This document shows, one piece after another, positions 1 to 64,000 of a stretch of 64,000 nt of DNA (position 1 is the first letter of the stretch; each line of letters begins with the position of its first letter). The DNA is taken from contig NZ_CP063814.1 in assembly GCF_015277875.1 (NCBI RefSeq), positions 2,728,001 through 2,792,000 of the forward strand. Reading direction: 5' to 3'. The notes below the pieces were generated by a model. That model did not search any database, was not told the origin of the DNA, and saw only the letters and a program-made list of their open reading frames with translations. A program made the translations under genes and the position numbers. This DNA comes from Microbacterium luteum. GTDB taxonomy: Bacteria; Actinomycetota; Actinomycetes; Actinomycetales; Microbacteriaceae.

Positions 1-1
1 G

Positions 2-634
2 GCGATCGGCAACAGCTTTCTCATGGCCGGCGTCTCGGCGCTCGTGATCATGCTCATTTCGGCACTGGCGGGCTATGCGTTCTCCAAGATGCAGTTCCGC
101 GGCCGCGAGGTGATCTATCGACTCCTTCTCGCCTGCCTCGCCGTCCCCGTCGCTGCCGTGGTGACTCCCCTCTTCTTCACGATCAACACGCTCGAACTGC
201 GCAACACCTACGTCGGCGTCATCATCCCGCTCATCGCTTTCAACGCGCTGATGATGATTCTGCTCATGCGCAACCACTTCGACGCTCTCCCCGACGAGCT
301 AATTGAGGCCGCCACCCTCGATGGATGCAACTCCTTCGCCGTCTGGTGGCGCGTGCTCCTTCCCCTGAGCGGGCCCACCCTGGCGACCGTGGGGGTCCTC
401 GCCTTCGTCTACTCGTGGAACGAGTACCTGCTGCCGAATCTGCTGCTGTCCTCGCCGGAGCTGTTCCCGGTGACCCAGGCGATATCCCTCCTGCAGGACG
501 ACCGAATGAGCCAGGAGCAGATCTCTCAGCTCTACGCCGGTCTCATCCTGATGACGATCCCCTCCGTCATCGTCTACCTGGTCAGCCAGCGCTACCTGCA
601 GGCCGGCGTGACCGCAGGCGCGGTGAAGAGCTGA
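2..634 (+). CDS. Carbohydrate ABC transporter permease (MalG type), 5' end outside window
   Basis: C-terminal part of an inner-membrane permease that carries sugars through a binding-protein-dependent ABC importer. The frame is open to the left edge (Ala-Ile-Gly-Asn-Ser-Phe-Leu...), so the start lies outside; about 210 codons remain of a family usually 270-300 residues long. Several hydrophobic segments are visible, and the cytoplasmic EAA loop that docks on the ATPase reads EAATLDGCNSFAVWWRVLLP. The stop shares one base with the ATG of the GH43 gene (TGATG), so the two are translationally coupled. With the glycosidase and the binding protein downstream it forms an oligosaccharide uptake unit. 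The family call is firm; the sugar is unknown. Confidence 0.93.
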   Translation, partial: AIGNSFLMAGVSALVIMLISALAGYAFSKMQFRGREVIYRLLLACLAVPVAAVVTPLFFTINTLELRNTYVGVIIPLIAFNALMMILLMRNHFDALPDELIEAATLDGCNSFAVWWRVLLPLSGPTLATVGVLAFVYSWNEYLLPNLLLSSPELFPVTQAISLLQDDRMSQEQISQLYAGLILMTIPSVIVYLVSQRYLQAGVTAGAVKS

Positions 635-2640
635 TGACGACGCCCGTCGACACCGAACCGAAGGACCGAACGATGGTGACAGCCGAGCGATACCGCAACC
701 CGCTGGGGTATTCCGATGGCATCGCCCGCACCGACCCCGACCCGTTCGTGCTGCGCTACCGCGGGCTCTACTACTGCTACTCGACGGGCGAGACGCAGGT
801 GAACGTGAGCGTCTCGAGTGATCTCGTGTCCTGGACGCGCGTCGGGGCGGCGCTGCAGGTGCCGGGCCGCACTCATTACTGGGCACCGTGCACGATCTAC
901 GTCGACGGCGTCTTCTACCTCTATGTCTCGAGCAGACCCGCCGGGTCGACCGACCCGCACGACGAGGTGCTGCAACTGGCCACGAGCCACCATCCAACGG
1001 GTCCGTTCACGCTGGTCACCCAGTTCTTCGACACGTTCTCGATCGATCCGCATGTCGTGCCCGACGGTGAGGGCGGGTACGTCATGTTCTATTCGACGAA
1101 CGACGTCACGGGCCTCGACGACGAGTACGTCGGCACGTCGATCGTCGCCGATCGCCTGCTCGACTTCGATCGCCTCGAGGGTCGGCCCCGCGTGATCGTA
1201 CGCCCCTCCCTCGAACAGGAGGTCTTCGAGCACGACAGGTTCGGCGATGGTCGCGACTGGTACACCATCGAGGGTGCGACGTACCTCACTCGAGGCGACC
1301 GCGCGTATCTCACCTACTCGGGCAACGCGTACGAGCGCCCCGACTACTTCATCGGTCAGGCTGGCGCCGTCCTCGACGGCGCACCCCACGACCTGGTGTG
1401 GCGCAAGCATCCGAACGATCACGAATATGCCCCGCTCATGCGTCGCAACGGCGACGTCGAAGGCACGGGGCACAACTCCGTCGTGCGCGCCCCGAACCTC
1501 GTCGACGACTGGATCGTCTACCACGGGCGGGATGCCGCGGATCCGCTCGACCCTCAGGTCGAACAGCGCACGATGCGCATCGATCCGCTGCTGCACACCA
1601 CGCGATGCCTGATCACCACCGGCCCGGGTTCCACGGAGCTCGACGCTCCGGCACGACCCCAGGTCTCCGACGATTTCTCCGGCGCCGAGCTCGATGCTCG
1701 CTGGGACGTGCGAGAAGGACGCGTGCACCTCGCGGACGATCGCGTCTGCACAACTGCTGCCGAGCGCACGCGCCTCGAGACATCGGCGGCCGCGTCAGCG
1801 TACGTCGCCGAGGTGTGGATGCGCGTCGAGATCTCCGATCGCGGCGCCCGAGCGGGCGTGGTCGTCGCCGCCAACGGAGACGATGACGTCGTCGAGGTGC
1901 TGGCGGATGCGGCGACGTCGCAGCTGATCGCACGACGCTGGCTCCGCGGCGTCGGCACCGTGATCGCCCGCACCGAGTTGCGCCGGGCACGGCTTGACCG
2001 GTGGCAGCAGCTGCAGGTTCGCCGAATGTTCGACCGCGTCGAGGTTCGTGTCGGTGATTCGACGACACTGGCATTCCCGGTGCCGGAGATCGCTGCGCGG
2101 TTCGGCCTCGTGTCGGAGCGCACAGCTACCGAGTTCTCCGCCTTCTCCTTCACCGGCCACATGGACCTCTGGGGCCAAGACCTCGATCACGCGGGGCACG
2201 TGTTCTCCGTTCAGCCGCGCCGCGACCCGGGAGCAACCGGGCTTGTCGCACCCCCCGGACGCAGCGTCGTCCTCGAGGGCGACAGCGATTCGTCGTCAGC
2301 GATGGTGCACGAGTTCGCCCTGCCGACGCCGGGGAGCCGCGTGCTCTTCGCACCGTGGGGGGCCGAAGCGGTGCGTCTGCTGGTGGAAGCGGACGCATAC
2401 ACCCTCTTGCGACCCGGCGACGCCTCGCAGCGCTACCCGATGGACCCGCCCTTCACCGACGCAGCGGGCGTCGCGGTGCGCAGCACCCGGCAGGGTCGAC
2501 AGGCCCTCGTGCAGGTCGGGCGACGAATCCATCCTCTGACCTTCGACGACTCCGCCTCATCGCGGCAGCGCATCGAGCTCACCGGGGCAGGTCTCACTCG
2601 GTACGAGTGGACGGCCCATCCGACCCCATCCATCCAATGA
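634..2640 (+). CDS. Glycoside hydrolase family 43, cytoplasmic, with C-terminal accessory domain
   Basis: About 668 residues. The N-terminal half fits a GH43 five-bladed beta-propeller: the general-base Asp is probably D36 in ARTDPDPF, the pKa-modulating Asp D138 in SIDPHV, and the general-acid Glu E213 in TIEGATY. GH43 enzymes remove arabinosyl or xylosyl units from plant oligosaccharides. From about residue 350 a second, probably beta-sandwich domain begins (DDFSGAELDARWDVREG). No signal peptide is seen, so it probably acts inside the cell on sugars imported by the neighbouring ABC system. I chose the ATG at 634 because it is coupled to the permease stop and leads directly into the propeller; longer in-frame extension upstream overlaps the permease. 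Substrate (arabinan or xylan side chains) is inferred. Confidence 0.9.
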   Translation: MTTPVDTEPKDRTMVTAERYRNPLGYSDGIARTDPDPFVLRYRGLYYCYSTGETQVNVSVSSDLVSWTRVGAALQVPGRTHYWAPCTIYVDGVFYLYVSSRPAGSTDPHDEVLQLATSHHPTGPFTLVTQFFDTFSIDPHVVPDGEGGYVMFYSTNDVTGLDDEYVGTSIVADRLLDFDRLEGRPRVIVRPSLEQEVFEHDRFGDGRDWYTIEGATYLTRGDRAYLTYSGNAYERPDYFIGQAGAVLDGAPHDLVWRKHPNDHEYAPLMRRNGDVEGTGHNSVVRAPNLVDDWIVYHGRDAADPLDPQVEQRTMRIDPLLHTTRCLITTGPGSTELDAPARPQVSDDFSGAELDARWDVREGRVHLADDRVCTTAAERTRLETSAAASAYVAEVWMRVEISDRGARAGVVVAANGDDDVVEVLADAATSQLIARRWLRGVGTVIARTELRRARLDRWQQLQVRRMFDRVEVRVGDSTTLAFPVPEIAARFGLVSERTATEFSAFSFTGHMDLWGQDLDHAGHVFSVQPRRDPGATGLVAPPGRSVVLEGDSDSSSAMVHEFALPTPGSRVLFAPWGAEAVRLLVEADAYTLLRPGDASQRYPMDPPFTDAAGVAVRSTRQGRQALVQVGRRIHPLTFDDSASSRQRIELTGAGLTRYEWTAHPTPSIQ

Positions 2641-2663
2641 TCACCTTGCAAAGGAGCACATCG

Positions 2664-3965
2664 ATGAAAACAGCACTGCGTACCCGCACACTCTCCGCGA
2701 TCGCGTTAGCCGCCACGGGGGCGCTCGCGCTGGCCGGCTGCGGCAGCTCGGGCGGCGATGCCGATACCGGAGGCACCGTCACCCTTACCTTCAGTTCCTG
2801 GCTGCCCACGCAGGACCAGTGGAGTGAGATCATCGAGGCGTTCGAGGAGGAGAACCCCGACATCGACATCGAGTTCTCCCGTGACGAGGACTACGCGTCC
2901 TATCTCACGAACCTCGACAATGCGATCCTCGCCGGCGAGACTCCCGACCTTTACGGCGTGCAGGTCGGGTCGTCGTTCGACGATTATGCAGAGTTCGCTC
3001 TCCCGGTCGACGACTACGCCGCCGGATGGATCGATGGGGTGAGCGAGGGCGCTCTGGAGCAGACCACCACCACCGACGGCACTCTCGCAGCCGTACCCCT
3101 GCTCACCGCCGGCATGCAGTTCTACCTCTACAACCAGACGCTGTTCGAAGAACTCGGACTGTCGCTGCCGACCGACTACGACTCGTTGCTGGAGATGAGC
3201 GAGGCGGCTCGCGAGGCGGGCATCGCACCGATGGCGATGGGTGCAGGCGACACGTGGCACAGCGCCGACTTCTTCGTCTGGCTCAGCAATCAGTTCGGCG
3301 AAGGCGGCGACATCTACCGGGCCGCGAGCGGGGACATCCCCTGGGACTCCGACAGCCTCGTCGCCGCCGCCGAAGTCTGGCAGAGCCTGTTCGCCGATGG
3401 AATCTTCCAGGACGGAGCGACCACGACGACGACCTACCCGTCTGCTCGTGACGACTATTTCCTGGCGCGGCGCGCCCTGGGCATGCCGACCGGCTCATGG
3501 CATGTCGGAGCCACCCTCTCGACGAGCCCCGAGGTGCCGGGTAGCGAGGTCGAGGGCGATGCGATCGGTATGGCCCCGTTCCCCACGCTCGGTGAGACGG
3601 ATGCCGGTGCGACGTCGGGCGTCGATTTCGCCATCGCCGTGAGCGGCGACATCGATGAGGCCAAGCAGGAGGCCGCGGCGACATTCGTCGAGTTCATGGC
3701 CGTCGGTGCCGGTCAGCAGATCTGGGTCAACCGTCTGCAGGGCTTCCCGGTCGCCACCGACGTCGACGTTGAGCTCAAGGAAGGTGAGAGCGAGTTGGCG
3801 CAGGAAAGCGTGGCGCTGGTTACCGAGACGATGCAGGCGAGCGAGTATCCCCGCAAGCTGGTCTCGCCGGGCAACGACTCTCTCGAGACCGATCTCGGTG
3901 TCGTGCTGCAGAACATCGCCGATGGAGCCGACCCCGCGTCGGAGCTGGCGACGCTCAACGACTGA
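2664..3965 (+). CDS. Extracellular sugar-binding lipoprotein of an ABC importer
   Basis: 433 residues. The start is fixed by an AAAGGAG ribosome site eight bases upstream and a classical lipoprotein signal peptide with lipobox LAGC (Cys26). The mature protein has the cluster-1 solute-binding fold (TLTFSSWLPTQDQW near the start). It would be lipid-anchored outside the membrane and deliver oligosaccharides to the permease at 2-634. It follows the GH43 gene by 23 bases in the same operon. Binding protein last, after permease and hydrolase, is less common than binding protein first. A strong hairpin terminator follows at 3982-4018. The specific sugar cannot be read from the sequence. Confidence 0.92.
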   Translation: MKTALRTRTLSAIALAATGALALAGCGSSGGDADTGGTVTLTFSSWLPTQDQWSEIIEAFEEENPDIDIEFSRDEDYASYLTNLDNAILAGETPDLYGVQVGSSFDDYAEFALPVDDYAAGWIDGVSEGALEQTTTTDGTLAAVPLLTAGMQFYLYNQTLFEELGLSLPTDYDSLLEMSEAAREAGIAPMAMGAGDTWHSADFFVWLSNQFGEGGDIYRAASGDIPWDSDSLVAAAEVWQSLFADGIFQDGATTTTTYPSARDDYFLARRALGMPTGSWHVGATLSTSPEVPGSEVEGDAIGMAPFPTLGETDAGATSGVDFAIAVSGDIDEAKQEAAATFVEFMAVGAGQQIWVNRLQGFPVATDVDVELKEGESELAQESVALVTETMQASEYPRKLVSPGNDSLETDLGVVLQNIADGADPASELATLND

Positions 3966-3981
3966 CGTCCGAGCAGACGTC

Positions 3982-4018
3982 GCGATCCGCCGGGGGCCAG
4001 CCGTCCCCGGCGGATCGC
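3982..4018 (+). terminator. Hairpin terminator after the sugar-uptake operon
   Basis: A perfect 14-bp inverted repeat (GCGATCCGCCGGGG at 3982-3995, complement at 4005-4018) around a 9-base loop, 17 bases after the binding-protein stop. The T-tract is weak (GCTGTCTC), which is common for terminators in high-GC actinobacteria. Confidence 0.7.
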
Positions 4019-4184
4019 GCTGTCTCACGAGGTGGTGGCGACGGCACGAACCACGTCGCCGCCTCCGGGCGTTGCTCAGCGCCGGTCCGGAGGTGGACTT
4101 CCCGAGGTGACGGCCGGTGCGGTCGCCCCACCGCTCGTGGGAGTCTGCTCGTCGTCCTTCATCGCGCGCATCTCGCCCTTAACA

Positions 4185-4217
4185 GACGGGCCGACTGGCC
4201 CATGCTCTTGGCCCGTC
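4185..4217 (-). terminator. Hairpin terminator after the ACP operon (minus strand)
   Basis: An 8-bp inverted repeat (GACGGGCC / GGCCCGTC) overlaps the stop codon of the minus-strand ACP gene and is followed on that strand by TGTTAA. Between this hairpin and the terminator at 3982-4018 (4019-4184) I see no convincing gene. Confidence 0.5.
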
Positions 4218-4470
4218 AGACCGCGCCGAGCTCCCGGAGCGCTCCGGCGAGCGATCGGATGCTGGAGTGGTCCCACATCAGCTCGGGGTCGATCTCGATG
4301 CCGTACTCGTCTTCGATGTCGCCGCAGAGGGTGAGCGCGTACACGGAGTCGAGCCCGATGTCGGAGAAGTCGGTGTCGAGGGTGAAGTCGCCGGCATCCT
4401 TCTTGCCGTAGGCGACGATACGGCCCGCGAGCCAGTTCTCGACAGCCGCTCCGGTTTCGGTGACGCTCAT
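4216..4470 (-). CDS. Acyl carrier protein
   Basis: 84 residues, the usual ACP length. The phosphopantetheine site is Ser42 in DIGLDSVYALTL, followed by an acidic helix (GDIEDEYGIEIDPEL). It would hold an acyl chain as a thioester on its prosthetic arm. The ATG at 4470 overlaps the stop of the acyl-CoA dehydrogenase upstream by four bases (ATGA), so ACP and dehydrogenases are made together. The operon begins with a fatty-acyl-AMP ligase, the enzyme class that loads ACPs, so this is probably its acceptor rather than the housekeeping fatty-acid-synthesis ACP. No sulphurtransferase or polyketide synthase module is nearby. Confidence 0.9.
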   Translation of the reverse strand: MSVTETGAAVENWLAGRIVAYGKKDAGDFTLDTDFSDIGLDSVYALTLCGDIEDEYGIEIDPELMWDHSSIRSLAGALRELGAV

Positions 4471-5762
4471 GTCGTCGTCCTTTCTGTTCGGGATGCGAAC
4501 ACCCCGCTGTTGTCGAAGGTCAGGGATGTGTCTGCGGCGGCTCGGCGATCCACCTCCGTGGCGAGGTGCTCGATCGCGTCGGCCTGCAACGCGTCGCGCC
4601 GGCCGGCGCGTCGCGCCGCCAGCCGATCACGCACGGCCCGGCGCAGGGGCGCTGGCGCACCCGCCGCTGCCTTTTCGAGGGACTCCGCTGCTTCCTCGAA
4701 GAGCTCGACCCCGTCACCAGGTGTCGCCGTCGACATCCGGTGACGGGGAGTTGAGATCAGTCGCATGCTCGTCACATCCCGCACGAGGGTCTCGACGAGT
4801 TCATACGGCTCGACCCGCGCGAAGAACGTCGAACCGAAGAGCACGGAGAGCGCGCGCATGGCGTCGCCGAGCAGCGTCGGCACGAGTTCGAGAGCCGAGA
4901 CGTGCCGCCCGGCGAGTGCGGCGGCGGCGATCGCGTCGGCGAGCAGGAGGTCCGCGAAAGCCCCCGCCACGAGCCCTCGCGCGTGCGGAAGATCCCAGAC
5001 GGCACCGCCGTACAGCGCCCTGCCTCGGGCATACGGGACCGCCAGCCGCAGCGCGGTGTCGACGGTGCCGCACCAGGCCGATGCGAGCATCGCCTGCGCC
5101 TGGTCGTCACCGGCGGGGTCGACGTTCCAGGTGGCGAGAACCGGGGCGTCGCGCAGCTCGAGCGCACAGAACCGCAGACCGCGCAGCCCCGTCGTCGACC
5201 GCGGCGTGACGACGGCGAGCGCGCCGTCGAGCCCGATCAGCGTGGCGGCCGCTCCCCTGCGCACGACGACGCACCGAGACTCCAGCGGAACGGCGACGAG
5301 CGGGAGGACACCGCTCACGCGCCAAGCGACCGTCTGCGGATCGGAAGCGATCTCGCCGGCCTCCACCGCGACGGCGATAGGACGCAGCGACAGCAGCTCC
5401 CGGGCCACGAGTCCCGCGGCGGGTTGCGTCCACACGCCGGCCGCGGCCAACGCGGCAAGTCCGCCGAGTTCCGCTCCGGCCGCCGCATCGCGGCGGAACA
5501 GCGCCCGCAGCTGCGCAGCGACCTCCGACGGTCCGCCACCCGCCCCTCCCCACATCTCGGGCACGAGCTCGAACGCGAGACCGTGATCGTCGAGCACTGC
5601 GCGCCGCACCTCGGGCGTCACCCGCGTGATGTCCTCCGAGGCGACGACATCGGCGAAGCGGATGAGGCCGGCATCGGTGCGCGGGTCACCGAGCGCCGTC
5701 TCGAGGCGAGAGGCCACCACGACCCCCGCGACCTCGTGCGCGCTCGAGGAGACGACCGTCAT
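4467..5762 (-). CDS. Divergent acyl-CoA dehydrogenase-like flavoprotein
   Basis: 431 residues from the ATG at 5762, which overlaps the stop of the preceding dehydrogenase (ATGA). The N-terminal helical domain contains the conserved patch ELVPEMWGGAGGGPSEV, and a later segment (YARGRALYGGAVWDLP) matches the FAD-binding arginine region of the acyl-CoA dehydrogenase family. The C-terminal part lacks the usual YEGT-type motif carrying the catalytic glutamate and ends in a short Ala-rich tail, so it may be a non-catalytic partner of the enzyme at 5759-7429, as in heteromeric dehydrogenases. It sits between that dehydrogenase and the ACP. Family assignment is good; activity and substrate are inference. 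Confidence 0.8.
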   Translation of the reverse strand: MTVVSSSAHEVAGVVVASRLETALGDPRTDAGLIRFADVVASEDITRVTPEVRRAVLDDHGLAFELVPEMWGGAGGGPSEVAAQLRALFRRDAAAGAELGGLAALAAAGVWTQPAAGLVARELLSLRPIAVAVEAGEIASDPQTVAWRVSGVLPLVAVPLESRCVVVRRGAAATLIGLDGALAVVTPRSTTGLRGLRFCALELRDAPVLATWNVDPAGDDQAQAMLASAWCGTVDTALRLAVPYARGRALYGGAVWDLPHARGLVAGAFADLLLADAIAAAALAGRHVSALELVPTLLGDAMRALSVLFGSTFFARVEPYELVETLVRDVTSMRLISTPRHRMSTATPGDGVELFEEAAESLEKAAAGAPAPLRRAVRDRLAARRAGRRDALQADAIEHLATEVDRRAAADTSLTFDNSGVFASRTERTTT

Positions 5763-7429
5763 GCGCCACCTCGACCCTGTGCGCGCCACTCCGGAAGAAG
5801 GCTGATCGATCCGCCGACGGCGAGCTGCTGCAGCTCGGCGGCGGGCAACGTGCCGATGTCGATGGCGAGCCGCCCCGTGACGCGCGCGAGCGCGGCGCGC
5901 AGCCAGAGGTCGCCGTTCCATGCGTCGCCGCTCGCGTGATCCCGATTGGCGACGAAGACGGCGATCGCTGCGGCGCCGGCGAACACCGACGTGACCTGCT
6001 CGGCGAGCGCAAACTGCGCCACCGGCGGACGCGCCGCGCGCTCTGTCTCATGCACGCGCACGGCAAGCTCGCGCCAGACCCCCACAAGGGCCCGCGCAAT
6101 CTGCACCGCCTCGGGATGGGCACGCCCGTCGTCGAGCCGTTCGACGAGATCGGGCAGCGAGCGCAGCAGGCGCGACCCCCGCCGGGTGACCAAGCGCAGA
6201 CCAGACATGTCGAACGCGCCCGCATCCCGATCGAACGCGAATGCGTCGACGTCGCCCGCTTCCTCGTCGACTCCGCGCGCGATGTTGGGCAACTCGTTGA
6301 TGACGACGTTGAGATTGACCACGGAGTTGCCGTCGAAGATGCTCACCACCTTCGCGTCGCGCGCCACCTTCTCCCACGCCGCGCCCGATCCGTCCTCCAG
6401 CAGCGCGGCGACACCCAGAGCGGGCGAACCGTCGCGGATGACGCCGTCGACGAGGTCGGGAACGAGCACCTTCACGAACGCGCTCGTCAGCGCCATCTCG
6501 CCCGGTGCGACGTGGAACAGACGTGCACCGGCGAAGGCCACCGCCTCCGCAAGAAGCAGATCGGCGGCACCTCGAGCGATGACCGCCGCGTCGACACCGG
6601 CAGCCGCGAGGTGCTCGAGGGCCTGATCGCCCGCGCCGAGCGACAGCGCCGCGCAGAGAGTGCGCGTGACCTGCAGGCTCTTCAGCACGATCTCGATGCC
6701 CTGACCGGGCGCACCGACCCGCCGGTCCGCGGAGACGATGGTGCCGGCGAAGTCGATGCCGCTGATGTCGGCCCCGCGGATGCCGTGCAGCGGCCGCCGC
6801 GCACGGTACGACAGCGTCCCCGGGTCGACCTCGGTCTTGTCGACGAGCACGAGCGACAGCGCTCGCGGGCCGGGTTTGTCCTCGGTGCGGGCGAGCACGG
6901 TGATCGCGCGGCCCCGCGTGGCGTTTCCGATCGGCCACTTGTGGCCGTCGAGGCGAATTCCTCCGCCTGTCGCGACGGCGCCCGTCTGCGACGCGGCGAG
7001 GTCACTCCCCCGGTCCTTCTCGGTAAGCCCCCACGACACAGCATCACCCCCACCGACGATCTGCGCCATGTGCGTCGCGCTGTCGTCGGCGGCCGCCCAG
7101 GCGCTGATCGCCCCGAGCACGGTCTTGCCGTGTCCGACGGCGACCGTCAGATCGCGCGCGGCGACGGTGCGCATGAGAAGTAAGAGCTCGAAGACGTCGC
7201 GCAGACCGCCGCCGAATGCCTCGGGCACGTAGTGCCGCGGCAGCCCCCACGCGTCGAGCGCCGAGACGGCTTCGGCGGGGAACGCGCGGTCGTGGTCACG
7301 CTGGAGCGTCACCGCGAGCGGCATCCGCCCACCGGGGTCCGCGGGATCGCCGAGGTACGCATCCAACTCCGCCGCGCGACCGTAGGCATCCACGATCACC
7401 GGCGTCGCGGTCTCGACGGTCGCGTTCAT
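5759..7429 (-). CDS. Acyl-CoA (or acyl-ACP) dehydrogenase
   Basis: 556 residues; the ATG at 7429 overlaps the stop of the AMP-ligase (ATGA). Family landmarks: GLTEKDRGSD in the middle domain (usually TEPxAGSD), the hydrogen-bonding segment GHKWPIGNA, and the FAD-contact region near SLQVTRTLCAALSLG. At the place where most members carry the catalytic base in IYEGT, this protein reads SIFDGNSVVN, so Asp replaces Glu. It would introduce a double bond into an acyl chain with FAD as acceptor. Because its operon supplies a ligase and an ACP, an acyl-ACP substrate is plausible. It is longer than the typical 380-residue enzymes because of a C-terminal extension of roughly 150 residues. Confidence 0.87.
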   Translation of the reverse strand: MNATVETATPVIVDAYGRAAELDAYLGDPADPGGRMPLAVTLQRDHDRAFPAEAVSALDAWGLPRHYVPEAFGGGLRDVFELLLLMRTVAARDLTVAVGHGKTVLGAISAWAAADDSATHMAQIVGGGDAVSWGLTEKDRGSDLAASQTGAVATGGGIRLDGHKWPIGNATRGRAITVLARTEDKPGPRALSLVLVDKTEVDPGTLSYRARRPLHGIRGADISGIDFAGTIVSADRRVGAPGQGIEIVLKSLQVTRTLCAALSLGAGDQALEHLAAAGVDAAVIARGAADLLLAEAVAFAGARLFHVAPGEMALTSAFVKVLVPDLVDGVIRDGSPALGVAALLEDGSGAAWEKVARDAKVVSIFDGNSVVNLNVVINELPNIARGVDEEAGDVDAFAFDRDAGAFDMSGLRLVTRRGSRLLRSLPDLVERLDDGRAHPEAVQIARALVGVWRELAVRVHETERAARPPVAQFALAEQVTSVFAGAAAIAVFVANRDHASGDAWNGDLWLRAALARVTGRLAIDIGTLPAAELQQLAVGGSISLLPEWRAQGRGGA

Positions 7430-9168
7430 GTCACCGGCACATCGAGCGCTCGTTCCCCGTCGACGGTGATCCCGTCGACCGCCGCAAGCGTGAGGTCGCC
7501 GGCAAGCAGCTCCGCACGCGCACGACGCCGCTGGATCTTGCCGCTCGTGGTGCGCGGCAGCGTGCCCTTGCGCAGCAGGGCGATCCCGACGCTCGGCAGA
7601 CCGAACTCGCTCATGACGGCACGGCGCACGTCGCGCACGAGCGCGTCGGCGTCTCCACTCGCGAGCGTGCGCGGGTCGACCTCCACCGCGACGCCCACCT
7701 CGGTGGGCTGATGCTCGTCGAGCGCGAACGCGGCGCTGAGACACGACGGGTCGGTGCCGACGACGGCGGATGCGGTGGCTTCGACATCCTGCGGAAAGAC
7801 GTTCCGTCCGTGCGAGATGATCAGGTCTTTCAGCCGACCGGCGACGACGACCTCGCCCTCGATCATCGCGCCGAGGTCCCCCGTGCGGAGGAACGGATCG
7901 TCGATGCCCGGCAGGTGGAAGCCGTATACCTCGGCGGTCGCATCGGGGCGCCCCCAATAGCCCTGGGTCACGCTTGGACCGCTGACCCAGATCTCCCCGA
8001 TGCGACCGTCAGGAACCGGTGTGCAGGTGGCCGGGTCGACGATCGCGACGGTCGACCCGGGCACGGGCGGCCCACACAGCACGAGGTCGACCGATCGGTC
8101 ATCGACCGCCGGCAGCAGGTCACCACGCTCGATCCCCCCGAGATCGGCCGACAGCGAGCGCACCTCGCGGCCGGACGCGGCCGAGATGATGAGCGTCGTC
8201 TCGGCCATGCCGTAGGCGGGGATCATCGCCGCGGGATCGAGACCCGCGGCGGCGAACCGACTCGTGAACGCCTCGACCGTCGACGTCTTGATCGGCTCGG
8301 CGCCGGTGACGATGTGTGTCAGCGACGACAGGTCGAGTTCGGCGAGCTGCTCGTCGGTGACCACCTGCGCGCACAGGCGGTAGGCGAAGTCGGGAGCGAC
8401 GGTGAAGGTGCCACGATGCTTCGCGATGAGGCGCAGCCACATCAGCGGGCGACGCAGAAAGCGCGAGGGCGAGGTGAGGATGGAGTCGACCCCGGAATAG
8501 ATGGGCCGCAGGAGCAGGCCGATCAGCCCCATATCGTGGTAGTGCGGCAGCCACCCCACCCAGACGGCATCGGGTCCGTCGTGCACGGTCGCCCCGATCG
8601 CCTCTTCGTTCGCGACGAGGTTGCCGTGCGTGACGACGACACCCTTCGGCACACCGGTCGATCCGGATGTGTACTGCAGCAGAGCGATGCTGTCCGCGGT
8701 GATCTCCGGCGCCGTCCACGACGCAGCCATCGAGAGGTCGGGCTCACCCAGTTCCCGCACCAGCACCGACCCGAGGTCGGCCTCGTCGAACAGCGGCCGC
8801 GCGGCGGCATCGGTCAGCACGAGGCGCGCTCCGGAGTCGGCGGTGATCGTCTGAATCCGCTCGATCACACCGCGCGGGTTGCGCCCGACCGTGACGGGAA
8901 CCGGCGCGATCGTCATGCCGGCGTAGAGGGCGGCGTACACCGACTCCGCGAACCCGAGGCCCGGTTCGAAGCCGAGCACGGCGACGTCTCCGACGCCGAA
9001 TCCCAGACGCATCAGCTCGACCGCCCGGGCCCGCGCCCGCTCGTCGAGTTCGGCGTAGCCCCGACGCACCGAGGTCTTCTCATCGGTGTAGAAGCGGATG
9101 CCGCGGGCGTCACCGGCGCGCGCCGCGGTGGCCTGCATGGCATCGAGATATGTTGCCGGAACGATCAT
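7426..9168 (-). CDS. Fatty-acyl-AMP ligase (FAAL), ANL superfamily
   Basis: 580 residues. ANL motifs: YTSGSTGVPKG (from residue 166), AYGMAE (318-323), LRTGDLG (427-433) and GRLKDLIISHGRN (444-456). WLPHYHDMGLIG (206-217) and RNVFPQDVE are diagnostic of the FAAL branch, which makes acyl-adenylates and hands them to carrier proteins rather than CoA. It heads a four-gene coupled operon ending in an ACP. I prefer the ATG at 9168: GGGGGTCGC lies just upstream, in the loop of a small hairpin. An in-frame ATG at 9198 would add ten residues but has a poorer ribosome site. Probable role: loading a free fatty acid on the ACP at 4216-4470. Confidence 0.92.
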   Translation of the reverse strand: MIVPATYLDAMQATAARAGDARGIRFYTDEKTSVRRGYAELDERARARAVELMRLGFGVGDVAVLGFEPGLGFAESVYAALYAGMTIAPVPVTVGRNPRGVIERIQTITADSGARLVLTDAAARPLFDEADLGSVLVRELGEPDLSMAASWTAPEITADSIALLQYTSGSTGVPKGVVVTHGNLVANEEAIGATVHDGPDAVWVGWLPHYHDMGLIGLLLRPIYSGVDSILTSPSRFLRRPLMWLRLIAKHRGTFTVAPDFAYRLCAQVVTDEQLAELDLSSLTHIVTGAEPIKTSTVEAFTSRFAAAGLDPAAMIPAYGMAETTLIISAASGREVRSLSADLGGIERGDLLPAVDDRSVDLVLCGPPVPGSTVAIVDPATCTPVPDGRIGEIWVSGPSVTQGYWGRPDATAEVYGFHLPGIDDPFLRTGDLGAMIEGEVVVAGRLKDLIISHGRNVFPQDVEATASAVVGTDPSCLSAAFALDEHQPTEVGVAVEVDPRTLASGDADALVRDVRRAVMSEFGLPSVGIALLRKGTLPRTTSGKIQRRRARAELLAGDLTLAAVDGITVDGERALDVPVT

Positions 9169-9169
9169 T

Positions 9170-9186
9170 GCGACCCCCAGATTCGC
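9170..9186 (-). promoter_or_regulatory. TGGGGG-loop hairpin before the FAAL start
   Basis: On the minus strand GCGA-ATCTGGGGG-TCGC forms a 4-bp stem with the G run in the loop, two bases before the ATG at 9168. One of twelve similar structures at gene starts in this window. Confidence 0.4.
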
Positions 9187-9198
9187 GTGACTCGTCAT

Positions 9199-9332
9199 TC
9201 AGCTGGGCGCCGTCGGCCAATGACGGCATGCTAAGCGCCTGCCGTCACGCGCGGGAAGTGGTGTGCGCAGGTGTTCACACGATCGCAACAACCTGCTGTC
9301 ACAGTGTGCGCATCCGCGGAGGGGGAACGCAC
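9199..9332. promoter_or_regulatory. Divergent promoter region of the acyl operon and the WS/DGAT-like gene
   Basis: 134 bases between divergently read genes. Two direct copies of GTGTGCGCA (9261-9269 and 9304-9312) lie 43 bp apart, and the sequence around the first forms an imperfect inverted repeat (GTGTGCGCAGGTGTTCACAC). They could be a shared operator; this is inference. Confidence 0.35.
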
Positions 9333-10592
9333 ATGACACGACGGTCCGCACGACGCCCGCACGCCGAATTCATGCAGGTGTGGGAGGAGGGCTACGTCGG
9401 CACGACCGAAACCTTCGTCTCGATGCACATGCAGGGCATCGCCGTGCTCAAGGGCGGCCGGCTGCGCCGGTCAGACGGATCCCTCGACCAGCCGGCGATC
9501 ACCGCGTGGGTCCGGTCCGCGACGAAGGCGGTCCCCTACGCCCACCTGAGGCTGCAGCGCTCATTCCTCGGCCTCACGCCGCCGGCGTGGGTGCCGGCCG
9601 GCATCCGCATCGACGATCACGTGCGCTTCGGCACCGAGACGGCGCTGACCGACGACAACCTCCGCACCCTCATCGGGTGGGGTGAGGGCCCCCTCGAGAG
9701 CGGCAAGCCGCTGTGGCGTCTGCAGGTGACGCCCCTCACCGACGGTCGCGTCGCGCTCGGCATCCTCATGCATCACGCCGGCGGCGATGCGCTGCGCACG
9801 CTCACCTTCCTGCGCGCGCTGACGACATCGAAGGCGGATGCCGCCCCCGACCCCGGCGAGCCCCTCTTCCGTGACGAGCGCCCGGCCGGGTCGATCGAAC
9901 TCCCCCTGCTCGCGTGGACGACCTGGTGGCGTGCGTCGCCGGACATGCGCGGTCGCGTGCGGGCGTGTCTGCGCAAGCCGGCGCTCCGGCGCGCGCGGCG
10001 CGTGGCTGCACGGGTCACCCGACGCCTCAGGGATCGCCCGGCACGAGCGGTGACCACGCACTCCGGGCACCGCACGCTCGACGCGAGCATCGTGCAGGAG
10101 ACGGCCACCCAACTCGATGGAACGATGAACGACCTCATCGTGGCCGCAGCGATCCATGCCGGCGCCGTGGAGGGCGGGCCGGTGCGGGTGCGCGTTCCGG
10201 TGCTGCGCAAGCCGACCGAGGGCAGCCGCAATCGTGTTGCCGATGCGGCGATCCACGGCGATCGCGCGGGCTCCTCCGCTGATCTCGTCACCACGGTGAA
10301 GCGGCAGCTGGCCGATGCCCGCGCCGGCACGACCAGACTGCCCGAGAAAGCACGAGAGATCGGCTACGCAACACTCGTGCCGTGGGTCTCGCGCACCCGG
10401 TTCGTGCTGGGCGCAGCGGTCGATGAGGTGATCGTGCTCCCCGCGTCGCTGCCGCACGACGAGCTGTCGATGTTCGCGATCTTCTACGACGGTCGCCTCA
10501 CCGTAACGGCGACGACCCAGCAGTCGACCCGGCTCCCTCCCCTCCTCGACAGCCTCGCCACCTTCCTCACCAACGCACCCCCCGGTCGTTGA
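9333..10592 (+). CDS. WS/DGAT-like (condensation-superfamily) acyltransferase
   Basis: 419 residues from an ATG with an unusually strong GGAGGGGGA upstream, itself in the loop of a 5-bp hairpin (GTGCG/CGCAC). The HHxxxDG active-site motif appears as HHAGGDA (147-153), with the last Gly replaced by Ala. N-terminal features (FVSMHMQGIAVL; GEGPLESGKPLWRLQV) fit wax-ester-synthase/diacylglycerol-acyltransferase proteins, which move an acyl group to an alcohol. It is divergent from the FAAL-dehydrogenase-ACP operon and could release the finished acyl chain from the ACP. The stop codon TGA is supplied by the first copy of the dispersed repeat (CCGGTCGTTGAG), so the original C-terminus may have been altered. 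Acceptor unknown. Confidence 0.72.
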   Translation: MTRRSARRPHAEFMQVWEEGYVGTTETFVSMHMQGIAVLKGGRLRRSDGSLDQPAITAWVRSATKAVPYAHLRLQRSFLGLTPPAWVPAGIRIDDHVRFGTETALTDDNLRTLIGWGEGPLESGKPLWRLQVTPLTDGRVALGILMHHAGGDALRTLTFLRALTTSKADAAPDPGEPLFRDERPAGSIELPLLAWTTWWRASPDMRGRVRACLRKPALRRARRVAARVTRRLRDRPARAVTTHSGHRTLDASIVQETATQLDGTMNDLIVAAAIHAGAVEGGPVRVRVPVLRKPTEGSRNRVADAAIHGDRAGSSADLVTTVKRQLADARAGTTRLPEKAREIGYATLVPWVSRTRFVLGAAVDEVIVLPASLPHDELSMFAIFYDGRLTVTATTQQSTRLPPLLDSLATFLTNAPPGR

Positions 10593-10696
10593 GCGAGCCG
10601 CACGCCGCCCCCGGTCGTTAAGCGCGCCGAAGGCGAGACGAAACGCACCACCGCACGCCTCCCGGTCGTTGAGCGAGCCGAAGGCGAGACGAAACG
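10584..10696 (+). repeat. Dispersed repeat, three copies (one truncated)
   Basis: Copies at 10584-10600 (5' half only), 10613-10645 and 10664-10696, all of the form GGTCGTTGAGCGAGC...GGCGAGACGAAACG (33 bp). The ends can pair (CGTT/AACG, GCC/GGC). The first copy provides the stop codon of the upstream gene. Related copies lie at 16604, 23002-23140 and 42681. Confidence 0.85.
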
Positions 10697-10731
10697 CAGC
10701 CTCACCGGTTACCGCCAGGTAAACAAATCCT

Positions 10732-10751
10732 GAACCGTCGGTGAACGGTTC
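10732..10751 (+). promoter_or_regulatory. Inverted repeat (possible operator/promoter) before the 10847 gene
   Basis: GAACCGT (10732-10738) and ACGGTTC (10745-10751) form a perfect 7-bp inverted repeat with a 6-base centre, directly followed by TAGACT, a possible -10 box (10752-10757). The repeat would fall between -35 and -10, a usual operator position. Confidence 0.4.
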
Positions 10752-10824
10752 TAGACTCCCCGGCAAACGATGATCGTCAGGCGTCGCCTCCGTGCGAAGC
10801 AGCATGCGGGAGTCGGCACCGCGA

Positions 10825-10842
10825 GGACCACTGGGGAGGTCC
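10825..10842 (+). promoter_or_regulatory. TGGGGA-loop hairpin before the 10847 start
   Basis: GGACC-ACTGGGGA-GGTCC, a 5-bp perfect stem, ends four bases before the ATG at 10847. Member of the twelve-copy leader hairpin group. Confidence 0.5.
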
Positions 10843-10846
10843 ACGG

Positions 10847-11590
10847 ATGTCTGTCTTCACCGCGCTCGCGCACGAAGGTAAATGGCTGTTCCGCAATCAG
10901 CGCTCGGTGGTGCTGATCGCCGCGATGGTGCTCGGTGTCGATGTGGCACTCGGGCTCATCCACGTGGTGGTGATGGTCGGGTGGGATGCGCCCAACGTGC
11001 TGCGCGTCGATATGGACGGCAGCTACGGCGAGGCCTATCAGTACGTGAAGTACCTGTGGGTGGTGGTGCTGCTGGCGATGTTCGCCGTCGCGCGCCGCAG
11101 CTGGTCGGTGGTCGCGTGGATCCCGCTGTTCCTGTACTTCTTCGTCGATGACGCGTTCATGGTGCACGAGATCGTCGGCTTCGTCTACGCGATGCAGCCG
11201 TGGGCGTTCGGCATCGGGCCCATCGGGCCGCAGTCCTTCGGCGAGCTGGCGGTCTCGGGTGTCGCCCTGCTGGTGTTCGCGACGCCGATCGTCATCGCCT
11301 ACGTGAAAGCGGATGCGCGCACGCGGCTCATCCATCGAACGCTCGTGCTGCTGGTGGCGACCCTGCTGGTGTTCGCCGTGCTGGTCGACATCGTGCACTC
11401 GTTCTTCCTCGACATCCGCCTCCTCGACCGTTCGCTCGGGTTCATCGAGGACTTCGGCGAGATGGTGGTGCTCTCGCTCGTCGTGGTCTACCTCGTGCGC
11501 ATCAACGTCGACGCGAAGCGCCTGCCGGCGGCGATCGCCGATCCGATCCGGCGCAGCCGGCGTACGCAGCCTGCGTTTGGCGCGTCGTGA
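10847..11590 (+). CDS. Polytopic membrane protein of unknown function
   Basis: 247 residues with about six hydrophobic segments (for example SVVLIAAMVLGVDVALGLIHVVVMVG, YLWVVVLLAMFAVA, LLVATLLVFAVLVDIVHSFF) and a basic C-terminal tail (RRSRRTQPAF). Charged residues sit inside or next to predicted helices (FVDDAFMVHEIVG, FIEDFGEMVVL). I do not recognise the family. It is a single gene with its own candidate operator and a TGGGGA hairpin leader like those of the polysaccharide genes downstream, so it may be co-regulated with them. Start chosen from the spacing to GGGGAGG. Confidence 0.75.
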   Translation: MSVFTALAHEGKWLFRNQRSVVLIAAMVLGVDVALGLIHVVVMVGWDAPNVLRVDMDGSYGEAYQYVKYLWVVVLLAMFAVARRSWSVVAWIPLFLYFFVDDAFMVHEIVGFVYAMQPWAFGIGPIGPQSFGELAVSGVALLVFATPIVIAYVKADARTRLIHRTLVLLVATLLVFAVLVDIVHSFFLDIRLLDRSLGFIEDFGEMVVLSLVVVYLVRINVDAKRLPAAIADPIRRSRRTQPAFGAS

Positions 11591-11672
11591 CCCGGTAGTG
11601 CGGCGGTCCCGACTGTTCTCGTCCCGGGGATTGTGCGCACAGTCACGTCTGCGCTCGTGATAAACACGGTCT

Positions 11673-12395
11673 GTGAACTGGGGATTCCTGCGAAAGATCA
11701 AAGCGGTACACGTGCTTTCCGTGCTCCTCGCTGCGGCGATGGCCGCCATCATCGCGCTTCTGTTGCGCGATGTCGACCTGTCTCCGCATGTGGCCTTCGC
11801 TCGGGAGCACGCGGCTCTTGCCGGCGCCGTCATAGCCTTGGCATCGTTAGTGACCGTCACGTTCGCCACGTGGATGAATTGGCGTGCGACCCGCCGCCAG
11901 GCGACGCTCGAAGCCTGGACCAAGTGGTCTGACGACACCGTCGCCGAGCGCAAGCTGATCTCGAAGATGCTCGGCCCGCGCGAATTGACCTCCGCTCAGG
12001 CGCAGGCCCTCGCACACGGGAGTTCCGAGCTTCCGACGCGGCCGATCCGCATCCTGGGAGTGATCGTGCGCCGCGGAACGGCGCCCCCGCTCTTCACCGA
12101 TACGGAGCGAGCCAATCTCGTTCACGCCGCCGTCGCGGTCTTGAACGGGCTTGAACGACTTGCCGTGGGCGTGGAGTTGGGCGTCTACCGACGCGCGGTG
12201 CTGGTGGACGCCGGCGGCACGATCATCAAGCGCACCTTCGAGCGATTCGAACCGTACATCGTTCTCCGTCGTACGCACCCGGAGCCGCAACGCCGCCAGG
12301 AGAAGGCGTACGTGGCGTTGGAAAAGCTGGCGATGCAGATCCGATACAAAGAAGTTGACGCCGAGAGATTGGAGTCTCTGCGGCGCCAACCTTGA
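11673..12395 (+). CDS. Hypothetical protein with N-terminal membrane segments
   Basis: 240 residues from a GTG. Two hydrophobic helices (residues roughly 10-32 and 47-66) are followed by a soluble domain of about 165 residues with DUF4760-like character (WMNWRATRRQATLEAWTKWSDD; a later VHAAVAVLNGLERLAVGVELGVY). In such proteins the soluble part is all-helical and of unknown role. No good ribosome site precedes the GTG. A hairpin terminator follows at 12408-12429. It lies between the unknown membrane protein and the polysaccharide cluster and shares no overlap with either. Function not assigned. Confidence 0.7.
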   Translation: MNWGFLRKIKAVHVLSVLLAAAMAAIIALLLRDVDLSPHVAFAREHAALAGAVIALASLVTVTFATWMNWRATRRQATLEAWTKWSDDTVAERKLISKMLGPRELTSAQAQALAHGSSELPTRPIRILGVIVRRGTAPPLFTDTERANLVHAAVAVLNGLERLAVGVELGVYRRAVLVDAGGTIIKRTFERFEPYIVLRRTHPEPQRRQEKAYVALEKLAMQIRYKEVDAERLESLRRQP

Positions 12396-12407
12396 GAGTC
12401 AGGGCGA

Positions 12408-12429
12408 AGGACGTCTCAGTCGACGTCCT
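12408..12429 (+). terminator. Hairpin terminator
   Basis: AGGACGTC (12408-12415) pairs with GACGTCCT (12422-12429) over a 6-base loop and is followed by CTTCTTC. The rest of 12430-12683 holds no convincing gene; it is the upstream region of the first initiating transferase. Confidence 0.6.
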
Positions 12430-12683
12430 CTTCTTCGAATCGCTTGCTCATAGCTTCCTTCTTCCCAGACAGAGGTTCGAACTTACCTGATCGTACCCCG
12501 AACGGCCCGATTTCGGAGGTCGTTCACAGGCGAGTTCACGTGCAGCGATTCTGAGGCATGCACACCCCAGAGCGCTACCCCCAGTCTGACGAGCAGGTCC
12601 CGGGGCAAAACGTAACCCGCGCGACACAGTCCGCTCCCTAAGCTGTCCACGTGCACCGTCGTTGAGTTCGCTCTTCGCCGATG

Positions 12684-12710
12684 CATTTCGTTCCTGGGGA
12701 GATCGAAATG
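12684..12710 (+). promoter_or_regulatory. TGGGGA-loop hairpin in the leader of the first initiating transferase
   Basis: CATTTCG (12684-12690) and CGAAATG (12704-12710) form a perfect 7-bp stem around TTCCTGGGGAGAT. A separate ribosome site (GGAAGG, 12710-12715) lies between the hairpin and the GTG at 12722, so the loop is not the ribosome site itself. Confidence 0.55.
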
Positions 12711-12721
12711 GAAGGCACATC

Positions 12722-14284
12722 GTGTCGACGATAGAAAACGACACGACAACGACGTCGCCGGATACACCGTCCATCGGTGCGCCCGGGCAGGGGGCTCAAA
12801 CGCCGGCCGCGACGGCCGACGCAGCGCACCCCTCGCCGACGTCGGCGTCGCGCTGGCGCACGCACTACGCGCGACGACTGTGGTTCAGCGACCTGTTCGT
12901 GCTGGTCTGGGTGGTGTTCGGCGCGCAGCTGGTGTGGTTCGGCACCGGCAACGTCGATCTCGCCATCCACGAGAACGCCGCGATCAGTGCGGTGTCGTAC
13001 TGGCTCTTCTCGACCGGACTGGTGCTGGCGTGGATGTGGGCGCTGACCCTCATCGACTCCCGCAGCGACCGCGTGATCGGCCACGGCACGACCGAATACA
13101 TCCGGGTGGCGAACGCGAGCCTGACGCTGTTCGGCTTCATCGCGATCGCGGCGTTCCTGCTCGGTATCGAAGTCGCGCGCGGCTACCTGCTGCTGAGCCT
13201 TCCGGCGGGTGTGCTCATGCTGGTGCTCGAGCGCTGGCTGTGGCGGCACTGGCTCATCGCGCGACGGGCGATGAAGGAGTACTCCGCGAGGGTGCTGCTC
13301 GTCGGCTCGGCGCAGTCGGTCACGCAGATCGCCCACGAACTGCAGCGCACGCCGGCTGCGGGGTATCTCGTCGTCGGCGCGTGTGTTCCGAACGCGGCGG
13401 TGGCCTCGACGATCGCGGGCACCGACATTCCGGTGATGGGTTCGGTCAACGCCGTCGACCGAGCGATCGCGGCAACCGGAGCAGATACGGTCGCGGTGAC
13501 CAGCACCGACGATCTGCCGCCGGACAAGGTGAAGCAGATCTCGTGGAGCCTCGAGGCCGGCCGTCAGCATCTCGTGCTCGCGCCGAGCATCATCGACATC
13601 GCCGGGCCCCGCCTGCACACGCGTCCGGTGGCGGGTCTCCCGCTCATCCACGTGGAGACGCCGCGGTTCAGCAAGGGTCAGCTGTTCCTGAAGCGCATGG
13701 TCGATCTCGTCGCGAGCATTCTGGGGGTGATCGCGCTGAGTCCGGTGCTGGCGTTCCTCGCCATCACGGTGCGGCTGTCGAGCCAGGGTCCGGTGCTGTT
13801 CCGGCAGACCCGCATCGGCCTGCGGGGTCGCGAGTTCACGATGCTGAAGTTCCGGTCGATGGTCGTCAACGCCGAAGACATGCTCGAAAACCTCGCCCGC
13901 CAGCAGCGCGATTCGGGCAACGAGGTGCTGTTCAAGATGACGGATGACCCCCGGGTCACCGCGGTCGGCAAGGTCATGCGCAAGTTCAGCCTCGACGAGC
14001 TGCCGCAGCTGTTCAACGTGATCGGCGGCTCCATGTCACTCGTGGGGCCGCGCCCCCCGCTTCCGGCCGAGGTCGCACAGTATGCCGACCACGTTCACCG
14101 CCGCTTCCTCGCGAAGCCCGGCATCACCGGTCTGTGGCAGGTGAGCGGACGGTCGACGCTGTCGTGGGAGGAGTCGGTGCGCCTGGACCTCTCCTACGTC
14201 GAGAACTGGTCGCTGCTCGGTGACATCGCGATCCTGCTGAAGACCGCGAAGGCGGTCGTGAGCCCGGGCGAAACGGCCTCCTGA
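12722..14284 (+). CDS. Polyprenyl glycosylphosphotransferase (polysaccharide initiation), copy 1
   Basis: 520 residues from the GTG at 12722, the position that matches the second copy at 23352. The N-terminal half has several membrane helices and a nucleotide-fold linker; the C-terminal half is the bacterial sugar transferase domain with KRMVDLVAS, MLKFRSMVVNAEDM, DELPQLFNVIGGSMSLVGPRP and GITGLWQVSGRSTLSWEE. Such enzymes (WcaJ/WbaP type) transfer a sugar-1-phosphate to undecaprenyl phosphate at the inner membrane, the first step of repeat-unit synthesis. The copy at 23352 is nearly the same protein over most of its length, differing mainly at the N-terminus and around 210-240. The donor sugar cannot be read from the sequence. 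Confidence 0.93.
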   Translation: MSTIENDTTTTSPDTPSIGAPGQGAQTPAATADAAHPSPTSASRWRTHYARRLWFSDLFVLVWVVFGAQLVWFGTGNVDLAIHENAAISAVSYWLFSTGLVLAWMWALTLIDSRSDRVIGHGTTEYIRVANASLTLFGFIAIAAFLLGIEVARGYLLLSLPAGVLMLVLERWLWRHWLIARRAMKEYSARVLLVGSAQSVTQIAHELQRTPAAGYLVVGACVPNAAVASTIAGTDIPVMGSVNAVDRAIAATGADTVAVTSTDDLPPDKVKQISWSLEAGRQHLVLAPSIIDIAGPRLHTRPVAGLPLIHVETPRFSKGQLFLKRMVDLVASILGVIALSPVLAFLAITVRLSSQGPVLFRQTRIGLRGREFTMLKFRSMVVNAEDMLENLARQQRDSGNEVLFKMTDDPRVTAVGKVMRKFSLDELPQLFNVIGGSMSLVGPRPPLPAEVAQYADHVHRRFLAKPGITGLWQVSGRSTLSWEESVRLDLSYVENWSLLGDIAILLKTAKAVVSPGETAS

Positions 14285-14507
14285 CCGCGCGGCTTGCCGC
14301 CGCTCAGGGCTGGACGGCGTCACTCATCATGCGTGCACAAGCTGCCGGGTCGACGAACGGCGACATGTGCGCCCATTCGTCGTGCACGGTCAGGGTGGCA
14401 CCCGGGATGCGACCGGCGAACGCCCGCACCCTGTGCGTCAGGATGGGGTGAGACACCAGCACTGCTGACCTTCGCACTGCACGGGGCGAGAACGGACCAA
14501 TACTGAG

Positions 14508-14912
14508 ATGACGATGACGGTTGCTGACGTCGGCACCGATGATGGGGCTATGGCTCCTCGTGCTGACCGGCCCAAGAGGCGGACGTTCACCGCCGAGTTC
14601 AAAGCGGCGATCCTGGCCGAGTACGACGCCGCGGACCGCTCTGGGCGTGGGGAGATCCTGCGCCGGGAGGGCCTGTACACCTCCCACATCATCGAGTGGC
14701 GCAAGGCCGCGGCCGCCGGCTCGCTGTCCGGGCTGGGCAGCAAGCCGCGGGACCGGCGCGAGCGGGAGCTGCAGGCGCTACGGGCCCGGGCGGAGAAGGC
14801 CGAGGCCGAGCTGGCCAAGACCAGGGCGGCGCTGGACCTGATGGGAAAAGCACACGCGCTCTTGGAGACGCTCTCCGAGAGCGCGGACAAGCCGCCGCGG
14901 TCGCCGCGGTGA
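14508..14912 (+). CDS. IS-A OrfA, helix-turn-helix protein
   Basis: 134 residues: the N-terminal HTH (RRTFTAEFKAAILAEYDAA ... EILRREGLYTSHIIEWRKAA) binds the element's ends, followed by a leucine-zipper-like coiled coil (ELQALRARAEKAEAELAKTRAALD). Near its end the in-frame heptamer G-GGA-AAA (14843-14849) allows a -1 ribosomal slip into orfB, giving the OrfAB transposase; unslipped translation gives this OrfA. Confidence 0.85.
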   Translation: MTMTVADVGTDDGAMAPRADRPKRRTFTAEFKAAILAEYDAADRSGRGEILRREGLYTSHIIEWRKAAAAGSLSGLGSKPRDRRERELQALRARAEKAEAELAKTRAALDLMGKAHALLETLSESADKPPRSPR

Positions 14913-15910
14913 TCAACCCGGCCGTCGACGGGCTGGCCGAGCACGTCGGCACCGCGGCTGCGTGCGCGCTGCTGGGTCGCTCCCGCGCCAGTCACTACCG
15001 GGCCAAGAACCCGCCACCGCCACGTCCACGGACACCGCGGCCGGCACCGGCGAACAAGCTGTCCGCCGCCGAGCGGGCCCACGTGCTGGCCGTGTTGACC
15101 AGCCAGCGGTTCGCGGACAAGTCGGTCGCCCAGGTCTGGGCCACGCTGCTGGACGAGGGCACCTACCTGTGCTCGATGTCCACGATGCACCGGATCCTGC
15201 GCGAGCACGACATGGCCGGGGAACGGCGCCGGCAGGCGAGCCACCCGCCCCGGACCCGGCCCGAGCTCGTCGCGACGGCGCCGGGGCAGGTGTGGAGTTG
15301 GGACATCACAAAGCTCAAGGGGCCGGAGCGGGGCGTGTACTACGACCTGTACGTCGTGCTCGACATCTTCTCCAGGTTCGTCGTGGGCTGGACCATCGCG
15401 GCCCGCGAGGACGCCGAGATCGCCAAGAACCTGCTCGAGCACGCCATGGGCATCCATGGCGTGCCGGAGGCGATCCACGCCGACCGCGGGACCTCGATGA
15501 CCTCCAAACCGGTCGCTCAGCTGCTCGTCGACCTCGGGGTGGCCAGGTCGCACTCCCGCCCGCACGTGTCGAACGACAACCCTTACAGCGAGGCGGCGTT
15601 CAAGACGCTGAAGTACGCCCCGGTCTTCCCCGAGCGCTTCGGGTCCCTGGCCGACGCCGGCGCGTTCGCCGAGCAGTTCTTCGCCTACTACAACCACGAG
15701 CACCGCCACTGCGGGATCGGGCTGCACACCCCCGCCAGCGTCCACTTCGGCACCGCCGGGCAGGTCCGCGCCCAGCGCCAGGCCACCCTGGACGCGGCCT
15801 ACGCCGCCCGTCCCGAGCGCTTCGGCCACCGCCGACCCCAGGCGCCCAAGCTGCCCGAGGCCGCCTGGATCAACCAGCCCTCACAGGAGGCCCTCATACA
15901 GACCGCCTGA
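14849..15910 (+). CDS. IS-A OrfB, DDE transposase (made by -1 frameshift)
   Basis: Catalytic domain of an IS3-family transposase, reached from orfA by slippage at 14843-14849; the frame is open from the slip site. It has an HTH_21-like region (AAACALLGRSRASHYRAK) and an integrase core with the first Asp in WSWDITKLKG, the second in IHADRGTSM and the Glu in NPYSEAAFKTLKY. It would cut and join the element's ends. No internal stop or frameshift is seen, so the element may be active. Confidence 0.87.
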   Translation, partial: STRALGDALRERGQAAAVAAVINPAVDGLAEHVGTAAACALLGRSRASHYRAKNPPPPRPRTPRPAPANKLSAAERAHVLAVLTSQRFADKSVAQVWATLLDEGTYLCSMSTMHRILREHDMAGERRRQASHPPRTRPELVATAPGQVWSWDITKLKGPERGVYYDLYVVLDIFSRFVVGWTIAAREDAEIAKNLLEHAMGIHGVPEAIHADRGTSMTSKPVAQLLVDLGVARSHSRPHVSNDNPYSEAAFKTLKYAPVFPERFGSLADAGAFAEQFFAYYNHEHRHCGIGLHTPASVHFGTAGQVRAQRQATLDAAYAARPERFGHRRPQAPKLPEAAWINQPSQEALIQTA

Positions 15911-16603
15911 CGGAATCTGTCTCACCCGCCTTGACACTTTCCGGCATGGCGTCGGGCGTGGACACCCCGTCGTGACCTGCGGCGTGCAGGAAAACGGGCA
16001 TGCGCAGCTCCCCCACCCGCTCGGACCGGTCGTATTCTGCGATCGCCTGCAGCGCGTGAGCCCAGTTCGCCGGATGAGCCGTCGCCACCGCGAGCGCCCG
16101 TCGCGCGCTCTGCACGGCCGCGCCTGCGGCAGCGAGCTCATCGGCAGTGAACCATCGTTCGAGCGTGCTCGAGACCTCGGGCACGTCGCCGGCCCGCACA
16201 TGGTCCGCCAGGTCGGCGAAGGCAGGCACGGGTGTATCGCGACTGCAGAGGATGGTGAGCGATCGCACCGCGTGGGGATGGGTCAGCGCCAGGTCGATTG
16301 CGATCTGGCCGCCGAAGGAGTGGCCCACCAGGTGCACGGTCTCTTCGCGCGGCAGGTGCGCGGCGACATCGGCAGCGAGCTCCGCTGTCGCGCGCCGGTC
16401 GGGCACGCGTGTGCAGTCCGGCGTGATCACGGTGCCATCAAGGTGCACGGCAACCGGAGCCCAGATCTCAGGCGTCAGCGGCGTGCCGTGCACCAGCACC
16501 CAGGTCGTCATGGGAGCTATTGTCCTCGATCCCGTCGCCGCACCCGGTCGTCGAGCGGGTAGCTAGCCTCCCCCGGCCGTTGAGCGGTTCGCCTCCCCGC
16601 CCC

Positions 16604-16632
16604 GGTCGTTGAGCGAGCGAAGCGAGACGAAA
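16604..16632 (+). repeat. Dispersed repeat copy, split by IS-B
   Basis: GGTCGTTGAGCGAGCGAAGC then GAGACGAAA, interrupted by IS-B and completed by CG after the duplicated AAA at 18016-18020. Two degenerate relatives (CGGTCGTCGAGCGG, CGGCCGTTGAGCGG) lie just upstream between 16547 and 16588. Confidence 0.85.
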
Positions 16633-16684
16633 TGAAGCGCCCCGGGTGTGATGGAGGCTCTCAAACCTGTGAAGGATGGGAGTC

Positions 16685-17005
16685 ATGGCAGCACCACGGA
16701 AGTACAGCGAGGAGCTGAAGGATCGGGCGATGCGGATGGCGTTGGACGCGCGTCGAGATCCTGAGTCGAGGGTCGGCGCGATCAAGCGGATTGCGGACCA
16801 GCTCGGGATCCATCCGGAAGCGTTACGGACCTGGGTGCGGCAGGCCGAGGTCGACGACGGCATCGCGCCGGGCACGACGACCGCGGACGCGCAGCGGATC
16901 GCGGACCTCGAGCGCGAGGTGCGGGAGCTGCGTCGCGCGAACGAGATCCTCAAGACCGCGTCGGCTTTTTTCGCGGCGGCGGAGCTCGACCGCAAGCTGA
17001 AGTAG
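16685..17005 (+). CDS. IS-B OrfA, helix-turn-helix protein
   Basis: About 106 residues from the ATG at 16685 (GGGAG upstream; an in-frame ATG at 16676 would add three). HTH_Tnp_1 type: RKYSEELKDRAMRMALDAR ... LGIHPEALRTWVRQAEVDDG, then a coiled coil (DLEREVRELRRANEILKTASAFF). The codons GC-T|TTT|TTC at 16966-16972 form the canonical slippery heptamer for a -1 shift into orfB. Confidence 0.87.
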   Translation: MAAPRKYSEELKDRAMRMALDARRDPESRVGAIKRIADQLGIHPEALRTWVRQAEVDDGIAPGTTTADAQRIADLEREVRELRRANEILKTASAFFAAAELDRKLK

Positions 17006-17985
17006 CCGAGGTGCCCACCGCGGTGCTCGTCGAGTACATCGACGGGCACCGCGACCGGTTCGGGGTCGAGCCGATCTGTCGTGTCCTGCGTGACGCGGGT
17101 ATGCAGATCGCCCCGAGCACCTACTACGCCGCCAAGGTCCGCCCGCCGTCGGCGAGGGCGGTCAGGGACGCGGCACTGACCGTCGACATCCGGGTCACGC
17201 ATAAGGCGAACCTTGGCGTCTACGGGGTGCGGAAGATCCACGCCGAACTGAATCGGCAGGGCGTGGAAGTGGCCCGCTGCACGGTCGAGCGGCTGATGCG
17301 GCAGGAAGGGATCCAAGGGATCCGGCGCGACAAGTCCCGCCGCACGACGTTCGGCGACGGTGCGGAGACGGAGCGGCCGCTGGACCTGGTGGAGCGGCGC
17401 TTCGAAGCGACCGCGCCGAACCAGCTCTGGGTCGCAGATCTGACCTACATCCGCACCCACGCCGGCTGGGTCTACGCCGCGTTCGTCCTGGACGTGTTCA
17501 GCCGCCGCGTCGTGGGCTGGCAGGTCTCCACGAGCATGCGCACCGATCTCGCTCTCGACGCACTGGACATGGGCTTGTGGGAACGGCAGCGCGCCGGCCA
17601 GGACGTGTCCGGACTGATCCACCACTCCGACCGCGGAGTTCAATATCGAGCCATCCGCTACACCGAACGCCTCGCCGAAGCCGACGCGGTCGCCAGCGTC
17701 GGCTCCAAGGGCGATTCGTGCGACAACGCGATGGCCGAGGCGCTGAACTCGCTGTTCAAAGCCGAGTGCATCCGCAACCCGGTCATGCGCCCGAAGGGCG
17801 GCTGGGCATCGATCCGCGATGTCGAGATCGCCGTCGCGGAGTACATCGACTGGTACAACCACCGACGCCTTCACGGCGAGATCGGGATGACCCCGCCCGT
17901 CGAAGCAGAGGCCGTCCACTGGGCATCCCAGGCAGCGGTCGAATACGCTCAAGAACACGTCCCCGCCGGGGCCGGAACCAACTAA
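16972..17985 (+). CDS. IS-B OrfB, DDE transposase (made by -1 frameshift)
   Basis: Integrase-core protein continuing from the slip at 16966-16972; the independent reading could begin at the GTG at 17011. N-terminal HTH_21 region (GVYGVRKIHAELNRQG), then the catalytic triad: Asp in WVADLTYIRTHAGW, Asp in IHHSDRGVQY and Glu in DNAMAEALNSLFKAE. Intact to the stop at 17985. Close in layout to the transposase of IS-C (21780-22739) but clearly a different element. Confidence 0.9.
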   Translation, partial: RGGGARPQAEVAEVPTAVLVEYIDGHRDRFGVEPICRVLRDAGMQIAPSTYYAAKVRPPSARAVRDAALTVDIRVTHKANLGVYGVRKIHAELNRQGVEVARCTVERLMRQEGIQGIRRDKSRRTTFGDGAETERPLDLVERRFEATAPNQLWVADLTYIRTHAGWVYAAFVLDVFSRRVVGWQVSTSMRTDLALDALDMGLWERQRAGQDVSGLIHHSDRGVQYRAIRYTERLAEADAVASVGSKGDSCDNAMAEALNSLFKAECIRNPVMRPKGGWASIRDVEIAVAEYIDWYNHRRLHGEIGMTPPVEAEAVHWASQAAVEYAQEHVPAGAGTN

Positions 17986-18054
17986 CCGAGCCTCCACGAA
18001 ACCCGGGGCGCTTCAAAACGTCCCGCCGCACGCACCTGCTCACTGACCACGCGG

Positions 18055-19548
18055 TCAGAACGGTATAGCGACCTCATCGGTCGGATCAGAACCCGATAGC
18101 GGTGGCGGGTCGGGCATAAACACCACCCGCGGTGGTGGATCGTCGACGTATTCCAACCCGGAGGGCGCGGTGAACCGCAACCTTCCACCCGGTTCTTGCA
18201 CGACCGTCCACCCGGCGGCCTGTTTCATCGTGTGATGCCGTTTGCAGAACGCCCCGACATTGTCGACGTCGGTCTTGCCACCCAGCGCCCAGTCTTCCCG
18301 GTGGTCCCAGTCGCAATCCCGCGCGGGCCGTCGGCACCCGGGGAACCGGCACCGGATATCCCGCGCAACCAGATACCGCTTCTGCTCCGCCGTCACGAAC
18401 CGGCGATCAACCGCGAGCACCGCCCCGGTGACCGGATCCAGAAACACCCGATCGAAACTCGGAACATTACCCGCAAGGATCTTCGCCGTTTCGGGGTCCA
18501 CCGCGCACTTCCCGTCGAGCTCCGCGCCACCGGTCGTGGTTCCCGCGAGCGTAGTAGCCGGCACCGTCACCTGCACGTGCGCTCGGATCGCACCCAACCC
18601 GCCCTCGACCGCGCTGCTGGTCGGGTCAACCGACGGCGAGGAGGTCAGCATCATGTCCAGCAGCACGTCGGTGCGGATCTGATCCAGCGTCCGCTCGTCG
18701 AACCACAGGTTTTCTGTCGCGTCGCTTCCGTCGACCCGGCACGACTCCCCCGGCTCGGCCAGTCCGAAACTCGCGCCCGCGTCCGTCGCCGTCATCTCGC
18801 CGGCGACGCGCGAAGGCTCCAACTGCCTGGCGTCGCGTCCGGCGGCGGTGTCACCTTCGGCAGCGGCACGCGCGGCTGCTTCGCGCCGCACCGCACGGTC
18901 GGCGGCCTTGATCGCCTTCCCCTGACGGGTCAGCCGATCATGCACGCCGTGCACCTCCACCGACGGCCCGATCACACCCAGCATCGACATCCCGTCGCGC
19001 AGGTCCTCGACCCACACCCGCCGGTCCAGCACCGCCTCATCATGGCGCTCCTGCATGCTCTTCGGGTTGTGCTTCTCCGCCACCTGCTCCGCAAACGGCC
19101 TCACGCGCCCCGCAGACGACTTCTCCGCGTACGCAAGCACTTCACCCTCGTACGCGGCACGCACCTCATCGTCGGAAAGATCCGCGCCGGCATCGACGAT
19201 CACCCGCACATGCGCACGGGACACCCGACCCTCACGCCACGCCTCCCACGACCCCTGAAACTGCGTCACCGTCCGGTGCGCCTCGAACAGCTGCGTCTGC
19301 AACGTGCGATCACTCACCCTCGCATCCACGGCAAGCTCCGCGGCCATCGACCGCAAAGGCATCTCCCGCTCCCGCGTCGACGCATCACGCAACCGCGACA
19401 TCTGCTCCTGGGTCAACGCATACGCGTCAGCATGCGTCCGCTCCAGCTCCGCCAACGCGTACGCCGCGAGAGCCCGGAACCGGGCAGCTTCAGCGACGAG
19501 TTCCCGCGTGCGGGAAGCATCTGCCTCCCGCTGCTGCTCGTCGCTCAT
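18055..19548 (-). CDS. DUF222 / HNH endonuclease domain protein (13E12 type), copy 1
   Basis: 497 residues from the ATG at 19548 (GGGGGC ribosome site). The N-terminal DUF222 part is helical (EREMPLRSMAAELAVDARVSDRTLQTQLFEAH; AEKSSAGRVRPFAEQVAEKHNP). The C-terminal HNH nuclease module reads CRFPGCRRPARDCDWDHRED, then NVGAFCKRHH, with two Cys pairs for zinc. Such proteins are multicopy in actinobacteria and their biological role is not settled. A paralogue at 45160-46593 matches through most of the length but lacks part of the central linker. It lies between IS-B and the broken kinase. A short inverted repeat (CTGACC/GGTCAG, 18043-18058) overlaps the stop. Confidence 0.88.
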   Translation of the reverse strand: MSDEQQREADASRTRELVAEAARFRALAAYALAELERTHADAYALTQEQMSRLRDASTREREMPLRSMAAELAVDARVSDRTLQTQLFEAHRTVTQFQGSWEAWREGRVSRAHVRVIVDAGADLSDDEVRAAYEGEVLAYAEKSSAGRVRPFAEQVAEKHNPKSMQERHDEAVLDRRVWVEDLRDGMSMLGVIGPSVEVHGVHDRLTRQGKAIKAADRAVRREAAARAAAEGDTAAGRDARQLEPSRVAGEMTATDAGASFGLAEPGESCRVDGSDATENLWFDERTLDQIRTDVLLDMMLTSSPSVDPTSSAVEGGLGAIRAHVQVTVPATTLAGTTTGGAELDGKCAVDPETAKILAGNVPSFDRVFLDPVTGAVLAVDRRFVTAEQKRYLVARDIRCRFPGCRRPARDCDWDHREDWALGGKTDVDNVGAFCKRHHTMKQAAGWTVVQEPGGRLRFTAPSGLEYVDDPPPRVVFMPDPPPLSGSDPTDEVAIPF

Positions 19549-19916
19549 CACGCCCCCGGTTCGATCTCTGACTACTTCGAGCCTAGGGAGGGCCACCGAC
19601 ATCTCACCCCGAAAAACCACTGACTGTACGGGAAATCGACCATCTTCTTCTCGAGCCAGCCCGTTTCCCGCCGAGCCACCCCTTTCCCCACGTGCGCATG
19701 CCTCAAGGCGCCGTCGACCAAGCCGTATCGCCCCCACTCGGCAACAAGTCCGCCACCGAAGCGCGCCGCCTATTGTCGCCCCCAGACGGTCGCCACTCCG
19801 TGCACTCGACGCCCATCCGCCAAGTCACCTCGACTGCATCGAGCAACGCCATTCCGCGGCCGCAACCAGCGATCCCGTCACCTGACCGCAGCCACGAGCG
19901 CTCGAACACCTCTCCC
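19549..19916. other. Intergenic region, no gene recognised
   Basis: 368 bases between the HNH gene start and the end of the broken kinase. Reading frames here are extensions or shadows without recognisable domains. It should hold the promoter of the minus-strand HNH gene and the kinase terminator; I see no clear hairpin or repeat. Confidence 0.4.
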
Positions 19917-21474
19917 CTACCCGCACGGAATCGTCACTTCAAACGTCGTGACTCCGTCGGCGCTGTCGGCCCGAACCGCTCCCCCGTGCGCGGTGATCGC
20001 GTCGTGAACGAGCGTCAGCCCGATGCCGAATCCCTGAATGGCGTTCGCGGTGGCGTAGGGGGTGCGGTAGAACCGGTCGAACAGCCGCACCCGCTCCGCA
20101 AGCGGGATGGTCGGACCGCGGCTGGTCACCGCCACCCGCACCTCATCGCGCGCCGGGTGGACAGCGATCCCGATCGGGGTCCCCGGAGCAGAGAATTTCA
20201 CCGCGTTCGTGAGCAGCTCCCGCACCGCCTGGCGCACGCGTCCCGCGTCGATCCGCCACACGACATCCCAGTCACCGGTCTGCTCGATGGCATGGCCCCG
20301 CTCGTGCGCCTTCGAAGCGACCGAATCGATGGCCTCGGAGATGAGCGCGCTCAGGTCGGTCTGCCGGGGGCGGAGCGGATCGGATGCGGCTCCCGCCGAC
20401 AGCAGCTCACGGATGCGGTCCATGAGATCGTCAGACCGACGGCGCACGATCGCGAGGTGCTCGCGCAGTTTCGCCTGGTGGGGCTCGACGGCGTCGTCGG
20501 CGAGGTCGAGAAAGCCGCGGATGCCCGTCATCGGCGTGCGCAGTTCGTGTGACACGGTGCGCAAGAACTGCTCGCGGATCTCAGCGGCGTGCGCGAGCTC
20601 GCTGACGTCATACGCGACGATGACGTTGCCGAGAAGCCGGCCGTCCTCTCGTGTGATGCGTCGAGAGGAGGCGAGAATCGCCGCCTGCTCACCGGGCGGG
20701 CCGACCCACTCCATGCGCTCGTCGAGCTCTTCTCCGCGCAGCGCGGCGGGGATGATCTGGTCAGAGGGGGCAACGGGGGTGGCTCGATCGGCGGCGAGCA
20801 CCCGGTCACCGGCGAAGGGCGGCCGGTCGAGCTGGAACCCCGCGCGCCGCGCGAAGTCTTTCGCGAGCTCGTTCGCCATGGTGAGCTCACCGGTGGCGTC
20901 GTAGAAGGCGACGGCAGCGTTGACGGTGTTCAGCACGTCACGGGTGAGGATCTGGCTGTCGAGTGCCTCGCGCAGCGCCCGCTGCTGTTCACGCTGGGCA
21001 TCGGCAGCCAGGCGCGCACTCCTTCGCAGCCGAGAGGCCGCAATGTTCACCACCACGGCAACACCGATGATGAGCGCCGGCAGGGTGATGACGTTCACCC
21101 ACTCGAGAGCCGTCGTCGGCACGATGCCCTGCGCCGCGAAGGTGAACGCGGCGATGAACGCGGCGCCGGCGACGGCACCGAAGATCGCGTACCAGGCGAA
21201 GCCATAGGCGAGCCAGAGGATGGGGAAGATCGAGAGCATTCCGGCCGACGGAACAACGGTGACCAGTTCAGACCGCATGAGGGCGACGGCGACGATGTCG
21301 ATCGCAGGGATGACGGTGAGCCACCCTCGCGCGATGCGCTCCCAGGGGGCCACGAAGCTTGCCAGGGATGCGACCAGCGCCAGCGCGAGCGCTGTCTGCA
21401 GCAAGGGCGAGTTCAGCACCTGAAGCGCCCTGAGTTTGTTGGAGACTCCTGACCTTGGAAACGAGGATGGAGTT

Positions 21475-21819
21475 ATGCCGAAGGAACAGGCTGTGGGGAA
21501 GCCGACGACACGTCGCTACTCGAGCGAGGAGAAGGCCGCCGCGGTGCGGATGGTGAGGACGCTGCGTGCCGAGCTCGGAGTCACGCAAGGGACCGTGCAA
21601 CGTGTCGCGACCCAGCTCGGATATGGGGTCGAATCGGTGCGGACCTGGGTGAAGCAGGCCGACATCGACGACGGCGTCGCCCCGGGCGTGAGCACCGGCG
21701 AGGCGGCTCGGGTGCGGGAGCTGGAGCAGGAGGTCCGCGAGCTGCGCCGGGCCAACGAGGTGCTCAAGCGGGCCGCGACTTTCTTCGGGGCGGAGCTCGA
21801 CCGCCACTACCGCAAGTAG
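21475..21819 (+). CDS. IS-C OrfA, helix-turn-helix protein
   Basis: 114 residues from the ATG at 21475. HTH_Tnp_1 type (RRYSSEEKAAAVRMVRTLR ... LGYGVESVRTWVKQADIDDG) followed by a coiled coil (ELEQEVRELRRANEVLKRAATFF). orfB lies in the -1 frame. The stretch at the equivalent slip position reads T-TTC-TTC, not a standard X-XXY-YYZ heptamer, so slippage may be weak or occur elsewhere. Confidence 0.86.
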   Translation: MPKEQAVGKPTTRRYSSEEKAAAVRMVRTLRAELGVTQGTVQRVATQLGYGVESVRTWVKQADIDDGVAPGVSTGEAARVRELEQEVRELRRANEVLKRAATFFGAELDRHYRK

Positions 21820-22739
21820 TCGCGTTCATCGACGCGAACAAGGACGACCTGATCGACGGTCGCCGGCTCGGGGTCGAGCTCATCTGCAGACTGCTGCAGG
21901 TGGCTCCGAGCAGCTACTACGCCGCCAAGACCCGCGCCCCGTCCGCCCGCGCCGTGCGGGACGAAGAGCTGATCCCGCTGCTGGTCGGGCTCTGGGAGAG
22001 CAACTATCGCGTCTACGGGATCCGCAAGCTGTGGAAGGCTGCCCGTCGCGCGGGCATCATGATCGGCCGGGACCAGACCGGCCGGTTGATGCGCAACGCG
22101 GGTATCGAGGGCGCGAGACGGTCGAAGCGGGTCAAGACCACCCGTCCCGATCCGGCCTCGGCGCGGCACCCGGACCTCGTCAAGCGGGAGTTCACCGCGA
22201 CCGCACCGAACCGGCTCTGGGTCACCGATCTGACGTTCGTGCCGACGTGGGCTGGCGTCGCCTACGTGTGCTTCATCATCGACGCGTTCAGCAGGATGAT
22301 CGTCGGGTGGCGGGTCGCGTCGCACATGCGCACCGAGATGGTGCTCGACGCGGTCGAGATGGCCCGCTGGTCACGAGGCACCCACCACGAGGATCTGCGC
22401 TGTCACAGCGACGCGGGCTCTCAATTCACCTCCATTCGCTACGGCGAACGGCTCGCGGAGATCGGCGCGACACCCTCGATCGGAACCGTCGGCGACAGCT
22501 ATGACAACGCCCTGGCCGAGACCGTGAACGGCTACTACAAGGCCGAACTCGTCCGCGGACCGGCACGATCGGGGCCGTGGAAGACGGTCGAGGACCTCGA
22601 GCTGGCGACGCTCGGCTGGGTGCACTGGCACAACACGCAACGGCTCCACGGCCACCTCAACGATGTCCCGCCCGTCGAGTTCGAGAACGCGTTCTATGCT
22701 GTCCAAGCCGACCGCGAACAGCTGGTCGGAATCAAATAG
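21780..22739 (+). CDS. IS-C OrfB, DDE transposase
   Basis: The -1 frame is open from about 21780; recognisable protein begins around VVAFIDANKDDLIDGRRLGV, and a GTG at 21900 is an internal start option. HTH_21 region YRVYGIRKLWKAARRAGIM, then the triad: Asp in WVTDLTFVPTWAG, Asp in CHSDAGSQF and Glu in NALAETVNGYYKAE. Intact to its stop. Catalyses transposition of IS-C with OrfA sequences fused at the N-terminus. Confidence 0.88.
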   Translation, partial: FLRGGARPPLPQVVAFIDANKDDLIDGRRLGVELICRLLQVAPSSYYAAKTRAPSARAVRDEELIPLLVGLWESNYRVYGIRKLWKAARRAGIMIGRDQTGRLMRNAGIEGARRSKRVKTTRPDPASARHPDLVKREFTATAPNRLWVTDLTFVPTWAGVAYVCFIIDAFSRMIVGWRVASHMRTEMVLDAVEMARWSRGTHHEDLRCHSDAGSQFTSIRYGERLAEIGATPSIGTVGDSYDNALAETVNGYYKAELVRGPARSGPWKTVEDLELATLGWVHWHNTQRLHGHLNDVPPVEFENAFYAVQADREQLVGIK

Positions 22740-22895
22740 CGCGAGTCTCCATCAGACCCAGGGCGCTTCAACCGGCGGCACAGAAACCAGGAGCGCCACG
22801 TAGACGAACCCGACGCCCAGGAGAAAGGGCAGCTGTGCGCGCACGAAGACGCTCCGGCGCCACCTCGCGTCTCGCGCATCAGTGGCCCAAGGCAT

Positions 22896-22908
22896 CGATT
22901 CCCCATCG
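22896..22908 (-). promoter_or_regulatory. GGGGA-loop hairpin at the kinase start
   Basis: On the minus strand CGAT-GGGGA-ATCG is followed immediately by the ATG at 22895. The stem is short (4 bp). Same layout as the other leader hairpins. Confidence 0.4.
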
Positions 22909-22952
22909 TCCGCGCTGCCTCGGGCGCTACCCGCGGCACGAGACGTCCCCTC

Positions 22953-22990
22953 GATACACGCTCGTATCAATCACAATACACACGCGCATC
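22953..22990. promoter_or_regulatory. Pair of GATAC-type near-palindromes upstream of the kinase
   Basis: GATACACGCTCGTATC (22953-22968) is a 16-bp near-palindrome; a more degenerate copy AATACACACGCGCATC follows at 22975-22990. Start-to-start distance is 22 bp, two helical turns, as expected for side-by-side dimers on one DNA face. They lie 58-95 bp before the kinase start. Confidence 0.5.
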
Positions 22991-23001
22991 GGCCCGCCTT
23001 T

Positions 23002-23140
23002 GGTCGTTGAGCGAGCAAAGCGAGACGAAACGCTCACTCCGCCCGCCCCCGGTCGCTGAGCGAGCCGAAGGCGAGACGAAACGCCCACCCGCCTACCGCG
23101 CCACCCCGGTCGTTGAGCGAGCCGAAGGCGAGACGAAACG
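23002..23140 (+). repeat. Dispersed repeat, three consecutive copies
   Basis: Copies at 23002-23032 (31-bp variant), 23051-23083 and 23108-23140 (33-bp variant), separated by 18 and 24 bases of unrelated C-rich sequence. They fill the space between the two pairs of near-palindromes. Confidence 0.88.
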
Positions 23141-23156
23141 CCCCACGCCGCCCCTC

Positions 23157-23172
23157 GATGCACCGGCGTATC
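23157..23172. promoter_or_regulatory. GATGCAC..GTATC near-palindrome, upstream copy
   Basis: GATGCACCGGCGTATC, preceded by CCCCTC exactly as the copy at 22953. About 180 bp before the transferase start at 23352. Confidence 0.5.
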
Positions 23173-23243
23173 CCCCAAAGAGGGGACAGACAAAAATGCG
23201 TCGATCACGTTAACTTCTGACTGCACCCACCCTCCCCGTCCTG

Positions 23244-23259
23244 GATGCACGCGTGTATC
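23244..23259. promoter_or_regulatory. GATGCAC..GTATC near-palindrome overlapping a putative promoter
   Basis: GATGCACGCGTGTATC, the best palindrome of the set (7 of 8 half-site bases pair). It is followed by TATGCT (23264-23269), a likely -10 box, so a protein bound here would block or activate the promoter of the second initiating transferase. Confidence 0.55.
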
Positions 23260-23310
23260 CCGCTATGCTCGACGAGTTGTCACCGGATGAGATCCGTCTC
23301 ATCAGGGGGG

Positions 23311-23341
23311 CACTTCGTTCTGTTGGGGAGAACCAGAAGTG
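23311..23341 (+). promoter_or_regulatory. TTGGGG-loop hairpin in the leader of the second initiating transferase
   Basis: CACTTC/GAAGTG and GTTCT/AGAAC stack into an 11-bp stem with a two-base bulge and the loop GTTGGGG. A separate AAAGG ribosome site precedes the GTG at 23352. This is one of the longest hairpins of the group, and its stem sequence differs from that of copy 1 although both close on the same loop. Confidence 0.6.
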
Positions 23342-23351
23342 AAAGGCAATC

Positions 23352-24893
23352 GTGTCGATTCTTGATGGCGACACGACAATGACGTCGACAGATGCAGCAG
23401 CAGCACCTATGAGCGCAGTCACGGCTGCGCAGACGGCTCGCCCGTCGCCGAAGCAGCGCAACTGGCGCAAGCGGTTCTCGCGTCGCCTGCTCGTGAGCGA
23501 CCTGTTCGTTCTCATCTGGGTCGTCTTCGGTGCGCAGATCGTGTGGTTCGGCACGGGCAACGTCGACCTGGCGATCCACGAGAACGCCGCCATCACGGAC
23601 GTCTCCTACTGGATGTTCTCTGCCGGCCTCGTCGTGCTCTGGATGTGGGCACTCAGCCTGATCGACTCCCGCAGCGAGCGGGTGATCGGCACTGGAACGG
23701 CTGAGTATGTGCGGGTCGCGAACGCGAGCCTCACCCTCTTCGGCTTCATCGCAATCACGGCTTTCTTGCTGAGAATCGAGGTGGCTCGCGGTTACCTCCT
23801 CCTCAGCCTCCCCGCCGGAATCCTCGTGCTCGTCTTCTCGCGGTGGATGTGGAGGCAGTGGCTGATCGCTCACCGCTCGATGAACGAGTACTCCGCGCGA
23901 GTGCTCCTCGTCGGCTCTCCTGACTCCGTCACCCAGATCGCGCGCGAACTGGAACGAATGCCATCAGCCGGCTATGCCGTGGTGGGTGCCTGCACCACCT
24001 CGCACGGTCGCGCGCTCACCCTCCGCAACGGATCGCTCCCGGTTCTCGGGGGGATAGACGACGTCGAATCCGCGCTCGCCACGACCGGCGCCGACACCGT
24101 CGCCGTCACGAGCACCGACGAGCTGCCTCCCGACAAGGTCAAGCAGATCTCATGGCGCCTCGAAGCAGGCAAGCAACACCTCGTGCTCGCGCCGAGCATT
24201 GTCGACATCGCCGGCCCCCGTCTTCACACGCGGCCGGTCGCGGGCCTTCCCCTGATCCACGTTGAGACGCCTCGCTTCACCAAGGGACAGCTCTTCCTCA
24301 AGCGCATGGTTGACCTCGTCGCCAGCGTGCTCGGCGTGATCGTTCTCAGCCCGCTGCTCGCCTTCCTTGCCATCACAGTTCGGCTGTCGAGCGAGGGTCC
24401 CGTGTTCTTCCGCCAGACCCGCGTCGGGATTCGTGGCAAAGAGTTCACCATGATCAAGTTCCGCTCGATGGTGGTCAATGCCGAGGAGTTGCTCGAGAAG
24501 CTCGCCGAGCAGCAGCGCGACGCCGGCAACGAAGTGCTCTTCAAGATGCAGAACGACCCTCGCGTGACGCCCATCGGGCGGATCATGCGCAAGTTCAGCC
24601 TCGACGAGCTCCCGCAGCTGTTCAACGTGATCGGCGGGTCTATGTCGCTGGTCGGTCCGCGACCGCCCCTCCCCTCAGAGGTCGCGCAATACGCCGATCA
24701 CGTGCACCGCCGTTTTATCGTGAAGCCAGGCATCACCGGCCTCTGGCAGGTCAGCGGACGGTCGACCCTGTCGTGGGAAGACACCGTGCGCCTTGATCTC
24801 TCCTACGTGGAGAACTGGTCGTTGCTCACGGATGTCGCCATCGTCGCAAGGACAGCTCGTGCGGTGTTGAGCCCCGGGCAGACGGCGGCCTGA
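23352..24893 (+). CDS. Polyprenyl glycosylphosphotransferase (polysaccharide initiation), copy 2
   Basis: 513 residues from a GTG with AAAGG upstream. Same architecture as the copy at 12722: short polar N-terminus, membrane helices (LLVSDLFVLIWVVFGAQIVWF onward), a linker, then the sugar transferase domain with KRMVDLVAS, MIKFRSMVVNAEEL, DELPQLFNVIGGSMSLVGPRP and GLWQVSGRSTLSWED. It would place the first sugar-phosphate on undecaprenyl phosphate. It directly precedes the A+T-richer Wzy/Wzx cassette and is probably its initiating enzyme. Two near-palindromes and a TTGGGG hairpin lie in its leader, so its regulation appears elaborate. Confidence 0.93.
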   Translation: MSILDGDTTMTSTDAAAAPMSAVTAAQTARPSPKQRNWRKRFSRRLLVSDLFVLIWVVFGAQIVWFGTGNVDLAIHENAAITDVSYWMFSAGLVVLWMWALSLIDSRSERVIGTGTAEYVRVANASLTLFGFIAITAFLLRIEVARGYLLLSLPAGILVLVFSRWMWRQWLIAHRSMNEYSARVLLVGSPDSVTQIARELERMPSAGYAVVGACTTSHGRALTLRNGSLPVLGGIDDVESALATTGADTVAVTSTDELPPDKVKQISWRLEAGKQHLVLAPSIVDIAGPRLHTRPVAGLPLIHVETPRFTKGQLFLKRMVDLVASVLGVIVLSPLLAFLAITVRLSSEGPVFFRQTRVGIRGKEFTMIKFRSMVVNAEELLEKLAEQQRDAGNEVLFKMQNDPRVTPIGRIMRKFSLDELPQLFNVIGGSMSLVGPRPPLPSEVAQYADHVHRRFIVKPGITGLWQVSGRSTLSWEDTVRLDLSYVENWSLLTDVAIVARTARAVLSPGQTAA

Positions 24894-25284
24894 TGTCTGG
24901 TCGCCGCGCCAGTTCAACCCGAGTGCAGGGCCTAGCATGCCGGTTGGGCGGGCACCACGCGCCCCGCAGCCTCTCGAACAGAGTCGCTCGTCGGCCATCG
25001 CCTGAAACGGTAGCCTCGCATGCTGGGTTTCTCAGGGAGGCACTGCTACTCGCTCGCTTGGGCTGGCTCCCCGCGCAAAAACACGGGCGGCACAGCCCCC
25101 TTGTTGATCGCATCGGACCAACGCGGTTAGCTTCTTGGCTACGCCGCGATAGCCGCCGCGCCTCGCTTTCCCTGGATATGGGCGTTCACCTTGACGTCTC
25201 GCGGGCGACGGTAACGACTGTCTTCCTACGCGAGGCTCCGCCCACAGCCGCGCCAGACGTAGTCACACTGCGGGAGAACGCACA
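24894..25284. other. Gap with no recognisable gene
   Basis: 391 bases between the second initiating transferase and the first glycosyltransferase of the A+T-richer cassette. One frame is open from the ATG overlapping the transferase stop (24893-25288, 131 codons), but its product has no recognisable domain and an Arg-rich shadow-like composition. This is the left boundary of the composition change. Confidence 0.4.
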
Positions 25285-26439
25285 TTGACAAATCAGCTAC
25301 CCCTCACGGCCGCAAGAGCGAACAAACTTCCCCAAGACGCCATCGAGAAGCAGGTGCTGGTCTGCGGACCCGTGCCTCCGCCCGCGCACGGACAGGCACT
25401 CGCCACCCAGTCGCTGGTAGTCGCGTTTCGCCAGGCAGGACTATCCGTGACACTCATGGACACCTCGGAGGGCGTGGGGCGGCTAACACAGCGGTGGGCG
25501 ACGAAGACGTTGCGCTTTTCGCGAGCGTTGTCGGCAATGTGCATTGCTCCCCCTGGCGCAGCAGCGTATATCTCCGTGAACGCTGGCTGGGGTATGTGGC
25601 TGACCACCGCACTCGTGCTCGCTGCGAGGCTTCGAAAGCGTCGTATCGCGCTTCACCACCACACCTTTGCTCACGTAAGCAGACGCGTTTTGCGGGCTCG
25701 AGTACTGGCCAGAGTGGCGGGGAAAGCCGCCGTTCACATCGGCCTCACGCGCGACATGTCACGATCGATCGAAGCGTCGTACGGCGTGACACAAACCGTC
25801 ACAGTGAACAATTCGGGCCTAGTGGATCCGGTCGCACCCCCGCACGACACTGCGGCTCAGAGGTTCTCCATCGGCTTCTTGAGCAACCTTACTGCAGCAA
25901 AAGGCACCATGCGCGTGGTCGACCTCGTTCGCAAGTTTCGTGAAACCGGGCACGACGTCACTCTCCACATTGCGGGGCCCGTCGATGACGAAGCGGCTGG
26001 CCGAGCTGTCGAGGATGCGGAGCGAGAGTTTGGTGACTCGTTCAAGTATTGGGGGCGGGTCACCGGCGATAGGAAGCAAGAATTCTTCAGGTCAGTCGAC
26101 CGATTCGTGTTTCTCTCTCAGTACGAAAACGAAGCGGCGCCGCTTGTCCTGTACGAAGCAATGTCAGCGAACCTTCCGATTTTCGCACTCCGCCAGGGCG
26201 CGATCGATGAAATTGTCACGGATGATGTAGGCAAGATAGCCGATATCAGTGGTCCTTGGATCGAGGAATGTTGCGCTTGGCTGGAGACCGACACAAGCCG
26301 CCTCAAACCCCAGCGAGCTTTCAATCTGTGTCTCCAGGAGTCATACGACGCCGTAGATCATCTCATTTCCTTCCTCGCGTCCGGAACTTGGAATCCAGAC
26401 TCGCGAGACGTCGCTCACGCTACTGGCGACCTGACATGA
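25285..26439 (+). CDS. Glycosyltransferase, GT4-like
   Basis: 384 residues from a TTG with GGGAG eight bases upstream. The N-terminal Rossmann domain starts KQVLVCGPVPPPAHGQALATQ; the C-terminal domain has the GT4 signature IGFLSNLTAAKGTMRVVDL and ENEAAPLVLYEAMSANLPI with the E-x7-E nucleotide-sugar contacts. It adds a sugar from an NDP donor to the lipid-linked repeat unit on the cytoplasmic face. Its stop overlaps the start of the polymerase gene (ATGA), making it the first gene of a coupled operon. Codon use is less GC-biased than in genes outside the cassette, suggesting transfer as a block. Confidence 0.88.
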   Translation: MTNQLPLTAARANKLPQDAIEKQVLVCGPVPPPAHGQALATQSLVVAFRQAGLSVTLMDTSEGVGRLTQRWATKTLRFSRALSAMCIAPPGAAAYISVNAGWGMWLTTALVLAARLRKRRIALHHHTFAHVSRRVLRARVLARVAGKAAVHIGLTRDMSRSIEASYGVTQTVTVNNSGLVDPVAPPHDTAAQRFSIGFLSNLTAAKGTMRVVDLVRKFRETGHDVTLHIAGPVDDEAAGRAVEDAEREFGDSFKYWGRVTGDRKQEFFRSVDRFVFLSQYENEAAPLVLYEAMSANLPIFALRQGAIDEIVTDDVGKIADISGPWIEECCAWLETDTSRLKPQRAFNLCLQESYDAVDHLISFLASGTWNPDSRDVAHATGDLT

Positions 26440-27713
26440 TGCAAACGAAGACAAACCGTTTCACCCGAACTCACCTGAAAAAGGTTCCCCTAGGAGCGTT
26501 GTTCGCAACGCTCGCCTGGGTAGCCCTCGCAATCGGGGTACCGATCTATAGAAGCTTGCCTGCGCAGCTGGCTGTGGCCTGGTCAGGGCTCGCAATCGCA
26601 ACGATCGCCGTTGCCACCATTCTAGGGATTCTCCAACTCACCAGATACTGGGGAGTATGGGCCTTCGCTGCCTACGCTTCTCTAACGGCCGTTGTTACAT
26701 CAGGAGGCGCGCCAGGTGCGGATGACTCCTTTAGCACCGGAGCGAGACTGTTTCTTCTATTTGCACTAGCCCCCTTCGCCGCGAGAGGCATGCTCAATCG
26801 CACCCCTCACCTACCGAAGTTTGCAGCCGCAGCCTTTCTCACGTCACAAACCGTTTCCGCATTCGCGGGAATCTTGCAATCGTTTGGGCTCTCTGTCGGC
26901 GGAACCTTCCAGGCCAACGGACGGTCATCGGGACTCGCCGATCACCCGAATGTCCTGGGTGTCATGTCCGCCATCGCAATCCTCATTTGTACATATGCTC
27001 TCCTTAAGAATGTCGCGCCGGTGCCGCTAGCGGCCGCCATCTTGACTATAAACGTACTCGGGCTAATTACTACCGGGAGCCTCAGTTCGATGGCAGCGGC
27101 ATTGCTCGGTGTGATTATCCTGCTCTATGCTCACGGATTTCGTGTCGTACGGCTCATACTCCTCGGCCTCGTAGTTGCGCTGCTACTCGGGTGGGTTCTG
27201 TCAAGTCCACTCGTGCCAGAGTCCTTACGTGGACCAGTCCAGAGGTTCTACCAAGTCACTGGCCAAACCGAAAACATCAGTACTCTCGACATCCGTATTC
27301 AGACATACAACGCAGCATGGGACTCGATCGAACGGGATCCCTTCCTCGGCAAAGGGTTAGGCGAGACTAATGCGGCCGCCATCGAACTGGGCACGGTTGT
27401 CCACAATTTTGTGCTACGCGGCTGGTATCAGGGGGGAATTCTCCTAGGTGCCGCGTTCGCGGCGATCCTCGTCGCAGCAATTTTCGCCGTCCTAACCGCT
27501 TTTCGCACGAGACAACATGCCCTCGCCACTGGCGTCATCGCCGTCATGCTGAGCTTCGGGCTGACGTCGGCGTTCTTCGAGCAGATCTACTACTGGCTGC
27601 CTGTGATCGTGGCCTGGGCAACCCTGGGGCGTCCCCCCAAGAAGGTTACGATGGGACACAGAGCAGAGCGAGGATCATCGCTCCTTCATTCCGCCGGAGC
27701 TCGATCTAGATGA
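26436..27713 (+). CDS. O-antigen polymerase/ligase-like membrane protein (Wzy), set 1
   Basis: 425 residues, about ten to twelve membrane helices. The Wzy_C-type region holds the periplasmic loop RIQTYNAAWDSIERDPFLGKGLGETN and then VVHNFVLRGWYQGG, typical of O-antigen polymerase/ligase proteins. It would join flipped repeat units outside the membrane. The start overlaps the glycosyltransferase stop and its end overlaps the flippase start (ATGA at both). A second, quite different polymerase is at 61925-63478. Confidence 0.87.
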   Translation: MMQTKTNRFTRTHLKKVPLGALFATLAWVALAIGVPIYRSLPAQLAVAWSGLAIATIAVATILGILQLTRYWGVWAFAAYASLTAVVTSGGAPGADDSFSTGARLFLLFALAPFAARGMLNRTPHLPKFAAAAFLTSQTVSAFAGILQSFGLSVGGTFQANGRSSGLADHPNVLGVMSAIAILICTYALLKNVAPVPLAAAILTINVLGLITTGSLSSMAAALLGVIILLYAHGFRVVRLILLGLVVALLLGWVLSSPLVPESLRGPVQRFYQVTGQTENISTLDIRIQTYNAAWDSIERDPFLGKGLGETNAAAIELGTVVHNFVLRGWYQGGILLGAAFAAILVAAIFAVLTAFRTRQHALATGVIAVMLSFGLTSAFFEQIYYWLPVIVAWATLGRPPKKVTMGHRAERGSSLLHSAGARSR

Positions 27714-28954
27714 CCGCCTTCCGTTTCTCGACAGTCGCCTCGCAGTTTGGCTGGGTTTCTGGCGGGCGTCTACTAGCCGCCTTAGTGCAGGCGCTAGTTG
27801 TCGTTCTCCTAGCACGAGCAATATCCCCACAAGAGTTCGGTTTGTTTGCGGCGACCCAGGGTGCGCTCATCGTGGCACAGACCGTCTCGGGCTTGGGTCT
27901 GGCAACCTATGTGGTCCGACATCGCGCGATTAGAACAGACGATCCCAACGTCCTCGTTGCCCTCCGGCTAAATGAAGCGACAACCTACGCCTTTGGCGGC
28001 GTACTGCTCGCTGCGTTCATCTCCCTTGGAGCATGGATTGACGAAGCATTCTTCGCACTACTTCCGCTCGCGCTATCCATGGCGGCCGAGCGGAGCGCTG
28101 ATGCCTGGCTAGGCGTCGCCATCGCTGACGGCGATGCACGAGTCAATACACTCAATCTCGTCGGTCGCCGGATCGCTACGGCTGCCATCTTCCTCGCACT
28201 GACCACCGGAGCGGGCGCGCCACCATTACTGAGCTTCGGGATCGCAGCTCTCTTCGCCGCGGTTGCGTCATGGATCTTCTCGCGGATGTATGTTGGCGCC
28301 CACGTCGCCCGCAGGCGTTTCGAGGGTCCGCGAAGACGACGCTATGCAGTGGTGCTGCGACGCTCTCGCCACTACTGGATGAACTCCATCGCCACCCAGC
28401 TTCGAAACCTGGACACAACGGTCGCCGCGTTCTCTATGTCACCCGCCCAGGCGGGCTTTTTCGGGGTCGCCTCCCGAGTGACGGGACCGCTTCGAATGCT
28501 ACCGACGTCCCTCTCAATCGTGCTCCTACCGGTCGCGAGTCGAACAGGATCAAAGGATCGCAGGTCGCTTGCTTTGCTCATCGCTGGAGCAGCCAGCGGC
28601 ATCACCATCCTTTTCGTGAGCGTGGCGATAGTAGCTCCCTACGTGGTTCCGGCGCTGCTCGGCAACGACTATCGAGGAGCCACAGTCACACTTCAGCTAA
28701 CGGCGATCGGGCTCATTCCCGCCGGCATCGCATCACTGCTCGGAGCCGTACTACAAGGGTCGGGGCACGCGCGATACGTAAGCAATGTTGCGTTCATCAT
28801 GACGGGAGTCTGCCTAGCGGGCGTGGCACTTGGAGGGGCGAGCTTGGGTGCCGTTGGCGGAGCGATAGCTCTCGGAGTTGCCTACATCGTGCAGATGGCG
28901 TTGCTCATAATCCGGTACATCACATTGAACTTTGAGCCCCAGGAAAAAGAATGA
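27710..28954 (+). CDS. Polysaccharide flippase (Wzx/PST family), set 1
   Basis: 414 residues with roughly twelve membrane helices; typical opening FRFSTVASQFGWVSGGRLLAALVQ and ARAISPQEFGLFAATQG. MOP-superfamily flippases turn lipid-linked repeat units across the membrane. ATGA overlaps with both neighbours place it in the coupled block polymerase-flippase-pyruvyltransferase. Somewhat short for the family but with no sign of truncation. Confidence 0.87.
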   Translation: MTAFRFSTVASQFGWVSGGRLLAALVQALVVVLLARAISPQEFGLFAATQGALIVAQTVSGLGLATYVVRHRAIRTDDPNVLVALRLNEATTYAFGGVLLAAFISLGAWIDEAFFALLPLALSMAAERSADAWLGVAIADGDARVNTLNLVGRRIATAAIFLALTTGAGAPPLLSFGIAALFAAVASWIFSRMYVGAHVARRRFEGPRRRRYAVVLRRSRHYWMNSIATQLRNLDTTVAAFSMSPAQAGFFGVASRVTGPLRMLPTSLSIVLLPVASRTGSKDRRSLALLIAGAASGITILFVSVAIVAPYVVPALLGNDYRGATVTLQLTAIGLIPAGIASLLGAVLQGSGHARYVSNVAFIMTGVCLAGVALGGASLGAVGGAIALGVAYIVQMALLIIRYITLNFEPQEKE

Positions 28955-30045
28955 GTCCCATCTCCACGAAGAATACCCAGAGGCCCATGGATTTTTTTTG
29001 CAGTGTCGCCGCCCAAGAGGACAATTTGGGCGACATCGAGATTCGCGCAGTGATGCTTCGTTGGCTTCATGAAACGGACTGCAACGTTGTTGCCTACACA
29101 GGAAGTATGCCCGTCGAATACATCGAGGCACTGGATTCACCTCGCACTCGTTACATTGCGAGCGCCTTCCGCTTCCAGCTACTGCTGATTCGATCTTGTA
29201 TGTTGCGAAACGCCAATCTCATGTTTGCGCCGGGGCCACAACGTCTCGGCGGAGCACGTGCGGTTGTCAAGTCAATCATGAACTTACTCAATGTATTCGC
29301 AATCCGCATTTCCGGCGGAAGAGCCGCTACATTCGGACGCGCCTTCCGGGGGACAGGGAAAATATCCAAGGCAGTCGAACGATTGCTAGTGAGTAAGCTC
29401 GACGCGGCGGTAGTACGCGACTTCGAGTCTGTCCACGTACTCGGCAAATCAATGATCGTGGCACCTGACCTCGCATTCGCTAACCCGGGAAGATACTCTG
29501 AGATGCCCCGCGTCATCGGTTTGTCTTTTCGACACGATGCAGCGCCACGGCTGAAGGAAATTGAAGGACTCGTTTCGAGCGGTCGTCGTGCTGGTTGGGA
29601 GTTCAAGATCGTAACTCAAGTTAGACGAGATGACGCTCATCACGAAAACCTCGCCAAAACTTTGGGTATTGAACACGTCGCTTGGGGGGCTCGAGACCAC
29701 ACCACCCAGACCCAGCGTGTCAAGGACGCATATAGCGAATGCGTACTCGTAATCACCAACCGCCTACATGCCGCCCTTTTTGGCCTCGCACAGGGGGCTA
29801 TAATCAGCACAATGTCGGATAAGGACTTGAAGTTGTTGCGCACTCTCGAGCCGTGGGTAACCCCAATTCACCTAACACCGGGTATGTCGACTACAGAATG
29901 GCAAGAGCGCTTGAACGACGCCGCAGTCTCTCGCGCCCTTAGTCAACGGGACGATGCTCGAGTGCGGATTTCAAGCCAATGGGAATTATTTCGGAGCAAT
30001 TTCCGCGACGGCGCGCCGTCCACGCAGAGTGAGAGCAAAATCTAA
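28951..30045 (+). CDS. Polysaccharide pyruvyl transferase family protein 1
   Basis: 364 residues. The motif ITNRLHAALFGLAQGA matches the conserved (S/N)RLHxxxxxL segment of the pyruvyltransferase family, with a Rossmann-like N-terminal half (DNLGDIEIRAVMLRWL). Such enzymes add a ketal pyruvate from phosphoenolpyruvate to a sugar of the repeat unit, giving the polymer negative charge. Its ATG overlaps the flippase stop. The family also includes members with no shown pyruvyl activity, so the reaction is likely rather than certain. Confidence 0.83.
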   Translation: MSPISTKNTQRPMDFFCSVAAQEDNLGDIEIRAVMLRWLHETDCNVVAYTGSMPVEYIEALDSPRTRYIASAFRFQLLLIRSCMLRNANLMFAPGPQRLGGARAVVKSIMNLLNVFAIRISGGRAATFGRAFRGTGKISKAVERLLVSKLDAAVVRDFESVHVLGKSMIVAPDLAFANPGRYSEMPRVIGLSFRHDAAPRLKEIEGLVSSGRRAGWEFKIVTQVRRDDAHHENLAKTLGIEHVAWGARDHTTQTQRVKDAYSECVLVITNRLHAALFGLAQGAIISTMSDKDLKLLRTLEPWVTPIHLTPGMSTTEWQERLNDAAVSRALSQRDDARVRISSQWELFRSNFRDGAPSTQSESKI

Positions 30046-30048
30046 AGC

Positions 30049-31023
30049 ATGCAGTCAACAGCAATAACCGCAACGACACCTGTGGTCGTCATTGGATTTC
30101 GACGACTGCTGCCCCTTCGGGAGGTGCTGGAAGCGACCGAAAAATATAGTGACGGCGATATTTACGTGCTCTTAGACAACGCCCGCGACGGGCGGGATGC
30201 TGAGTTAAGAGCAGTGAGGGAGGTGCGAAGCTGGGTTACTAAATGGAGCGCTGGAAAGCCGCGTGTTCACGTACGGTTGGAGCCCGAGAATATAGGACTC
30301 GCTCGCGCTATTCCGACCGCCATCGAGTGGGCACTGGGGGACCAGGGTAGTTCCGTGATCATCCTCGAAGATGATTGCCTACCGTCCCCCGACTTCTTCA
30401 AATTTATGACCGAGATGCTCACGCGGTTCGCTAATGACGAGCGAGTAATGATGGTGAGTGGGGATCAGTTCTTGCCTGATAATCTCCGTTCAAGCTATCA
30501 GGACAGTTACTACTTTTCTCAGTTCGTGCACATCTGGGGGTGGGGGACGTGGAGGCGTGCTTGGCGTCACTACGATCACAGCTTGGGCCAGCTGAGCTCC
30601 GATGCGACAGTGACGGGCGCCGCCCTCTCCGAGGCGGTCACCGATAGAAGTGCGCTGAGCTTTTTCAGGAGGACATGGGACGCGCAACGGAAGAATCCCA
30701 ACGACTCAGCATGGGCTTCACGTTGGCTGCTGTCCTGCCTGTTGCAGAGCGGGCTATGCGTCTGCCCCTCGAAGAATCTCATCCGCAACATCGGCTTTGG
30801 CGCCGGGAGCACCCACACTACTAGGGCCAGCAAGTATCACGTCGCGCCACGCGAGCTCATAGAGTGGCCGCTCTCACACCCGAGTTTTGTCTACGCCTGG
30901 CGCACGGCGGACCGGTGGTGGTTTAGACACATGGTCTCAATGTCACCTATATCTCGCGCACGCCGGCTGTTCTCTCGCGTGAATCCAAGTTCGGTAAAAG
31001 ACAAGATTGGCATTTTGAGTTGA
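30049..31023 (+). CDS. Glycosyltransferase, GT-A fold (GNT-I-like)
   Basis: 324 residues. IILEDDCLPSPDFFKFM carries the acidic metal-binding motif, preceded by RLEPENIGLARAIPTAIEWA; the later HIWGWGTWRRAWRHYD is typical of this branch of bacterial transferases annotated as GNT-I-like or nucleotide-diphospho-sugar transferases. It would add one sugar during repeat-unit assembly. Lies three bases after the first pyruvyltransferase and overlaps the second (TTGA). Acceptor and donor unknown. Confidence 0.83.
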   Translation: MQSTAITATTPVVVIGFRRLLPLREVLEATEKYSDGDIYVLLDNARDGRDAELRAVREVRSWVTKWSAGKPRVHVRLEPENIGLARAIPTAIEWALGDQGSSVIILEDDCLPSPDFFKFMTEMLTRFANDERVMMVSGDQFLPDNLRSSYQDSYYFSQFVHIWGWGTWRRAWRHYDHSLGQLSSDATVTGAALSEAVTDRSALSFFRRTWDAQRKNPNDSAWASRWLLSCLLQSGLCVCPSKNLIRNIGFGAGSTHTTRASKYHVAPRELIEWPLSHPSFVYAWRTADRWWFRHMVSMSPISRARRLFSRVNPSSVKDKIGILS

Positions 31024-32063
31024 CTAGCATCGCCGTCTGGGGCTCTTACAGTCACGGCAACTTCGGTGACGACATGATGGCCCGGATTTTTGTAGATCAC
31101 TTGTCGCGCCGTGGGCACGACGTAAGCCTCGTAACATCAAATCCCCTGCTCGCCGAGCAAGTCGGCGCGGCACCGGTTCCTGACCTTCGCCGTTGGCACG
31201 GAAAGACTGTTGTAATAGGTGGCGGCGCCATGCTGTCGAATTCTCATCGAATAAGGCGCTACGTCAGTTCTGCTTCGCGCACTGTAGAGCGCGAGTTTTC
31301 TGACCTTTGTCGTTTTGTCGAGCGAACACCCGGGGCTCGCGTAGTGCCTATATCCATCGGAAGCGACGGAATTGCTCGTCCACTCATTGACGGCAGTCGA
31401 AGGCAACTCTTTTCCTCTGCGGCCGCCCCCCATGGGACGGTCCGACTCCATGATGACGTAGCTTTGATGAAGTCAAAGTTCTCGAAGACTTATGAGTATG
31501 TTCCCGACATTCTCTTCTCGGTCCGGAGCGCCCGCGGAATCCGCACGGAAGAAGCGCTTTCTGCTCCTAGCGATAGGCCATTTAGGATCGGCGTAAACCT
31601 CAATAGACGACACGCAGGCGAAGCACTCGCCGCTGTCAGAAGGTCCATCCCTAACAATAGCGAGATCGTCTCGCTCATAACCCATAGTGACCACTTTCGC
31701 GCCACCTATGAGTGGGCACCTCTCGGTTCTCAAACGGTCCGTTACCAACGATTGGACGACTTCGTCAACGAATTGGCGAAACTTGATCTGCTTATATCGG
31801 ATAAATTGCATGTCGGTATGACGGCCGCGGGTCTGGGTGTCCCATTCATTTCGTTCAAGGGGCGGGGAAAGACGGTCGCGCTTCACCGTGAACTTGATCT
31901 AGCCGCCCTCGCGGTAGATAGCGGCGCGCGGCTCGGCCCGCTCGTTGACGCGCTGTCCCACGGAGGGCGCGTTAGATCGCTTCGTGATGCGATCACCACC
32001 GAGGGGTTGGACGCTCAGGCATCGCGACACCTCGAGTTGCTTGACGAATATGTGGCCGACTAA
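31020..32063 (+). CDS. Polysaccharide pyruvyl transferase family protein 2
   Basis: 347 residues from a TTG overlapping the previous stop. N-terminal GSYSHGNFGDDMMARIF and C-terminal LLISDKLHVGMTAAGLGVPF are standard family motifs. Distinct in sequence from the copy at 28951, so the cassette may place pyruvate on two positions or one may have diverged. Last clearly A+T-richer gene of the cassette. Confidence 0.85.
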   Translation: MTSIAVWGSYSHGNFGDDMMARIFVDHLSRRGHDVSLVTSNPLLAEQVGAAPVPDLRRWHGKTVVIGGGAMLSNSHRIRRYVSSASRTVEREFSDLCRFVERTPGARVVPISIGSDGIARPLIDGSRRQLFSSAAAPHGTVRLHDDVALMKSKFSKTYEYVPDILFSVRSARGIRTEEALSAPSDRPFRIGVNLNRRHAGEALAAVRRSIPNNSEIVSLITHSDHFRATYEWAPLGSQTVRYQRLDDFVNELAKLDLLISDKLHVGMTAAGLGVPFISFKGRGKTVALHRELDLAALAVDSGARLGPLVDALSHGGRVRSLRDAITTEGLDAQASRHLELLDEYVAD

Positions 32064-32254
32064 TGCCGATGAGTGAGGCTCTAACGGAAGCTTCCATCGT
32101 TGCGCGCCGGGCGGTTGCAAGCGAGGCGCGAGGTCTCTCGCACGGGATGGCGTCCGCGGCGGGCATCATCTACTCCATCATTGCCCGGCTGACGACGGAC
32201 CGCCGATCCGAACACTGGAACGCGACCGCGGAAAGAACGAAGAGGTGCTGTTAG
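32063..32254 (+). CDS. Small hypothetical ORF
   Basis: 63 codons whose ATG overlaps the stop of the pyruvyltransferase (TAATG) and whose end overlaps the next glycosyltransferase start. No recognisable domain, no membrane segment, no strong ribosome site. It may be coupled junction peptide, a remnant, or chance; it fills an otherwise empty 180-bp junction where composition returns to high GC. Confidence 0.3.
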   Translation: MPMSEALTEASIVARRAVASEARGLSHGMASAAGIIYSIIARLTTDRRSEHWNATAERTKRCC

Positions 32255-33501
32255 TTGTGACTTCACCGCCAGCAAGTGTGCTGTTCATAGGCATCAACTA
32301 CCCCCCCGAACCGACCGGCATCTCCCCTTACACCGGCGCGATGGCTCGAGGCCTCGCGGAGCGCGGGTATCGGACCCACGTGGTCACGACGCACCCTCAT
32401 TATCCGGAGTGGCGTGTTAAGCCAGGCTACGGGCAGTGGTCGCGCAGGGAACATCTGGGTGGAGTGCTCGTCCGCCGGTTGCGGCACTACGTGCCCCCTC
32501 GGCCGACGAGCATGCGCCGCCTGCTGTCCGAAGTGAGCTTCGGCGGTCGGCTCGCGTTCGCTCGATGGCGGCGCCCTCAGGCCGTCGTAGCGGTGTCTCC
32601 GGCTCTCTTTTCGTCGGCGTTAGCCGCCATCCGCATGCGCCTGCTTCATCGAGGGACTCCGCTCGTTGTGTGGGTGCAAGACCTGTACTGGCTCGGCCTT
32701 TCTGAAACGGGTCAGGGTTCCGGGCGCGCGGGGCGGGTCATCAAGCGGACTGAGGGCTGGCTGCTGCGCCGAGCAGACCGGGTCGTGGTGATACACGAGC
32801 GCTTCGCCCAGCGGGTCATCCAAGACTTTGGCGTCGATCCCACCAGGGTCGTCGTTGTTCGCAACTGGACGCATCTCCCGCCTGCCGCCGACGTCGATCG
32901 TGAAGCGGCACGCGCCCGCCTCGGATGGGGCGACGAGACCGTCGTGCTGCATGCGGGGAACATGGGCATCAAGCAAGGCCTGGACAACGTGCTCGACGCC
33001 GCACAGCTCGCGCATGACACTGGCGCGAAGGTACGTTTTGTGCTGCTCGGGAACGGTGCCGAGCACGCTCGCTTGCTTGCCGAGGGTGCCCACATTCCGA
33101 CGCTGCAGTTCATCGACCCGCTCCCCGATGCAGAATTCGCCGATGCACTCGCGGCCGCTGACGTGTTGCTCGTCAACGAGAAGGTCGGTGTCTCAGAGAT
33201 GGCGGTGCCAAGCAAGCTCACGTCGTACTTCTCGACCGGAAATCCCGTCGTGGCCGCCACAGATCTTCGTGGCATCACGGCCGATGAGATCAGGGCGGCC
33301 GAAGCCGGCATCGTCGTCCGCGCGGGAGATCCGGCAGCACTCCTGGACGCCGCCGTCGCCCTCGCCGATGACCCCGGTGAGAGCACCAGGCTCGGATCAA
33401 ACGGACGCCGGTATCGAGAAACTGTGCTGGACGAAACATTCGCGATCGATCGATTCGCTACTCTTCTCTCGCGGCTCATCGATGGCGATGGATCGAAGTA
33501 G
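32245..33501 (+). CDS. Glycosyltransferase, GT4 (WcaI-like)
   Basis: 418 residues from the GTG at 32245 (a GTG at 32257 with AGAGG upstream is an alternative). N-terminal [20 protein letters not shown] is the hallmark of WcaI-like transferases of colanic-acid-type clusters; the C-terminal domain has [20 protein letters not shown] and [20 protein letters not shown]. Acts at the cytoplasmic face of the membrane. Followed by gmd and fcl, so its donor could be GDP-fucose or another GDP sugar (inference from order only). Confidence 0.88.
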
Positions 33502-33545
33502 CAACCGCTAGCCCATCGACGACAAGAACCGCAGGGAGAAACAGC

Positions 33546-34595
33546 TTGTCCAAGCGCGCACTCATCACCGGCATCACCGGCCAGGACGGCTCTTACCTCG
33601 CGGAGCTCCTGCTGTCGAAGGGTTACGAGGTTCACGGCATCATCCGCCGAGCCTCTACATTCAACACCTCGCGGATCGACCACCTCTACACCGATCCGCA
33701 CGACCCCGATGCGAAGCTGTTCCTTCACTACGGGGACCTCAGCGACGGCGCGCGTCTTGTGACACTGATGGCGCAGATCAACCCCGACGAGGTCTACAAC
33801 CTCGCCGCGCAGTCGCACGTGCGCGTCTCGTTCGATGAACCGGAGCACACCGCTGACACCACCGGCACAGGGACGATCCGCCTTCTAGAGGCGGTGCGCT
33901 TGTCAGGCATCTCCACGCGGTACTACCAGGCGTCCACGTCAGAGCTCTACGGCGCCACTCCTCCCCCGCAGAACGAGGAGACGCCGTTCTACCCGCGCTC
34001 GCCCTACGCGGCCGCCAAGCTCTACAGCTACTGGATCACCAAGAACTACCGCGAGGCGTACGACATGTTCGCGGTCAACGGGATCCTGTTCAACCACGAG
34101 TCCCCGCGACGCGGTGAGACGTTCGTCACCCGCAAGATCACGCGTGCTGTTGCCCGCATCAAGGCCGGCGTGCAGAAGGACATCTACCTCGGAAACCTCG
34201 AGTCGATCCGCGACTGGGGTTACGCCGCCGAGTACGTCGAGGGCATGTGGCGCATGCTGCAGGCCGACGAGCCGGAGGACTTCGTGCTCGCAACCGGTGT
34301 CGGCTACACCATCAAGGACTTCCTGGAGACCTCGTTCGGTCACGTCGGGCTCGACTGGCAGGAGTTCGTGAAGTTCGACGAGCGCTACCTGCGCCCCACC
34401 GAGGTCGACGCGCTCATCGGCGACCCGACGAAGGCCGGCGAGAAGCTTGGCTGGGTTCCCACGATCGATGGGAAGGAACTCGCCAAGCTCATGGTTGACG
34501 CCGATGTCAAGGCGTTGGAAGAGGGCCCGGAGTGGATCGACACGGTTAAGCTCGCCTCGTGGGGCACGGCCGACGCGGTCGCGGCGGCACGATGA
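33546..34595 (+). CDS. gmd: GDP-mannose 4,6-dehydratase
   Basis: 349 residues from a TTG with GGGAG upstream. Extended SDR: cofactor loop [15 protein letters not shown], the Gmd-specific [17 protein letters not shown], catalytic Ser/Thr and YxxxK in STSELYG and [12 protein letters not shown], then [17 protein letters not shown]. Converts GDP-D-mannose to GDP-4-dehydro-6-deoxy-D-mannose. The stop overlaps fcl (ATGA). With fcl it supplies GDP-L-fucose. Confidence 0.96.
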
Positions 34596-35575
34596 CCACG
34601 GCCATCGACGGCGTCGAGTACGCACCGGGTGAACTTGATCGCGACGCGACGTTCTACGTTGCCGGACACCGCGGACTGGTCGGATCGGCGATCGTGCGCA
34701 AGCTCGAGTCGTCGGGTTTCGAGAACATCGTCGGGAAGACCTCCGCCGAACTGGACCTCAAAGACCGCGACGAGGTCTTCGGCTATATGGCCGAGGCTAA
34801 GCCCAAGTACGTCGTGCTCGCCGCGGCGAAGGTCGGCGGGATCATGGCCAACAGCACCTACCCGGTCGACTTCCTGAGCGACAACATGCGGATCCAGGTC
34901 AACGTGCTCGACGCCGCCCTCACGAACGACGTCGAGCGCGTGCTGTTCCTCGGCTCGTCGTGCATCTACCCGAAGTTCGCCGAGCAGCCCATCCGGGAAG
35001 ACTCGCTCCTCACCGGCCACCTCGAGCCGACCAACGACGCGTACGCGATCGCGAAGATCGCCGGCATCCTGCAGACCCAGGCGGTGCGCCGCCAGTACGG
35101 CCTGCCGTGGATCTCGGCGATGCCGACGAACCTCTACGGCCCGAACGACAACTTCTCCCCCAAGGGCTCGCACGTGCTACCGGCGCTCATCCGTCGCTAC
35201 GACGAGGCAGCGAAGATGCGAGCGTCGTCGGTGACGAACTGGGGCACGGGCAGCCCGCGTCGCGAGTTCCTGCACGCCGATGACATGGCCGACGCCTGCC
35301 TGCACCTCATGGAGCACTACGACGGACCCGACCAAGTCAACGTCGGCACCGGGTCCGACGTGACGATCAAAGAGATCGCGGAGATCATCGGCGATGTGAC
35401 TGGTTTCACCGGTGACACCGAGTGGGACACGTCGAAGCCCGACGGCACCCCGCAGAAGCTCCTCGACGTCTCGAAGCTTGCCGAAGCCGGGTGGACGTCG
35501 AAGATCTCGCTGCAGGAAGGCCTGGAGCGCACGGTCGCCTGGTACCGCGAGCACGTCGACACCCTGCGCGAGTGA
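34592..35575 (+). CDS. fcl: GDP-L-fucose synthase
   Basis: 327 residues; ATG overlaps the gmd stop. SDR with the glycine motif [16 protein letters not shown], the substrate loop [19 protein letters not shown], and the catalytic region [16 protein letters not shown] ... [10 protein letters not shown] (YxxxK), then NLYGPNDNF. Epimerises and reduces the Gmd product to GDP-L-fucose with NADPH. Completes a two-gene donor pathway used by the neighbouring transferases. Confidence 0.96.
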
Positions 35576-35579
35576 AGCC

Positions 35580-35861
35580 GTGTTCCGGCACGTCGTGCTG
35601 TTTCGCATCCATGACCACGTCAGCGATGCGTACGTCGACGCAGTGATCGACACGCTGCAGAGCTTCGTGCTTTTCCCGGGCGTTGTGTCGTGGATGACCA
35701 CTCGCTCGCTCGATGAGCGCAAGGGTCGCATCGTCGTCGAAGATGCGACGTTCGAGTCTCGCGAAGCGTTCGAGCGATTCCGCGCGGACCCGGCGCATGC
35801 GACCGCCGCTCAGACGATGTCGGAGATCGCGGACTGGTGGGTCGGCGACTACGAGGAGTAG
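35580..35861 (+). CDS. Dabb (stress-responsive A/B barrel) domain protein
   Basis: 93 residues from a GTG four bases after fcl. The start FRHVVLFRIHDHVSDAYVDA and the later ADPAHATAAQTMSEIADWW are characteristic of Dabb proteins, small dimeric ferredoxin-like folds. Role unknown, probably a small oxygenase or binding protein unrelated to polysaccharide. It converges on, and overlaps by 13 bases, the NUDIX remnant on the other strand. Confidence 0.8.
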   Translation: MFRHVVLFRIHDHVSDAYVDAVIDTLQSFVLFPGVVSWMTTRSLDERKGRIVVEDATFESREAFERFRADPAHATAAQTMSEIADWWVGDYEE

Positions 35862-36027
35862 TCGCCGAGGAGCAGTTCGATGAGCTTCACCGAACCCGGC
35901 CACATCGGTTCAGGGAGGCGCGCGGCATCAACGAAGTGGAAGTCGAGCGCCTCGTTCCGAGCGGTGGGCCCACCATCGAGCTCGGCAATGAACGACAGGC
36001 CGACGGGACTGCTGCACGGATAGGTGA
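35849..36027 (-). pseudogene. NUDIX hydrolase, C-terminal remnant
   Basis: The minus-strand frame reads PVGLSFIAELDGG, then ALDFHFVDAARLPEPMWPG and SVKLIELLL, the usual end of a NUDIX hydrolase. The NUDIX box and N-terminus are missing: the frame runs into a truncated IS3-family element at about 36028. On the far side of the following ISL3 pair no NUDIX sequence resumes, so the 5' part was deleted. Confidence 0.65.
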
Positions 36028-36366
36028 CATCTGATCTGGCTTGCCCGCAGGGTGGGCCTGGAAGGATGTTGCTGTGCCCAAGCCCTACCCGTCCGAGTTC
36101 CGTGACGACGTCGTGCGTGTCGCGAGGAACCGCGAGCCCGGAGTCACGATCGAGCAGATCGCGAAAGACTTCGGGGTCCACCCCATGACGCTGCAGAAGT
36201 GGATGCGTCGCGCCGACATCGACGAAGGTGCCAAGCCCGGTCAGTCGCGGACCGAGGCCGCGGAGATCCGTGAGCTGAAGAAGCGGAACCGGCTCCTCGA
36301 GCAGGAGAACGAGGTCCTCCGTCGTGCGGCGGCGTATCTGTCGCAGGCGAACCTGCCGGGAAAAGG
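36028..36366 (+). mobile_element. Truncated IS3-family element (IS-D), left part only
   Basis: Contains the upstream region and orfA of an IS3-family element. The right part, including orfB and the right end, is replaced by the ISL3 copy starting at 36367. The exact left end is uncertain (TGACATC or TGATCTGGC around 36025-36035). Confidence 0.7.
36074..36366 (+). CDS. IS-D OrfA, helix-turn-helix protein, 3'-truncated
   Basis: From the GTG at 36074: KPYPSEFRDDVVRVARNREP, the HTH DFGVHPMTLQKWMRRAD, and a coiled coil (ELKKRNRLLEQENEVLRRAAAYLSQANLPGK). The slippery heptamer G-GGA-AAA (36358-36364) that should lead into orfB is present, but the ISL3 element begins two bases later, so no transposase can be made. 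Confidence 0.8.
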
Positions 36367-37824
36367 GGCTCTTCGGACATCCGGTGGGGGTCAGTGGGTG
36401 AGCCCGCCGGCGGCGAGGAGCATGCGGAGCCGGTAGTTCTCCCGGTTGCGGTAGCCGCGAGCGAGGCGTCGGTGCAGCTCGATGATCCCGTTGATCGCCT
36501 CGGTGCCGCCGTTGGATGACCGGCTCGTGGTGAAGTACGCCAGGAACGCGTCACGCCACCGGCGGAGGGTGCGGCCCAGACGCGCGATCTCGGGGATCGG
36601 GCAGGTGTGGAACGTGTCGACGACCTTCTCCGCGATCCGCCGCCCGGCGGCCAGGTCATCGTGGTGGTAGGCGGAGCGGAGCTGCTGCGCGCACTGCCAG
36701 GCGACGAACACCTCGTCGTGCGCGGGGTCGGCTTCCATCGCCGCGGTCAGCCTCTCCCGCTGCTTCTCGGTGAGGTTCTCGACCCCGGCGCGGAGGATTG
36801 TCTGCACTCCGTAGAGCGGGTCGCCCTTGCGGCCGCGGTGGCCGAGGGTGTCTTGCTGGACGCGACGGCGGACCTCGTCGACGGCGGCGGTGCCGAGCAT
36901 GACTACGTGGAACGCGTCGAGGACCGCGACGGCGTCGTCGAGCTTGTCGTCGATCGCGGTCTTGTATCCGGCGAACGGGTCCAGCGCGGCGACCTTCACC
37001 TGCTTCCGGAACGCGTCGCCGCGTTCACCGAGCCAGGTCGAGTAAGCCTTCCCGGACCGGCCGGGCACCAGATCCAGCAGCCTGGCCCGCGTCTTTCCTT
37101 GGCTGTCGCGGGTGAGGTCGACCATCCCGGTCAGCTCCTTCGGCCCCCGCCGGCGCGGGTCGACGTGATGCCAGACATGCTCGTCGACGCCGAGGCTGGT
37201 GACGTTCTCAAACCGGGACTCGTCCGCCGCGAGCTTGACGAGCTCGGGTTCGACGGCCCGCCACACCGTCTTCCACGACGTCCCGAGCTGCCGGGCGAGT
37301 CCTTGGATGGTGGCGTGCTCGCGGCGCAGCTGCCCGATCGCCCACGTGACGGCGCGCTTGGTGATCGATCCGCGCGGCGCGACCAGCGACGGGACCTGCT
37401 CCACGAACGTCTTCCGCGGACAGGCAGCCTCACCGCACCGCCAGATGCGTTGCCGCCACACCACCCGCACCCGGGTCACGCCGGGCACGTCATGCAGCAC
37501 CCGAAGGCGCCGGCCACGCCCGGTCGCGAGCACGCCACACCCAGGGCACCCCGTCGGGGACGCTGGCGTCGAGACCGTCACGACGAGGACACCGCCGCCA
37601 CGCTGGACGTGCTCGACATGGACGCCGTCGAGGCCGAGCAGCAGGTCGCAGCGGGCACACGGACAGTCGGCGGGGCGCGCGTCAGCGCACCCCGAAGTAG
37701 GGTGAAGCACGTCGAGGTCCTCGGGGTGGATCAGTTTGTTAGCGCTTCTGATCCTCGGGGACCTCGACCCCTACCGCCGAATCACGGCCCGGGCACGCTC
37801 ACCCCACCGGATGTCCGAAGAGCC
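36367..37824 (-). mobile_element. ISL3-family insertion sequence, copy 1
   Basis: 1458 bp with perfect 23-bp terminal inverted repeats starting GGCTCTTCGGACATCCGGTG. One minus-strand transposase gene. Separated from copy 2 by only AATCT. The usual 8-bp target duplication is not intact on the left side (CCGGGAAAAGG). Confidence 0.95.
36391..37710 (-). CDS. ISL3-family transposase, copy 1
   Basis: 439 residues. N-terminal zinc-binding domain (CPGCGVLATGRGRRLRVLHD ... CGEAACPRKTF), HTH (AVTWAIGQLRREHATIQGLA), then the DDE_Tnp_ISL3 core: SLGVDEHVWHHVD, ALDPFAGYKTAIDDKL, AVLDAFHVVML and the late SNGGTEAINGIIELHRRLAR. Moves the element by cut-and-paste or copy mechanisms. Same protein sequence as copy 2. 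Confidence 0.95.
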   Translation of the reverse strand: MLHPTSGCADARPADCPCARCDLLLGLDGVHVEHVQRGGGVLVVTVSTPASPTGCPGCGVLATGRGRRLRVLHDVPGVTRVRVVWRQRIWRCGEAACPRKTFVEQVPSLVAPRGSITKRAVTWAIGQLRREHATIQGLARQLGTSWKTVWRAVEPELVKLAADESRFENVTSLGVDEHVWHHVDPRRRGPKELTGMVDLTRDSQGKTRARLLDLVPGRSGKAYSTWLGERGDAFRKQVKVAALDPFAGYKTAIDDKLDDAVAVLDAFHVVMLGTAAVDEVRRRVQQDTLGHRGRKGDPLYGVQTILRAGVENLTEKQRERLTAAMEADPAHDEVFVAWQCAQQLRSAYHHDDLAAGRRIAEKVVDTFHTCPIPEIARLGRTLRRWRDAFLAYFTTSRSSNGGTEAINGIIELHRRLARGYRNRENYRLRMLLAAGGLTH

Positions 37825-37829
37825 AATCT

Positions 37830-39287
37830 GGCTCTTCGGACATCCGGTGGGGGTCAGTGGGTGAGCCCGCCGGCGGCGAGGAGCATGCGGAGCCGGTAGT
37901 TCTCCCGGTTGCGGTAGCCGCGAGCGAGGCGTCGGTGCAGCTCGATGATCCCGTTGATCGCCTCGGTGCCGCCGTTGGATGACCGGCTCGTGGTGAAGTA
38001 CGCCAGGAACGCGTCACGCCACCGGCGGAGGGTGCGGCCCAGACGCGCGATCTCGGGGATCGGGCAGGTGTGGAACGTGTCGACGACCTTCTCCGCGATC
38101 CGCCGCCCGGCGGCCAGGTCATCGTGGTGGTAGGCGGAGCGGAGCTGCTGCGCGCACTGCCAGGCGACGAACACCTCGTCGTGCGCGGGGTCGGCTTCCA
38201 TCGCCGCGGTCAGCCTCTCCCGCTGCTTCTCGGTGAGGTTCTCGACCCCGGCGCGGAGGATTGTCTGCACTCCGTAGAGCGGGTCGCCCTTGCGGCCGCG
38301 GTGGCCGAGGGTGTCTTGCTGGACGCGACGGCGGACCTCGTCGACGGCGGCGGTGCCGAGCATGACTACGTGGAACGCGTCGAGGACCGCGACGGCGTCG
38401 TCGAGCTTGTCGTCGATCGCGGTCTTGTATCCGGCGAACGGGTCCAGCGCGGCGACCTTCACCTGCTTCCGGAACGCGTCGCCGCGTTCACCGAGCCAGG
38501 TCGAGTAAGCCTTCCCGGACCGGCCGGGCACCAGATCCAGCAGCCTGGCCCGCGTCTTTCCTTGGCTGTCGCGGGTGAGGTCGACCATCCCGGTCAGCTC
38601 CTTCGGCCCCCGCCGGCGCGGGTCGACGTGATGCCAGACATGCTCGTCGACGCCGAGGCTGGTGACGTTCTCAAACCGGGACTCGTCCGCCGCGAGCTTG
38701 ACGAGCTCGGGTTCGACGGCCCGCCACACCGTCTTCCACGACGTCCCGAGCTGCCGGGCGAGTCCTTGGATGGTGGCGTGCTCGCGGCGCAGCTGCCCGA
38801 TCGCCCACGTGACGGCGCGCTTGGTGATCGATCCGCGCGGCGCGACCAGCGACGGGACCTGCTCCACGAACGTCTTCCGCGGACAGGCAGCCTCACCGCA
38901 CCGCCAGATGCGTTGCCGCCACACCACCCGCACCCGGGTCACGCCGGGCACGTCATGCAGCACCCGAAGGCGCCGGCCACGCCCGGTCGCGAGCACGCCA
39001 CACCCAGGGCACCCCGTCGGGGACGCTGGCGTCGAGACCGTCACGACGAGGACACCGCCGCCACGCTGGACGTGCTCGACATGGACGCCGTCGAGGCCGA
39101 GCAGCAGGTCGCAGCGGGCACACGGACAGTCGGCGGGGCGCGCGTCAGCGCACCCCGAAGTAGGGTGAAGCACGTCGAGGTCCTCGGGGTGGATCAGTTT
39201 GTTAGCGCTTCTGATCCTCGGGGACCTCGACCCCTACCGCCGAATCACGGCCCGGGCACGCTCACCCCACCGGATGTCCGAAGAGCC
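37830..39287 (-). mobile_element. ISL3-family insertion sequence, copy 2
   Basis: Same length and ends as copy 1, same orientation. Left of it lies AATCT (after GCC of copy 1), right of it GGAAATCT: the 8 bases on the left, GCCAATCT, match 6 of 8 with the right flank, consistent with an original GGAAATCT duplication whose first three bases were replaced when copy 1 joined. Confidence 0.95.
37854..39173 (-). CDS. ISL3-family transposase, copy 2
   Basis: 439 residues, with the same translated sequence as copy 1 throughout, including the zinc ribbon and the DDE core. The complete match of two adjacent copies implies very recent duplication. Either copy can supply transposase, and the tandem is a likely site of loss by recombination. 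Confidence 0.95.
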   Translation of the reverse strand: MLHPTSGCADARPADCPCARCDLLLGLDGVHVEHVQRGGGVLVVTVSTPASPTGCPGCGVLATGRGRRLRVLHDVPGVTRVRVVWRQRIWRCGEAACPRKTFVEQVPSLVAPRGSITKRAVTWAIGQLRREHATIQGLARQLGTSWKTVWRAVEPELVKLAADESRFENVTSLGVDEHVWHHVDPRRRGPKELTGMVDLTRDSQGKTRARLLDLVPGRSGKAYSTWLGERGDAFRKQVKVAALDPFAGYKTAIDDKLDDAVAVLDAFHVVMLGTAAVDEVRRRVQQDTLGHRGRKGDPLYGVQTILRAGVENLTEKQRERLTAAMEADPAHDEVFVAWQCAQQLRSAYHHDDLAAGRRIAEKVVDTFHTCPIPEIARLGRTLRRWRDAFLAYFTTSRSSNGGTEAINGIIELHRRLARGYRNRENYRLRMLLAAGGLTH

Positions 39288-39350
39288 GGAAATCTGGGTG
39301 ACACAGAGCTCTGCTAGAAGTGAGAGACCAGACCGATCGAAGGAGCGGGC

Positions 39351-42671
<3,321 letters not shown>

Positions 42672-42680
42672 TAGCGGCCA

Positions 42681-42711
42681 CGTTTCGTCTCGCTTCGCTC
42701 GCTCAACGACC
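42681..42711 (-). repeat. Dispersed repeat copy inside the rml operon
   Basis: One 31-bp copy in minus orientation (CGTTTCGTCTCGCTTCGCTC then GCTCAACGACC) starting seven bases after the rmlB stop and ending 21 bases before the rmlCD start. Confidence 0.88.
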
Positions 42712-42732
42712 GGCTCCGGCCCGAAGGACTCC

Positions 42733-44145
42733 ATGACGCAGTTTGGTAAAGCCCTCACCCGCACCGAGACCCCCATCCCGGGGCTGGTGGTGTTCGACCT
42801 GCCTGTGCACGGGGATTCGCGGGGGTGGTTCAAAGAGAACTGGCAGCGGGAGAAGATGACCGCTGCCGGGCTGCCGGATTTCGGGCCGGTGCAGAACAAC
42901 ATCTCCTTCAACGACAAGGCCGGCACCACCCGCGGGATCCACGCCGAACCGTGGGACAAGTTCGTCTCCGTCGCCACCGGCCGCATCTTCGGCGCCTGGG
43001 TCGACCTGCGCGAAGGCCCCACCTACGGGGCCGTGTTCACCACCGAACTCGACCCCTCCCGCGCGATCTTCGTTCCCCGCGGGGTCGGGAACTCCTACCA
43101 AACCCTCGAACCCGACACGGCGTACACCTACCTCGTCAACGACCACTGGTCCCCCACCGCCGAATACGCCTTCCTCAACCTCGCCGACGAAACCATTGGG
43201 ATCGACTGGCCCATCCCCCTCGATCAAGCCGAACTGTCCGAGAAGGACAAGAACCACCCCCGCCTGGCCGACGTGACCCCCATCCCGCCGAAGAAGACGC
43301 TCGTGCTCGGCGCGAACGGGCAGGTCGGCCGGGCACTCCGGAACCTGTGGGGCGAACGACCCGACGTCGAATTCGCAACCAGAGCCGACATCGAACTCGG
43401 TGTGCCGACGTCGCTCGCGCACGCACGGCCGTGGAAGCAGTACGACACGATCGTCAACGCGGCGGCCTTCTCGGCCGTTGACACCTCCGAGACCGCCGAC
43501 GGCCGACGCGCCGCATGGGTCGTCAATGTCACGGCCGTGGCCGAGCTCGCTCACATCGCCACCGCGCACGGGATCACACTCGTGCATATCTCGAGCGACT
43601 ACGTCTTTGACGGCACTCAAGAAGGCGACTACGACGAAGAGAGTCCGGTCGCCCCGCTCGGCGTCTACGGACAGACGAAAGCGGCTGGCGACGCCATCGT
43701 CGCTACGGTGCCGCGCCACTTTATCATCCGCACCAGCTGGGTCGTCGGCGATGGCGGCAACTTCGTCCGAACCATGGCGTCTCTGGCAGAACGCGGTGTG
43801 AACCCCGCGGTGGTCGACGACCAGCGGGGCCGGCTCACCTTCGCCTCGACGCTCGCGGCCGCCATCCACCACCTCCTGGCGGTGCGGCCCGAGTACGGAA
43901 CGTACAACGTCACGAACACCGGCGAGCCGATGACCTGGTACGAGATCGCGCGACGTGTCTTCGAGATCACCGGCCACGACCCCGACCGCGTCACCCCGAC
44001 GACAACGAGCCAGTACTACGCCAAAGTGACCACGCCCGTGGCGCCGCGACCAGCCAACAGCGGACTATGCGTGGCGCGACTATCGGCGACCGGCTTTGCT
44101 CCGACAGACGCGGTCACCTCGCTAGAGACCTACCTGCAGACCTGA
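42733..44145 (+). CDS. Fused dTDP-4-dehydrorhamnose 3,5-epimerase / reductase (RmlC-RmlD)
   Basis: 470 residues from the ATG at 42733 (GAAGGA upstream). The first about 185 residues are an RmlC cupin (VVFDLPVHGDSRGWFKENWQ; NNISFNDKAGTTRGIHAEPW). After a short linker (PIPPKK) an RmlD reductase begins (TLVLGANGQVGRALRNLW) with ISSDYVFDG, YGQTKAAGD (YxxxK) and RTSWVVGDGGNFVRTM. The fusion performs the last two steps to dTDP-L-rhamnose. It is intact although rmlB next door is broken. The fused form is a known actinobacterial arrangement. Confidence 0.94.
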   Translation: MTQFGKALTRTETPIPGLVVFDLPVHGDSRGWFKENWQREKMTAAGLPDFGPVQNNISFNDKAGTTRGIHAEPWDKFVSVATGRIFGAWVDLREGPTYGAVFTTELDPSRAIFVPRGVGNSYQTLEPDTAYTYLVNDHWSPTAEYAFLNLADETIGIDWPIPLDQAELSEKDKNHPRLADVTPIPPKKTLVLGANGQVGRALRNLWGERPDVEFATRADIELGVPTSLAHARPWKQYDTIVNAAAFSAVDTSETADGRRAAWVVNVTAVAELAHIATAHGITLVHISSDYVFDGTQEGDYDEESPVAPLGVYGQTKAAGDAIVATVPRHFIIRTSWVVGDGGNFVRTMASLAERGVNPAVVDDQRGRLTFASTLAAAIHHLLAVRPEYGTYNVTNTGEPMTWYEIARRVFEITGHDPDRVTPTTTSQYYAKVTTPVAPRPANSGLCVARLSATGFAPTDAVTSLETYLQT

Positions 44146-44344
44146 AGCATCAGGGCTCGGATATGAGAATCCAACTGGTGACCGCTCTCACGTCGTCTTG
44201 ACACCCTGTCGTTCCTCAACTCGGTCTTGGCAGCAACGGCTCGCAGACGAGATTCTCGGGCCGTCGACGGAACGGAACTGCTGTGCCAAGATGCAACCGT
44301 GAAGGCGATCATCCTGCTTCTCGGGCTTCGAGACCGGCACGGCC

Positions 44345-44887
44345 ATGGGCCTTCCTGACCGGATCGACGATCTTCGACCCTCGCAGATCGCACTCGCGGA
44401 GGCGGAGATCAAGCGGCAGGAAGACACGCTCGCTGCAAAGGCCACCGGCCTGCAGACGCGCGCGGCGGTGCTCATCGGCGCGAGTGGTGTGCTCGGCGGC
44501 ACCGAGCTGGTCACGGCGTCGGGCATCGGGTGGCTGAGCGGCATCAGCCTCGCGGCGTACCTCCTCGCGGCGGTGTTTGGCCTCGTCGCGGCGCGGTCGA
44601 GCGTCGGCGAGGAACCTGACGTCGCAGCACTGCTGGACACATACGCAGATGGCGACGACCTCTCGTTGCGCCGATCGATCCTTCTCAGCCGCATGACCTC
44701 CTATGACGGCGACAGCGATCACCTGAAGGGCGCGCACGCCTGGCTCACCCGCGGACTCGTCGCGCTGATCCTCGCGTGGACGATCTCGGGCGTCGGCACG
44801 GTGACCGGAATCCTGACCGGCGAGGAAGACACCGACGTGACCACGGTCAAGATCGAAGGAGTCGTCGATGTCCGACCCGAACCCTGA
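44345..44887 (+). CDS. Hypothetical membrane protein
   Basis: 180 residues. A polar, helical N-terminus (RPSQIALAEAEIKRQEDTLAAKATGLQTRAAVLIGASGVL) leads into two hydrophobic stretches (residues about 36-80), a soluble middle, and a third membrane helix (LTRGLVALILAWTISGVGTVTGILTG) before an acidic tail. No family recognised; the layout resembles SLATT-like small membrane proteins, but this is a guess. The next small gene starts inside its last 20 bases, so the pair is probably co-translated. Between rmlCD and this gene (44146-44344) I see a TTGACA at 44198 but no clear -10. Confidence 0.65.
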   Translation: MGLPDRIDDLRPSQIALAEAEIKRQEDTLAAKATGLQTRAAVLIGASGVLGGTELVTASGIGWLSGISLAAYLLAAVFGLVAARSSVGEEPDVAALLDTYADGDDLSLRRSILLSRMTSYDGDSDHLKGAHAWLTRGLVALILAWTISGVGTVTGILTGEEDTDVTTVKIEGVVDVRPEP

Positions 44888-45023
44888 CGAAACCGAACCG
44901 GAGTCCGAATCCGACGAGACGAAACCGCGGAAGCAGATCCCCGCGTCGTCGAAGACGCGCCCGACGGTACGGCATAGGAGGTCCGTCACGAAGCGATCCT
45001 TCGTCAGGCGGAAAAAGCGCTAG
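44868..45023 (+). CDS. Small charged protein, 51 residues
   Basis: Begins ATG TCC GAC within the end of the 44345 gene with GAAGGA seven bases upstream. The first half is acidic (SDPNPDETEPESESDE) and the second strongly basic (RHRRSVTKRSFVRRKKR). The good ribosome site and the overlap suggest it is translated with its partner. No family recognised. Confidence 0.45.
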   Translation: MSDPNPDETEPESESDETKPRKQIPASSKTRPTVRHRRSVTKRSFVRRKKR

Positions 45024-45043
45024 ACCATTTCTCCCAATTCGCC

Positions 45044-45072
45044 TTGACGGTATCGAATCTTTGTACTAAACT
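45044..45072 (+). promoter_or_regulatory. Probable promoter of the second HNH gene
   Basis: TTGACG (45044-45049), 17-base spacer, TAAACT (45067-45072), in a locally A+T-rich stretch about 90 bases before the HNH start. Confidence 0.5.
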
Positions 45073-45159
45073 CGGACGTAACGACAAAGTGCCCATTGTC
45101 GTCGTATCACTGGACGAGCGTGCCGTCTCGTTCAGCCGTAGACGAGGTTGGGTACCGAT

Positions 45160-46593
45160 ATGTTCTCTCCCGGCGACGAGTCATCTGAGACCGCGCAGCG
45201 CACCGCAGCGTTCGTGCGCCGTCTGACGGCGGCTCGAGCCGAGGAGGCCACCGCAGCAGCGAAGACCTCCGCAATCTTGGCCGAGGCCTACGCGTTTACC
45301 GTCGAGCAGACGGAACGCTTGCGCTCAACGTCGGCGAAAGAACGCGAGATGCCGCTACGCGCGATGGCCGCGGAACTCGCGGTCGCGTCGAGGATGAACG
45401 ACCGCACGATGCAGACGCATCTCTACGACGCACACCGTCTCGTCAACGACTTCCCCGACTCCTGGAATGCGCTGCACGAAGGGCGCATCTCCCGAGCGCA
45501 CACCGCGGTGATCGTCGACACCGGCCGTGAACTCGACGACAGCGCCGCGCGAGGCGCCTTCGAGCACGATGTATTGGCCTACGCCGAGACGACGTCTCCG
45601 GCGAGGGTGCGGTCGTATGCGGAGCAGGTCGCGGAGAACCTCAACCCTCGGTCGATCCAGGAGCGGCACGACGACGCCGTGCTCGATCGACGCATCTGGG
45701 TCGACGACCTTCGAGACGGCATGTCAATGCTCGGGGTGATCGGGCCGAGCGTGGCGGTGCATGGGATCTATGACCGGTTGACCCGGCAGGGAAAGGCGAT
45801 CAAGGCCGCCGACCGGGCCGCCAGACGTGAAGCCACTGAGCGCGAAGGCGCTTGCGGAGCCGCTCCCGAAATTCCGTGCGATGACGACACCGCGCCCACC
45901 GTCGAGGGTGAGGCGCCCGTCCAAGAGGACTTGTGGTTCGATGAGCGGTCGCTGAATCAGATCCGCACCGATGTGCTGCTGGACATGCTGCTCACCGCAT
46001 CGCCCTCGGTCGACCCGACCCGTGGCGTTGTCGAGGGCGGGCTCGGCGCGATCCGCGGACATGTGCAGGTCACCGTCCCCGCCACGACACTCGCGGGAAC
46101 GACCCTGGGAGGAGCGCAGCTGAACGGCAAATGCGCGGTGGACCCGGAGACGGCGAAGATCCTCGCCGGAAACGCCCCCGACTTCGATCGGGTGTTCCTC
46201 GACCCGATCACCGGGGTCGTCCTCGCCGTCGACCGTCGCTTCGCCACACCGGCTCAGCGGAGGTATCTGGTGGCGCGGGATATCCGATGCCGATTCCCCG
46301 GGTGCCGCAGACCTGCAATGGACTGCGACATCGACCATCGCGAAGACTGGGCCCTCGGCGGCAAGACCGACGTCGAGAACCTGGGCGCGTTCTGCGAGAG
46401 CCACCACACCCTGAAACAAGCCGCCGGCTGGACCGTGGTGCAGATGCCCGGCGGGAGACTGCACTTCACCGCACCTTCGGGGCTGGAATACGTGGAGGAC
46501 CCACCACCCCGAGTGATGTTCATGCCCGACCGGATCGGCGCTCCCGGCGACGCGGACCCGCCCGAGGCAGAAGCGCCCGCCGCGCCCTTCTAG
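45160..46593 (+). CDS. DUF222 / HNH endonuclease domain protein (13E12 type), copy 2
   Basis: 477 residues from the ATG at 45160; an in-frame TTG at 45148 is possible. DUF222 helical part (EREMPLRAMAAELAVASRMND) and HNH module (CRFPGCRRPAMDCDIDHRED, NLGAFCESHHTLKQ). Very similar to the copy at 18055-19548, especially in DLRDGMSMLGVIGPSV, AHVQVTVPATTLAG-like segments and the whole nuclease part, with a shorter central linker. Unlike copy 1 it has a recognisable promoter and terminator of its own. Confidence 0.88.
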   Translation: MFSPGDESSETAQRTAAFVRRLTAARAEEATAAAKTSAILAEAYAFTVEQTERLRSTSAKEREMPLRAMAAELAVASRMNDRTMQTHLYDAHRLVNDFPDSWNALHEGRISRAHTAVIVDTGRELDDSAARGAFEHDVLAYAETTSPARVRSYAEQVAENLNPRSIQERHDDAVLDRRIWVDDLRDGMSMLGVIGPSVAVHGIYDRLTRQGKAIKAADRAARREATEREGACGAAPEIPCDDDTAPTVEGEAPVQEDLWFDERSLNQIRTDVLLDMLLTASPSVDPTRGVVEGGLGAIRGHVQVTVPATTLAGTTLGGAQLNGKCAVDPETAKILAGNAPDFDRVFLDPITGVVLAVDRRFATPAQRRYLVARDIRCRFPGCRRPAMDCDIDHREDWALGGKTDVENLGAFCESHHTLKQAAGWTVVQMPGGRLHFTAPSGLEYVEDPPPRVMFMPDRIGAPGDADPPEAEAPAAPF

Positions 46594-46642
46594 GCAACCC
46601 GTCCGTCCTCGGCGGTCTGCGGCGAGGCAACCGCACCAGTAA

Positions 46643-46678
46643 CGTGACCGCGCGCCCAAGCGGGCGGGCGCGCGGTCA
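46643..46678 (+). terminator. Strong hairpin terminator
   Basis: GTGACCGCGCGCCC (46643-46656) pairs perfectly over 14 bp with 46665-46678 around an 8-base loop, 50 bases after the HNH stop. The rest of 46594-46901 shows no gene. Confidence 0.72.
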
Positions 46679-46901
46679 CGCCAGACACGCCTGAGTCAAT
46701 GCTCATGCCCGGCCGAAAACCGGCCCGCGAGCACCTGCCGCGCACGTCCGCTGCACTTCAGACGACTTCCTGCTGCCTCCTTAATTCGTTGGAAACGCGG
46801 CGGTAACCCGACGGGGTCGCGTGACCGATAACGTTCCAGAGTTGGGCAGCGGAGTTCGGTGCATTCATTGGGGGAGCATCGGGCAGTGATGTTGTCCGCG
46901 T

Positions 46902-46920
46902 CATACGAGGTTGGGGACTC

Positions 46921-46923
<3 letters not shown>
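46902..46923 (+). promoter_or_regulatory. TTGGGGA-loop hairpin overlapping the LPATG gene start
   Basis: CAT-AC-GAG / CTC-ATG with loop GTTGGGGA; the start codon at 46921 is the 3' arm of the stem. A second GGGGGA lies farther upstream (46870). Confidence 0.45.
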
Positions 46924-47655
<732 letters not shown>

Positions 47656-47796
47656 GGCGCGGTAACGATCGCGCTTTACGCAGCAATCACACAACGAACG
47701 TCGAGGAATCGCCGGTGTGGGCCGTCTGGCATCGACCGACGGCCCACCTGCTGGCTAGCCTCGAAGGTGCGGGCGCTCTGAGCCGCCACGCTGGAA

Positions 47797-47825
47797 CGTT
47801 CACCAATCTGGGGGGATCATGAACG
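47797..47825 (+). promoter_or_regulatory. TGGGGG-loop hairpin overlapping the start of the 53-residue protein
   Basis: CGTTCA/TGAACG (6 bp) and an inner ATC/GAT pair enclose the loop TGGGGG. The ATG at 47819 lies in the 3' arm. Confidence 0.5.
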
Positions 47826-47980
47826 CTCGCCGACGCACGCTGTATGCGCCGCGGCAGTCTCGACCGCTGACGCCGTGGTGGCGCTATGAGGTCGGCGGAC
47901 TGCCGGTGTGGGCGATGATCGTGATCGTGCCGGTCGTGGCCGCGCTTGTCGGCTACACCGTCCTGAACATTCCGAGCTGA
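47819..47980 (+). CDS. Small single-span membrane protein, 53 residues
   Basis: MNARRRTLYAPRQSRPLTPW is a basic cytoplasmic segment, followed by a membrane helix (VWAMIVIVPVVAALVGYTVL) and the end NIPS. GGGGGG lies just before the ATG inside a hairpin. A bidirectional-type terminator follows at 48038. No homologue recognised. It has its own leader of the same type as the polysaccharide genes, which argues that it is real. Confidence 0.6.
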   Translation: MNARRRTLYAPRQSRPLTPWWRYEVGGLPVWAMIVIVPVVAALVGYTVLNIPS

Positions 47981-48037
47981 CGGCAACGTCGCCCCGCCAA
48001 GCCGTGGCTCCGTCCCAACACGGTGCCCACGCGCGAG

Positions 48038-48059
48038 ACCCCCGGATTCCTCCGGGGGT
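48038..48059. terminator. Hairpin terminator between convergent genes
   Basis: ACCCCCGGA-TTCC-TCCGGGGGT, 9-bp perfect stem, followed by TTCGTGTTC. It can serve the small gene on the plus strand and lies just beyond the beta-helix gene on the minus strand. Confidence 0.7.
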
Positions 48060-48071
48060 TTCGTGTTCTCG

Positions 48072-49364
48072 TCAGAGGGCCGCCCAGATGGTGGCAAGCC
48101 TCGCCGCATCGGGCATCGGACAGTTCGCGTCGTACCAGCTCTGCGGCAGCGGCTCGTCCGCGGCCGCATACGTGTCGTCGACCGTGAACTCGCCCGACGC
48201 GGGCGTGGGCGGGTTGTGCGAGACCACCGTGTTCGATGCGCTCGCGAAGTTCCATCCGCGGATCGACCCGGCGATGAAGCTGTCCGACGCCGTCGCATTG
48301 GTGACCGGATCCGTCGTCTTTCCCCACAGCGTGTTCTGCGCCGTCATCACATGTCGCCCGGCACCGATCGGGTAGCGCCCGGTGCCCCGCAGCCCGCCGA
48401 TGAAAGCGGAATGCGCGAGGCTCACTCCGCTCGTGTGCTCCATCATCAGCACCTGCGAGCTGGATTGGAAGAACACGCTGTCCTCGAAACGAAGGTTTCG
48501 GATGCCGCCACTCCCGCTCGATCGGCTCGCCTGGAATGTGTCGCAGTGCGAGCTCGATCCCGCGGCCTTGTAGGCCGGCGCGACGTAGCATCCGAGAAGC
48601 GAGACGCCGTCGATGGAGTAGTTGTTGGCGATGCGGAACGCCATGCGATCCGTGTCGTCATCGACCTGATCCGGCAGCACGCACTCGACGAACTCGACCC
48701 CGCTCGTGTTGGCGTTGTTGGCGGTGATGTTCAGCTGACCGACCGTCGACCATGCCAGCGCGAAGTCCTGAGCGTCTCGCACGAGCACCGCTTGACCGCT
48801 GAAGTCGAAGCCCACGACCGAGATCCCCGAAACGTTCACGAACGCGTAGCCGCGGCTGGACGCTTGAGCGATCGTGCCGCTCGCGGTGACCGTGCCCCAG
48901 CCATCGCGCGGCACGACCAGCACGCGCCACGTGCGTCCGCCCGCGTTGATGCCGTGAAGCACGCCGTAGTCGGTCGAGCCCGCACCGTAGCCGTAATCGA
49001 ACACTCCCGGCTTCACCGCGATCTTGATCTTGCCCTGCGGCTGCTGCTGGATGGCGTCGGCGATGGCGTTCTGGATGGTCCACCAGTTCGGCTCCACCTC
49101 GACGACGAGGTCGAAGGCGCCGCCTGGCTCAGGCGTGCGCGCCGGCCAGTGCGATCCGGCCGGGCCGTAAGCGCCCGTCGCCGAAGCCGGCGCCTCCGGC
49201 GCGGGTGTCGGCACGGGATCCGCCGGCACCTCACACGACGGATCGATCGTCGTCGCGCTCGCGCGACCCGGCATCATCGTCTGCGCGACGGCGAAGGCCG
49301 GCACGGCCAGCAATGCGGCGCGGAAAACGTCGCGCCGACCCCATTCACTCTTCATCGATTCCAC
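48072..49364 (-). CDS. Tat-exported parallel beta-helix protein 1
   Basis: 430 residues from the GTG at 49364, chosen because TTGGGGCGATCGTGGAA is shared with the neighbour at the same place; an ATG three codons later is the alternative. Twin-arginine signal GRRDVFRAALLAVPAF, then a long right-handed beta-helix-like region with short hydrophobic rungs (YAFVNVSGISVVGFDFSGQAVLVRD). Conserved with the next gene: SHWPARTP, GCYVAPAYKAAGSSSHCDTF, EHTSGVSLAHSAFIGGLRGTGRYPI and the end WYDANCPMPDAARL. Such folds occur in polysaccharide lyases, epimerases and depolymerases. The context suggests action on the exopolysaccharide outside the cell, but catalytic residues of a known lyase family are not identified. 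Confidence 0.82.
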   Translation of the reverse strand: MESMKSEWGRRDVFRAALLAVPAFAVAQTMMPGRASATTIDPSCEVPADPVPTPAPEAPASATGAYGPAGSHWPARTPEPGGAFDLVVEVEPNWWTIQNAIADAIQQQPQGKIKIAVKPGVFDYGYGAGSTDYGVLHGINAGGRTWRVLVVPRDGWGTVTASGTIAQASSRGYAFVNVSGISVVGFDFSGQAVLVRDAQDFALAWSTVGQLNITANNANTSGVEFVECVLPDQVDDDTDRMAFRIANNYSIDGVSLLGCYVAPAYKAAGSSSHCDTFQASRSSGSGGIRNLRFEDSVFFQSSSQVLMMEHTSGVSLAHSAFIGGLRGTGRYPIGAGRHVMTAQNTLWGKTTDPVTNATASDSFIAGSIRGWNFASASNTVVSHNPPTPASGEFTVDDTYAAADEPLPQSWYDANCPMPDAARLATIWAAL

Positions 49365-49380
49365 GATCGCCCCAACTCGT
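49363..49380 (-). promoter_or_regulatory. TTGGGG-loop hairpin overlapping the beta-helix 1 start
   Basis: On the minus strand ACGA-GTTGGGGCGA-TCGT, with the GTG start beginning in the 3' arm. The 17 bases TTGGGGCGATCGTGGAA are identical to those before beta-helix 2. Confidence 0.5.
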
Positions 49381-49475
49381 CGTCGAACACTGTTGGGAAA
49401 AGGAGTACACCAGTGGGGCTGGTGGGACAAGGAAGTTTTGCGCGAACGTGCTCGAGGACCGCCGGCTGAGCCCGA

Positions 49476-51071
49476 TCAGGCCAGGGCGGACCAGATCTGC
49501 GTGAGCCGCGCCGCGTCGGGCAGCGGGCAGTTCGCGTCGTACCACTCCTGGCCGAGGACAACGTCCTGATCGCCGTATGTCGCGTTATCGACGACGAACG
49601 AGCCGGTTGACGGCGTCGGCGGAGTCACGTCGGTCGTGACGGTACCGGTCACGCTGTCGAACTGCCACGACTCGCGGATGGAACCGAGAACCAGACCCTC
49701 GCTCGCCGTCACACCTGTCACGAGGTCTCCCTGGGAGGCCGGTTGCCCCCACAGGGTGTTCTCCCCCTCGATGAGATGAAGACCGTCCGCGATCGGATAG
49801 CGGCCGGTACCCCGAAGGCCACCGACGAAGGCGCTGCGAATCATCGACACGTCTTGCGTGTGCTCAGCCATGACCACCGCGGAACTCGACGCGAAGAGGA
49901 CCGAATCCTCGATGCTGATGCCACTCACGTTGCCCGCACCGGACGACCGGCTTGTCTGAAGCGTGTCGCAGTGCGCCGAGGAGCCTGCCACCTTGTAGGC
50001 CGGTGCCACGTAACAGCCGCGCATACTCACGCCGGAGGCGGAGTAGTCGTTTGCCACACGCACGGCCATCCGGTCTACGCCGTTGTCAGTGAGGTCGGGC
50101 AGCACGCATTCGACCATCTCGACATCGGACAGCCCGTCGTGGGCGTTGGACGTGGCGTTCAGACGGCCGAAGGTGGACCAGCCGATGGCGAAGTCCCGGC
50201 AGTTGCGCACCAGCACGCCCGTCGCACGGAAATCAAACCCGATCATCGCGACGCCGGCAAGGTTCACGATCGCATAGCCGGCGCCGTCGGCGATCGTTCC
50301 GACGCCGGCCACAGAACCCCAGCCGTCGCGCGGGGTGACCAGAACGCGCCAATCGCGGCCCACCGAACCGACGTCGTGGAGATCACCGGCCCTCGTGGAG
50401 CCCGAACCACCGCCGGCAGCGAAGGTGCCGGGGCGCACGAGGACCTTGACCTTGCTCGTCGGGTCCGCGGCGGCGATCGCCGCGCCGATCTGACCCCAGT
50501 CGGGGTCGACCTCGACAACCGAATCGAACGCGTCGTGCACCCACGGGGTGCGGGCTGGCCAGTGGGAGCCGTCGGGGCCGAAGAAGCCGCTCGGCGCGTT
50601 CAGCTGAGGCGCTGGCTCGAAGAGCTCGACGGTCGCGCCGCCGCCGCCGGCCTCCGCCGGAAGGGACGCGGTCAGGGTCGCGGTGCGGTCGACGTCGCTG
50701 CCGAGCACGCTCGTCACGACATACACGGCGAAAGACGTAAGGGCATTGCCCTCCCCCAGCACGACGACCACGTCGGAGCCCTCGTACTCCATGCTTCCGG
50801 GCAGAACCGGGTCGGTGAGCACGGTCTCGGCCGTCGGACCGAACCCAGCTGCGGAGAAGATGTAGGTGCCGGCCGGAAGAGCGACACCCTCAACCGTTTC
50901 GACGCGCAACGCGGGATACTCCCCGACAGTGTCCACCGATACGGTGGACGGTGTCACGGTGGGTGAGACCGTCATCGCCGGAACGACCGTCGTCGAGACG
51001 ATGACCGGTGCCGCCCAGGCGCCGGCTTTCAAGAGTGTGCGTCGGTCCATACCGATGCCTGACAGTTCCAC
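49476..51071 (-). CDS. Tat-exported parallel beta-helix protein 2
   Basis: 531 residues from the GTG at 51071 (alternative ATG at 51050, just before the twin-arginine motif). Signal DRRTLLKAGAWAAPVIV, then an extra beta-sandwich-like domain of about 140 residues (ALPAGTYIFSAAGFGPTAET) absent from protein 1, then FFGPDGSHWPARTPWVHDAF and the beta-helix part. Shared with protein 1: DRMAVRVANDYSASGVSM, GCYVAPAYKVAGSSAHCDTL, GLRGTGRYPIADG and WYDANCPLPDAARL. The two genes are tandem on the minus strand, each with its own leader hairpin. Function as for protein 1: extracellular, possibly carbohydrate-active, unproven. Confidence 0.82.
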   Translation of the reverse strand: MELSGIGMDRRTLLKAGAWAAPVIVSTTVVPAMTVSPTVTPSTVSVDTVGEYPALRVETVEGVALPAGTYIFSAAGFGPTAETVLTDPVLPGSMEYEGSDVVVVLGEGNALTSFAVYVVTSVLGSDVDRTATLTASLPAEAGGGGATVELFEPAPQLNAPSGFFGPDGSHWPARTPWVHDAFDSVVEVDPDWGQIGAAIAAADPTSKVKVLVRPGTFAAGGGSGSTRAGDLHDVGSVGRDWRVLVTPRDGWGSVAGVGTIADGAGYAIVNLAGVAMIGFDFRATGVLVRNCRDFAIGWSTFGRLNATSNAHDGLSDVEMVECVLPDLTDNGVDRMAVRVANDYSASGVSMRGCYVAPAYKVAGSSAHCDTLQTSRSSGAGNVSGISIEDSVLFASSSAVVMAEHTQDVSMIRSAFVGGLRGTGRYPIADGLHLIEGENTLWGQPASQGDLVTGVTASEGLVLGSIRESWQFDSVTGTVTTDVTPPTPSTGSFVVDNATYGDQDVVLGQEWYDANCPLPDAARLTQIWSALA

Positions 51072-51091
51072 GATCGCCCCAAATCGGTCGT
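51070..51091 (-). promoter_or_regulatory. TTGGGG-loop hairpin overlapping the beta-helix 2 start
   Basis: On the minus strand CGAT-TTGGGGCG-ATCG, or alternatively ACGA/TCGT one step outwards; the GTG start lies at the 3' edge. Confidence 0.5.
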
Positions 51092-51335
51092 CGGATGTAG
51101 GTGCTGCACGCGAAACCCTAGAGGAACACTGCGTCAGAACTCGGCACATTCTCCCGGTGAAACGCCGAATTTACCTTGACGAGCCCGCGACAGGCGTGGC
51201 AGGCATCCAGGAATCACCACGTATGCTGGAGGCCGTGCCAGCTCCATCCCGTTCACCTCGCGCCCCGCGTGGACGGGCGGCACAGCCGGCAAGGCGTTGT
51301 ACCGTCGCTCTCATCCATCCGGCACGGAGGCCGTG

Positions 51336-51476
51336 ATGCGAAAGGGAACCGTGATCGCCGTACTGCTGACTCTCGCCGTGCTCGCCGCCGTCGCCACGGG
51401 CATCGTGCGACGACTCGACATCGACGCGCTCCGCGAGCGCGAGCTCGACGACTGGGCCGAGTCCGCATCCCGCTGA
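51336..51476 (+). CDS. Small membrane-anchored protein, 46 residues
   Basis: ATG at 51336 with CACGGAGG upstream (a GTG at 51333 is in frame). One hydrophobic helix (VIAVLLTLAVLAAVATGIV) followed by a charged tail (RRLDIDALRERELDDWAES). It ends 46 bases before the Wzz/BY-kinase start and is oriented the same way, so it may be a small partner of that complex. No family recognised. The region 51092-51335 upstream is otherwise empty. Confidence 0.6.
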   Translation: MRKGTVIAVLLTLAVLAAVATGIVRRLDIDALRERELDDWAESASR

Positions 51477-51507
51477 GTCACGTTCGGCACGCTAGAGTGC
51501 CGGAAAA

Positions 51508-51525
51508 CACGAATGGGGACTCGTG
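51508..51525 (+). promoter_or_regulatory. TGGGGA-loop hairpin overlapping the Wzz/BY-kinase start
   Basis: CACGA-ATGGGGAC-TCGTG, a perfect 5-bp stem in which the 3' arm contains the GTG start codon (51523). Folding would hide the start while exposing the G run. Confidence 0.55.
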
Positions 51526-52998
51526 GAACTCCGTGACTACCTGCGCATTCTGCGCGCGCACTGGATGGGCGTCGCGCTGCTGACGATCCTCGGACTCGCC
51601 GTCGCGCTCGGGTGGAGCCTCCTTCAGCCGCGCATGTACACCGCGAGCACCAGCGGGTACGTCACCGCACAGGAGTACGCACAGAGTTCCGGCGGTGGAT
51701 CGCCGCTCGTCGGCGACCAGCTCGCCCGCAGCAAGGTCACCTCATACCTCGACATGGGCACGTGGCGGGTCGTCGCGGAGTATGCGATCGACGAGCTCGG
51801 GCTGGAGACGGCCCCGGAATCGCTCGTGCACCGCATCGACGTCTCGAACCCGCTCGACACCGTCGTCATCCACGTCGACGCCACGGCCTCGTCCCCCGAG
51901 GCGGCCCGCGATCTCGCCGAGGCCTGGATCCGCGGAATGACCGCCGCGATCGACCAGATCGAGGGCGACGGCACCCCCGGATCCGCCGCCGTCACCCTCA
52001 TCCCCGGCGACTCCGCCGTGCTCCCGACCTCGCCATCGTCGCCGAACATCGAACTCAACGTCGCCCTCGGCGGCCTCATCGGCCTCGCCCTCGGCATCGG
52101 GTATGCAGTGCTGCGCAGCGTGCTCGACCGCCGCGTGCGATCGGCCGACGACATCGAGCGCGAAACCGACGCATCCGTGGTGGGCACCCTCCCCCTCGAG
52201 CGCGACCTCGACAATCACCGCGAGGTGCTCTCGTTCGCCACACCCGACGCCCGCGCACCCCGCACGGCGCTCACCGAGGCGATGCGCGAACTGCGCACCA
52301 ACCTGCGCTTCATGGACGTCGACAACCCACCGCGCTCGATCGTGGTGACCAGTCCCCTCCCCGGTGACGGCAAGTCGACGACCGCCGCCAACCTCGCCAT
52401 GAGCCTCGCCGCCGCCGGCGAGCGCGTCGCCTTCGTCGACGCCGACCTGCGACGCCCCGTCGTCGCGAGTCTGTTCGGCCTGCCCGAGGGCGCCGGCCTC
52501 ACCGACGTGCTCTCCGGCCGGGCGCGCGTGCAGGATGTCGCCCACACCGTCGGCGCCGATCGCAACCTGCTCGTGCTGCCGGCCGGGCGCATCCCGCCGA
52601 ACCCGAGCGAGGTTCTCGGCTCCCAGCGCATGCGGGAGCTCGTCGAGATGCTCACCACGCACGGGCTGGTCATCATCGACACCCCACCGACCCTTCTCGT
52701 CAGTGACGCCGCCGTGCTGAGCGCATCGACCGACGGCGCCCTCGTGGTCGTGTCGGCTGGACGCAGCACGTTCGAGATGCTGGAGAAGTCCCTCGAGAAC
52801 ATCTCGCGCGTCAACGGCCGGGTGCTCGGCGTCGTGCTCAACAAGATGCCGCGGCGGCGCGGCGCGCAGGACTACTACGGCTACGCCCCGGCGACCGGCA
52901 CCGAGCCCGAGAACGCGTCAGCAGCTCCCCACGGCTGGACGGTCGTCAGTGGGGTGGGTGGCGCCGCACCGCGCTCGAATCGCCGCCCCGGCGTGTAA
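51523..52998 (+). CDS. Polysaccharide co-polymerase fused to a bacterial tyrosine kinase (Wzz / BY-kinase)
   Basis: 491 residues. Wzz part with two membrane helices (about 15-35 and 177-196) flanking a periplasmic domain, then a cytoplasmic kinase: Walker A SPLPGDGKSTTAANLA (Lys284), Walker A' VAFVDADLRRP, Walker B LVIIDTPPTLLV. The C-terminal tail has a small tyrosine cluster DYYGY (Tyr451, 452, 454), the autophosphorylation site that sets chain length in such proteins. Unlike the split Firmicute CpsC/CpsD pair, both parts are in one protein, the usual actinobacterial form. It should control polymerase output; a second Wzz-like protein ends the window. Confidence 0.94.
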   Translation: MELRDYLRILRAHWMGVALLTILGLAVALGWSLLQPRMYTASTSGYVTAQEYAQSSGGGSPLVGDQLARSKVTSYLDMGTWRVVAEYAIDELGLETAPESLVHRIDVSNPLDTVVIHVDATASSPEAARDLAEAWIRGMTAAIDQIEGDGTPGSAAVTLIPGDSAVLPTSPSSPNIELNVALGGLIGLALGIGYAVLRSVLDRRVRSADDIERETDASVVGTLPLERDLDNHREVLSFATPDARAPRTALTEAMRELRTNLRFMDVDNPPRSIVVTSPLPGDGKSTTAANLAMSLAAAGERVAFVDADLRRPVVASLFGLPEGAGLTDVLSGRARVQDVAHTVGADRNLLVLPAGRIPPNPSEVLGSQRMRELVEMLTTHGLVIIDTPPTLLVSDAAVLSASTDGALVVVSAGRSTFEMLEKSLENISRVNGRVLGVVLNKMPRRRGAQDYYGYAPATGTEPENASAAPHGWTVVSGVGGAAPRSNRRPGV

Positions 52999-53051
52999 AC
53001 GTCATGTGACGGACGGCGGCGCCCCGTCCACCCGGGGGTACTGTCGGCCCT

Positions 53052-54122
53052 GTGCAGCCGACGTCTCTCCGCCGCCGGTCGCGGCGATTCCCCGCCACCG
53101 CTGTCCGCGGGGCGATCGTCGTGGGGGCGGTGATGAGCGTGATGACTCTGGCCGGGTGCGCGGACACCCCGCCACCCGAGCCCACGCCGACGCTGAGCAG
53201 CGCACCGACGACGCCGCCCGTCGACACGAGCAGTGTGCGGACGCTCATCGACAGCGAGCGCTCGACACCCGACCTCGTCGTGGGTGAACCGGCTGAGACC
53301 GTCGGCGGGGAGAGCGCGGTGCAGGTGTCATACGACAGTGGCGGCGCGAACGTCACCGGCGTGCTCCGCATCCCCGACGCGGACGGACCGGTTCCGATCG
53401 TCGTCGTGGTGCACGGCAGCGTCGACCCGGAGGACTACGAGACCGGGCGCGATCTCGTCCCGGAACAGCGAGCGCTGCTCGACGCCGGATTCGCCGTCTT
53501 CGCCACCGACATGCGCGGCTATGCCGGATCCGATTCGGCCGACACCGCGGCGAACCTCACCATCGATCCGGGCTTCGGCTGGTCGACGGTGCTCGACTGG
53601 GGCATGGCGCTCGATGTCGTGAACGCGCTCGAGATCGCCCGAAGCGGGCAGATCGACGGCGTGGATCCCGATGCCGTCGGTCTGCTGGGGCATTCCCTCG
53701 GCGGTCTTCTCGCTCTGGATGCGGCCGTGATCTCGCCGGGCGCGTCGGACCTGGTCATCGCGATGAGCGCACCGGCATCCGACCTCGGTGAGGCCCTGGG
53801 TCAGGTCGCCGAAGACGACCCCGACCTCGCGGACGAACTCGCCGCCGAGGGCATCGGCCTGCCGGCCGAGGACCCGGAGTACTGGGCCGACATCTCACCG
53901 GCCACGTTCTTCGACCGAGCGACCGCGCCCTTGCTGCTGCTGCACGGATCGGCCGACGACGTCGCTCCCGCGACGTGGGCGCAACAGACCGCCGATGCGT
54001 GGACGGCCACGGGCGGCACCGCCGAGGTCGTGGTTCTCGACGGGGGCGACCACCACCTCGAGCCGCGCCGCAGCGAGGGAGACGACATCATCGTCGCTGC
54101 TTTCGACGCCGTGCTGCGCTGA
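53052..54122 (+). CDS. Alpha/beta-hydrolase lipoprotein
   Basis: 356 residues from a GTG. Lipoprotein signal ending MTLAGCADTPPPEPTPTL (lipobox LAGC), a Pro/Thr-rich spacer, then an alpha/beta-hydrolase domain of the prolyl-oligopeptidase/dienelactone-hydrolase type: VVVHGSVDPEDYE, nucleophile Ser in GLLGHSLGGLLALDAA, Asp in LLHGSADDVAP, His in LDGGDHHLEP. Membrane-anchored outside the cell; in this cluster it could remove acyl groups from the polymer or hydrolyse a peptide or ester. A CCGTCACATG motif occurs upstream (minus strand, 53002-53012) and again before the next gene. Confidence 0.85.
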   Translation: MQPTSLRRRSRRFPATAVRGAIVVGAVMSVMTLAGCADTPPPEPTPTLSSAPTTPPVDTSSVRTLIDSERSTPDLVVGEPAETVGGESAVQVSYDSGGANVTGVLRIPDADGPVPIVVVVHGSVDPEDYETGRDLVPEQRALLDAGFAVFATDMRGYAGSDSADTAANLTIDPGFGWSTVLDWGMALDVVNALEIARSGQIDGVDPDAVGLLGHSLGGLLALDAAVISPGASDLVIAMSAPASDLGEALGQVAEDDPDLADELAAEGIGLPAEDPEYWADISPATFFDRATAPLLLLHGSADDVAPATWAQQTADAWTATGGTAEVVVLDGGDHHLEPRRSEGDDIIVAAFDAVLR

Positions 54123-54141
54123 CTCTGCGGGGGCAGAAATC

Positions 54142-54175
54142 CGTCACATGTCCGTCATGAAACGATCACGTGACG
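54142..54175 (+). promoter_or_regulatory. Inverted repeat CGTCACATG / CACGTGACG
   Basis: Nine-base arms with one mismatch, spacer 16, upstream of the 54267 gene. The left arm (CCGTCACATG) also occurs, inverted, at 53002-53012 before the 53052 gene. Possible operator of both. Confidence 0.35.
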
Positions 54176-54214
54176 AACAGGTTCCCCCTGCGCTCAGCGG
54201 TCTACAGTGAACGC

Positions 54215-54241
54215 AGCGATGCTGCTTGGGGAAGCATCGCT
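54215..54241 (+). promoter_or_regulatory. TTGGGGA-loop hairpin in the leader of the 54267 gene
   Basis: AGCGATGCT / AGCATCGCT, perfect 9-bp stem, loop GCTTGGGGA, followed by TTCTTG. It lies ten bases after a likely -10 (TACAGT), so it would be the 5' end of the transcript. A separate ribosome site (GGGGAGG, 54255-54261) precedes the ATG. Confidence 0.6.
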
Positions 54242-54266
54242 TTCTTGTGCCAGTGGGGAGGCGCAT

Positions 54267-55394
54267 ATGGATCGGCCGCGTGTTGCGGTGATCGTTCGGT
54301 ACGGACTGAATCCGAACGCCTGGGAAGAGCGCCATCGGCGCGGTGAGGTCGCGGACAGAACGCCGTACGGATACCACCTCGCCGAGTCGGCCTTCGACCT
54401 GGAGTGGTCGACCGACCGCATCGAGGGCGCCACGGCCCGGTGGTGGCGCATGACCGTGAAACGCGTGCTCGGGTTCGACTTCATCCACGTGTGGCGCAAC
54501 CGAGACGCGATCGCCCGGGCCGACGCGGTGTGGACGCACACCGAGCGGGAGCACCTCGCCGTCGCCCTCCTCAAGCTGCTGCGACCTCACCGATATCGCG
54601 CGGCGAGCATCGCGCAGTCGGTCTGGCTGTGGGACCTGTGGCCCGAGCTGTCCGGCATCCGCACCCGCTTCTTCCGCCACCTGCTTCGCCGGCACGCCGT
54701 CGAGATCGTGCTGAGCCGCATCAACCGCGACGACGCCCAGCACCTCGCGCCCGGCCGCACGGTGCTGCGCGTTCCCTTCGGTACCCACTTCGCCGACGCG
54801 GGCGAGCCGGGCGAACGTGCCGAGCCTCGCGTCGTGGTGGTCGGCAACGACCGGCACCGCGACTGGGACCTCATGGCCGGCGTCGCGCGCGCGATGCCCG
54901 GCGTGGCCGTCGATGTCATCTCACTGTCGGATGAGGTGCGCGCCCTCGACTGGGCACCCAACGTCACCGTTCGAAGCCTTCGGCAGGCCGACCTGCTCCG
55001 CAGCCTGTATCGCTCGGCGACCGTGGTCGCCCTGCCGCTCCACGCGAACCGGCACGCCTCCGGCTGCACCGTCGCGATCGAAGCCCTGTCCGCGGGTGTG
55101 CCCGTGGTGGCCACGGACGCCGGAGGCATCGACGAATACCTCGACGGCAGCGTGCACAGCACGCTCGTCCCCCGCGGCGACCTCGACGCGTTCACCGCCG
55201 CGATCGCCGTGCTCACGCGCGAGGGCGCCCGGGAGGACGCCTCCGTCCCCCGCCATCGCGGTCTCGGGGAGGCCGACTACATCGCACGGCTGGTCGCCAT
55301 CACCCACGCCGTCCTCGCCGGGCGGCCCGTCGACCCGGCCGTCGAGGAGTTCCAGACGATGAGCAGCGCCGACGATCCGGAGCCGGCGCGATGA
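54267..55394 (+). CDS. Glycosyltransferase, GT4-like
   Basis: 375 residues from the ATG at 54267 (GGGGAGG upstream). N-terminal half with RYGLNPNAWEERHRRGEVAD and WTHTEREHLAVALLKLL; C-terminal GT4 features: RVVVVGNDRHRDWDLMAGVA and ANRHASGCTVAIEALSAGVP (nucleotide-sugar contact region) then VVATDAGGIDEYLDG. First gene of a coupled set with an acyltransferase and another transferase. It acts in the cytoplasm on a lipid-linked intermediate; sugar unknown. Confidence 0.86.
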   Translation: MDRPRVAVIVRYGLNPNAWEERHRRGEVADRTPYGYHLAESAFDLEWSTDRIEGATARWWRMTVKRVLGFDFIHVWRNRDAIARADAVWTHTEREHLAVALLKLLRPHRYRAASIAQSVWLWDLWPELSGIRTRFFRHLLRRHAVEIVLSRINRDDAQHLAPGRTVLRVPFGTHFADAGEPGERAEPRVVVVGNDRHRDWDLMAGVARAMPGVAVDVISLSDEVRALDWAPNVTVRSLRQADLLRSLYRSATVVALPLHANRHASGCTVAIEALSAGVPVVATDAGGIDEYLDGSVHSTLVPRGDLDAFTAAIAVLTREGAREDASVPRHRGLGEADYIARLVAITHAVLAGRPVDPAVEEFQTMSSADDPEPAR

Positions 55395-55948
55395 CCGCCC
55401 TCGACCTGCTGCTGACGGCGCAGCGCACCAGAGACCTCGTCTTCAGCAAGCTCGCGGCGGGCGGCTTCGCGAGTTTCGGACCCGCATCCCGCATCCTGCT
55501 CCCCACACGCTTGTCCGGTGTGGCGAACGTGGCCGTCGGCGACCGCGTGCTCATCGGCGCCGGGTCGTGGCTCATCGTTCCCGAGCAGCGAGCACCCGGA
55601 CCGAACATCGTCATCGGCGACCGCGTGCGCATGAATCAGACCTCGATATCGGGGGTGGAGCGCATCGACATCGAAGAGGGGGTCGCGATGGCGCGCGGCT
55701 GCTACATCTCCGACCACTCGCACGGCTTCGACGACCCCGACGCGTTCATCCGCGACCAGCCCCTCTCCCGCGTCGCCCCCGTGCGAATCAAGCGAGGCGC
55801 GTGGCTCGGGCAGAACTGCGTCGTCATGCCCGGCGTCACCATCGGTGCCGGCAGTGTCATCGGAGCCAACAGCGTCGTCACTCGAGACATCCCCGACCGC
55901 ACCGTCGCCGCCGGAACTCCCGCACGAATCCTCAGGAGTCTGCCGTGA
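55391..55948 (+). CDS. Hexapeptide-repeat acyltransferase (WcaF/NodL-like)
   Basis: 185 residues, ATG overlapping the previous stop (ATGA). Left-handed beta-helix repeats (ISGVERIDIEEGVAMARGCY; VVMPGVTIGAGSVIGANSVV) with the catalytic His in CYISDHSHGFDD. Such enzymes transfer acetyl from acetyl-CoA to a sugar hydroxyl before export. The coupled position between two transferases suggests acetylation of the repeat unit. Confidence 0.9.
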   Translation: MTALDLLLTAQRTRDLVFSKLAAGGFASFGPASRILLPTRLSGVANVAVGDRVLIGAGSWLIVPEQRAPGPNIVIGDRVRMNQTSISGVERIDIEEGVAMARGCYISDHSHGFDDPDAFIRDQPLSRVAPVRIKRGAWLGQNCVVMPGVTIGAGSVIGANSVVTRDIPDRTVAAGTPARILRSLP

Positions 55949-57129
55949 CGCTCGCCGCATCCTCTCCCCTCCCGCCCGGCATGTCCCACCGGGCGCGCGA
56001 CTTCGTCTTCACGTTCTCGTACGAGTCCTACGCCGACGCACACAAGCGCGGGATGATGCGCCCGCCCGATCGCCTGGTGTCGACGCTCATCGACAGCCCC
56101 GAGGTGCGTCGTGTGCTCGTCGCCGATCCCTTCCGCTCGTGGATCACCAGCTGGGTGCGAGCGCTCGTCGACATCCGCCACCGGGCGCGCGAGACCGACA
56201 AGTTCCGGCACGTCAGCCCGATGCGCATCGCGCGCGCCGATCCGGTGCACGTCGATGACGTGGCCGCGGTGTACCGGGACTACGAGCGCATCGTGCGGCG
56301 CGCGGCGGAGGCTGCCCAACTCGAGCAGCCGGCGTTCGTGACGGCCAGTCCCCTCGTCGGCGGCTTCACCGACCTCGACTGGACCGGCGGCGCGCTCTAC
56401 TACGCCCGCGACGACTGGCTGAGCTCCCCCGCGAGACGCCGTTACTGGCCGGCGTACCGCGAGGCCTACCGCCGCATCGCCGCCAGCGGGCGCGCGGTCG
56501 CCGCCGTCTCGCAGGAGATCATCGACCGCATCGAGCCGACGGGACCGCATCGCGTCGTGCCCAACGGAATCGAGCCCCGAGAGTGGCTGGGTCCGCAGCC
56601 GACGACTCCGGACTGGCTCACCCGCATCCCCGGCCCCCGCGCGGCCTACCTCGGCACCCTCGATTCCCGCCTCGACATCGACGGGCTCGAGACCCTCGCC
56701 GTCGCCCGACCCGATCTGCACATCGTGCTCATCGGCCCGGTGCCCGATCCGACGTACATCCGCTCGCTGCGCGGCCGACCCAACATCCACATCCGCGGTG
56801 AAGTGCGACGGCACGAGGTCGTGGCCGTGCTCCGCAACGTGGAGCTGACACTTCTCGCCCACCGGCGCACGCCGCTGACCGAGGCCATGAGCCCGCTCAA
56901 GGTGTACGAATACCTCGCCGCCGGCAGGCCGGTGCTCGCCACCGACCTGCGCCCCGTCCGCGGCCTCGGAGACCGAGTGCTCCTGGCCGAATCCGTATCC
57001 GACTTCGTCGACCTGCTGGATCCCGCACTGGGAATCGGGCTCCAGGAAGAACCGGCGAGAGCGTCGTACATCGCAGCCAATGCGTGGACGGCGCGACATC
57101 GAGAGATCCTGTCGCTCCTGGGCGGCTGA
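55945..57129 (+). CDS. Glycosyltransferase, GT-B fold (TuaH-like)
   Basis: 394 residues from a GTG overlapping the acyltransferase stop, with AGGAG upstream. N-terminal domain contains FVFTFSYESYADAHKRGMM and LYYARDDWLSSPARR; C-terminal domain AAYLGTLDSRLDIDGLETLA and TEAMSPLKVYEYLAAGRPVL, the pattern of GT1/GT4 transferases such as teichuronic-acid TuaH. Adds a sugar to the growing unit. Donor unknown. Confidence 0.86.
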   Translation: MTLAASSPLPPGMSHRARDFVFTFSYESYADAHKRGMMRPPDRLVSTLIDSPEVRRVLVADPFRSWITSWVRALVDIRHRARETDKFRHVSPMRIARADPVHVDDVAAVYRDYERIVRRAAEAAQLEQPAFVTASPLVGGFTDLDWTGGALYYARDDWLSSPARRRYWPAYREAYRRIAASGRAVAAVSQEIIDRIEPTGPHRVVPNGIEPREWLGPQPTTPDWLTRIPGPRAAYLGTLDSRLDIDGLETLAVARPDLHIVLIGPVPDPTYIRSLRGRPNIHIRGEVRRHEVVAVLRNVELTLLAHRRTPLTEAMSPLKVYEYLAAGRPVLATDLRPVRGLGDRVLLAESVSDFVDLLDPALGIGLQEEPARASYIAANAWTARHREILSLLGG

Positions 57130-57158
57130 TCACAACCGCTCCGACCATGTCGGGGCAC

Positions 57159-57175
57159 GAAACTCTGGGGGTTTC
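57159..57175 (+). promoter_or_regulatory. TGGGG-loop hairpin before the 57179 start
   Basis: GAAAC-TCTGGGG-GTTTC, perfect 5-bp stem, ending three bases before the ATG at 57179. Confidence 0.5.
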
Positions 57176-57178
57176 ACA

Positions 57179-58156
57179 ATGAGTACTGGGGACGTCTTGC
57201 TCGTCTGTTCCGGCGGCGGCCATCTGCGCCAACTCGCCGGATTCGCCGAACGCCTGGGCTACCTGCCCGAGAACCAGGTGTGGGTGACCTTCCGCAACGC
57301 GCTCAGCGAGTCACTGCTCGAGGGCCGCCGCGTCATCTATGCGCCGTTCACGGCCCCGCGCGACGGCAAGAACTTCGCCAAGCTCGTCGCGATGTCGGGG
57401 TCGGTCTTCCGCCATCACCACTTCGTCGAGGCGGTGAGCACGGGGTCGAGTCCCGCTGTCGCCTTCCTGCCGCAGGCGGCGATGCGGGGCATCCCCACCC
57501 ACTACATCGAAAGCGCCGCGCGCGCCGACGGACCGTCGATGACGGGGAAGATCATCGCGCGTGTGCCGCGCATCAAGACCTACACCCAGTACCCGGCGTG
57601 GGCCGACGAGAAGTGGCAGTACCGCGGGTCGATCTTCGACGAGTACGAGCCGGGACCCCGCGAGGTGACACCGCGGACGCCGCGACGGGCCGTCGTCTCC
57701 GTCGGAACGCAGGAGGGATACCCCTTCACCGCGATGATCGAGGCGATCGTGCCGCTCGTGGCCGACATGGACGAGGTGCTCTGGCAGACCGGCGACGCCG
57801 ATGTGGCCGGACTCGACATCGATGCCCGCATCGGCGTGCCGCACGCGGAGCTGAAGGCCGCGATCCGAGACGCCGACGTCGTTCTCACGCATGCCGGCGT
57901 CGGGGCGGCGCTCACCGCCCTCGAGGCAGGCAAGCACCCGATCCTCCTGCCGCGACGCGCCGAGCAGCACGAGCACATCGACGGGCACCAGATGCAGGTG
58001 GCGCGGGAGCTCGATCGGCGCGGACTGGCCACCCTGCGGCTTCCGGATGCGCTGACCCGCGACGACATCGTCGAGGCGGCGCAGCGCTCCGTGCGGGTGA
58101 CGACCCCGCCGCCGTTCTCGCTGCTCCCCACCGGCCGCGCCCGCGTGGGCGGCTGA
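57179..58156 (+). CDS. Fused Alg14/Alg13-like UDP-sugar transferase (GT28)
   Basis: 325 residues. The N-terminal half resembles Alg14/PssD membrane partners (DVLLVCSGGGHLRQLAGFAE; AVSTGSSPAVAFLPQAAMRG), the C-terminal half the Alg13/PssE donor-binding domain (AVVSVGTQEGYPFTAMIEAI; DVVLTHAGVGAALTALEAGK). In many bacteria these are two genes; here they are one. Alg13/14-type enzymes add the second sugar to a lipid-linked first sugar, so this could directly follow an initiating transferase. Followed closely by the beta-helix lipoprotein gene. Confidence 0.87.
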   Translation: MSTGDVLLVCSGGGHLRQLAGFAERLGYLPENQVWVTFRNALSESLLEGRRVIYAPFTAPRDGKNFAKLVAMSGSVFRHHHFVEAVSTGSSPAVAFLPQAAMRGIPTHYIESAARADGPSMTGKIIARVPRIKTYTQYPAWADEKWQYRGSIFDEYEPGPREVTPRTPRRAVVSVGTQEGYPFTAMIEAIVPLVADMDEVLWQTGDADVAGLDIDARIGVPHAELKAAIRDADVVLTHAGVGAALTALEAGKHPILLPRRAEQHEHIDGHQMQVARELDRRGLATLRLPDALTRDDIVEAAQRSVRVTTPPPFSLLPTGRARVGG

Positions 58157-58164
58157 GGAGGCCG

Positions 58165-59391
58165 ATGGATTCCGGGAACCTCGACCGACGCACCTTCCTC
58201 AGGGGTGGCATGCTCCTTGCCGTCGGCGCCGCCGTGACCGCGTGCGCCCCGATGGACCCGCGGGTCGTCGTCTCGCCCACGCCCCTCGCGTCGTCACCGA
58301 CGCCGCTGCCGAGCGGCAGCAGCCGCCCGGGGACGACCGCGACCTTCGGGCCGAACGGAACGCACTATCCCGACGAGCTGCCGTGGCTCGGCGACACGGC
58401 GATGCACGAACTCGAGGCGGAGTGCGACTGGGTCGACATCGGCCGACAGCTGCAGGGGCTCACGCCGCAGCAGGTGGCCGAGGGGGTCATCATCCGTGTC
58501 GCCTCCGGAAGTCTCCCGGGAGACGGTGCCACGTCATCCGCACGCCCCGCCCTCGGCGGATTCGGCGACCCCGAGTGGACCCGCAACGTGCTCATCTGCC
58601 CCCGAGACGGCTTCGGCTCGATCACGATCGCCGACGTCGGCATCCGCTTCGATCAGTGCTCCCGCCTCTCCCTGTTCGGCTTCGTCAGCGCCGGCAGCTT
58701 CGCCCTCACGCAGTGCACGAACATGCAGCTCGGCTGGAGTCGGTTCGCATCGGCGAACATCACCCGAGGCGGCGATGCACTGGCCTTCTACGAGCTCGTG
58801 CTCGGATTCCGGCAGAACCCGGAAGACACCGTCGGCATCCGCCCGACCGAGTCGTACGCCATGACGAACATCAGCCGCTACGGGTGCGTGTTCGGACCGT
58901 CGGTGAAGCCCGCCGACAGCGACGCGCACTGCGACACGGTGCAGCTGGAGGGAACCGGCGACGGCGAGTTCGGCCCGTTCCTCAGCGTGGACTGCGTCGA
59001 CTACGGCTCGTCGAACGCCGCGATGCTGCTGCACGACCAGCTCGTGAGCGCGGAGTACGAGCACTGCATGATCCTCGGCGAACAGCTCCCGTGGCGCATC
59101 TACCCTTTGCAGCCCGGCGACTACGAGGGCACGCCGAACGCCTTCTCGGGCGGATGCCGCGACGTGCGCCTCACGGACTCCATCGTCGCCGGCGCCGTCG
59201 GGCGCATGGGGTTCACGGTCGTGGAGAACAGCACGCTCAGCTACCAACCCGTCGACTCGCAGCAGCCGAGCCAGAGCGGAGCCTGGAGCGTCGACACGGG
59301 CATCTCGGCGTGGAGCGCGAACGACATCATGTCCCGGCAGGACATCCCCGACTACGACGACGCCACGCTCGCCGGCATCTGGACCTGGTAG
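58165..59391 (+). CDS. Tat-exported beta-helix lipoprotein (protein 3 of the family)
   Basis: 408 residues; GAGGAGG before the ATG. Signal with twin arginine and lipobox: LDRRTFLRGGMLLAVGAAVT then AC. After a Ser/Pro spacer it has TFGPNGTHYPDELPW, the counterpart of FFGPDGSHWPARTPW in protein 2, and rung-like segments (SRLSLFGFVSAGSFALTQCT). The motif SDAHCDTVQLEGTGDGE matches SS(S/A)HCDT(F/L)Q in the other two. So it is a divergent third member, membrane-anchored, directly after the GT28 gene. Possible polymer-modifying enzyme; activity unproven. Confidence 0.8.
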   Translation: MDSGNLDRRTFLRGGMLLAVGAAVTACAPMDPRVVVSPTPLASSPTPLPSGSSRPGTTATFGPNGTHYPDELPWLGDTAMHELEAECDWVDIGRQLQGLTPQQVAEGVIIRVASGSLPGDGATSSARPALGGFGDPEWTRNVLICPRDGFGSITIADVGIRFDQCSRLSLFGFVSAGSFALTQCTNMQLGWSRFASANITRGGDALAFYELVLGFRQNPEDTVGIRPTESYAMTNISRYGCVFGPSVKPADSDAHCDTVQLEGTGDGEFGPFLSVDCVDYGSSNAAMLLHDQLVSAEYEHCMILGEQLPWRIYPLQPGDYEGTPNAFSGGCRDVRLTDSIVAGAVGRMGFTVVENSTLSYQPVDSQQPSQSGAWSVDTGISAWSANDIMSRQDIPDYDDATLAGIWTW

Positions 59392-59400
59392 CGGCCGCCC

Positions 59401-61077
59401 TCACCGGTCGCGGCTGCGCAGGTCCCGGCGCAGGAGGCCGGCACCGGACGCTGCCGTCGATGCGGACGGTGCGGTCGGTTCCCCGGGCCGCGGGTGGGCA
59501 CGGCCCTCCGGCTCCCGCCGCAGCGGCTCACTCTCCGCCGCCTCGGCGAAGGTCTGCGGCTCGATCGGCTCGAGCTCCTCCTCGAGGATCGCCTCCGCCT
59601 CCTCCTGCTGCTTCGGCGTCTTCGGCGCGCGCACGCGCCCCACGAACTCGAGGATGCGCGCGACGTCGCGGCGATAGCCCGGAAGGAGGAACAGCGGGGC
59701 GACGCACACGAGAGCGGCACCGCATCCGACCAGGATCTCGAGGATCGCCACCGGGCTCGGCACCAGCCGCGAGACGAAGTACGACGCGACGAACGCGACC
59801 ATCGCCATGACGGCCGGGCGGAGGATCGGCAGCACGATGTCGCTGCCGCGCACGAAGGTGCCGCGGATCGCGAAGGCGAATCCGGGAACGAGCAGCAGCA
59901 GGCTCATCACCCCGTACGTGATGACCAGGCCGTTCAGGCCGCCCCACCAGATGCCGAACACGTAGCCGGCGATGATGAGCGGCCGGGCGACGAGGTCGTA
60001 GACGAACTGACGGTGCGAGTGCCCGAGCGAGATGTAGATCCAGGTTCGCAGGCGCCCGATCGCCTGCGCGAACCCGGCGATGGCGAGGAGGGTGAAGATC
60101 GTCGCGGCCGTCGACCAACCCGGACCGAGCAGCAGGAGCACGAGAGGCTGCGCGACACCCGCGGCGATCGCGTAGGTCGGAAGCGTCAGATATCCGATCA
60201 CGAGCGCGGCGCTGCGGATGTAGCGACGATAGCGCTCGCCCTCGTCGCGGAGGGTGCTCAGCACCGGCAGCGCGACGCGCCCGAGCGGACCGTTCATCTG
60301 CTGCAGGGGCAGCAGGAACAGCGCATAGGCGCGGGAGTACTGGCCGAGAGCGGTCGGACCGAGAGTGGCGCCGATGATGACGTTGTCGAGGTTCTTCTCG
60401 GCGTAGCCGAGGAGCTCCGCCCCGAAGATGCTGCCGCCGGTGCCGAGCAGGGGCCACGTCTCCTTGACGATGCGGGGCGGGCCGAACCGCGGTCGCACGA
60501 TCGCCCACAGCACCACCAGCCGCACGACGAACTGGGCGCCGGCCATGGCCACGAGCGCCCAGAACCCCCACCCGAGGAACGCCGTGACGATGCCGACGAC
60601 CACGCCGAACGCCATCGTGGAGACATCGAGCGAGGCGAGCGTGCCGAAGCGCAGCTCTTTCGTCGCCCTCGCCTGCAGAGGCATCACGAGCCCGCTGAGA
60701 AAGACGCCCGGCGCCATCAGCAGCGTGATCTGCACCAGTCGCGGCTCGTTGTAGAGCGCCGCGATCAGGGGCGCGCACAGCGCGACGATGCCGGCGAGCA
60801 CCATGCCGATCGCCGCGGACAGCCACAGCAGGCTCCGCCACACGCGTTCGCTGAGGTTCTGCGCTTGGATGATCGCGCCGGTCATGCCGAAATCGCGCAC
60901 GAGCTCCGCGATCCCCATCACGGCGCCGACCATCGCGATCAGACCGAAGTCCGCCGGGGTGAGCAGCCTGGCCAGCACGATCGTCGAGATCATCTGGAGT
61001 CCCGCTCGACCCCACAGCCCCCCCATCGTCAGGAGGATGCCCCGGCTCGCCTTCTGCGCGAGATTCGCCGTGCTCAT
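59401..61077 (-). CDS. Polysaccharide flippase (Wzx/WzxC-like), set 2
   Basis: 558 residues. About 480 residues of MOP-superfamily flippase (ASRGILLTMGGLWGRAGLQM; VLARLLTPADFGLIAMVGAV; DFGMTGAIIQAQ is typical of the WzxC branch) followed by a polar, Glu/Pro-rich cytoplasmic tail (EEAEAILEEELEPIEPQTFA) of about 70 residues not usual in the family. Flips lipid-linked repeat units. Its ATG region overlaps the stop of the GT2 gene upstream. Converges on the beta-helix lipoprotein gene with only nine bases between. Confidence 0.9.
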   Translation of the reverse strand: MSTANLAQKASRGILLTMGGLWGRAGLQMISTIVLARLLTPADFGLIAMVGAVMGIAELVRDFGMTGAIIQAQNLSERVWRSLLWLSAAIGMVLAGIVALCAPLIAALYNEPRLVQITLLMAPGVFLSGLVMPLQARATKELRFGTLASLDVSTMAFGVVVGIVTAFLGWGFWALVAMAGAQFVVRLVVLWAIVRPRFGPPRIVKETWPLLGTGGSIFGAELLGYAEKNLDNVIIGATLGPTALGQYSRAYALFLLPLQQMNGPLGRVALPVLSTLRDEGERYRRYIRSAALVIGYLTLPTYAIAAGVAQPLVLLLLGPGWSTAATIFTLLAIAGFAQAIGRLRTWIYISLGHSHRQFVYDLVARPLIIAGYVFGIWWGGLNGLVITYGVMSLLLLVPGFAFAIRGTFVRGSDIVLPILRPAVMAMVAFVASYFVSRLVPSPVAILEILVGCGAALVCVAPLFLLPGYRRDVARILEFVGRVRAPKTPKQQEEAEAILEEELEPIEPQTFAEAAESEPLRREPEGRAHPRPGEPTAPSASTAASGAGLLRRDLRSRDR

Positions 61078-61928
61078 GCCGCACCCACGCGCGTGGTGTC
61101 ATCCCGCGTCCAGGCGATCTCGGCACGACGGGCGAGGAGTCTTCGCGCTCGTCGGTGCGCGGTCAGGTAGACGCCGGCGTACACGGCGAAGCCGACCCAG
61201 AGGCCCGGACGCCGCCACACACGGCCCACGAGCGCCCTCGCACCGGTCGATCCCGGCGGCGGCGCGAGATCCGGGAAGCTCTCGGCGAGCTGGCGGTTGC
61301 CCGCCGCGATCCGCGTGTTCCGTCCGATGAGAGCACGCACCGTCGCGGGCGCGTCGACGCAGAAGTCGAGGTCGCGCGGAGTCAGCCGCTCCTCCGGAGC
61401 GAACAGCCGCTGGATGAAGAGGTCGTCGGCGATCACATCCGGAAAGCGGTCGAAGCGGCTTCGCGCCGCCGCGGTCAGCATGTAGACGCCGGATCCGATG
61501 TGCCCGCTCGCCCGGTAGTCGGTGAGCGCCCACACCCGGTAGTACTGTCGCACCCACCACGAGCGAGACGGGGTCACCTGCATGGCCGGCGCCGCCACGA
61601 AGAGCGTCGCGTCGGCCTCGAGGCGGGCGGCAAGCGTCGCCAGGTCTTCGCCCGAGACCCGCACGTCGGCGTCGACGAACGCCACCGGATAGCGCACGAC
61701 GGCGTCGCTCCCGAGGTTGAGTGCGGCGATCTTCGACGCCGAGCCGGTCTCGACCACGCGCACGCGGGGGTCGACGGCGAGCGCTCGCGACACCGTCTCG
61801 TCGGAGCAGCCGTTGGCCGCGACGATCACATCGATGTCGTCGACGGCGGAATCGAGAAGCCCGCGCAGCACGCGGGCGATGACCGCCTCCTCGTCGTGCG
61901 CCGGGATCACGACGCTCAGCGCGGTCAT
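61074..61928 (-). CDS. Glycosyltransferase family 2
   Basis: 284 residues from the ATG at 61928, which overlaps the polymerase stop (ATGA). GT-A fold: SVVIPAHDEEAVIARVL, IVAANGCSDETVSRAL, DXD in VAFVDADVRVSG, acceptor region DYRASGHIGSGVYMLTAAAR and the base in VIADDLFIQRLF. A single C-terminal hydrophobic stretch (LWVGFAVYAGVYLTAHRR) may hold it at the membrane. Middle gene of polymerase-GT2-flippase. Confidence 0.9.
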   Translation of the reverse strand: MTALSVVIPAHDEEAVIARVLRGLLDSAVDDIDVIVAANGCSDETVSRALAVDPRVRVVETGSASKIAALNLGSDAVVRYPVAFVDADVRVSGEDLATLAARLEADATLFVAAPAMQVTPSRSWWVRQYYRVWALTDYRASGHIGSGVYMLTAAARSRFDRFPDVIADDLFIQRLFAPEERLTPRDLDFCVDAPATVRALIGRNTRIAAGNRQLAESFPDLAPPPGSTGARALVGRVWRRPGLWVGFAVYAGVYLTAHRRARRLLARRAEIAWTRDDTTRVGAA

Positions 61929-63478
61929 CCGGCGACCCGAGCCTCGAACACCGTCGCGTCGCGGGTCTTCGTCGCCTCCCACGTGTCCTTGCCCTCGGTC
62001 ATGGCCCACGCCGCGACCCCGTAGAGGATGCTCAGCAGCAGCAGCGTCTGCATGAAGGCGAAGGCGTCGTAGAAGAACATCGCCGTGGCATATCCGACGG
62101 CCGATGTGGCGATCGCGAACGTGAGGAAGCGACGACTCTCGGGCGCGGACGAGCGAAGCGTGAAGCGCATCATCACGAAGACCGGCCAGACGAACAGGGC
62201 CACCAGACCGACGATGCCGAGCACGCCGGCTTCCAGCAGCGTTCCGAGCCACTGGTTGTCGAGAATCTGGGCGTTCGCGTCGTCGCCCACGACGATGCGG
62301 CTTCCGACGCCGGTGCCCGCGAGCGGATACTGCGCGAACTCGTCGAAGGCATCGGGAAGGTCGGCCAATCGCCCCTGCCCGGCCATTCCGGGGCTCGTCA
62401 GCTGCGAGGCGATGACCCCCTCGATATCGAACAGCGACAGCACCATCGTCTCGACCAGCTGCGGCAGGACGAGGCCCACCACCACCAGCAGCGGCAGTCC
62501 GATCACCATGAGGATCCCGGCGAGCTTCGGCCGGAACACCAGGAGGAAGAGGAACATCACCCCGAGGGTGACGACGCCCGTGCGTGAGACCGCGGAGAGC
62601 ATCCCGACCAGCATCGCGCCGATCGCCGCCGTGTAGACGAGCTTGCGGGTGAAGGCGAACCGCGGCCACGGGCTGAATTTCATCAGGTAGATCGCGATCG
62701 GAATGATCATGCAGAACAGCACCGCGAGGGCGATCGGATGCTGCGACGAGGCGTACGCCCTCCCCCCGCCGGCGCGGAGCGATTCGGCGTCGTCGCGCAG
62801 GATCGTCAGCGGCAGGAACTGGTGGAGCATGAGGAAGATGTTCTGCCGCGTCAGGCGCTCGACGAAGGCGAAGAAGCCGACGAACGCACCGGCGAAGACG
62901 ATGACGTTGAGCAGGATCATCGTCACGAGCTCCGTCGAGAGCATTTGACGCGTCAGCACGATCACCGACAGCAGGAAGGCGAGCTGGAAGATGTTCGCGA
63001 AGCCGCCCGAGATGAGTTCGGTCTCCGTGAGGGTCACGGCGTTGACCATGAGCGAGGCGAACATCGCCCACAGGAAGATCGCGATGGGCCACCCCCACAC
63101 GACCGGCTTGAGAGACGAGGCCCCTCGCCGGAAGATCGAGACGGCGAGCGCGATGAGCAGGCCGGCGATGAGCACCCGGTACGGCTCGAGGGCGAAGCCC
63201 ACCTGGATCGGGAGGGCGTAGCGACGAATCGGGACGAAGAGCACGACCGCCGTGAGCACGAAGAGCATCGTGGTCCAGTTGAAGAAGCCGCGGCGCACCA
63301 CGAACAGTCCCGCGACGACGAGCAGCACCCCGCCGATGATGAGCGGATCGAGGAAGAGCACCGCCACGATCACGACCGCTCCGACCGCTACCGCGAGCAC
63401 GACGTCCCAGGGCCTGGTGCCCCGCTTCGGAGTGCTCGGCGTGAACGAGTGCGCGGTGGTCTGAGAGTCGACCGACAC
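61925..63478 (-). CDS. O-antigen polymerase/ligase-like membrane protein (Wzy), set 2
   Basis: 517 residues from a GTG, about twelve membrane helices. Large periplasmic loop with AGGGRAYASSQHPIALAVLF and later FDEFAQYPLAGTGVGSRIV then DNQWLGTLLEAGVLG, typical of O-antigen ligase/polymerase (Wzy_C) proteins. Different from the set-1 polymerase at 26436, so the strain probably makes, or could make, two polymers. Begins ten bases after the Wzz-like gene on the same strand. Confidence 0.9.
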   Translation of the reverse strand: MSVDSQTTAHSFTPSTPKRGTRPWDVVLAVAVGAVVIVAVLFLDPLIIGGVLLVVAGLFVVRRGFFNWTTMLFVLTAVVLFVPIRRYALPIQVGFALEPYRVLIAGLLIALAVSIFRRGASSLKPVVWGWPIAIFLWAMFASLMVNAVTLTETELISGGFANIFQLAFLLSVIVLTRQMLSTELVTMILLNVIVFAGAFVGFFAFVERLTRQNIFLMLHQFLPLTILRDDAESLRAGGGRAYASSQHPIALAVLFCMIIPIAIYLMKFSPWPRFAFTRKLVYTAAIGAMLVGMLSAVSRTGVVTLGVMFLFLLVFRPKLAGILMVIGLPLLVVVGLVLPQLVETMVLSLFDIEGVIASQLTSPGMAGQGRLADLPDAFDEFAQYPLAGTGVGSRIVVGDDANAQILDNQWLGTLLEAGVLGIVGLVALFVWPVFVMMRFTLRSSAPESRRFLTFAIATSAVGYATAMFFYDAFAFMQTLLLLSILYGVAAWAMTEGKDTWEATKTRDATVFEARVAG

Positions 63479-63488
63479 CGAAGGCCCC

Positions 63489-64000
63489 CTACGCGCGCGA
63501 AGCGGCGTCGTCCCGGTTCAGCAGCTCATCGAAGTCGTCGTGAGCCGACCGGCGACGGCGAGAGCGCGGAGCGGCCTCCGCTTCGGCCGAACCTGCCCCG
63601 ACGAGCTCCTTCTGACGCTCTTCGACGGGTTCGGGCACCTCATCCGCGTGTTCGTGAGGCACATCGTCCTCGTCGTCAGCGCCGGCGTCATCGTTCACGT
63701 CGTCCTCGTCGGATCCGGTCCGACGCCGACGGCGATCGCGAACGGCCTCGATGATGAGGGCGAGCGCGACGAACAGCAGGAACACGCCGACGGTCACGAC
63801 GACCACCGGGATGGCGGGGTTTCCGCCCTCCGGATCGCCCGCGACGGGGGCGTTCAGCTCGTCGAGACTCAGCCGGATGTCTTCGGCCACGCCCCACTCC
63901 TCCTGCTGGGCGAGGACCATCTCGCCGAAGACGGTGGTCGCCACGGCGGCGATCTCCTCCGCCCGCTCGGCCGAGGTGGCGACGCCGACGATGTCGATGA
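63489..64000 (-). CDS. Probable chain-length determinant (Wzz) protein, N-terminal part outside window
   Basis: The frame is open to the right edge; the visible part ends with a membrane helix (AIPVVVVTVGVFLLFVALALIIEAV), a basic stop-transfer segment (RDRRRRRTG) and a long acidic cytoplasmic tail (DEDDVNDDAGADDEDDVPHE). The portion before the helix (IDIVGVATSAERAEEIAAVA ... FGEMVLAQQEEWG) resembles the helical part of Wzz/capsular co-polymerases. No kinase domain follows, in contrast to 51523. Immediately upstream of the set-2 polymerase, which fits a chain-length role. Confidence 0.72.
   Translation of the reverse strand, partial: IDIVGVATSAERAEEIAAVATTVFGEMVLAQQEEWGVAEDIRLSLDELNAPVAGDPEGGNPAIPVVVVTVGVFLLFVALALIIEAVRDRRRRRTGSDEDDVNDDAGADDEDDVPHEHADEVPEPVEERQKELVGAGSAEAEAAPRSRRRRSAHDDFDELLNRDDAASRA

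Follow-up and report, generated by a model that had tools for sequence, protein, structure and literature searches.

The 6C RNAs are a widespread family of actinobacterial small RNAs (sRNAs), and to our knowledge their tested targets come only from mycobacteria. The loops of ANTAR-target RNAs are hexaloops with A1 and G4. For the 6C-type RNA B11, reports on two mycobacteria describe a block of translation together with faster decay (PMC12395582, PMC10470900). The first of these reports also places B11 at Rv3660-Rv3661 and describes target prediction as poor in a G+C-rich genome (PMC12395582).

Here we analyzed a 64,000-nucleotide stretch of the Microbacterium luteum genome (the window), in which an initial annotation had proposed a hairpin with a TGGGG loop at twelve gene starts. 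TGGGG is indeed present at all twelve, distributed as follows (SD, Shine-Dalgarno; ORF, open reading frame; unpaired probabilities are predictions).

9170..9186 (-), TGGGGG in SD position before 9168(-), an AMP-binding enzyme; 4-bp stem, chance level; GGGG unpaired probability 0.005
10825..10842 (+), hairpin GGACC-actgggga-GGTCC overlapping the SD GGGGAGG of gene 10847; GGGG unpaired probability 0.90
12684..12710 (+), wbaP leader hairpin CATTTCG-ttcctggggagat-CGAAATG ahead of gene 12722, with a separate SD downstream
22896..22908 (-), TGGGG before the short (47-aa) ORF 22895(-); 3-bp stem, chance level
23286..23310 (+), first hairpin of the 23352 wbaP leader, GATGAGA-tccg-TCTCATC, then AGGGGGG
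23311..23341 (+), second hairpin of the 23352 wbaP leader, CACTTC ... GTTCT-gttgggg-AGAAC ... GAAGTG
46854..46884 (+), upstream hairpin of the 46921 leader with a cattgggg loop; stem score 7.5; GGGG unpaired probability 0.02
46901..46924 (+), GTTGGGGA where 46921 (secreted-type protein) begins; stem weak, 4 bp
47797..47825 (+), CGTTCA ... ctggggggatc ... TGAACG spanning the start of the short (53-aa) ORF 47819
49370..49378 (-), GAGTTGGGG in SD position before 49364(-); stem of only 4 bp
51077..51082 (-), TTGGGG before 51071(-); pairing score failed (rank 0.895)
51508..51525 (+), hairpin CACGA-atggggac-TCGTG that covers the start codon of 51523, a Wzc-like gene
54215..54241 (+), strong hairpin AGCGATGCT-gcttgggga-AGCATCGCT in the leader of glycosyltransferase gene 54267
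54254..54261 (+), second TGGGG of the 54267 leader; SD TGGGGAGG
57159..57175 (+), hairpin GAAAC-tctgggg-GTTTC before glycosyltransferase gene 57179; GGGG unpaired probability 0.005

Across the full window TGGGG shows no excess (126 observed versus 117 +/- 11 expected), and it is rare within 30 nt of starts elsewhere in the genome (14/349 sampled genes). The enrichment near start codons that the annotation suggested testing was found: 11 of the 49 called window genes carry TGGGG within 70 nt upstream, compared with 26 of 347 genes in 20 stretches of 20 kb from the same genome. Gene starts were taken from a codon-usage caller made for this analysis; they were wrong or doubtful in at least one run at 9168, 12722, 23352, 46921, 49364, 51071, and 54267, and the caller missed most genes at 25 to 32.6 kb of the window. 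Additional TGGGG-bearing window starts at 14550, 34592, and 40488 have stems of 3 to 4 bp. A genome-wide scan with the fixed motif TTGGGGNNNTCRTG returned 4 matches versus 3 for the reversed control.

The hairpins themselves are uneven. With loops of up to 20 nt, the longest perfect stem around TGGGG is 9 bp at 54267, 7 bp at 12722, 6 bp at 23352 and 47819 (the latter with a 17-nt loop), 5 bp at 10847, 51523, and 57179, 4 bp at 9168, 46921, 49364, and 51071, and 3 bp at 22895, while 597 TGGGG elsewhere have a mean longest stem of 3.7 bp and 18% reach 5 bp. Seven of the twelve reported inverted repeats thus have stems of at least 5 bp, whereas the five others are at chance level, so that one hairpin element common to all sites is not supported. 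Since the sites lack a common stem, a loop-plus-stem descriptor was scanned in place of a covariance model. When the stem had to close tightly on the loop, 8 of the 14 TGGGG in the twelve sites scored at least 5, compared with 47/597 elsewhere and 7% with shuffled flanks. These site-versus-control contrasts are optimistic in that the sites had been picked for motif and hairpin together.

The clearest hairpins occur in wbaP leaders. Each related wbaP leader contains between one and five TGGGG, many of them in 5- to 9-nt loops and including one at the SD, and a stem score of at least 5.5 closing on TGGGG was obtained for 30/50 in these leaders versus 28/597 controls. The compensatory stem changes that the annotation had suggested testing for are found here around a kept TGGGG loop, in hairpin sets A and B, which were chosen by eye for being paired (set B holds 6 of 7 located hairpins, L252 being omitted as identical in its letters to L251). 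Within the window, the 12722 leader hairpin is paralogous to the 23352 leader and shows one compensatory pair, T-A to C-G; the strong 54267 hairpin can be aligned with wbaP hairpins of related genes. The hairpin-then-G-run order of 23352 also recurs in wbaP leaders of relatives such as L016. The group of wbaP leaders in which the hairpins are best has CTGGGG as its loop, and GGGG is predicted to be unpaired with a probability above 0.1 at only 8/35 of its motifs. A kept loop on varying stems therefore describes wbaP leaders but not, in general, the genes of polysaccharide loci in relatives. When every called gene of those loci is considered, hairpins are not enriched (stems of at least 5 in 15/173 upstream TGGGG versus 229/2265 elsewhere), and we accordingly limit the hairpin claim to wbaP leaders and the window.

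A G-tract on or close to the ribosome sites of wzc and wbaP is conserved more widely than the hairpin. Runs of G4 or longer lie within 70 nt in 33/50 non-redundant wbaP leaders versus 96/348, and runs of at least G5 lie within 25 nt of the start in 19/55 non-redundant wzc leaders versus 64/1065 other genes of the same loci and 22/351 sampled M. luteum genes. The wzc set comprised 75 loci, from which eight MAG, mislabelled, shifted-start, or distant records (L169, L171, L179, L186, L198, and L207-L209) were removed before counting; in the remaining 67 the aligned position is a start codon in 66, and collapsing similar leaders left 55. The 51523 hairpin did not turn up in any of the first ten wzc orthologs, and TGGGG is absent within 30 nt of their starts.

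The likely reader of these tracts would be the genome's own 6C/B11-type sRNA, whose gene lies outside the window at G000:C1:889245-889333. It contains two hairpins with C6 loops, ACACCCCCCAACUC and, in the terminator, AUUCCCCCCAU, which are complementary to TTGGGG. A search of the genome with RF01066 at E 0.001 gave no match, and we therefore searched family-wide and then with a family-trained model, R1, which at E 1 or better identified a 6C-type gene in this genome and in 33/38 genus genomes. The M. luteum copy scores 33.4 bits, below the Rfam gathering cut-off of 47 bits, which is reached in 4/120 family genomes. It folds into two C-rich-loop hairpins, the second a terminator, and the same layout was read in genus copies. 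In the genus alignment, A3 (27/30 loci; L119, L121, and L128 omitted), the terminator stem covaries and the consensus fold lacks the loop-1 hairpin, though the M. luteum sequence forms one; alignment A2 comprised 18/20 fetched 6C loci (L086 and L093 omitted). The gene is flanked by TIGR03819 (above cut-off) and an acetate-CoA ligase gene, a neighborhood that we take to be that of the mycobacterial B11 locus. As pointers to the sRNA, two signatures were rejected: TIGR03815 matches all fell far below cut-off, and CCCCAA twice in a row had 3 genome matches, one of them in the window and none of them the sRNA, whose own second loop ends in CAT.

A complement of at least 6 nt to an sRNA loop lies within 25 nt upstream of the start at 8/12 sites, 10/49 window genes, and 25/351 sampled genes, where the window count uses the starts of the initial annotation in place of wrong caller starts; with the caller's own starts it is only 8/49 (p 0.035). 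Reversed loops also match (4/12 sites, 28/351 genes), so the G-run alone accounts for much of this signal. By a pairing score that includes accessibility, 7/12 sites rank in the top 5% and 11/12 in the top 12% of the 351 genes. Loop 1 has a perfect 9-nt complement in the 49364(-) tract and 7-nt complements in the second 23352 hairpin (score in the top 1.1% of the 351 sampled genes) and at the 46921 start (top 0.6%), and loop 2 has an 8-nt complement at 47819 (top 9.1%). The bases flanking the G-tracts do not distinguish pairing with the sRNA from use as an SD.

G-tracts in wzc leaders are more frequent where 6C was found (G4 or longer, 15/19 with a 6C hit versus 6/20 without; G5 or longer, 8/19 versus 3/20; L145 lay outside the 6C search), a difference to which we attach little weight, the 20 being dominated by 17 Demequina alongside two Microbacterium and one Brachybacterium (L198, which has no start codon at the aligned position). 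The apparent absence of 6C from Demequina is itself not firm: 12/17 give weak RF01066 hits, and among seven loci inspected none has both C-rich loops, with one C-rich-loop hairpin each in L238 and L241. In two genus genomes that gave no 6C hit, the wbaP leader nevertheless carries a G-tract (G6 in G006, G5 in G032).

The best explanation, to which we give a likelihood just short of even, is that surface-polysaccharide genes are under translational control by a 6C/B11-type sRNA. The motifs are G-tracts in the leaders of genes for surface polysaccharides and secreted-type proteins. Most occupy the SD position, and those of the wbaP and 54267 leaders sit in hairpin loops. The C6 loops of the sRNA may kiss these G-tract loops or mask a G-rich ribosome site, and pairing would then block translation and hasten decay. 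Such a scheme presupposes that the sRNA is expressed, pairs in vivo, and represses, and that the sites form one regulon. A shared post-transcriptional element, as first proposed, is supported by the covarying wbaP hairpins with a kept loop and by the strong wzc and wbaP G-tract enrichment, but its extension to all twelve sites is not. Of the two readers that had been suggested, the small RNA fits better: the genome has a 6C-type sRNA with complementary C-rich loops, whereas no PF02599 (CsrA) match was found in it (a positive control matched in three genomes).

A rather unlikely alternative is that the G-tracts are plain G-rich SD sites, using G-U pairing with the anti-SD, and that most window hairpins arose by chance. 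The start-nearest TGGGG does lie in the SD zone, at -9 to -15, in ten of the twelve sites, which leaves unsupported the earlier view of the loop as more than a ribosome site; the five chance-level stems, the lack of hairpin enrichment at starts across relatives' loci, and the only modest rise of G4 runs at the SD position in sampled genes point the same way. However, sampled genes prefer GGAGG or AGGA (59 and 97 of 351 within 25 nt, with G5 in 22), unlike wzc with its G5 in 19/55; at 12722, 23352, and 54267 a separate SD follows the looped motif, and stems covary in related wbaP leaders. Stems that vary yet stay paired are ill-suited to a fixed DNA site, and together with a position tied to start codons they make a transcription-level element, either a regulator's DNA site or a hairpin for a specialized NusG of the RfaH/LoaP type on polysaccharide operons, highly improbable, even though the sites occupy polysaccharide-unit leaders as ops and LoaP elements do. 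Only one NusG-family (PF02357) match was found in the genome, and LoaP/RfaH was set aside along with CsrA on these gene searches.

It is quite unlikely, in our view, that a protein unrelated to CsrA/RsmE reads UGGGG (or UGGGR) in several small loops per leader, one on the SD site, in a similar manner. The multiple small-loop TGGGG of related wbaP leaders would suit such a reader, as would the TGGGA loops in the same leaders, which lie within stems in 8/8 occurrences. CTGGGG is also kept more strictly than C-run pairing requires. Against 6C pairing, the 6C loops read for the best-hairpin group (L223, L224) carry a G behind the C-run, which would leave the kept T only a U-G pair. Weighing against a protein are the missing CsrA match, the lack of an RNA-binding candidate among the scanned window and neighbor proteins, and one related leader (L257) with a CGGGGG loop. 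A wider formulation, also unlikely, treats Microbacterium polysaccharide leaders as a repeated hairpin code of small UGGGG loops on drifting stems, which an undescribed regulator would read repeatedly on each mRNA in a bacterium with no detectable CsrA; the 6C sRNA may be partner or competitor of this regulator, or may do the reading itself by loop-loop kissing. A protein reader would represent a new CsrA-like principle. If, as we favor, the leaders are 6C targets, two distant orders would have control of the outer glycan layer as a common role of 6C, and the wbaP hairpins would illustrate how a G-tract can be offered for loop-loop pairing in a G+C-rich genome.

Among known systems, ANTAR-target RNAs of actinobacteria share the tandem small hairpins, but CTGGGG does not match their A1/G4 loop rule. 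RfaH ops and LoaP elements likewise occupy leaders of polysaccharide units, whereas the motif described here is found at start codons and no second NusG was found. CsrA/RsmE leader sites resemble it in having several hairpins per leader, a G-rich loop motif, and one hairpin over the SD, but their loop is GGA, not UGGGG, and CsrA was not found in the genome. Closest is 6C/B11 (Rfam RF01066; M. marinum, PMC12395582; M. abscessus, PMC10470900), which shares two C-rich loops, one of them in the terminator, an adjoining TadA-type ATPase, and G-tracts beside the ribosome sites of genes for surface glycans, in M. marinum for lipooligosaccharide (PMC12395582). The M. luteum copy differs in falling below the Rfam cut-off, and its proposed targets, predicted from sequence, are Microbacterium polysaccharide leaders, several of which carry the tract in a hairpin loop and have more than one tract.

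The genome is a single contig of 3.52 Mb, of which the window takes bases 2728001-2792000; among those found, the closest named relative of the window wzc is that of M. allomyrinae, at 77%. The initial annotation reported a TGGGG motif at twelve gene starts, and all twelve are present in the window sequence. Products could be assigned to these genes at the sites:

12722 (+) and 23352 (+): WbaP-type sugar transferases, two genes
51523 (+): Wzc-like ATPase
54267 (+) and 57179 (+): glycosyltransferases
9168 (-): AMP-binding enzyme

Other site genes have no Pfam match, including 46921, 49364, and 51071, whose proteins are read as carrying N-terminal secretion signals. Elsewhere in the window, an ALIL pseudoknot (RF01497, 55.3 bits) at 16963-17115 (+) lies where two ORFs meet, the second of which encodes an integrase core; judged by sequence, the pseudoknot is the frameshift signal of an insertion element. 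Two called genes at 36391-37500 and 37854-38963 (-) have the same length and coding score, and the bases around their starts are the same at a distance of 1463 bases; they look like a recent duplication, perhaps of an insertion element.

TGGGG as such is not enriched across the window as a whole, but it is enriched near starts, lying within 70 nt upstream of 11 of the 49 called window genes versus 26/347 sampled genes of the same genome (14/349 sampled genes have it within 30 nt). The further claim of a hairpin at every site is not supported at five of the twelve, where stems of 3 to 4 bp are what random TGGGG reach (mean 3.7 bp for 597 controls elsewhere, loop up to 20 nt). With a score requiring the stem to close tightly on the loop, 8/14 TGGGG at the sites reach at least 5 versus 47/597 controls (7% with flanks shuffled), and GGGG has a predicted accessibility above 0.1 in 7/14 versus 10/93 G4 runs in sampled leaders, contrasts that flatter the case because the sites had been chosen beforehand.

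In wbaP leaders, the TGGGG-loop hairpin is real. The two paralogs in the window have a leader hairpin in common, whose stems differ by a single compensatory change (CATTTC/GAAATG versus CACTTC/GAAGTG). Searching 366 genus genomes with a related wbaP (L205) and taking the best 30 loci (L246-L275) gave 150-nt leaders with 50 TGGGG in total, 30 of which (plus one CGGGGG) have a stem score of at least 5.5 versus 28/597 controls; for the 13 closest leaders, 19/35 score at least 6 versus 20/597 controls and 5% after shuffling; some of these genomes are closely related, which lowers the effective number. Of two sets that were aligned, set B (6 sequences, 7 pairs) is 100% paired with both sides changed at 6 pairs and a covariation of 0.83 (0.32 shuffled, at most 0.28 slid). 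Set A (7 distinct sequences including the window 54267 hairpin, 7 pairs) is likewise 100% paired, with both sides changed at 4 pairs, which 19/500 shuffles also reach, and a covariation of 0.76 (0.31 shuffled, at most 0.29 slid); the percentage paired leans upward because both sets were chosen for pairing. Every row has the loop TGGGG except the wbaP locus L257 (CGGGGG). The proposed kept loop on a varying stem is thus borne out by compensatory changes in wbaP leaders and does not extend to the called genes of relatives' loci, which show neither stem enrichment at TGGGG (15/173 versus 229/2265) nor a like enrichment in a second count (21/320 versus 117/2121). Whole-leader folds of related wbaP predict GGGG to be unpaired above 0.1 at only 8/35 motifs.

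The leaders of L246-L258 hold TGGGA- or GTGGG-loop hairpins beside the TGGGG ones, which makes TGGGR a possible core of the kept loop; there, 8/8 TGGGA occurrences lie in a stem scoring at least 6. Each window wbaP leader also contains an 8-codon ORF (ATG or GTG to stop; 12701-12727 and 23338-23364, +), which opens directly downstream of TGGGGAG and runs over the main start codon in another frame. This ORF may encode a leader peptide that is translated, or it may be a chance likeness between paralogs.

The hairpin at 51523 is not conserved: in the first ten wzc orthologs, no TGGGG lies 30 nt or less from the start. Tracts of G5 or longer within 25 nt of the start occur in 19/55 non-redundant wzc leaders (Microbacterium and other actinobacteria) versus 64/1065 other genes of wzc loci and 22/351 sampled genes of M. 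luteum. For wbaP, G4 or longer within 70 nt occurs in 33/50 non-redundant leaders versus 96/348 sampled genes; at 56% identity or more, G4 or longer is found in 26/33 and G5 in 18/33. Its enrichment in both leader sets makes the G-tract, on the ribosome site or close to it, a conserved property of wzc and wbaP.

A C-rich sRNA is a candidate reader of these tracts. The Rfam model of the 6C family (RF01066) has no match in M. luteum at E 0.001; at E 1 or better, it matches 80/120 Microbacteriaceae, 4/120 over the gathering cut-off, a score that misses nearly all copies in the family (L082-L101, L105-L134). In an alignment of 18 copies, the second hairpin always has the loop TTCCCCCCAA and the first has it with little variation; this loop is perfectly complementary to TTGGGGGGAA. 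A model trained on these copies matches 33/38 genus genomes at E 1 or better and, in M. luteum, identifies C1:889245-889333 (36.6 bits, E 7.7e-4), where the Rfam model gives 33.4 bits, under its cut-off. Features common to the genus copies are a -10-like box, a GGCCGAACATCGATTCTGGC-like stretch, a C-rich hairpin, and a terminator, also C-rich, whose stem has compensatory changes at five pairs. The loop-1 hairpin is absent from the consensus fold of the genus alignment; the M. luteum sequence is predicted to form it.

Loop 1 of the M. luteum 6C is perfectly complementary to 9 nt at 49364 and to 7 nt at 23352 and 46921, and loop 2 to 8 nt at 47819. The target criterion of an M. abscessus study (at least 6 nt of complement within 25 nt upstream; PMC10470900) selects 8/12 sites versus 25/351 sampled genes, and 10/49 window genes with the initially annotated starts or 8/49 with our called starts. 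Reversed loops also select 4/12 sites and 28/351 genes, which shows that much of the pairing signal comes from the G-run. A predicted pairing score with two-sided accessibility places 7/12 sites in the top 5% and 11/12 in the top 12% of 351 genes, 51071 failing.

That 6C reads the leader G-tracts is our leading, still tentative explanation, with a chance just short of even. Counting against it, CTGGGG is constant in a wbaP group whose read 6C loops (loci L223 and L224) have a G after the C-run, and G-tracts are present in two genomes with no 6C match. The contrast between genomes with and without a match points the same way as the sRNA proposal, but it is nearly a single between-family contrast, further weakened by doubtful Demequina candidates. 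The tracts, lying at or near ribosome sites, could be plain Shine-Dalgarno variants, which we consider unlikely. A protein reading the tracts or hairpins is a little less likely still. CsrA was not found in the genome, and only one NusG was. A transcriptional element is very improbable. We found no report of 6C targets in Microbacteriaceae, weak evidence with most subscription journals outside coverage.

The 6C mechanism has its observed parts in the tracts, the wbaP leader hairpins, the sRNA gene, and the complementarity. By analogy with mycobacteria, the C-loops would bind the leader G-tract, lowering translation and promoting mRNA decay; we infer that the hairpins would offer the tract for loop-loop pairing and that two-tract leaders could take both loops of one molecule. 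The M. luteum 6C gene adjoins an acetate-CoA ligase and a TadA-family ATPase (TIGR03819), the kind of neighborhood in which the mycobacterial member B11 sits, given what we take the products of the B11 neighbors to be. The mycobacterial studies place B11 at Rv3660-Rv3661 (PMC12395582) and describe C-rich 6C loops that bind G-tracts near ribosome sites, upon which translation falls and the mRNA decays (PMC12395582, PMC10470900).
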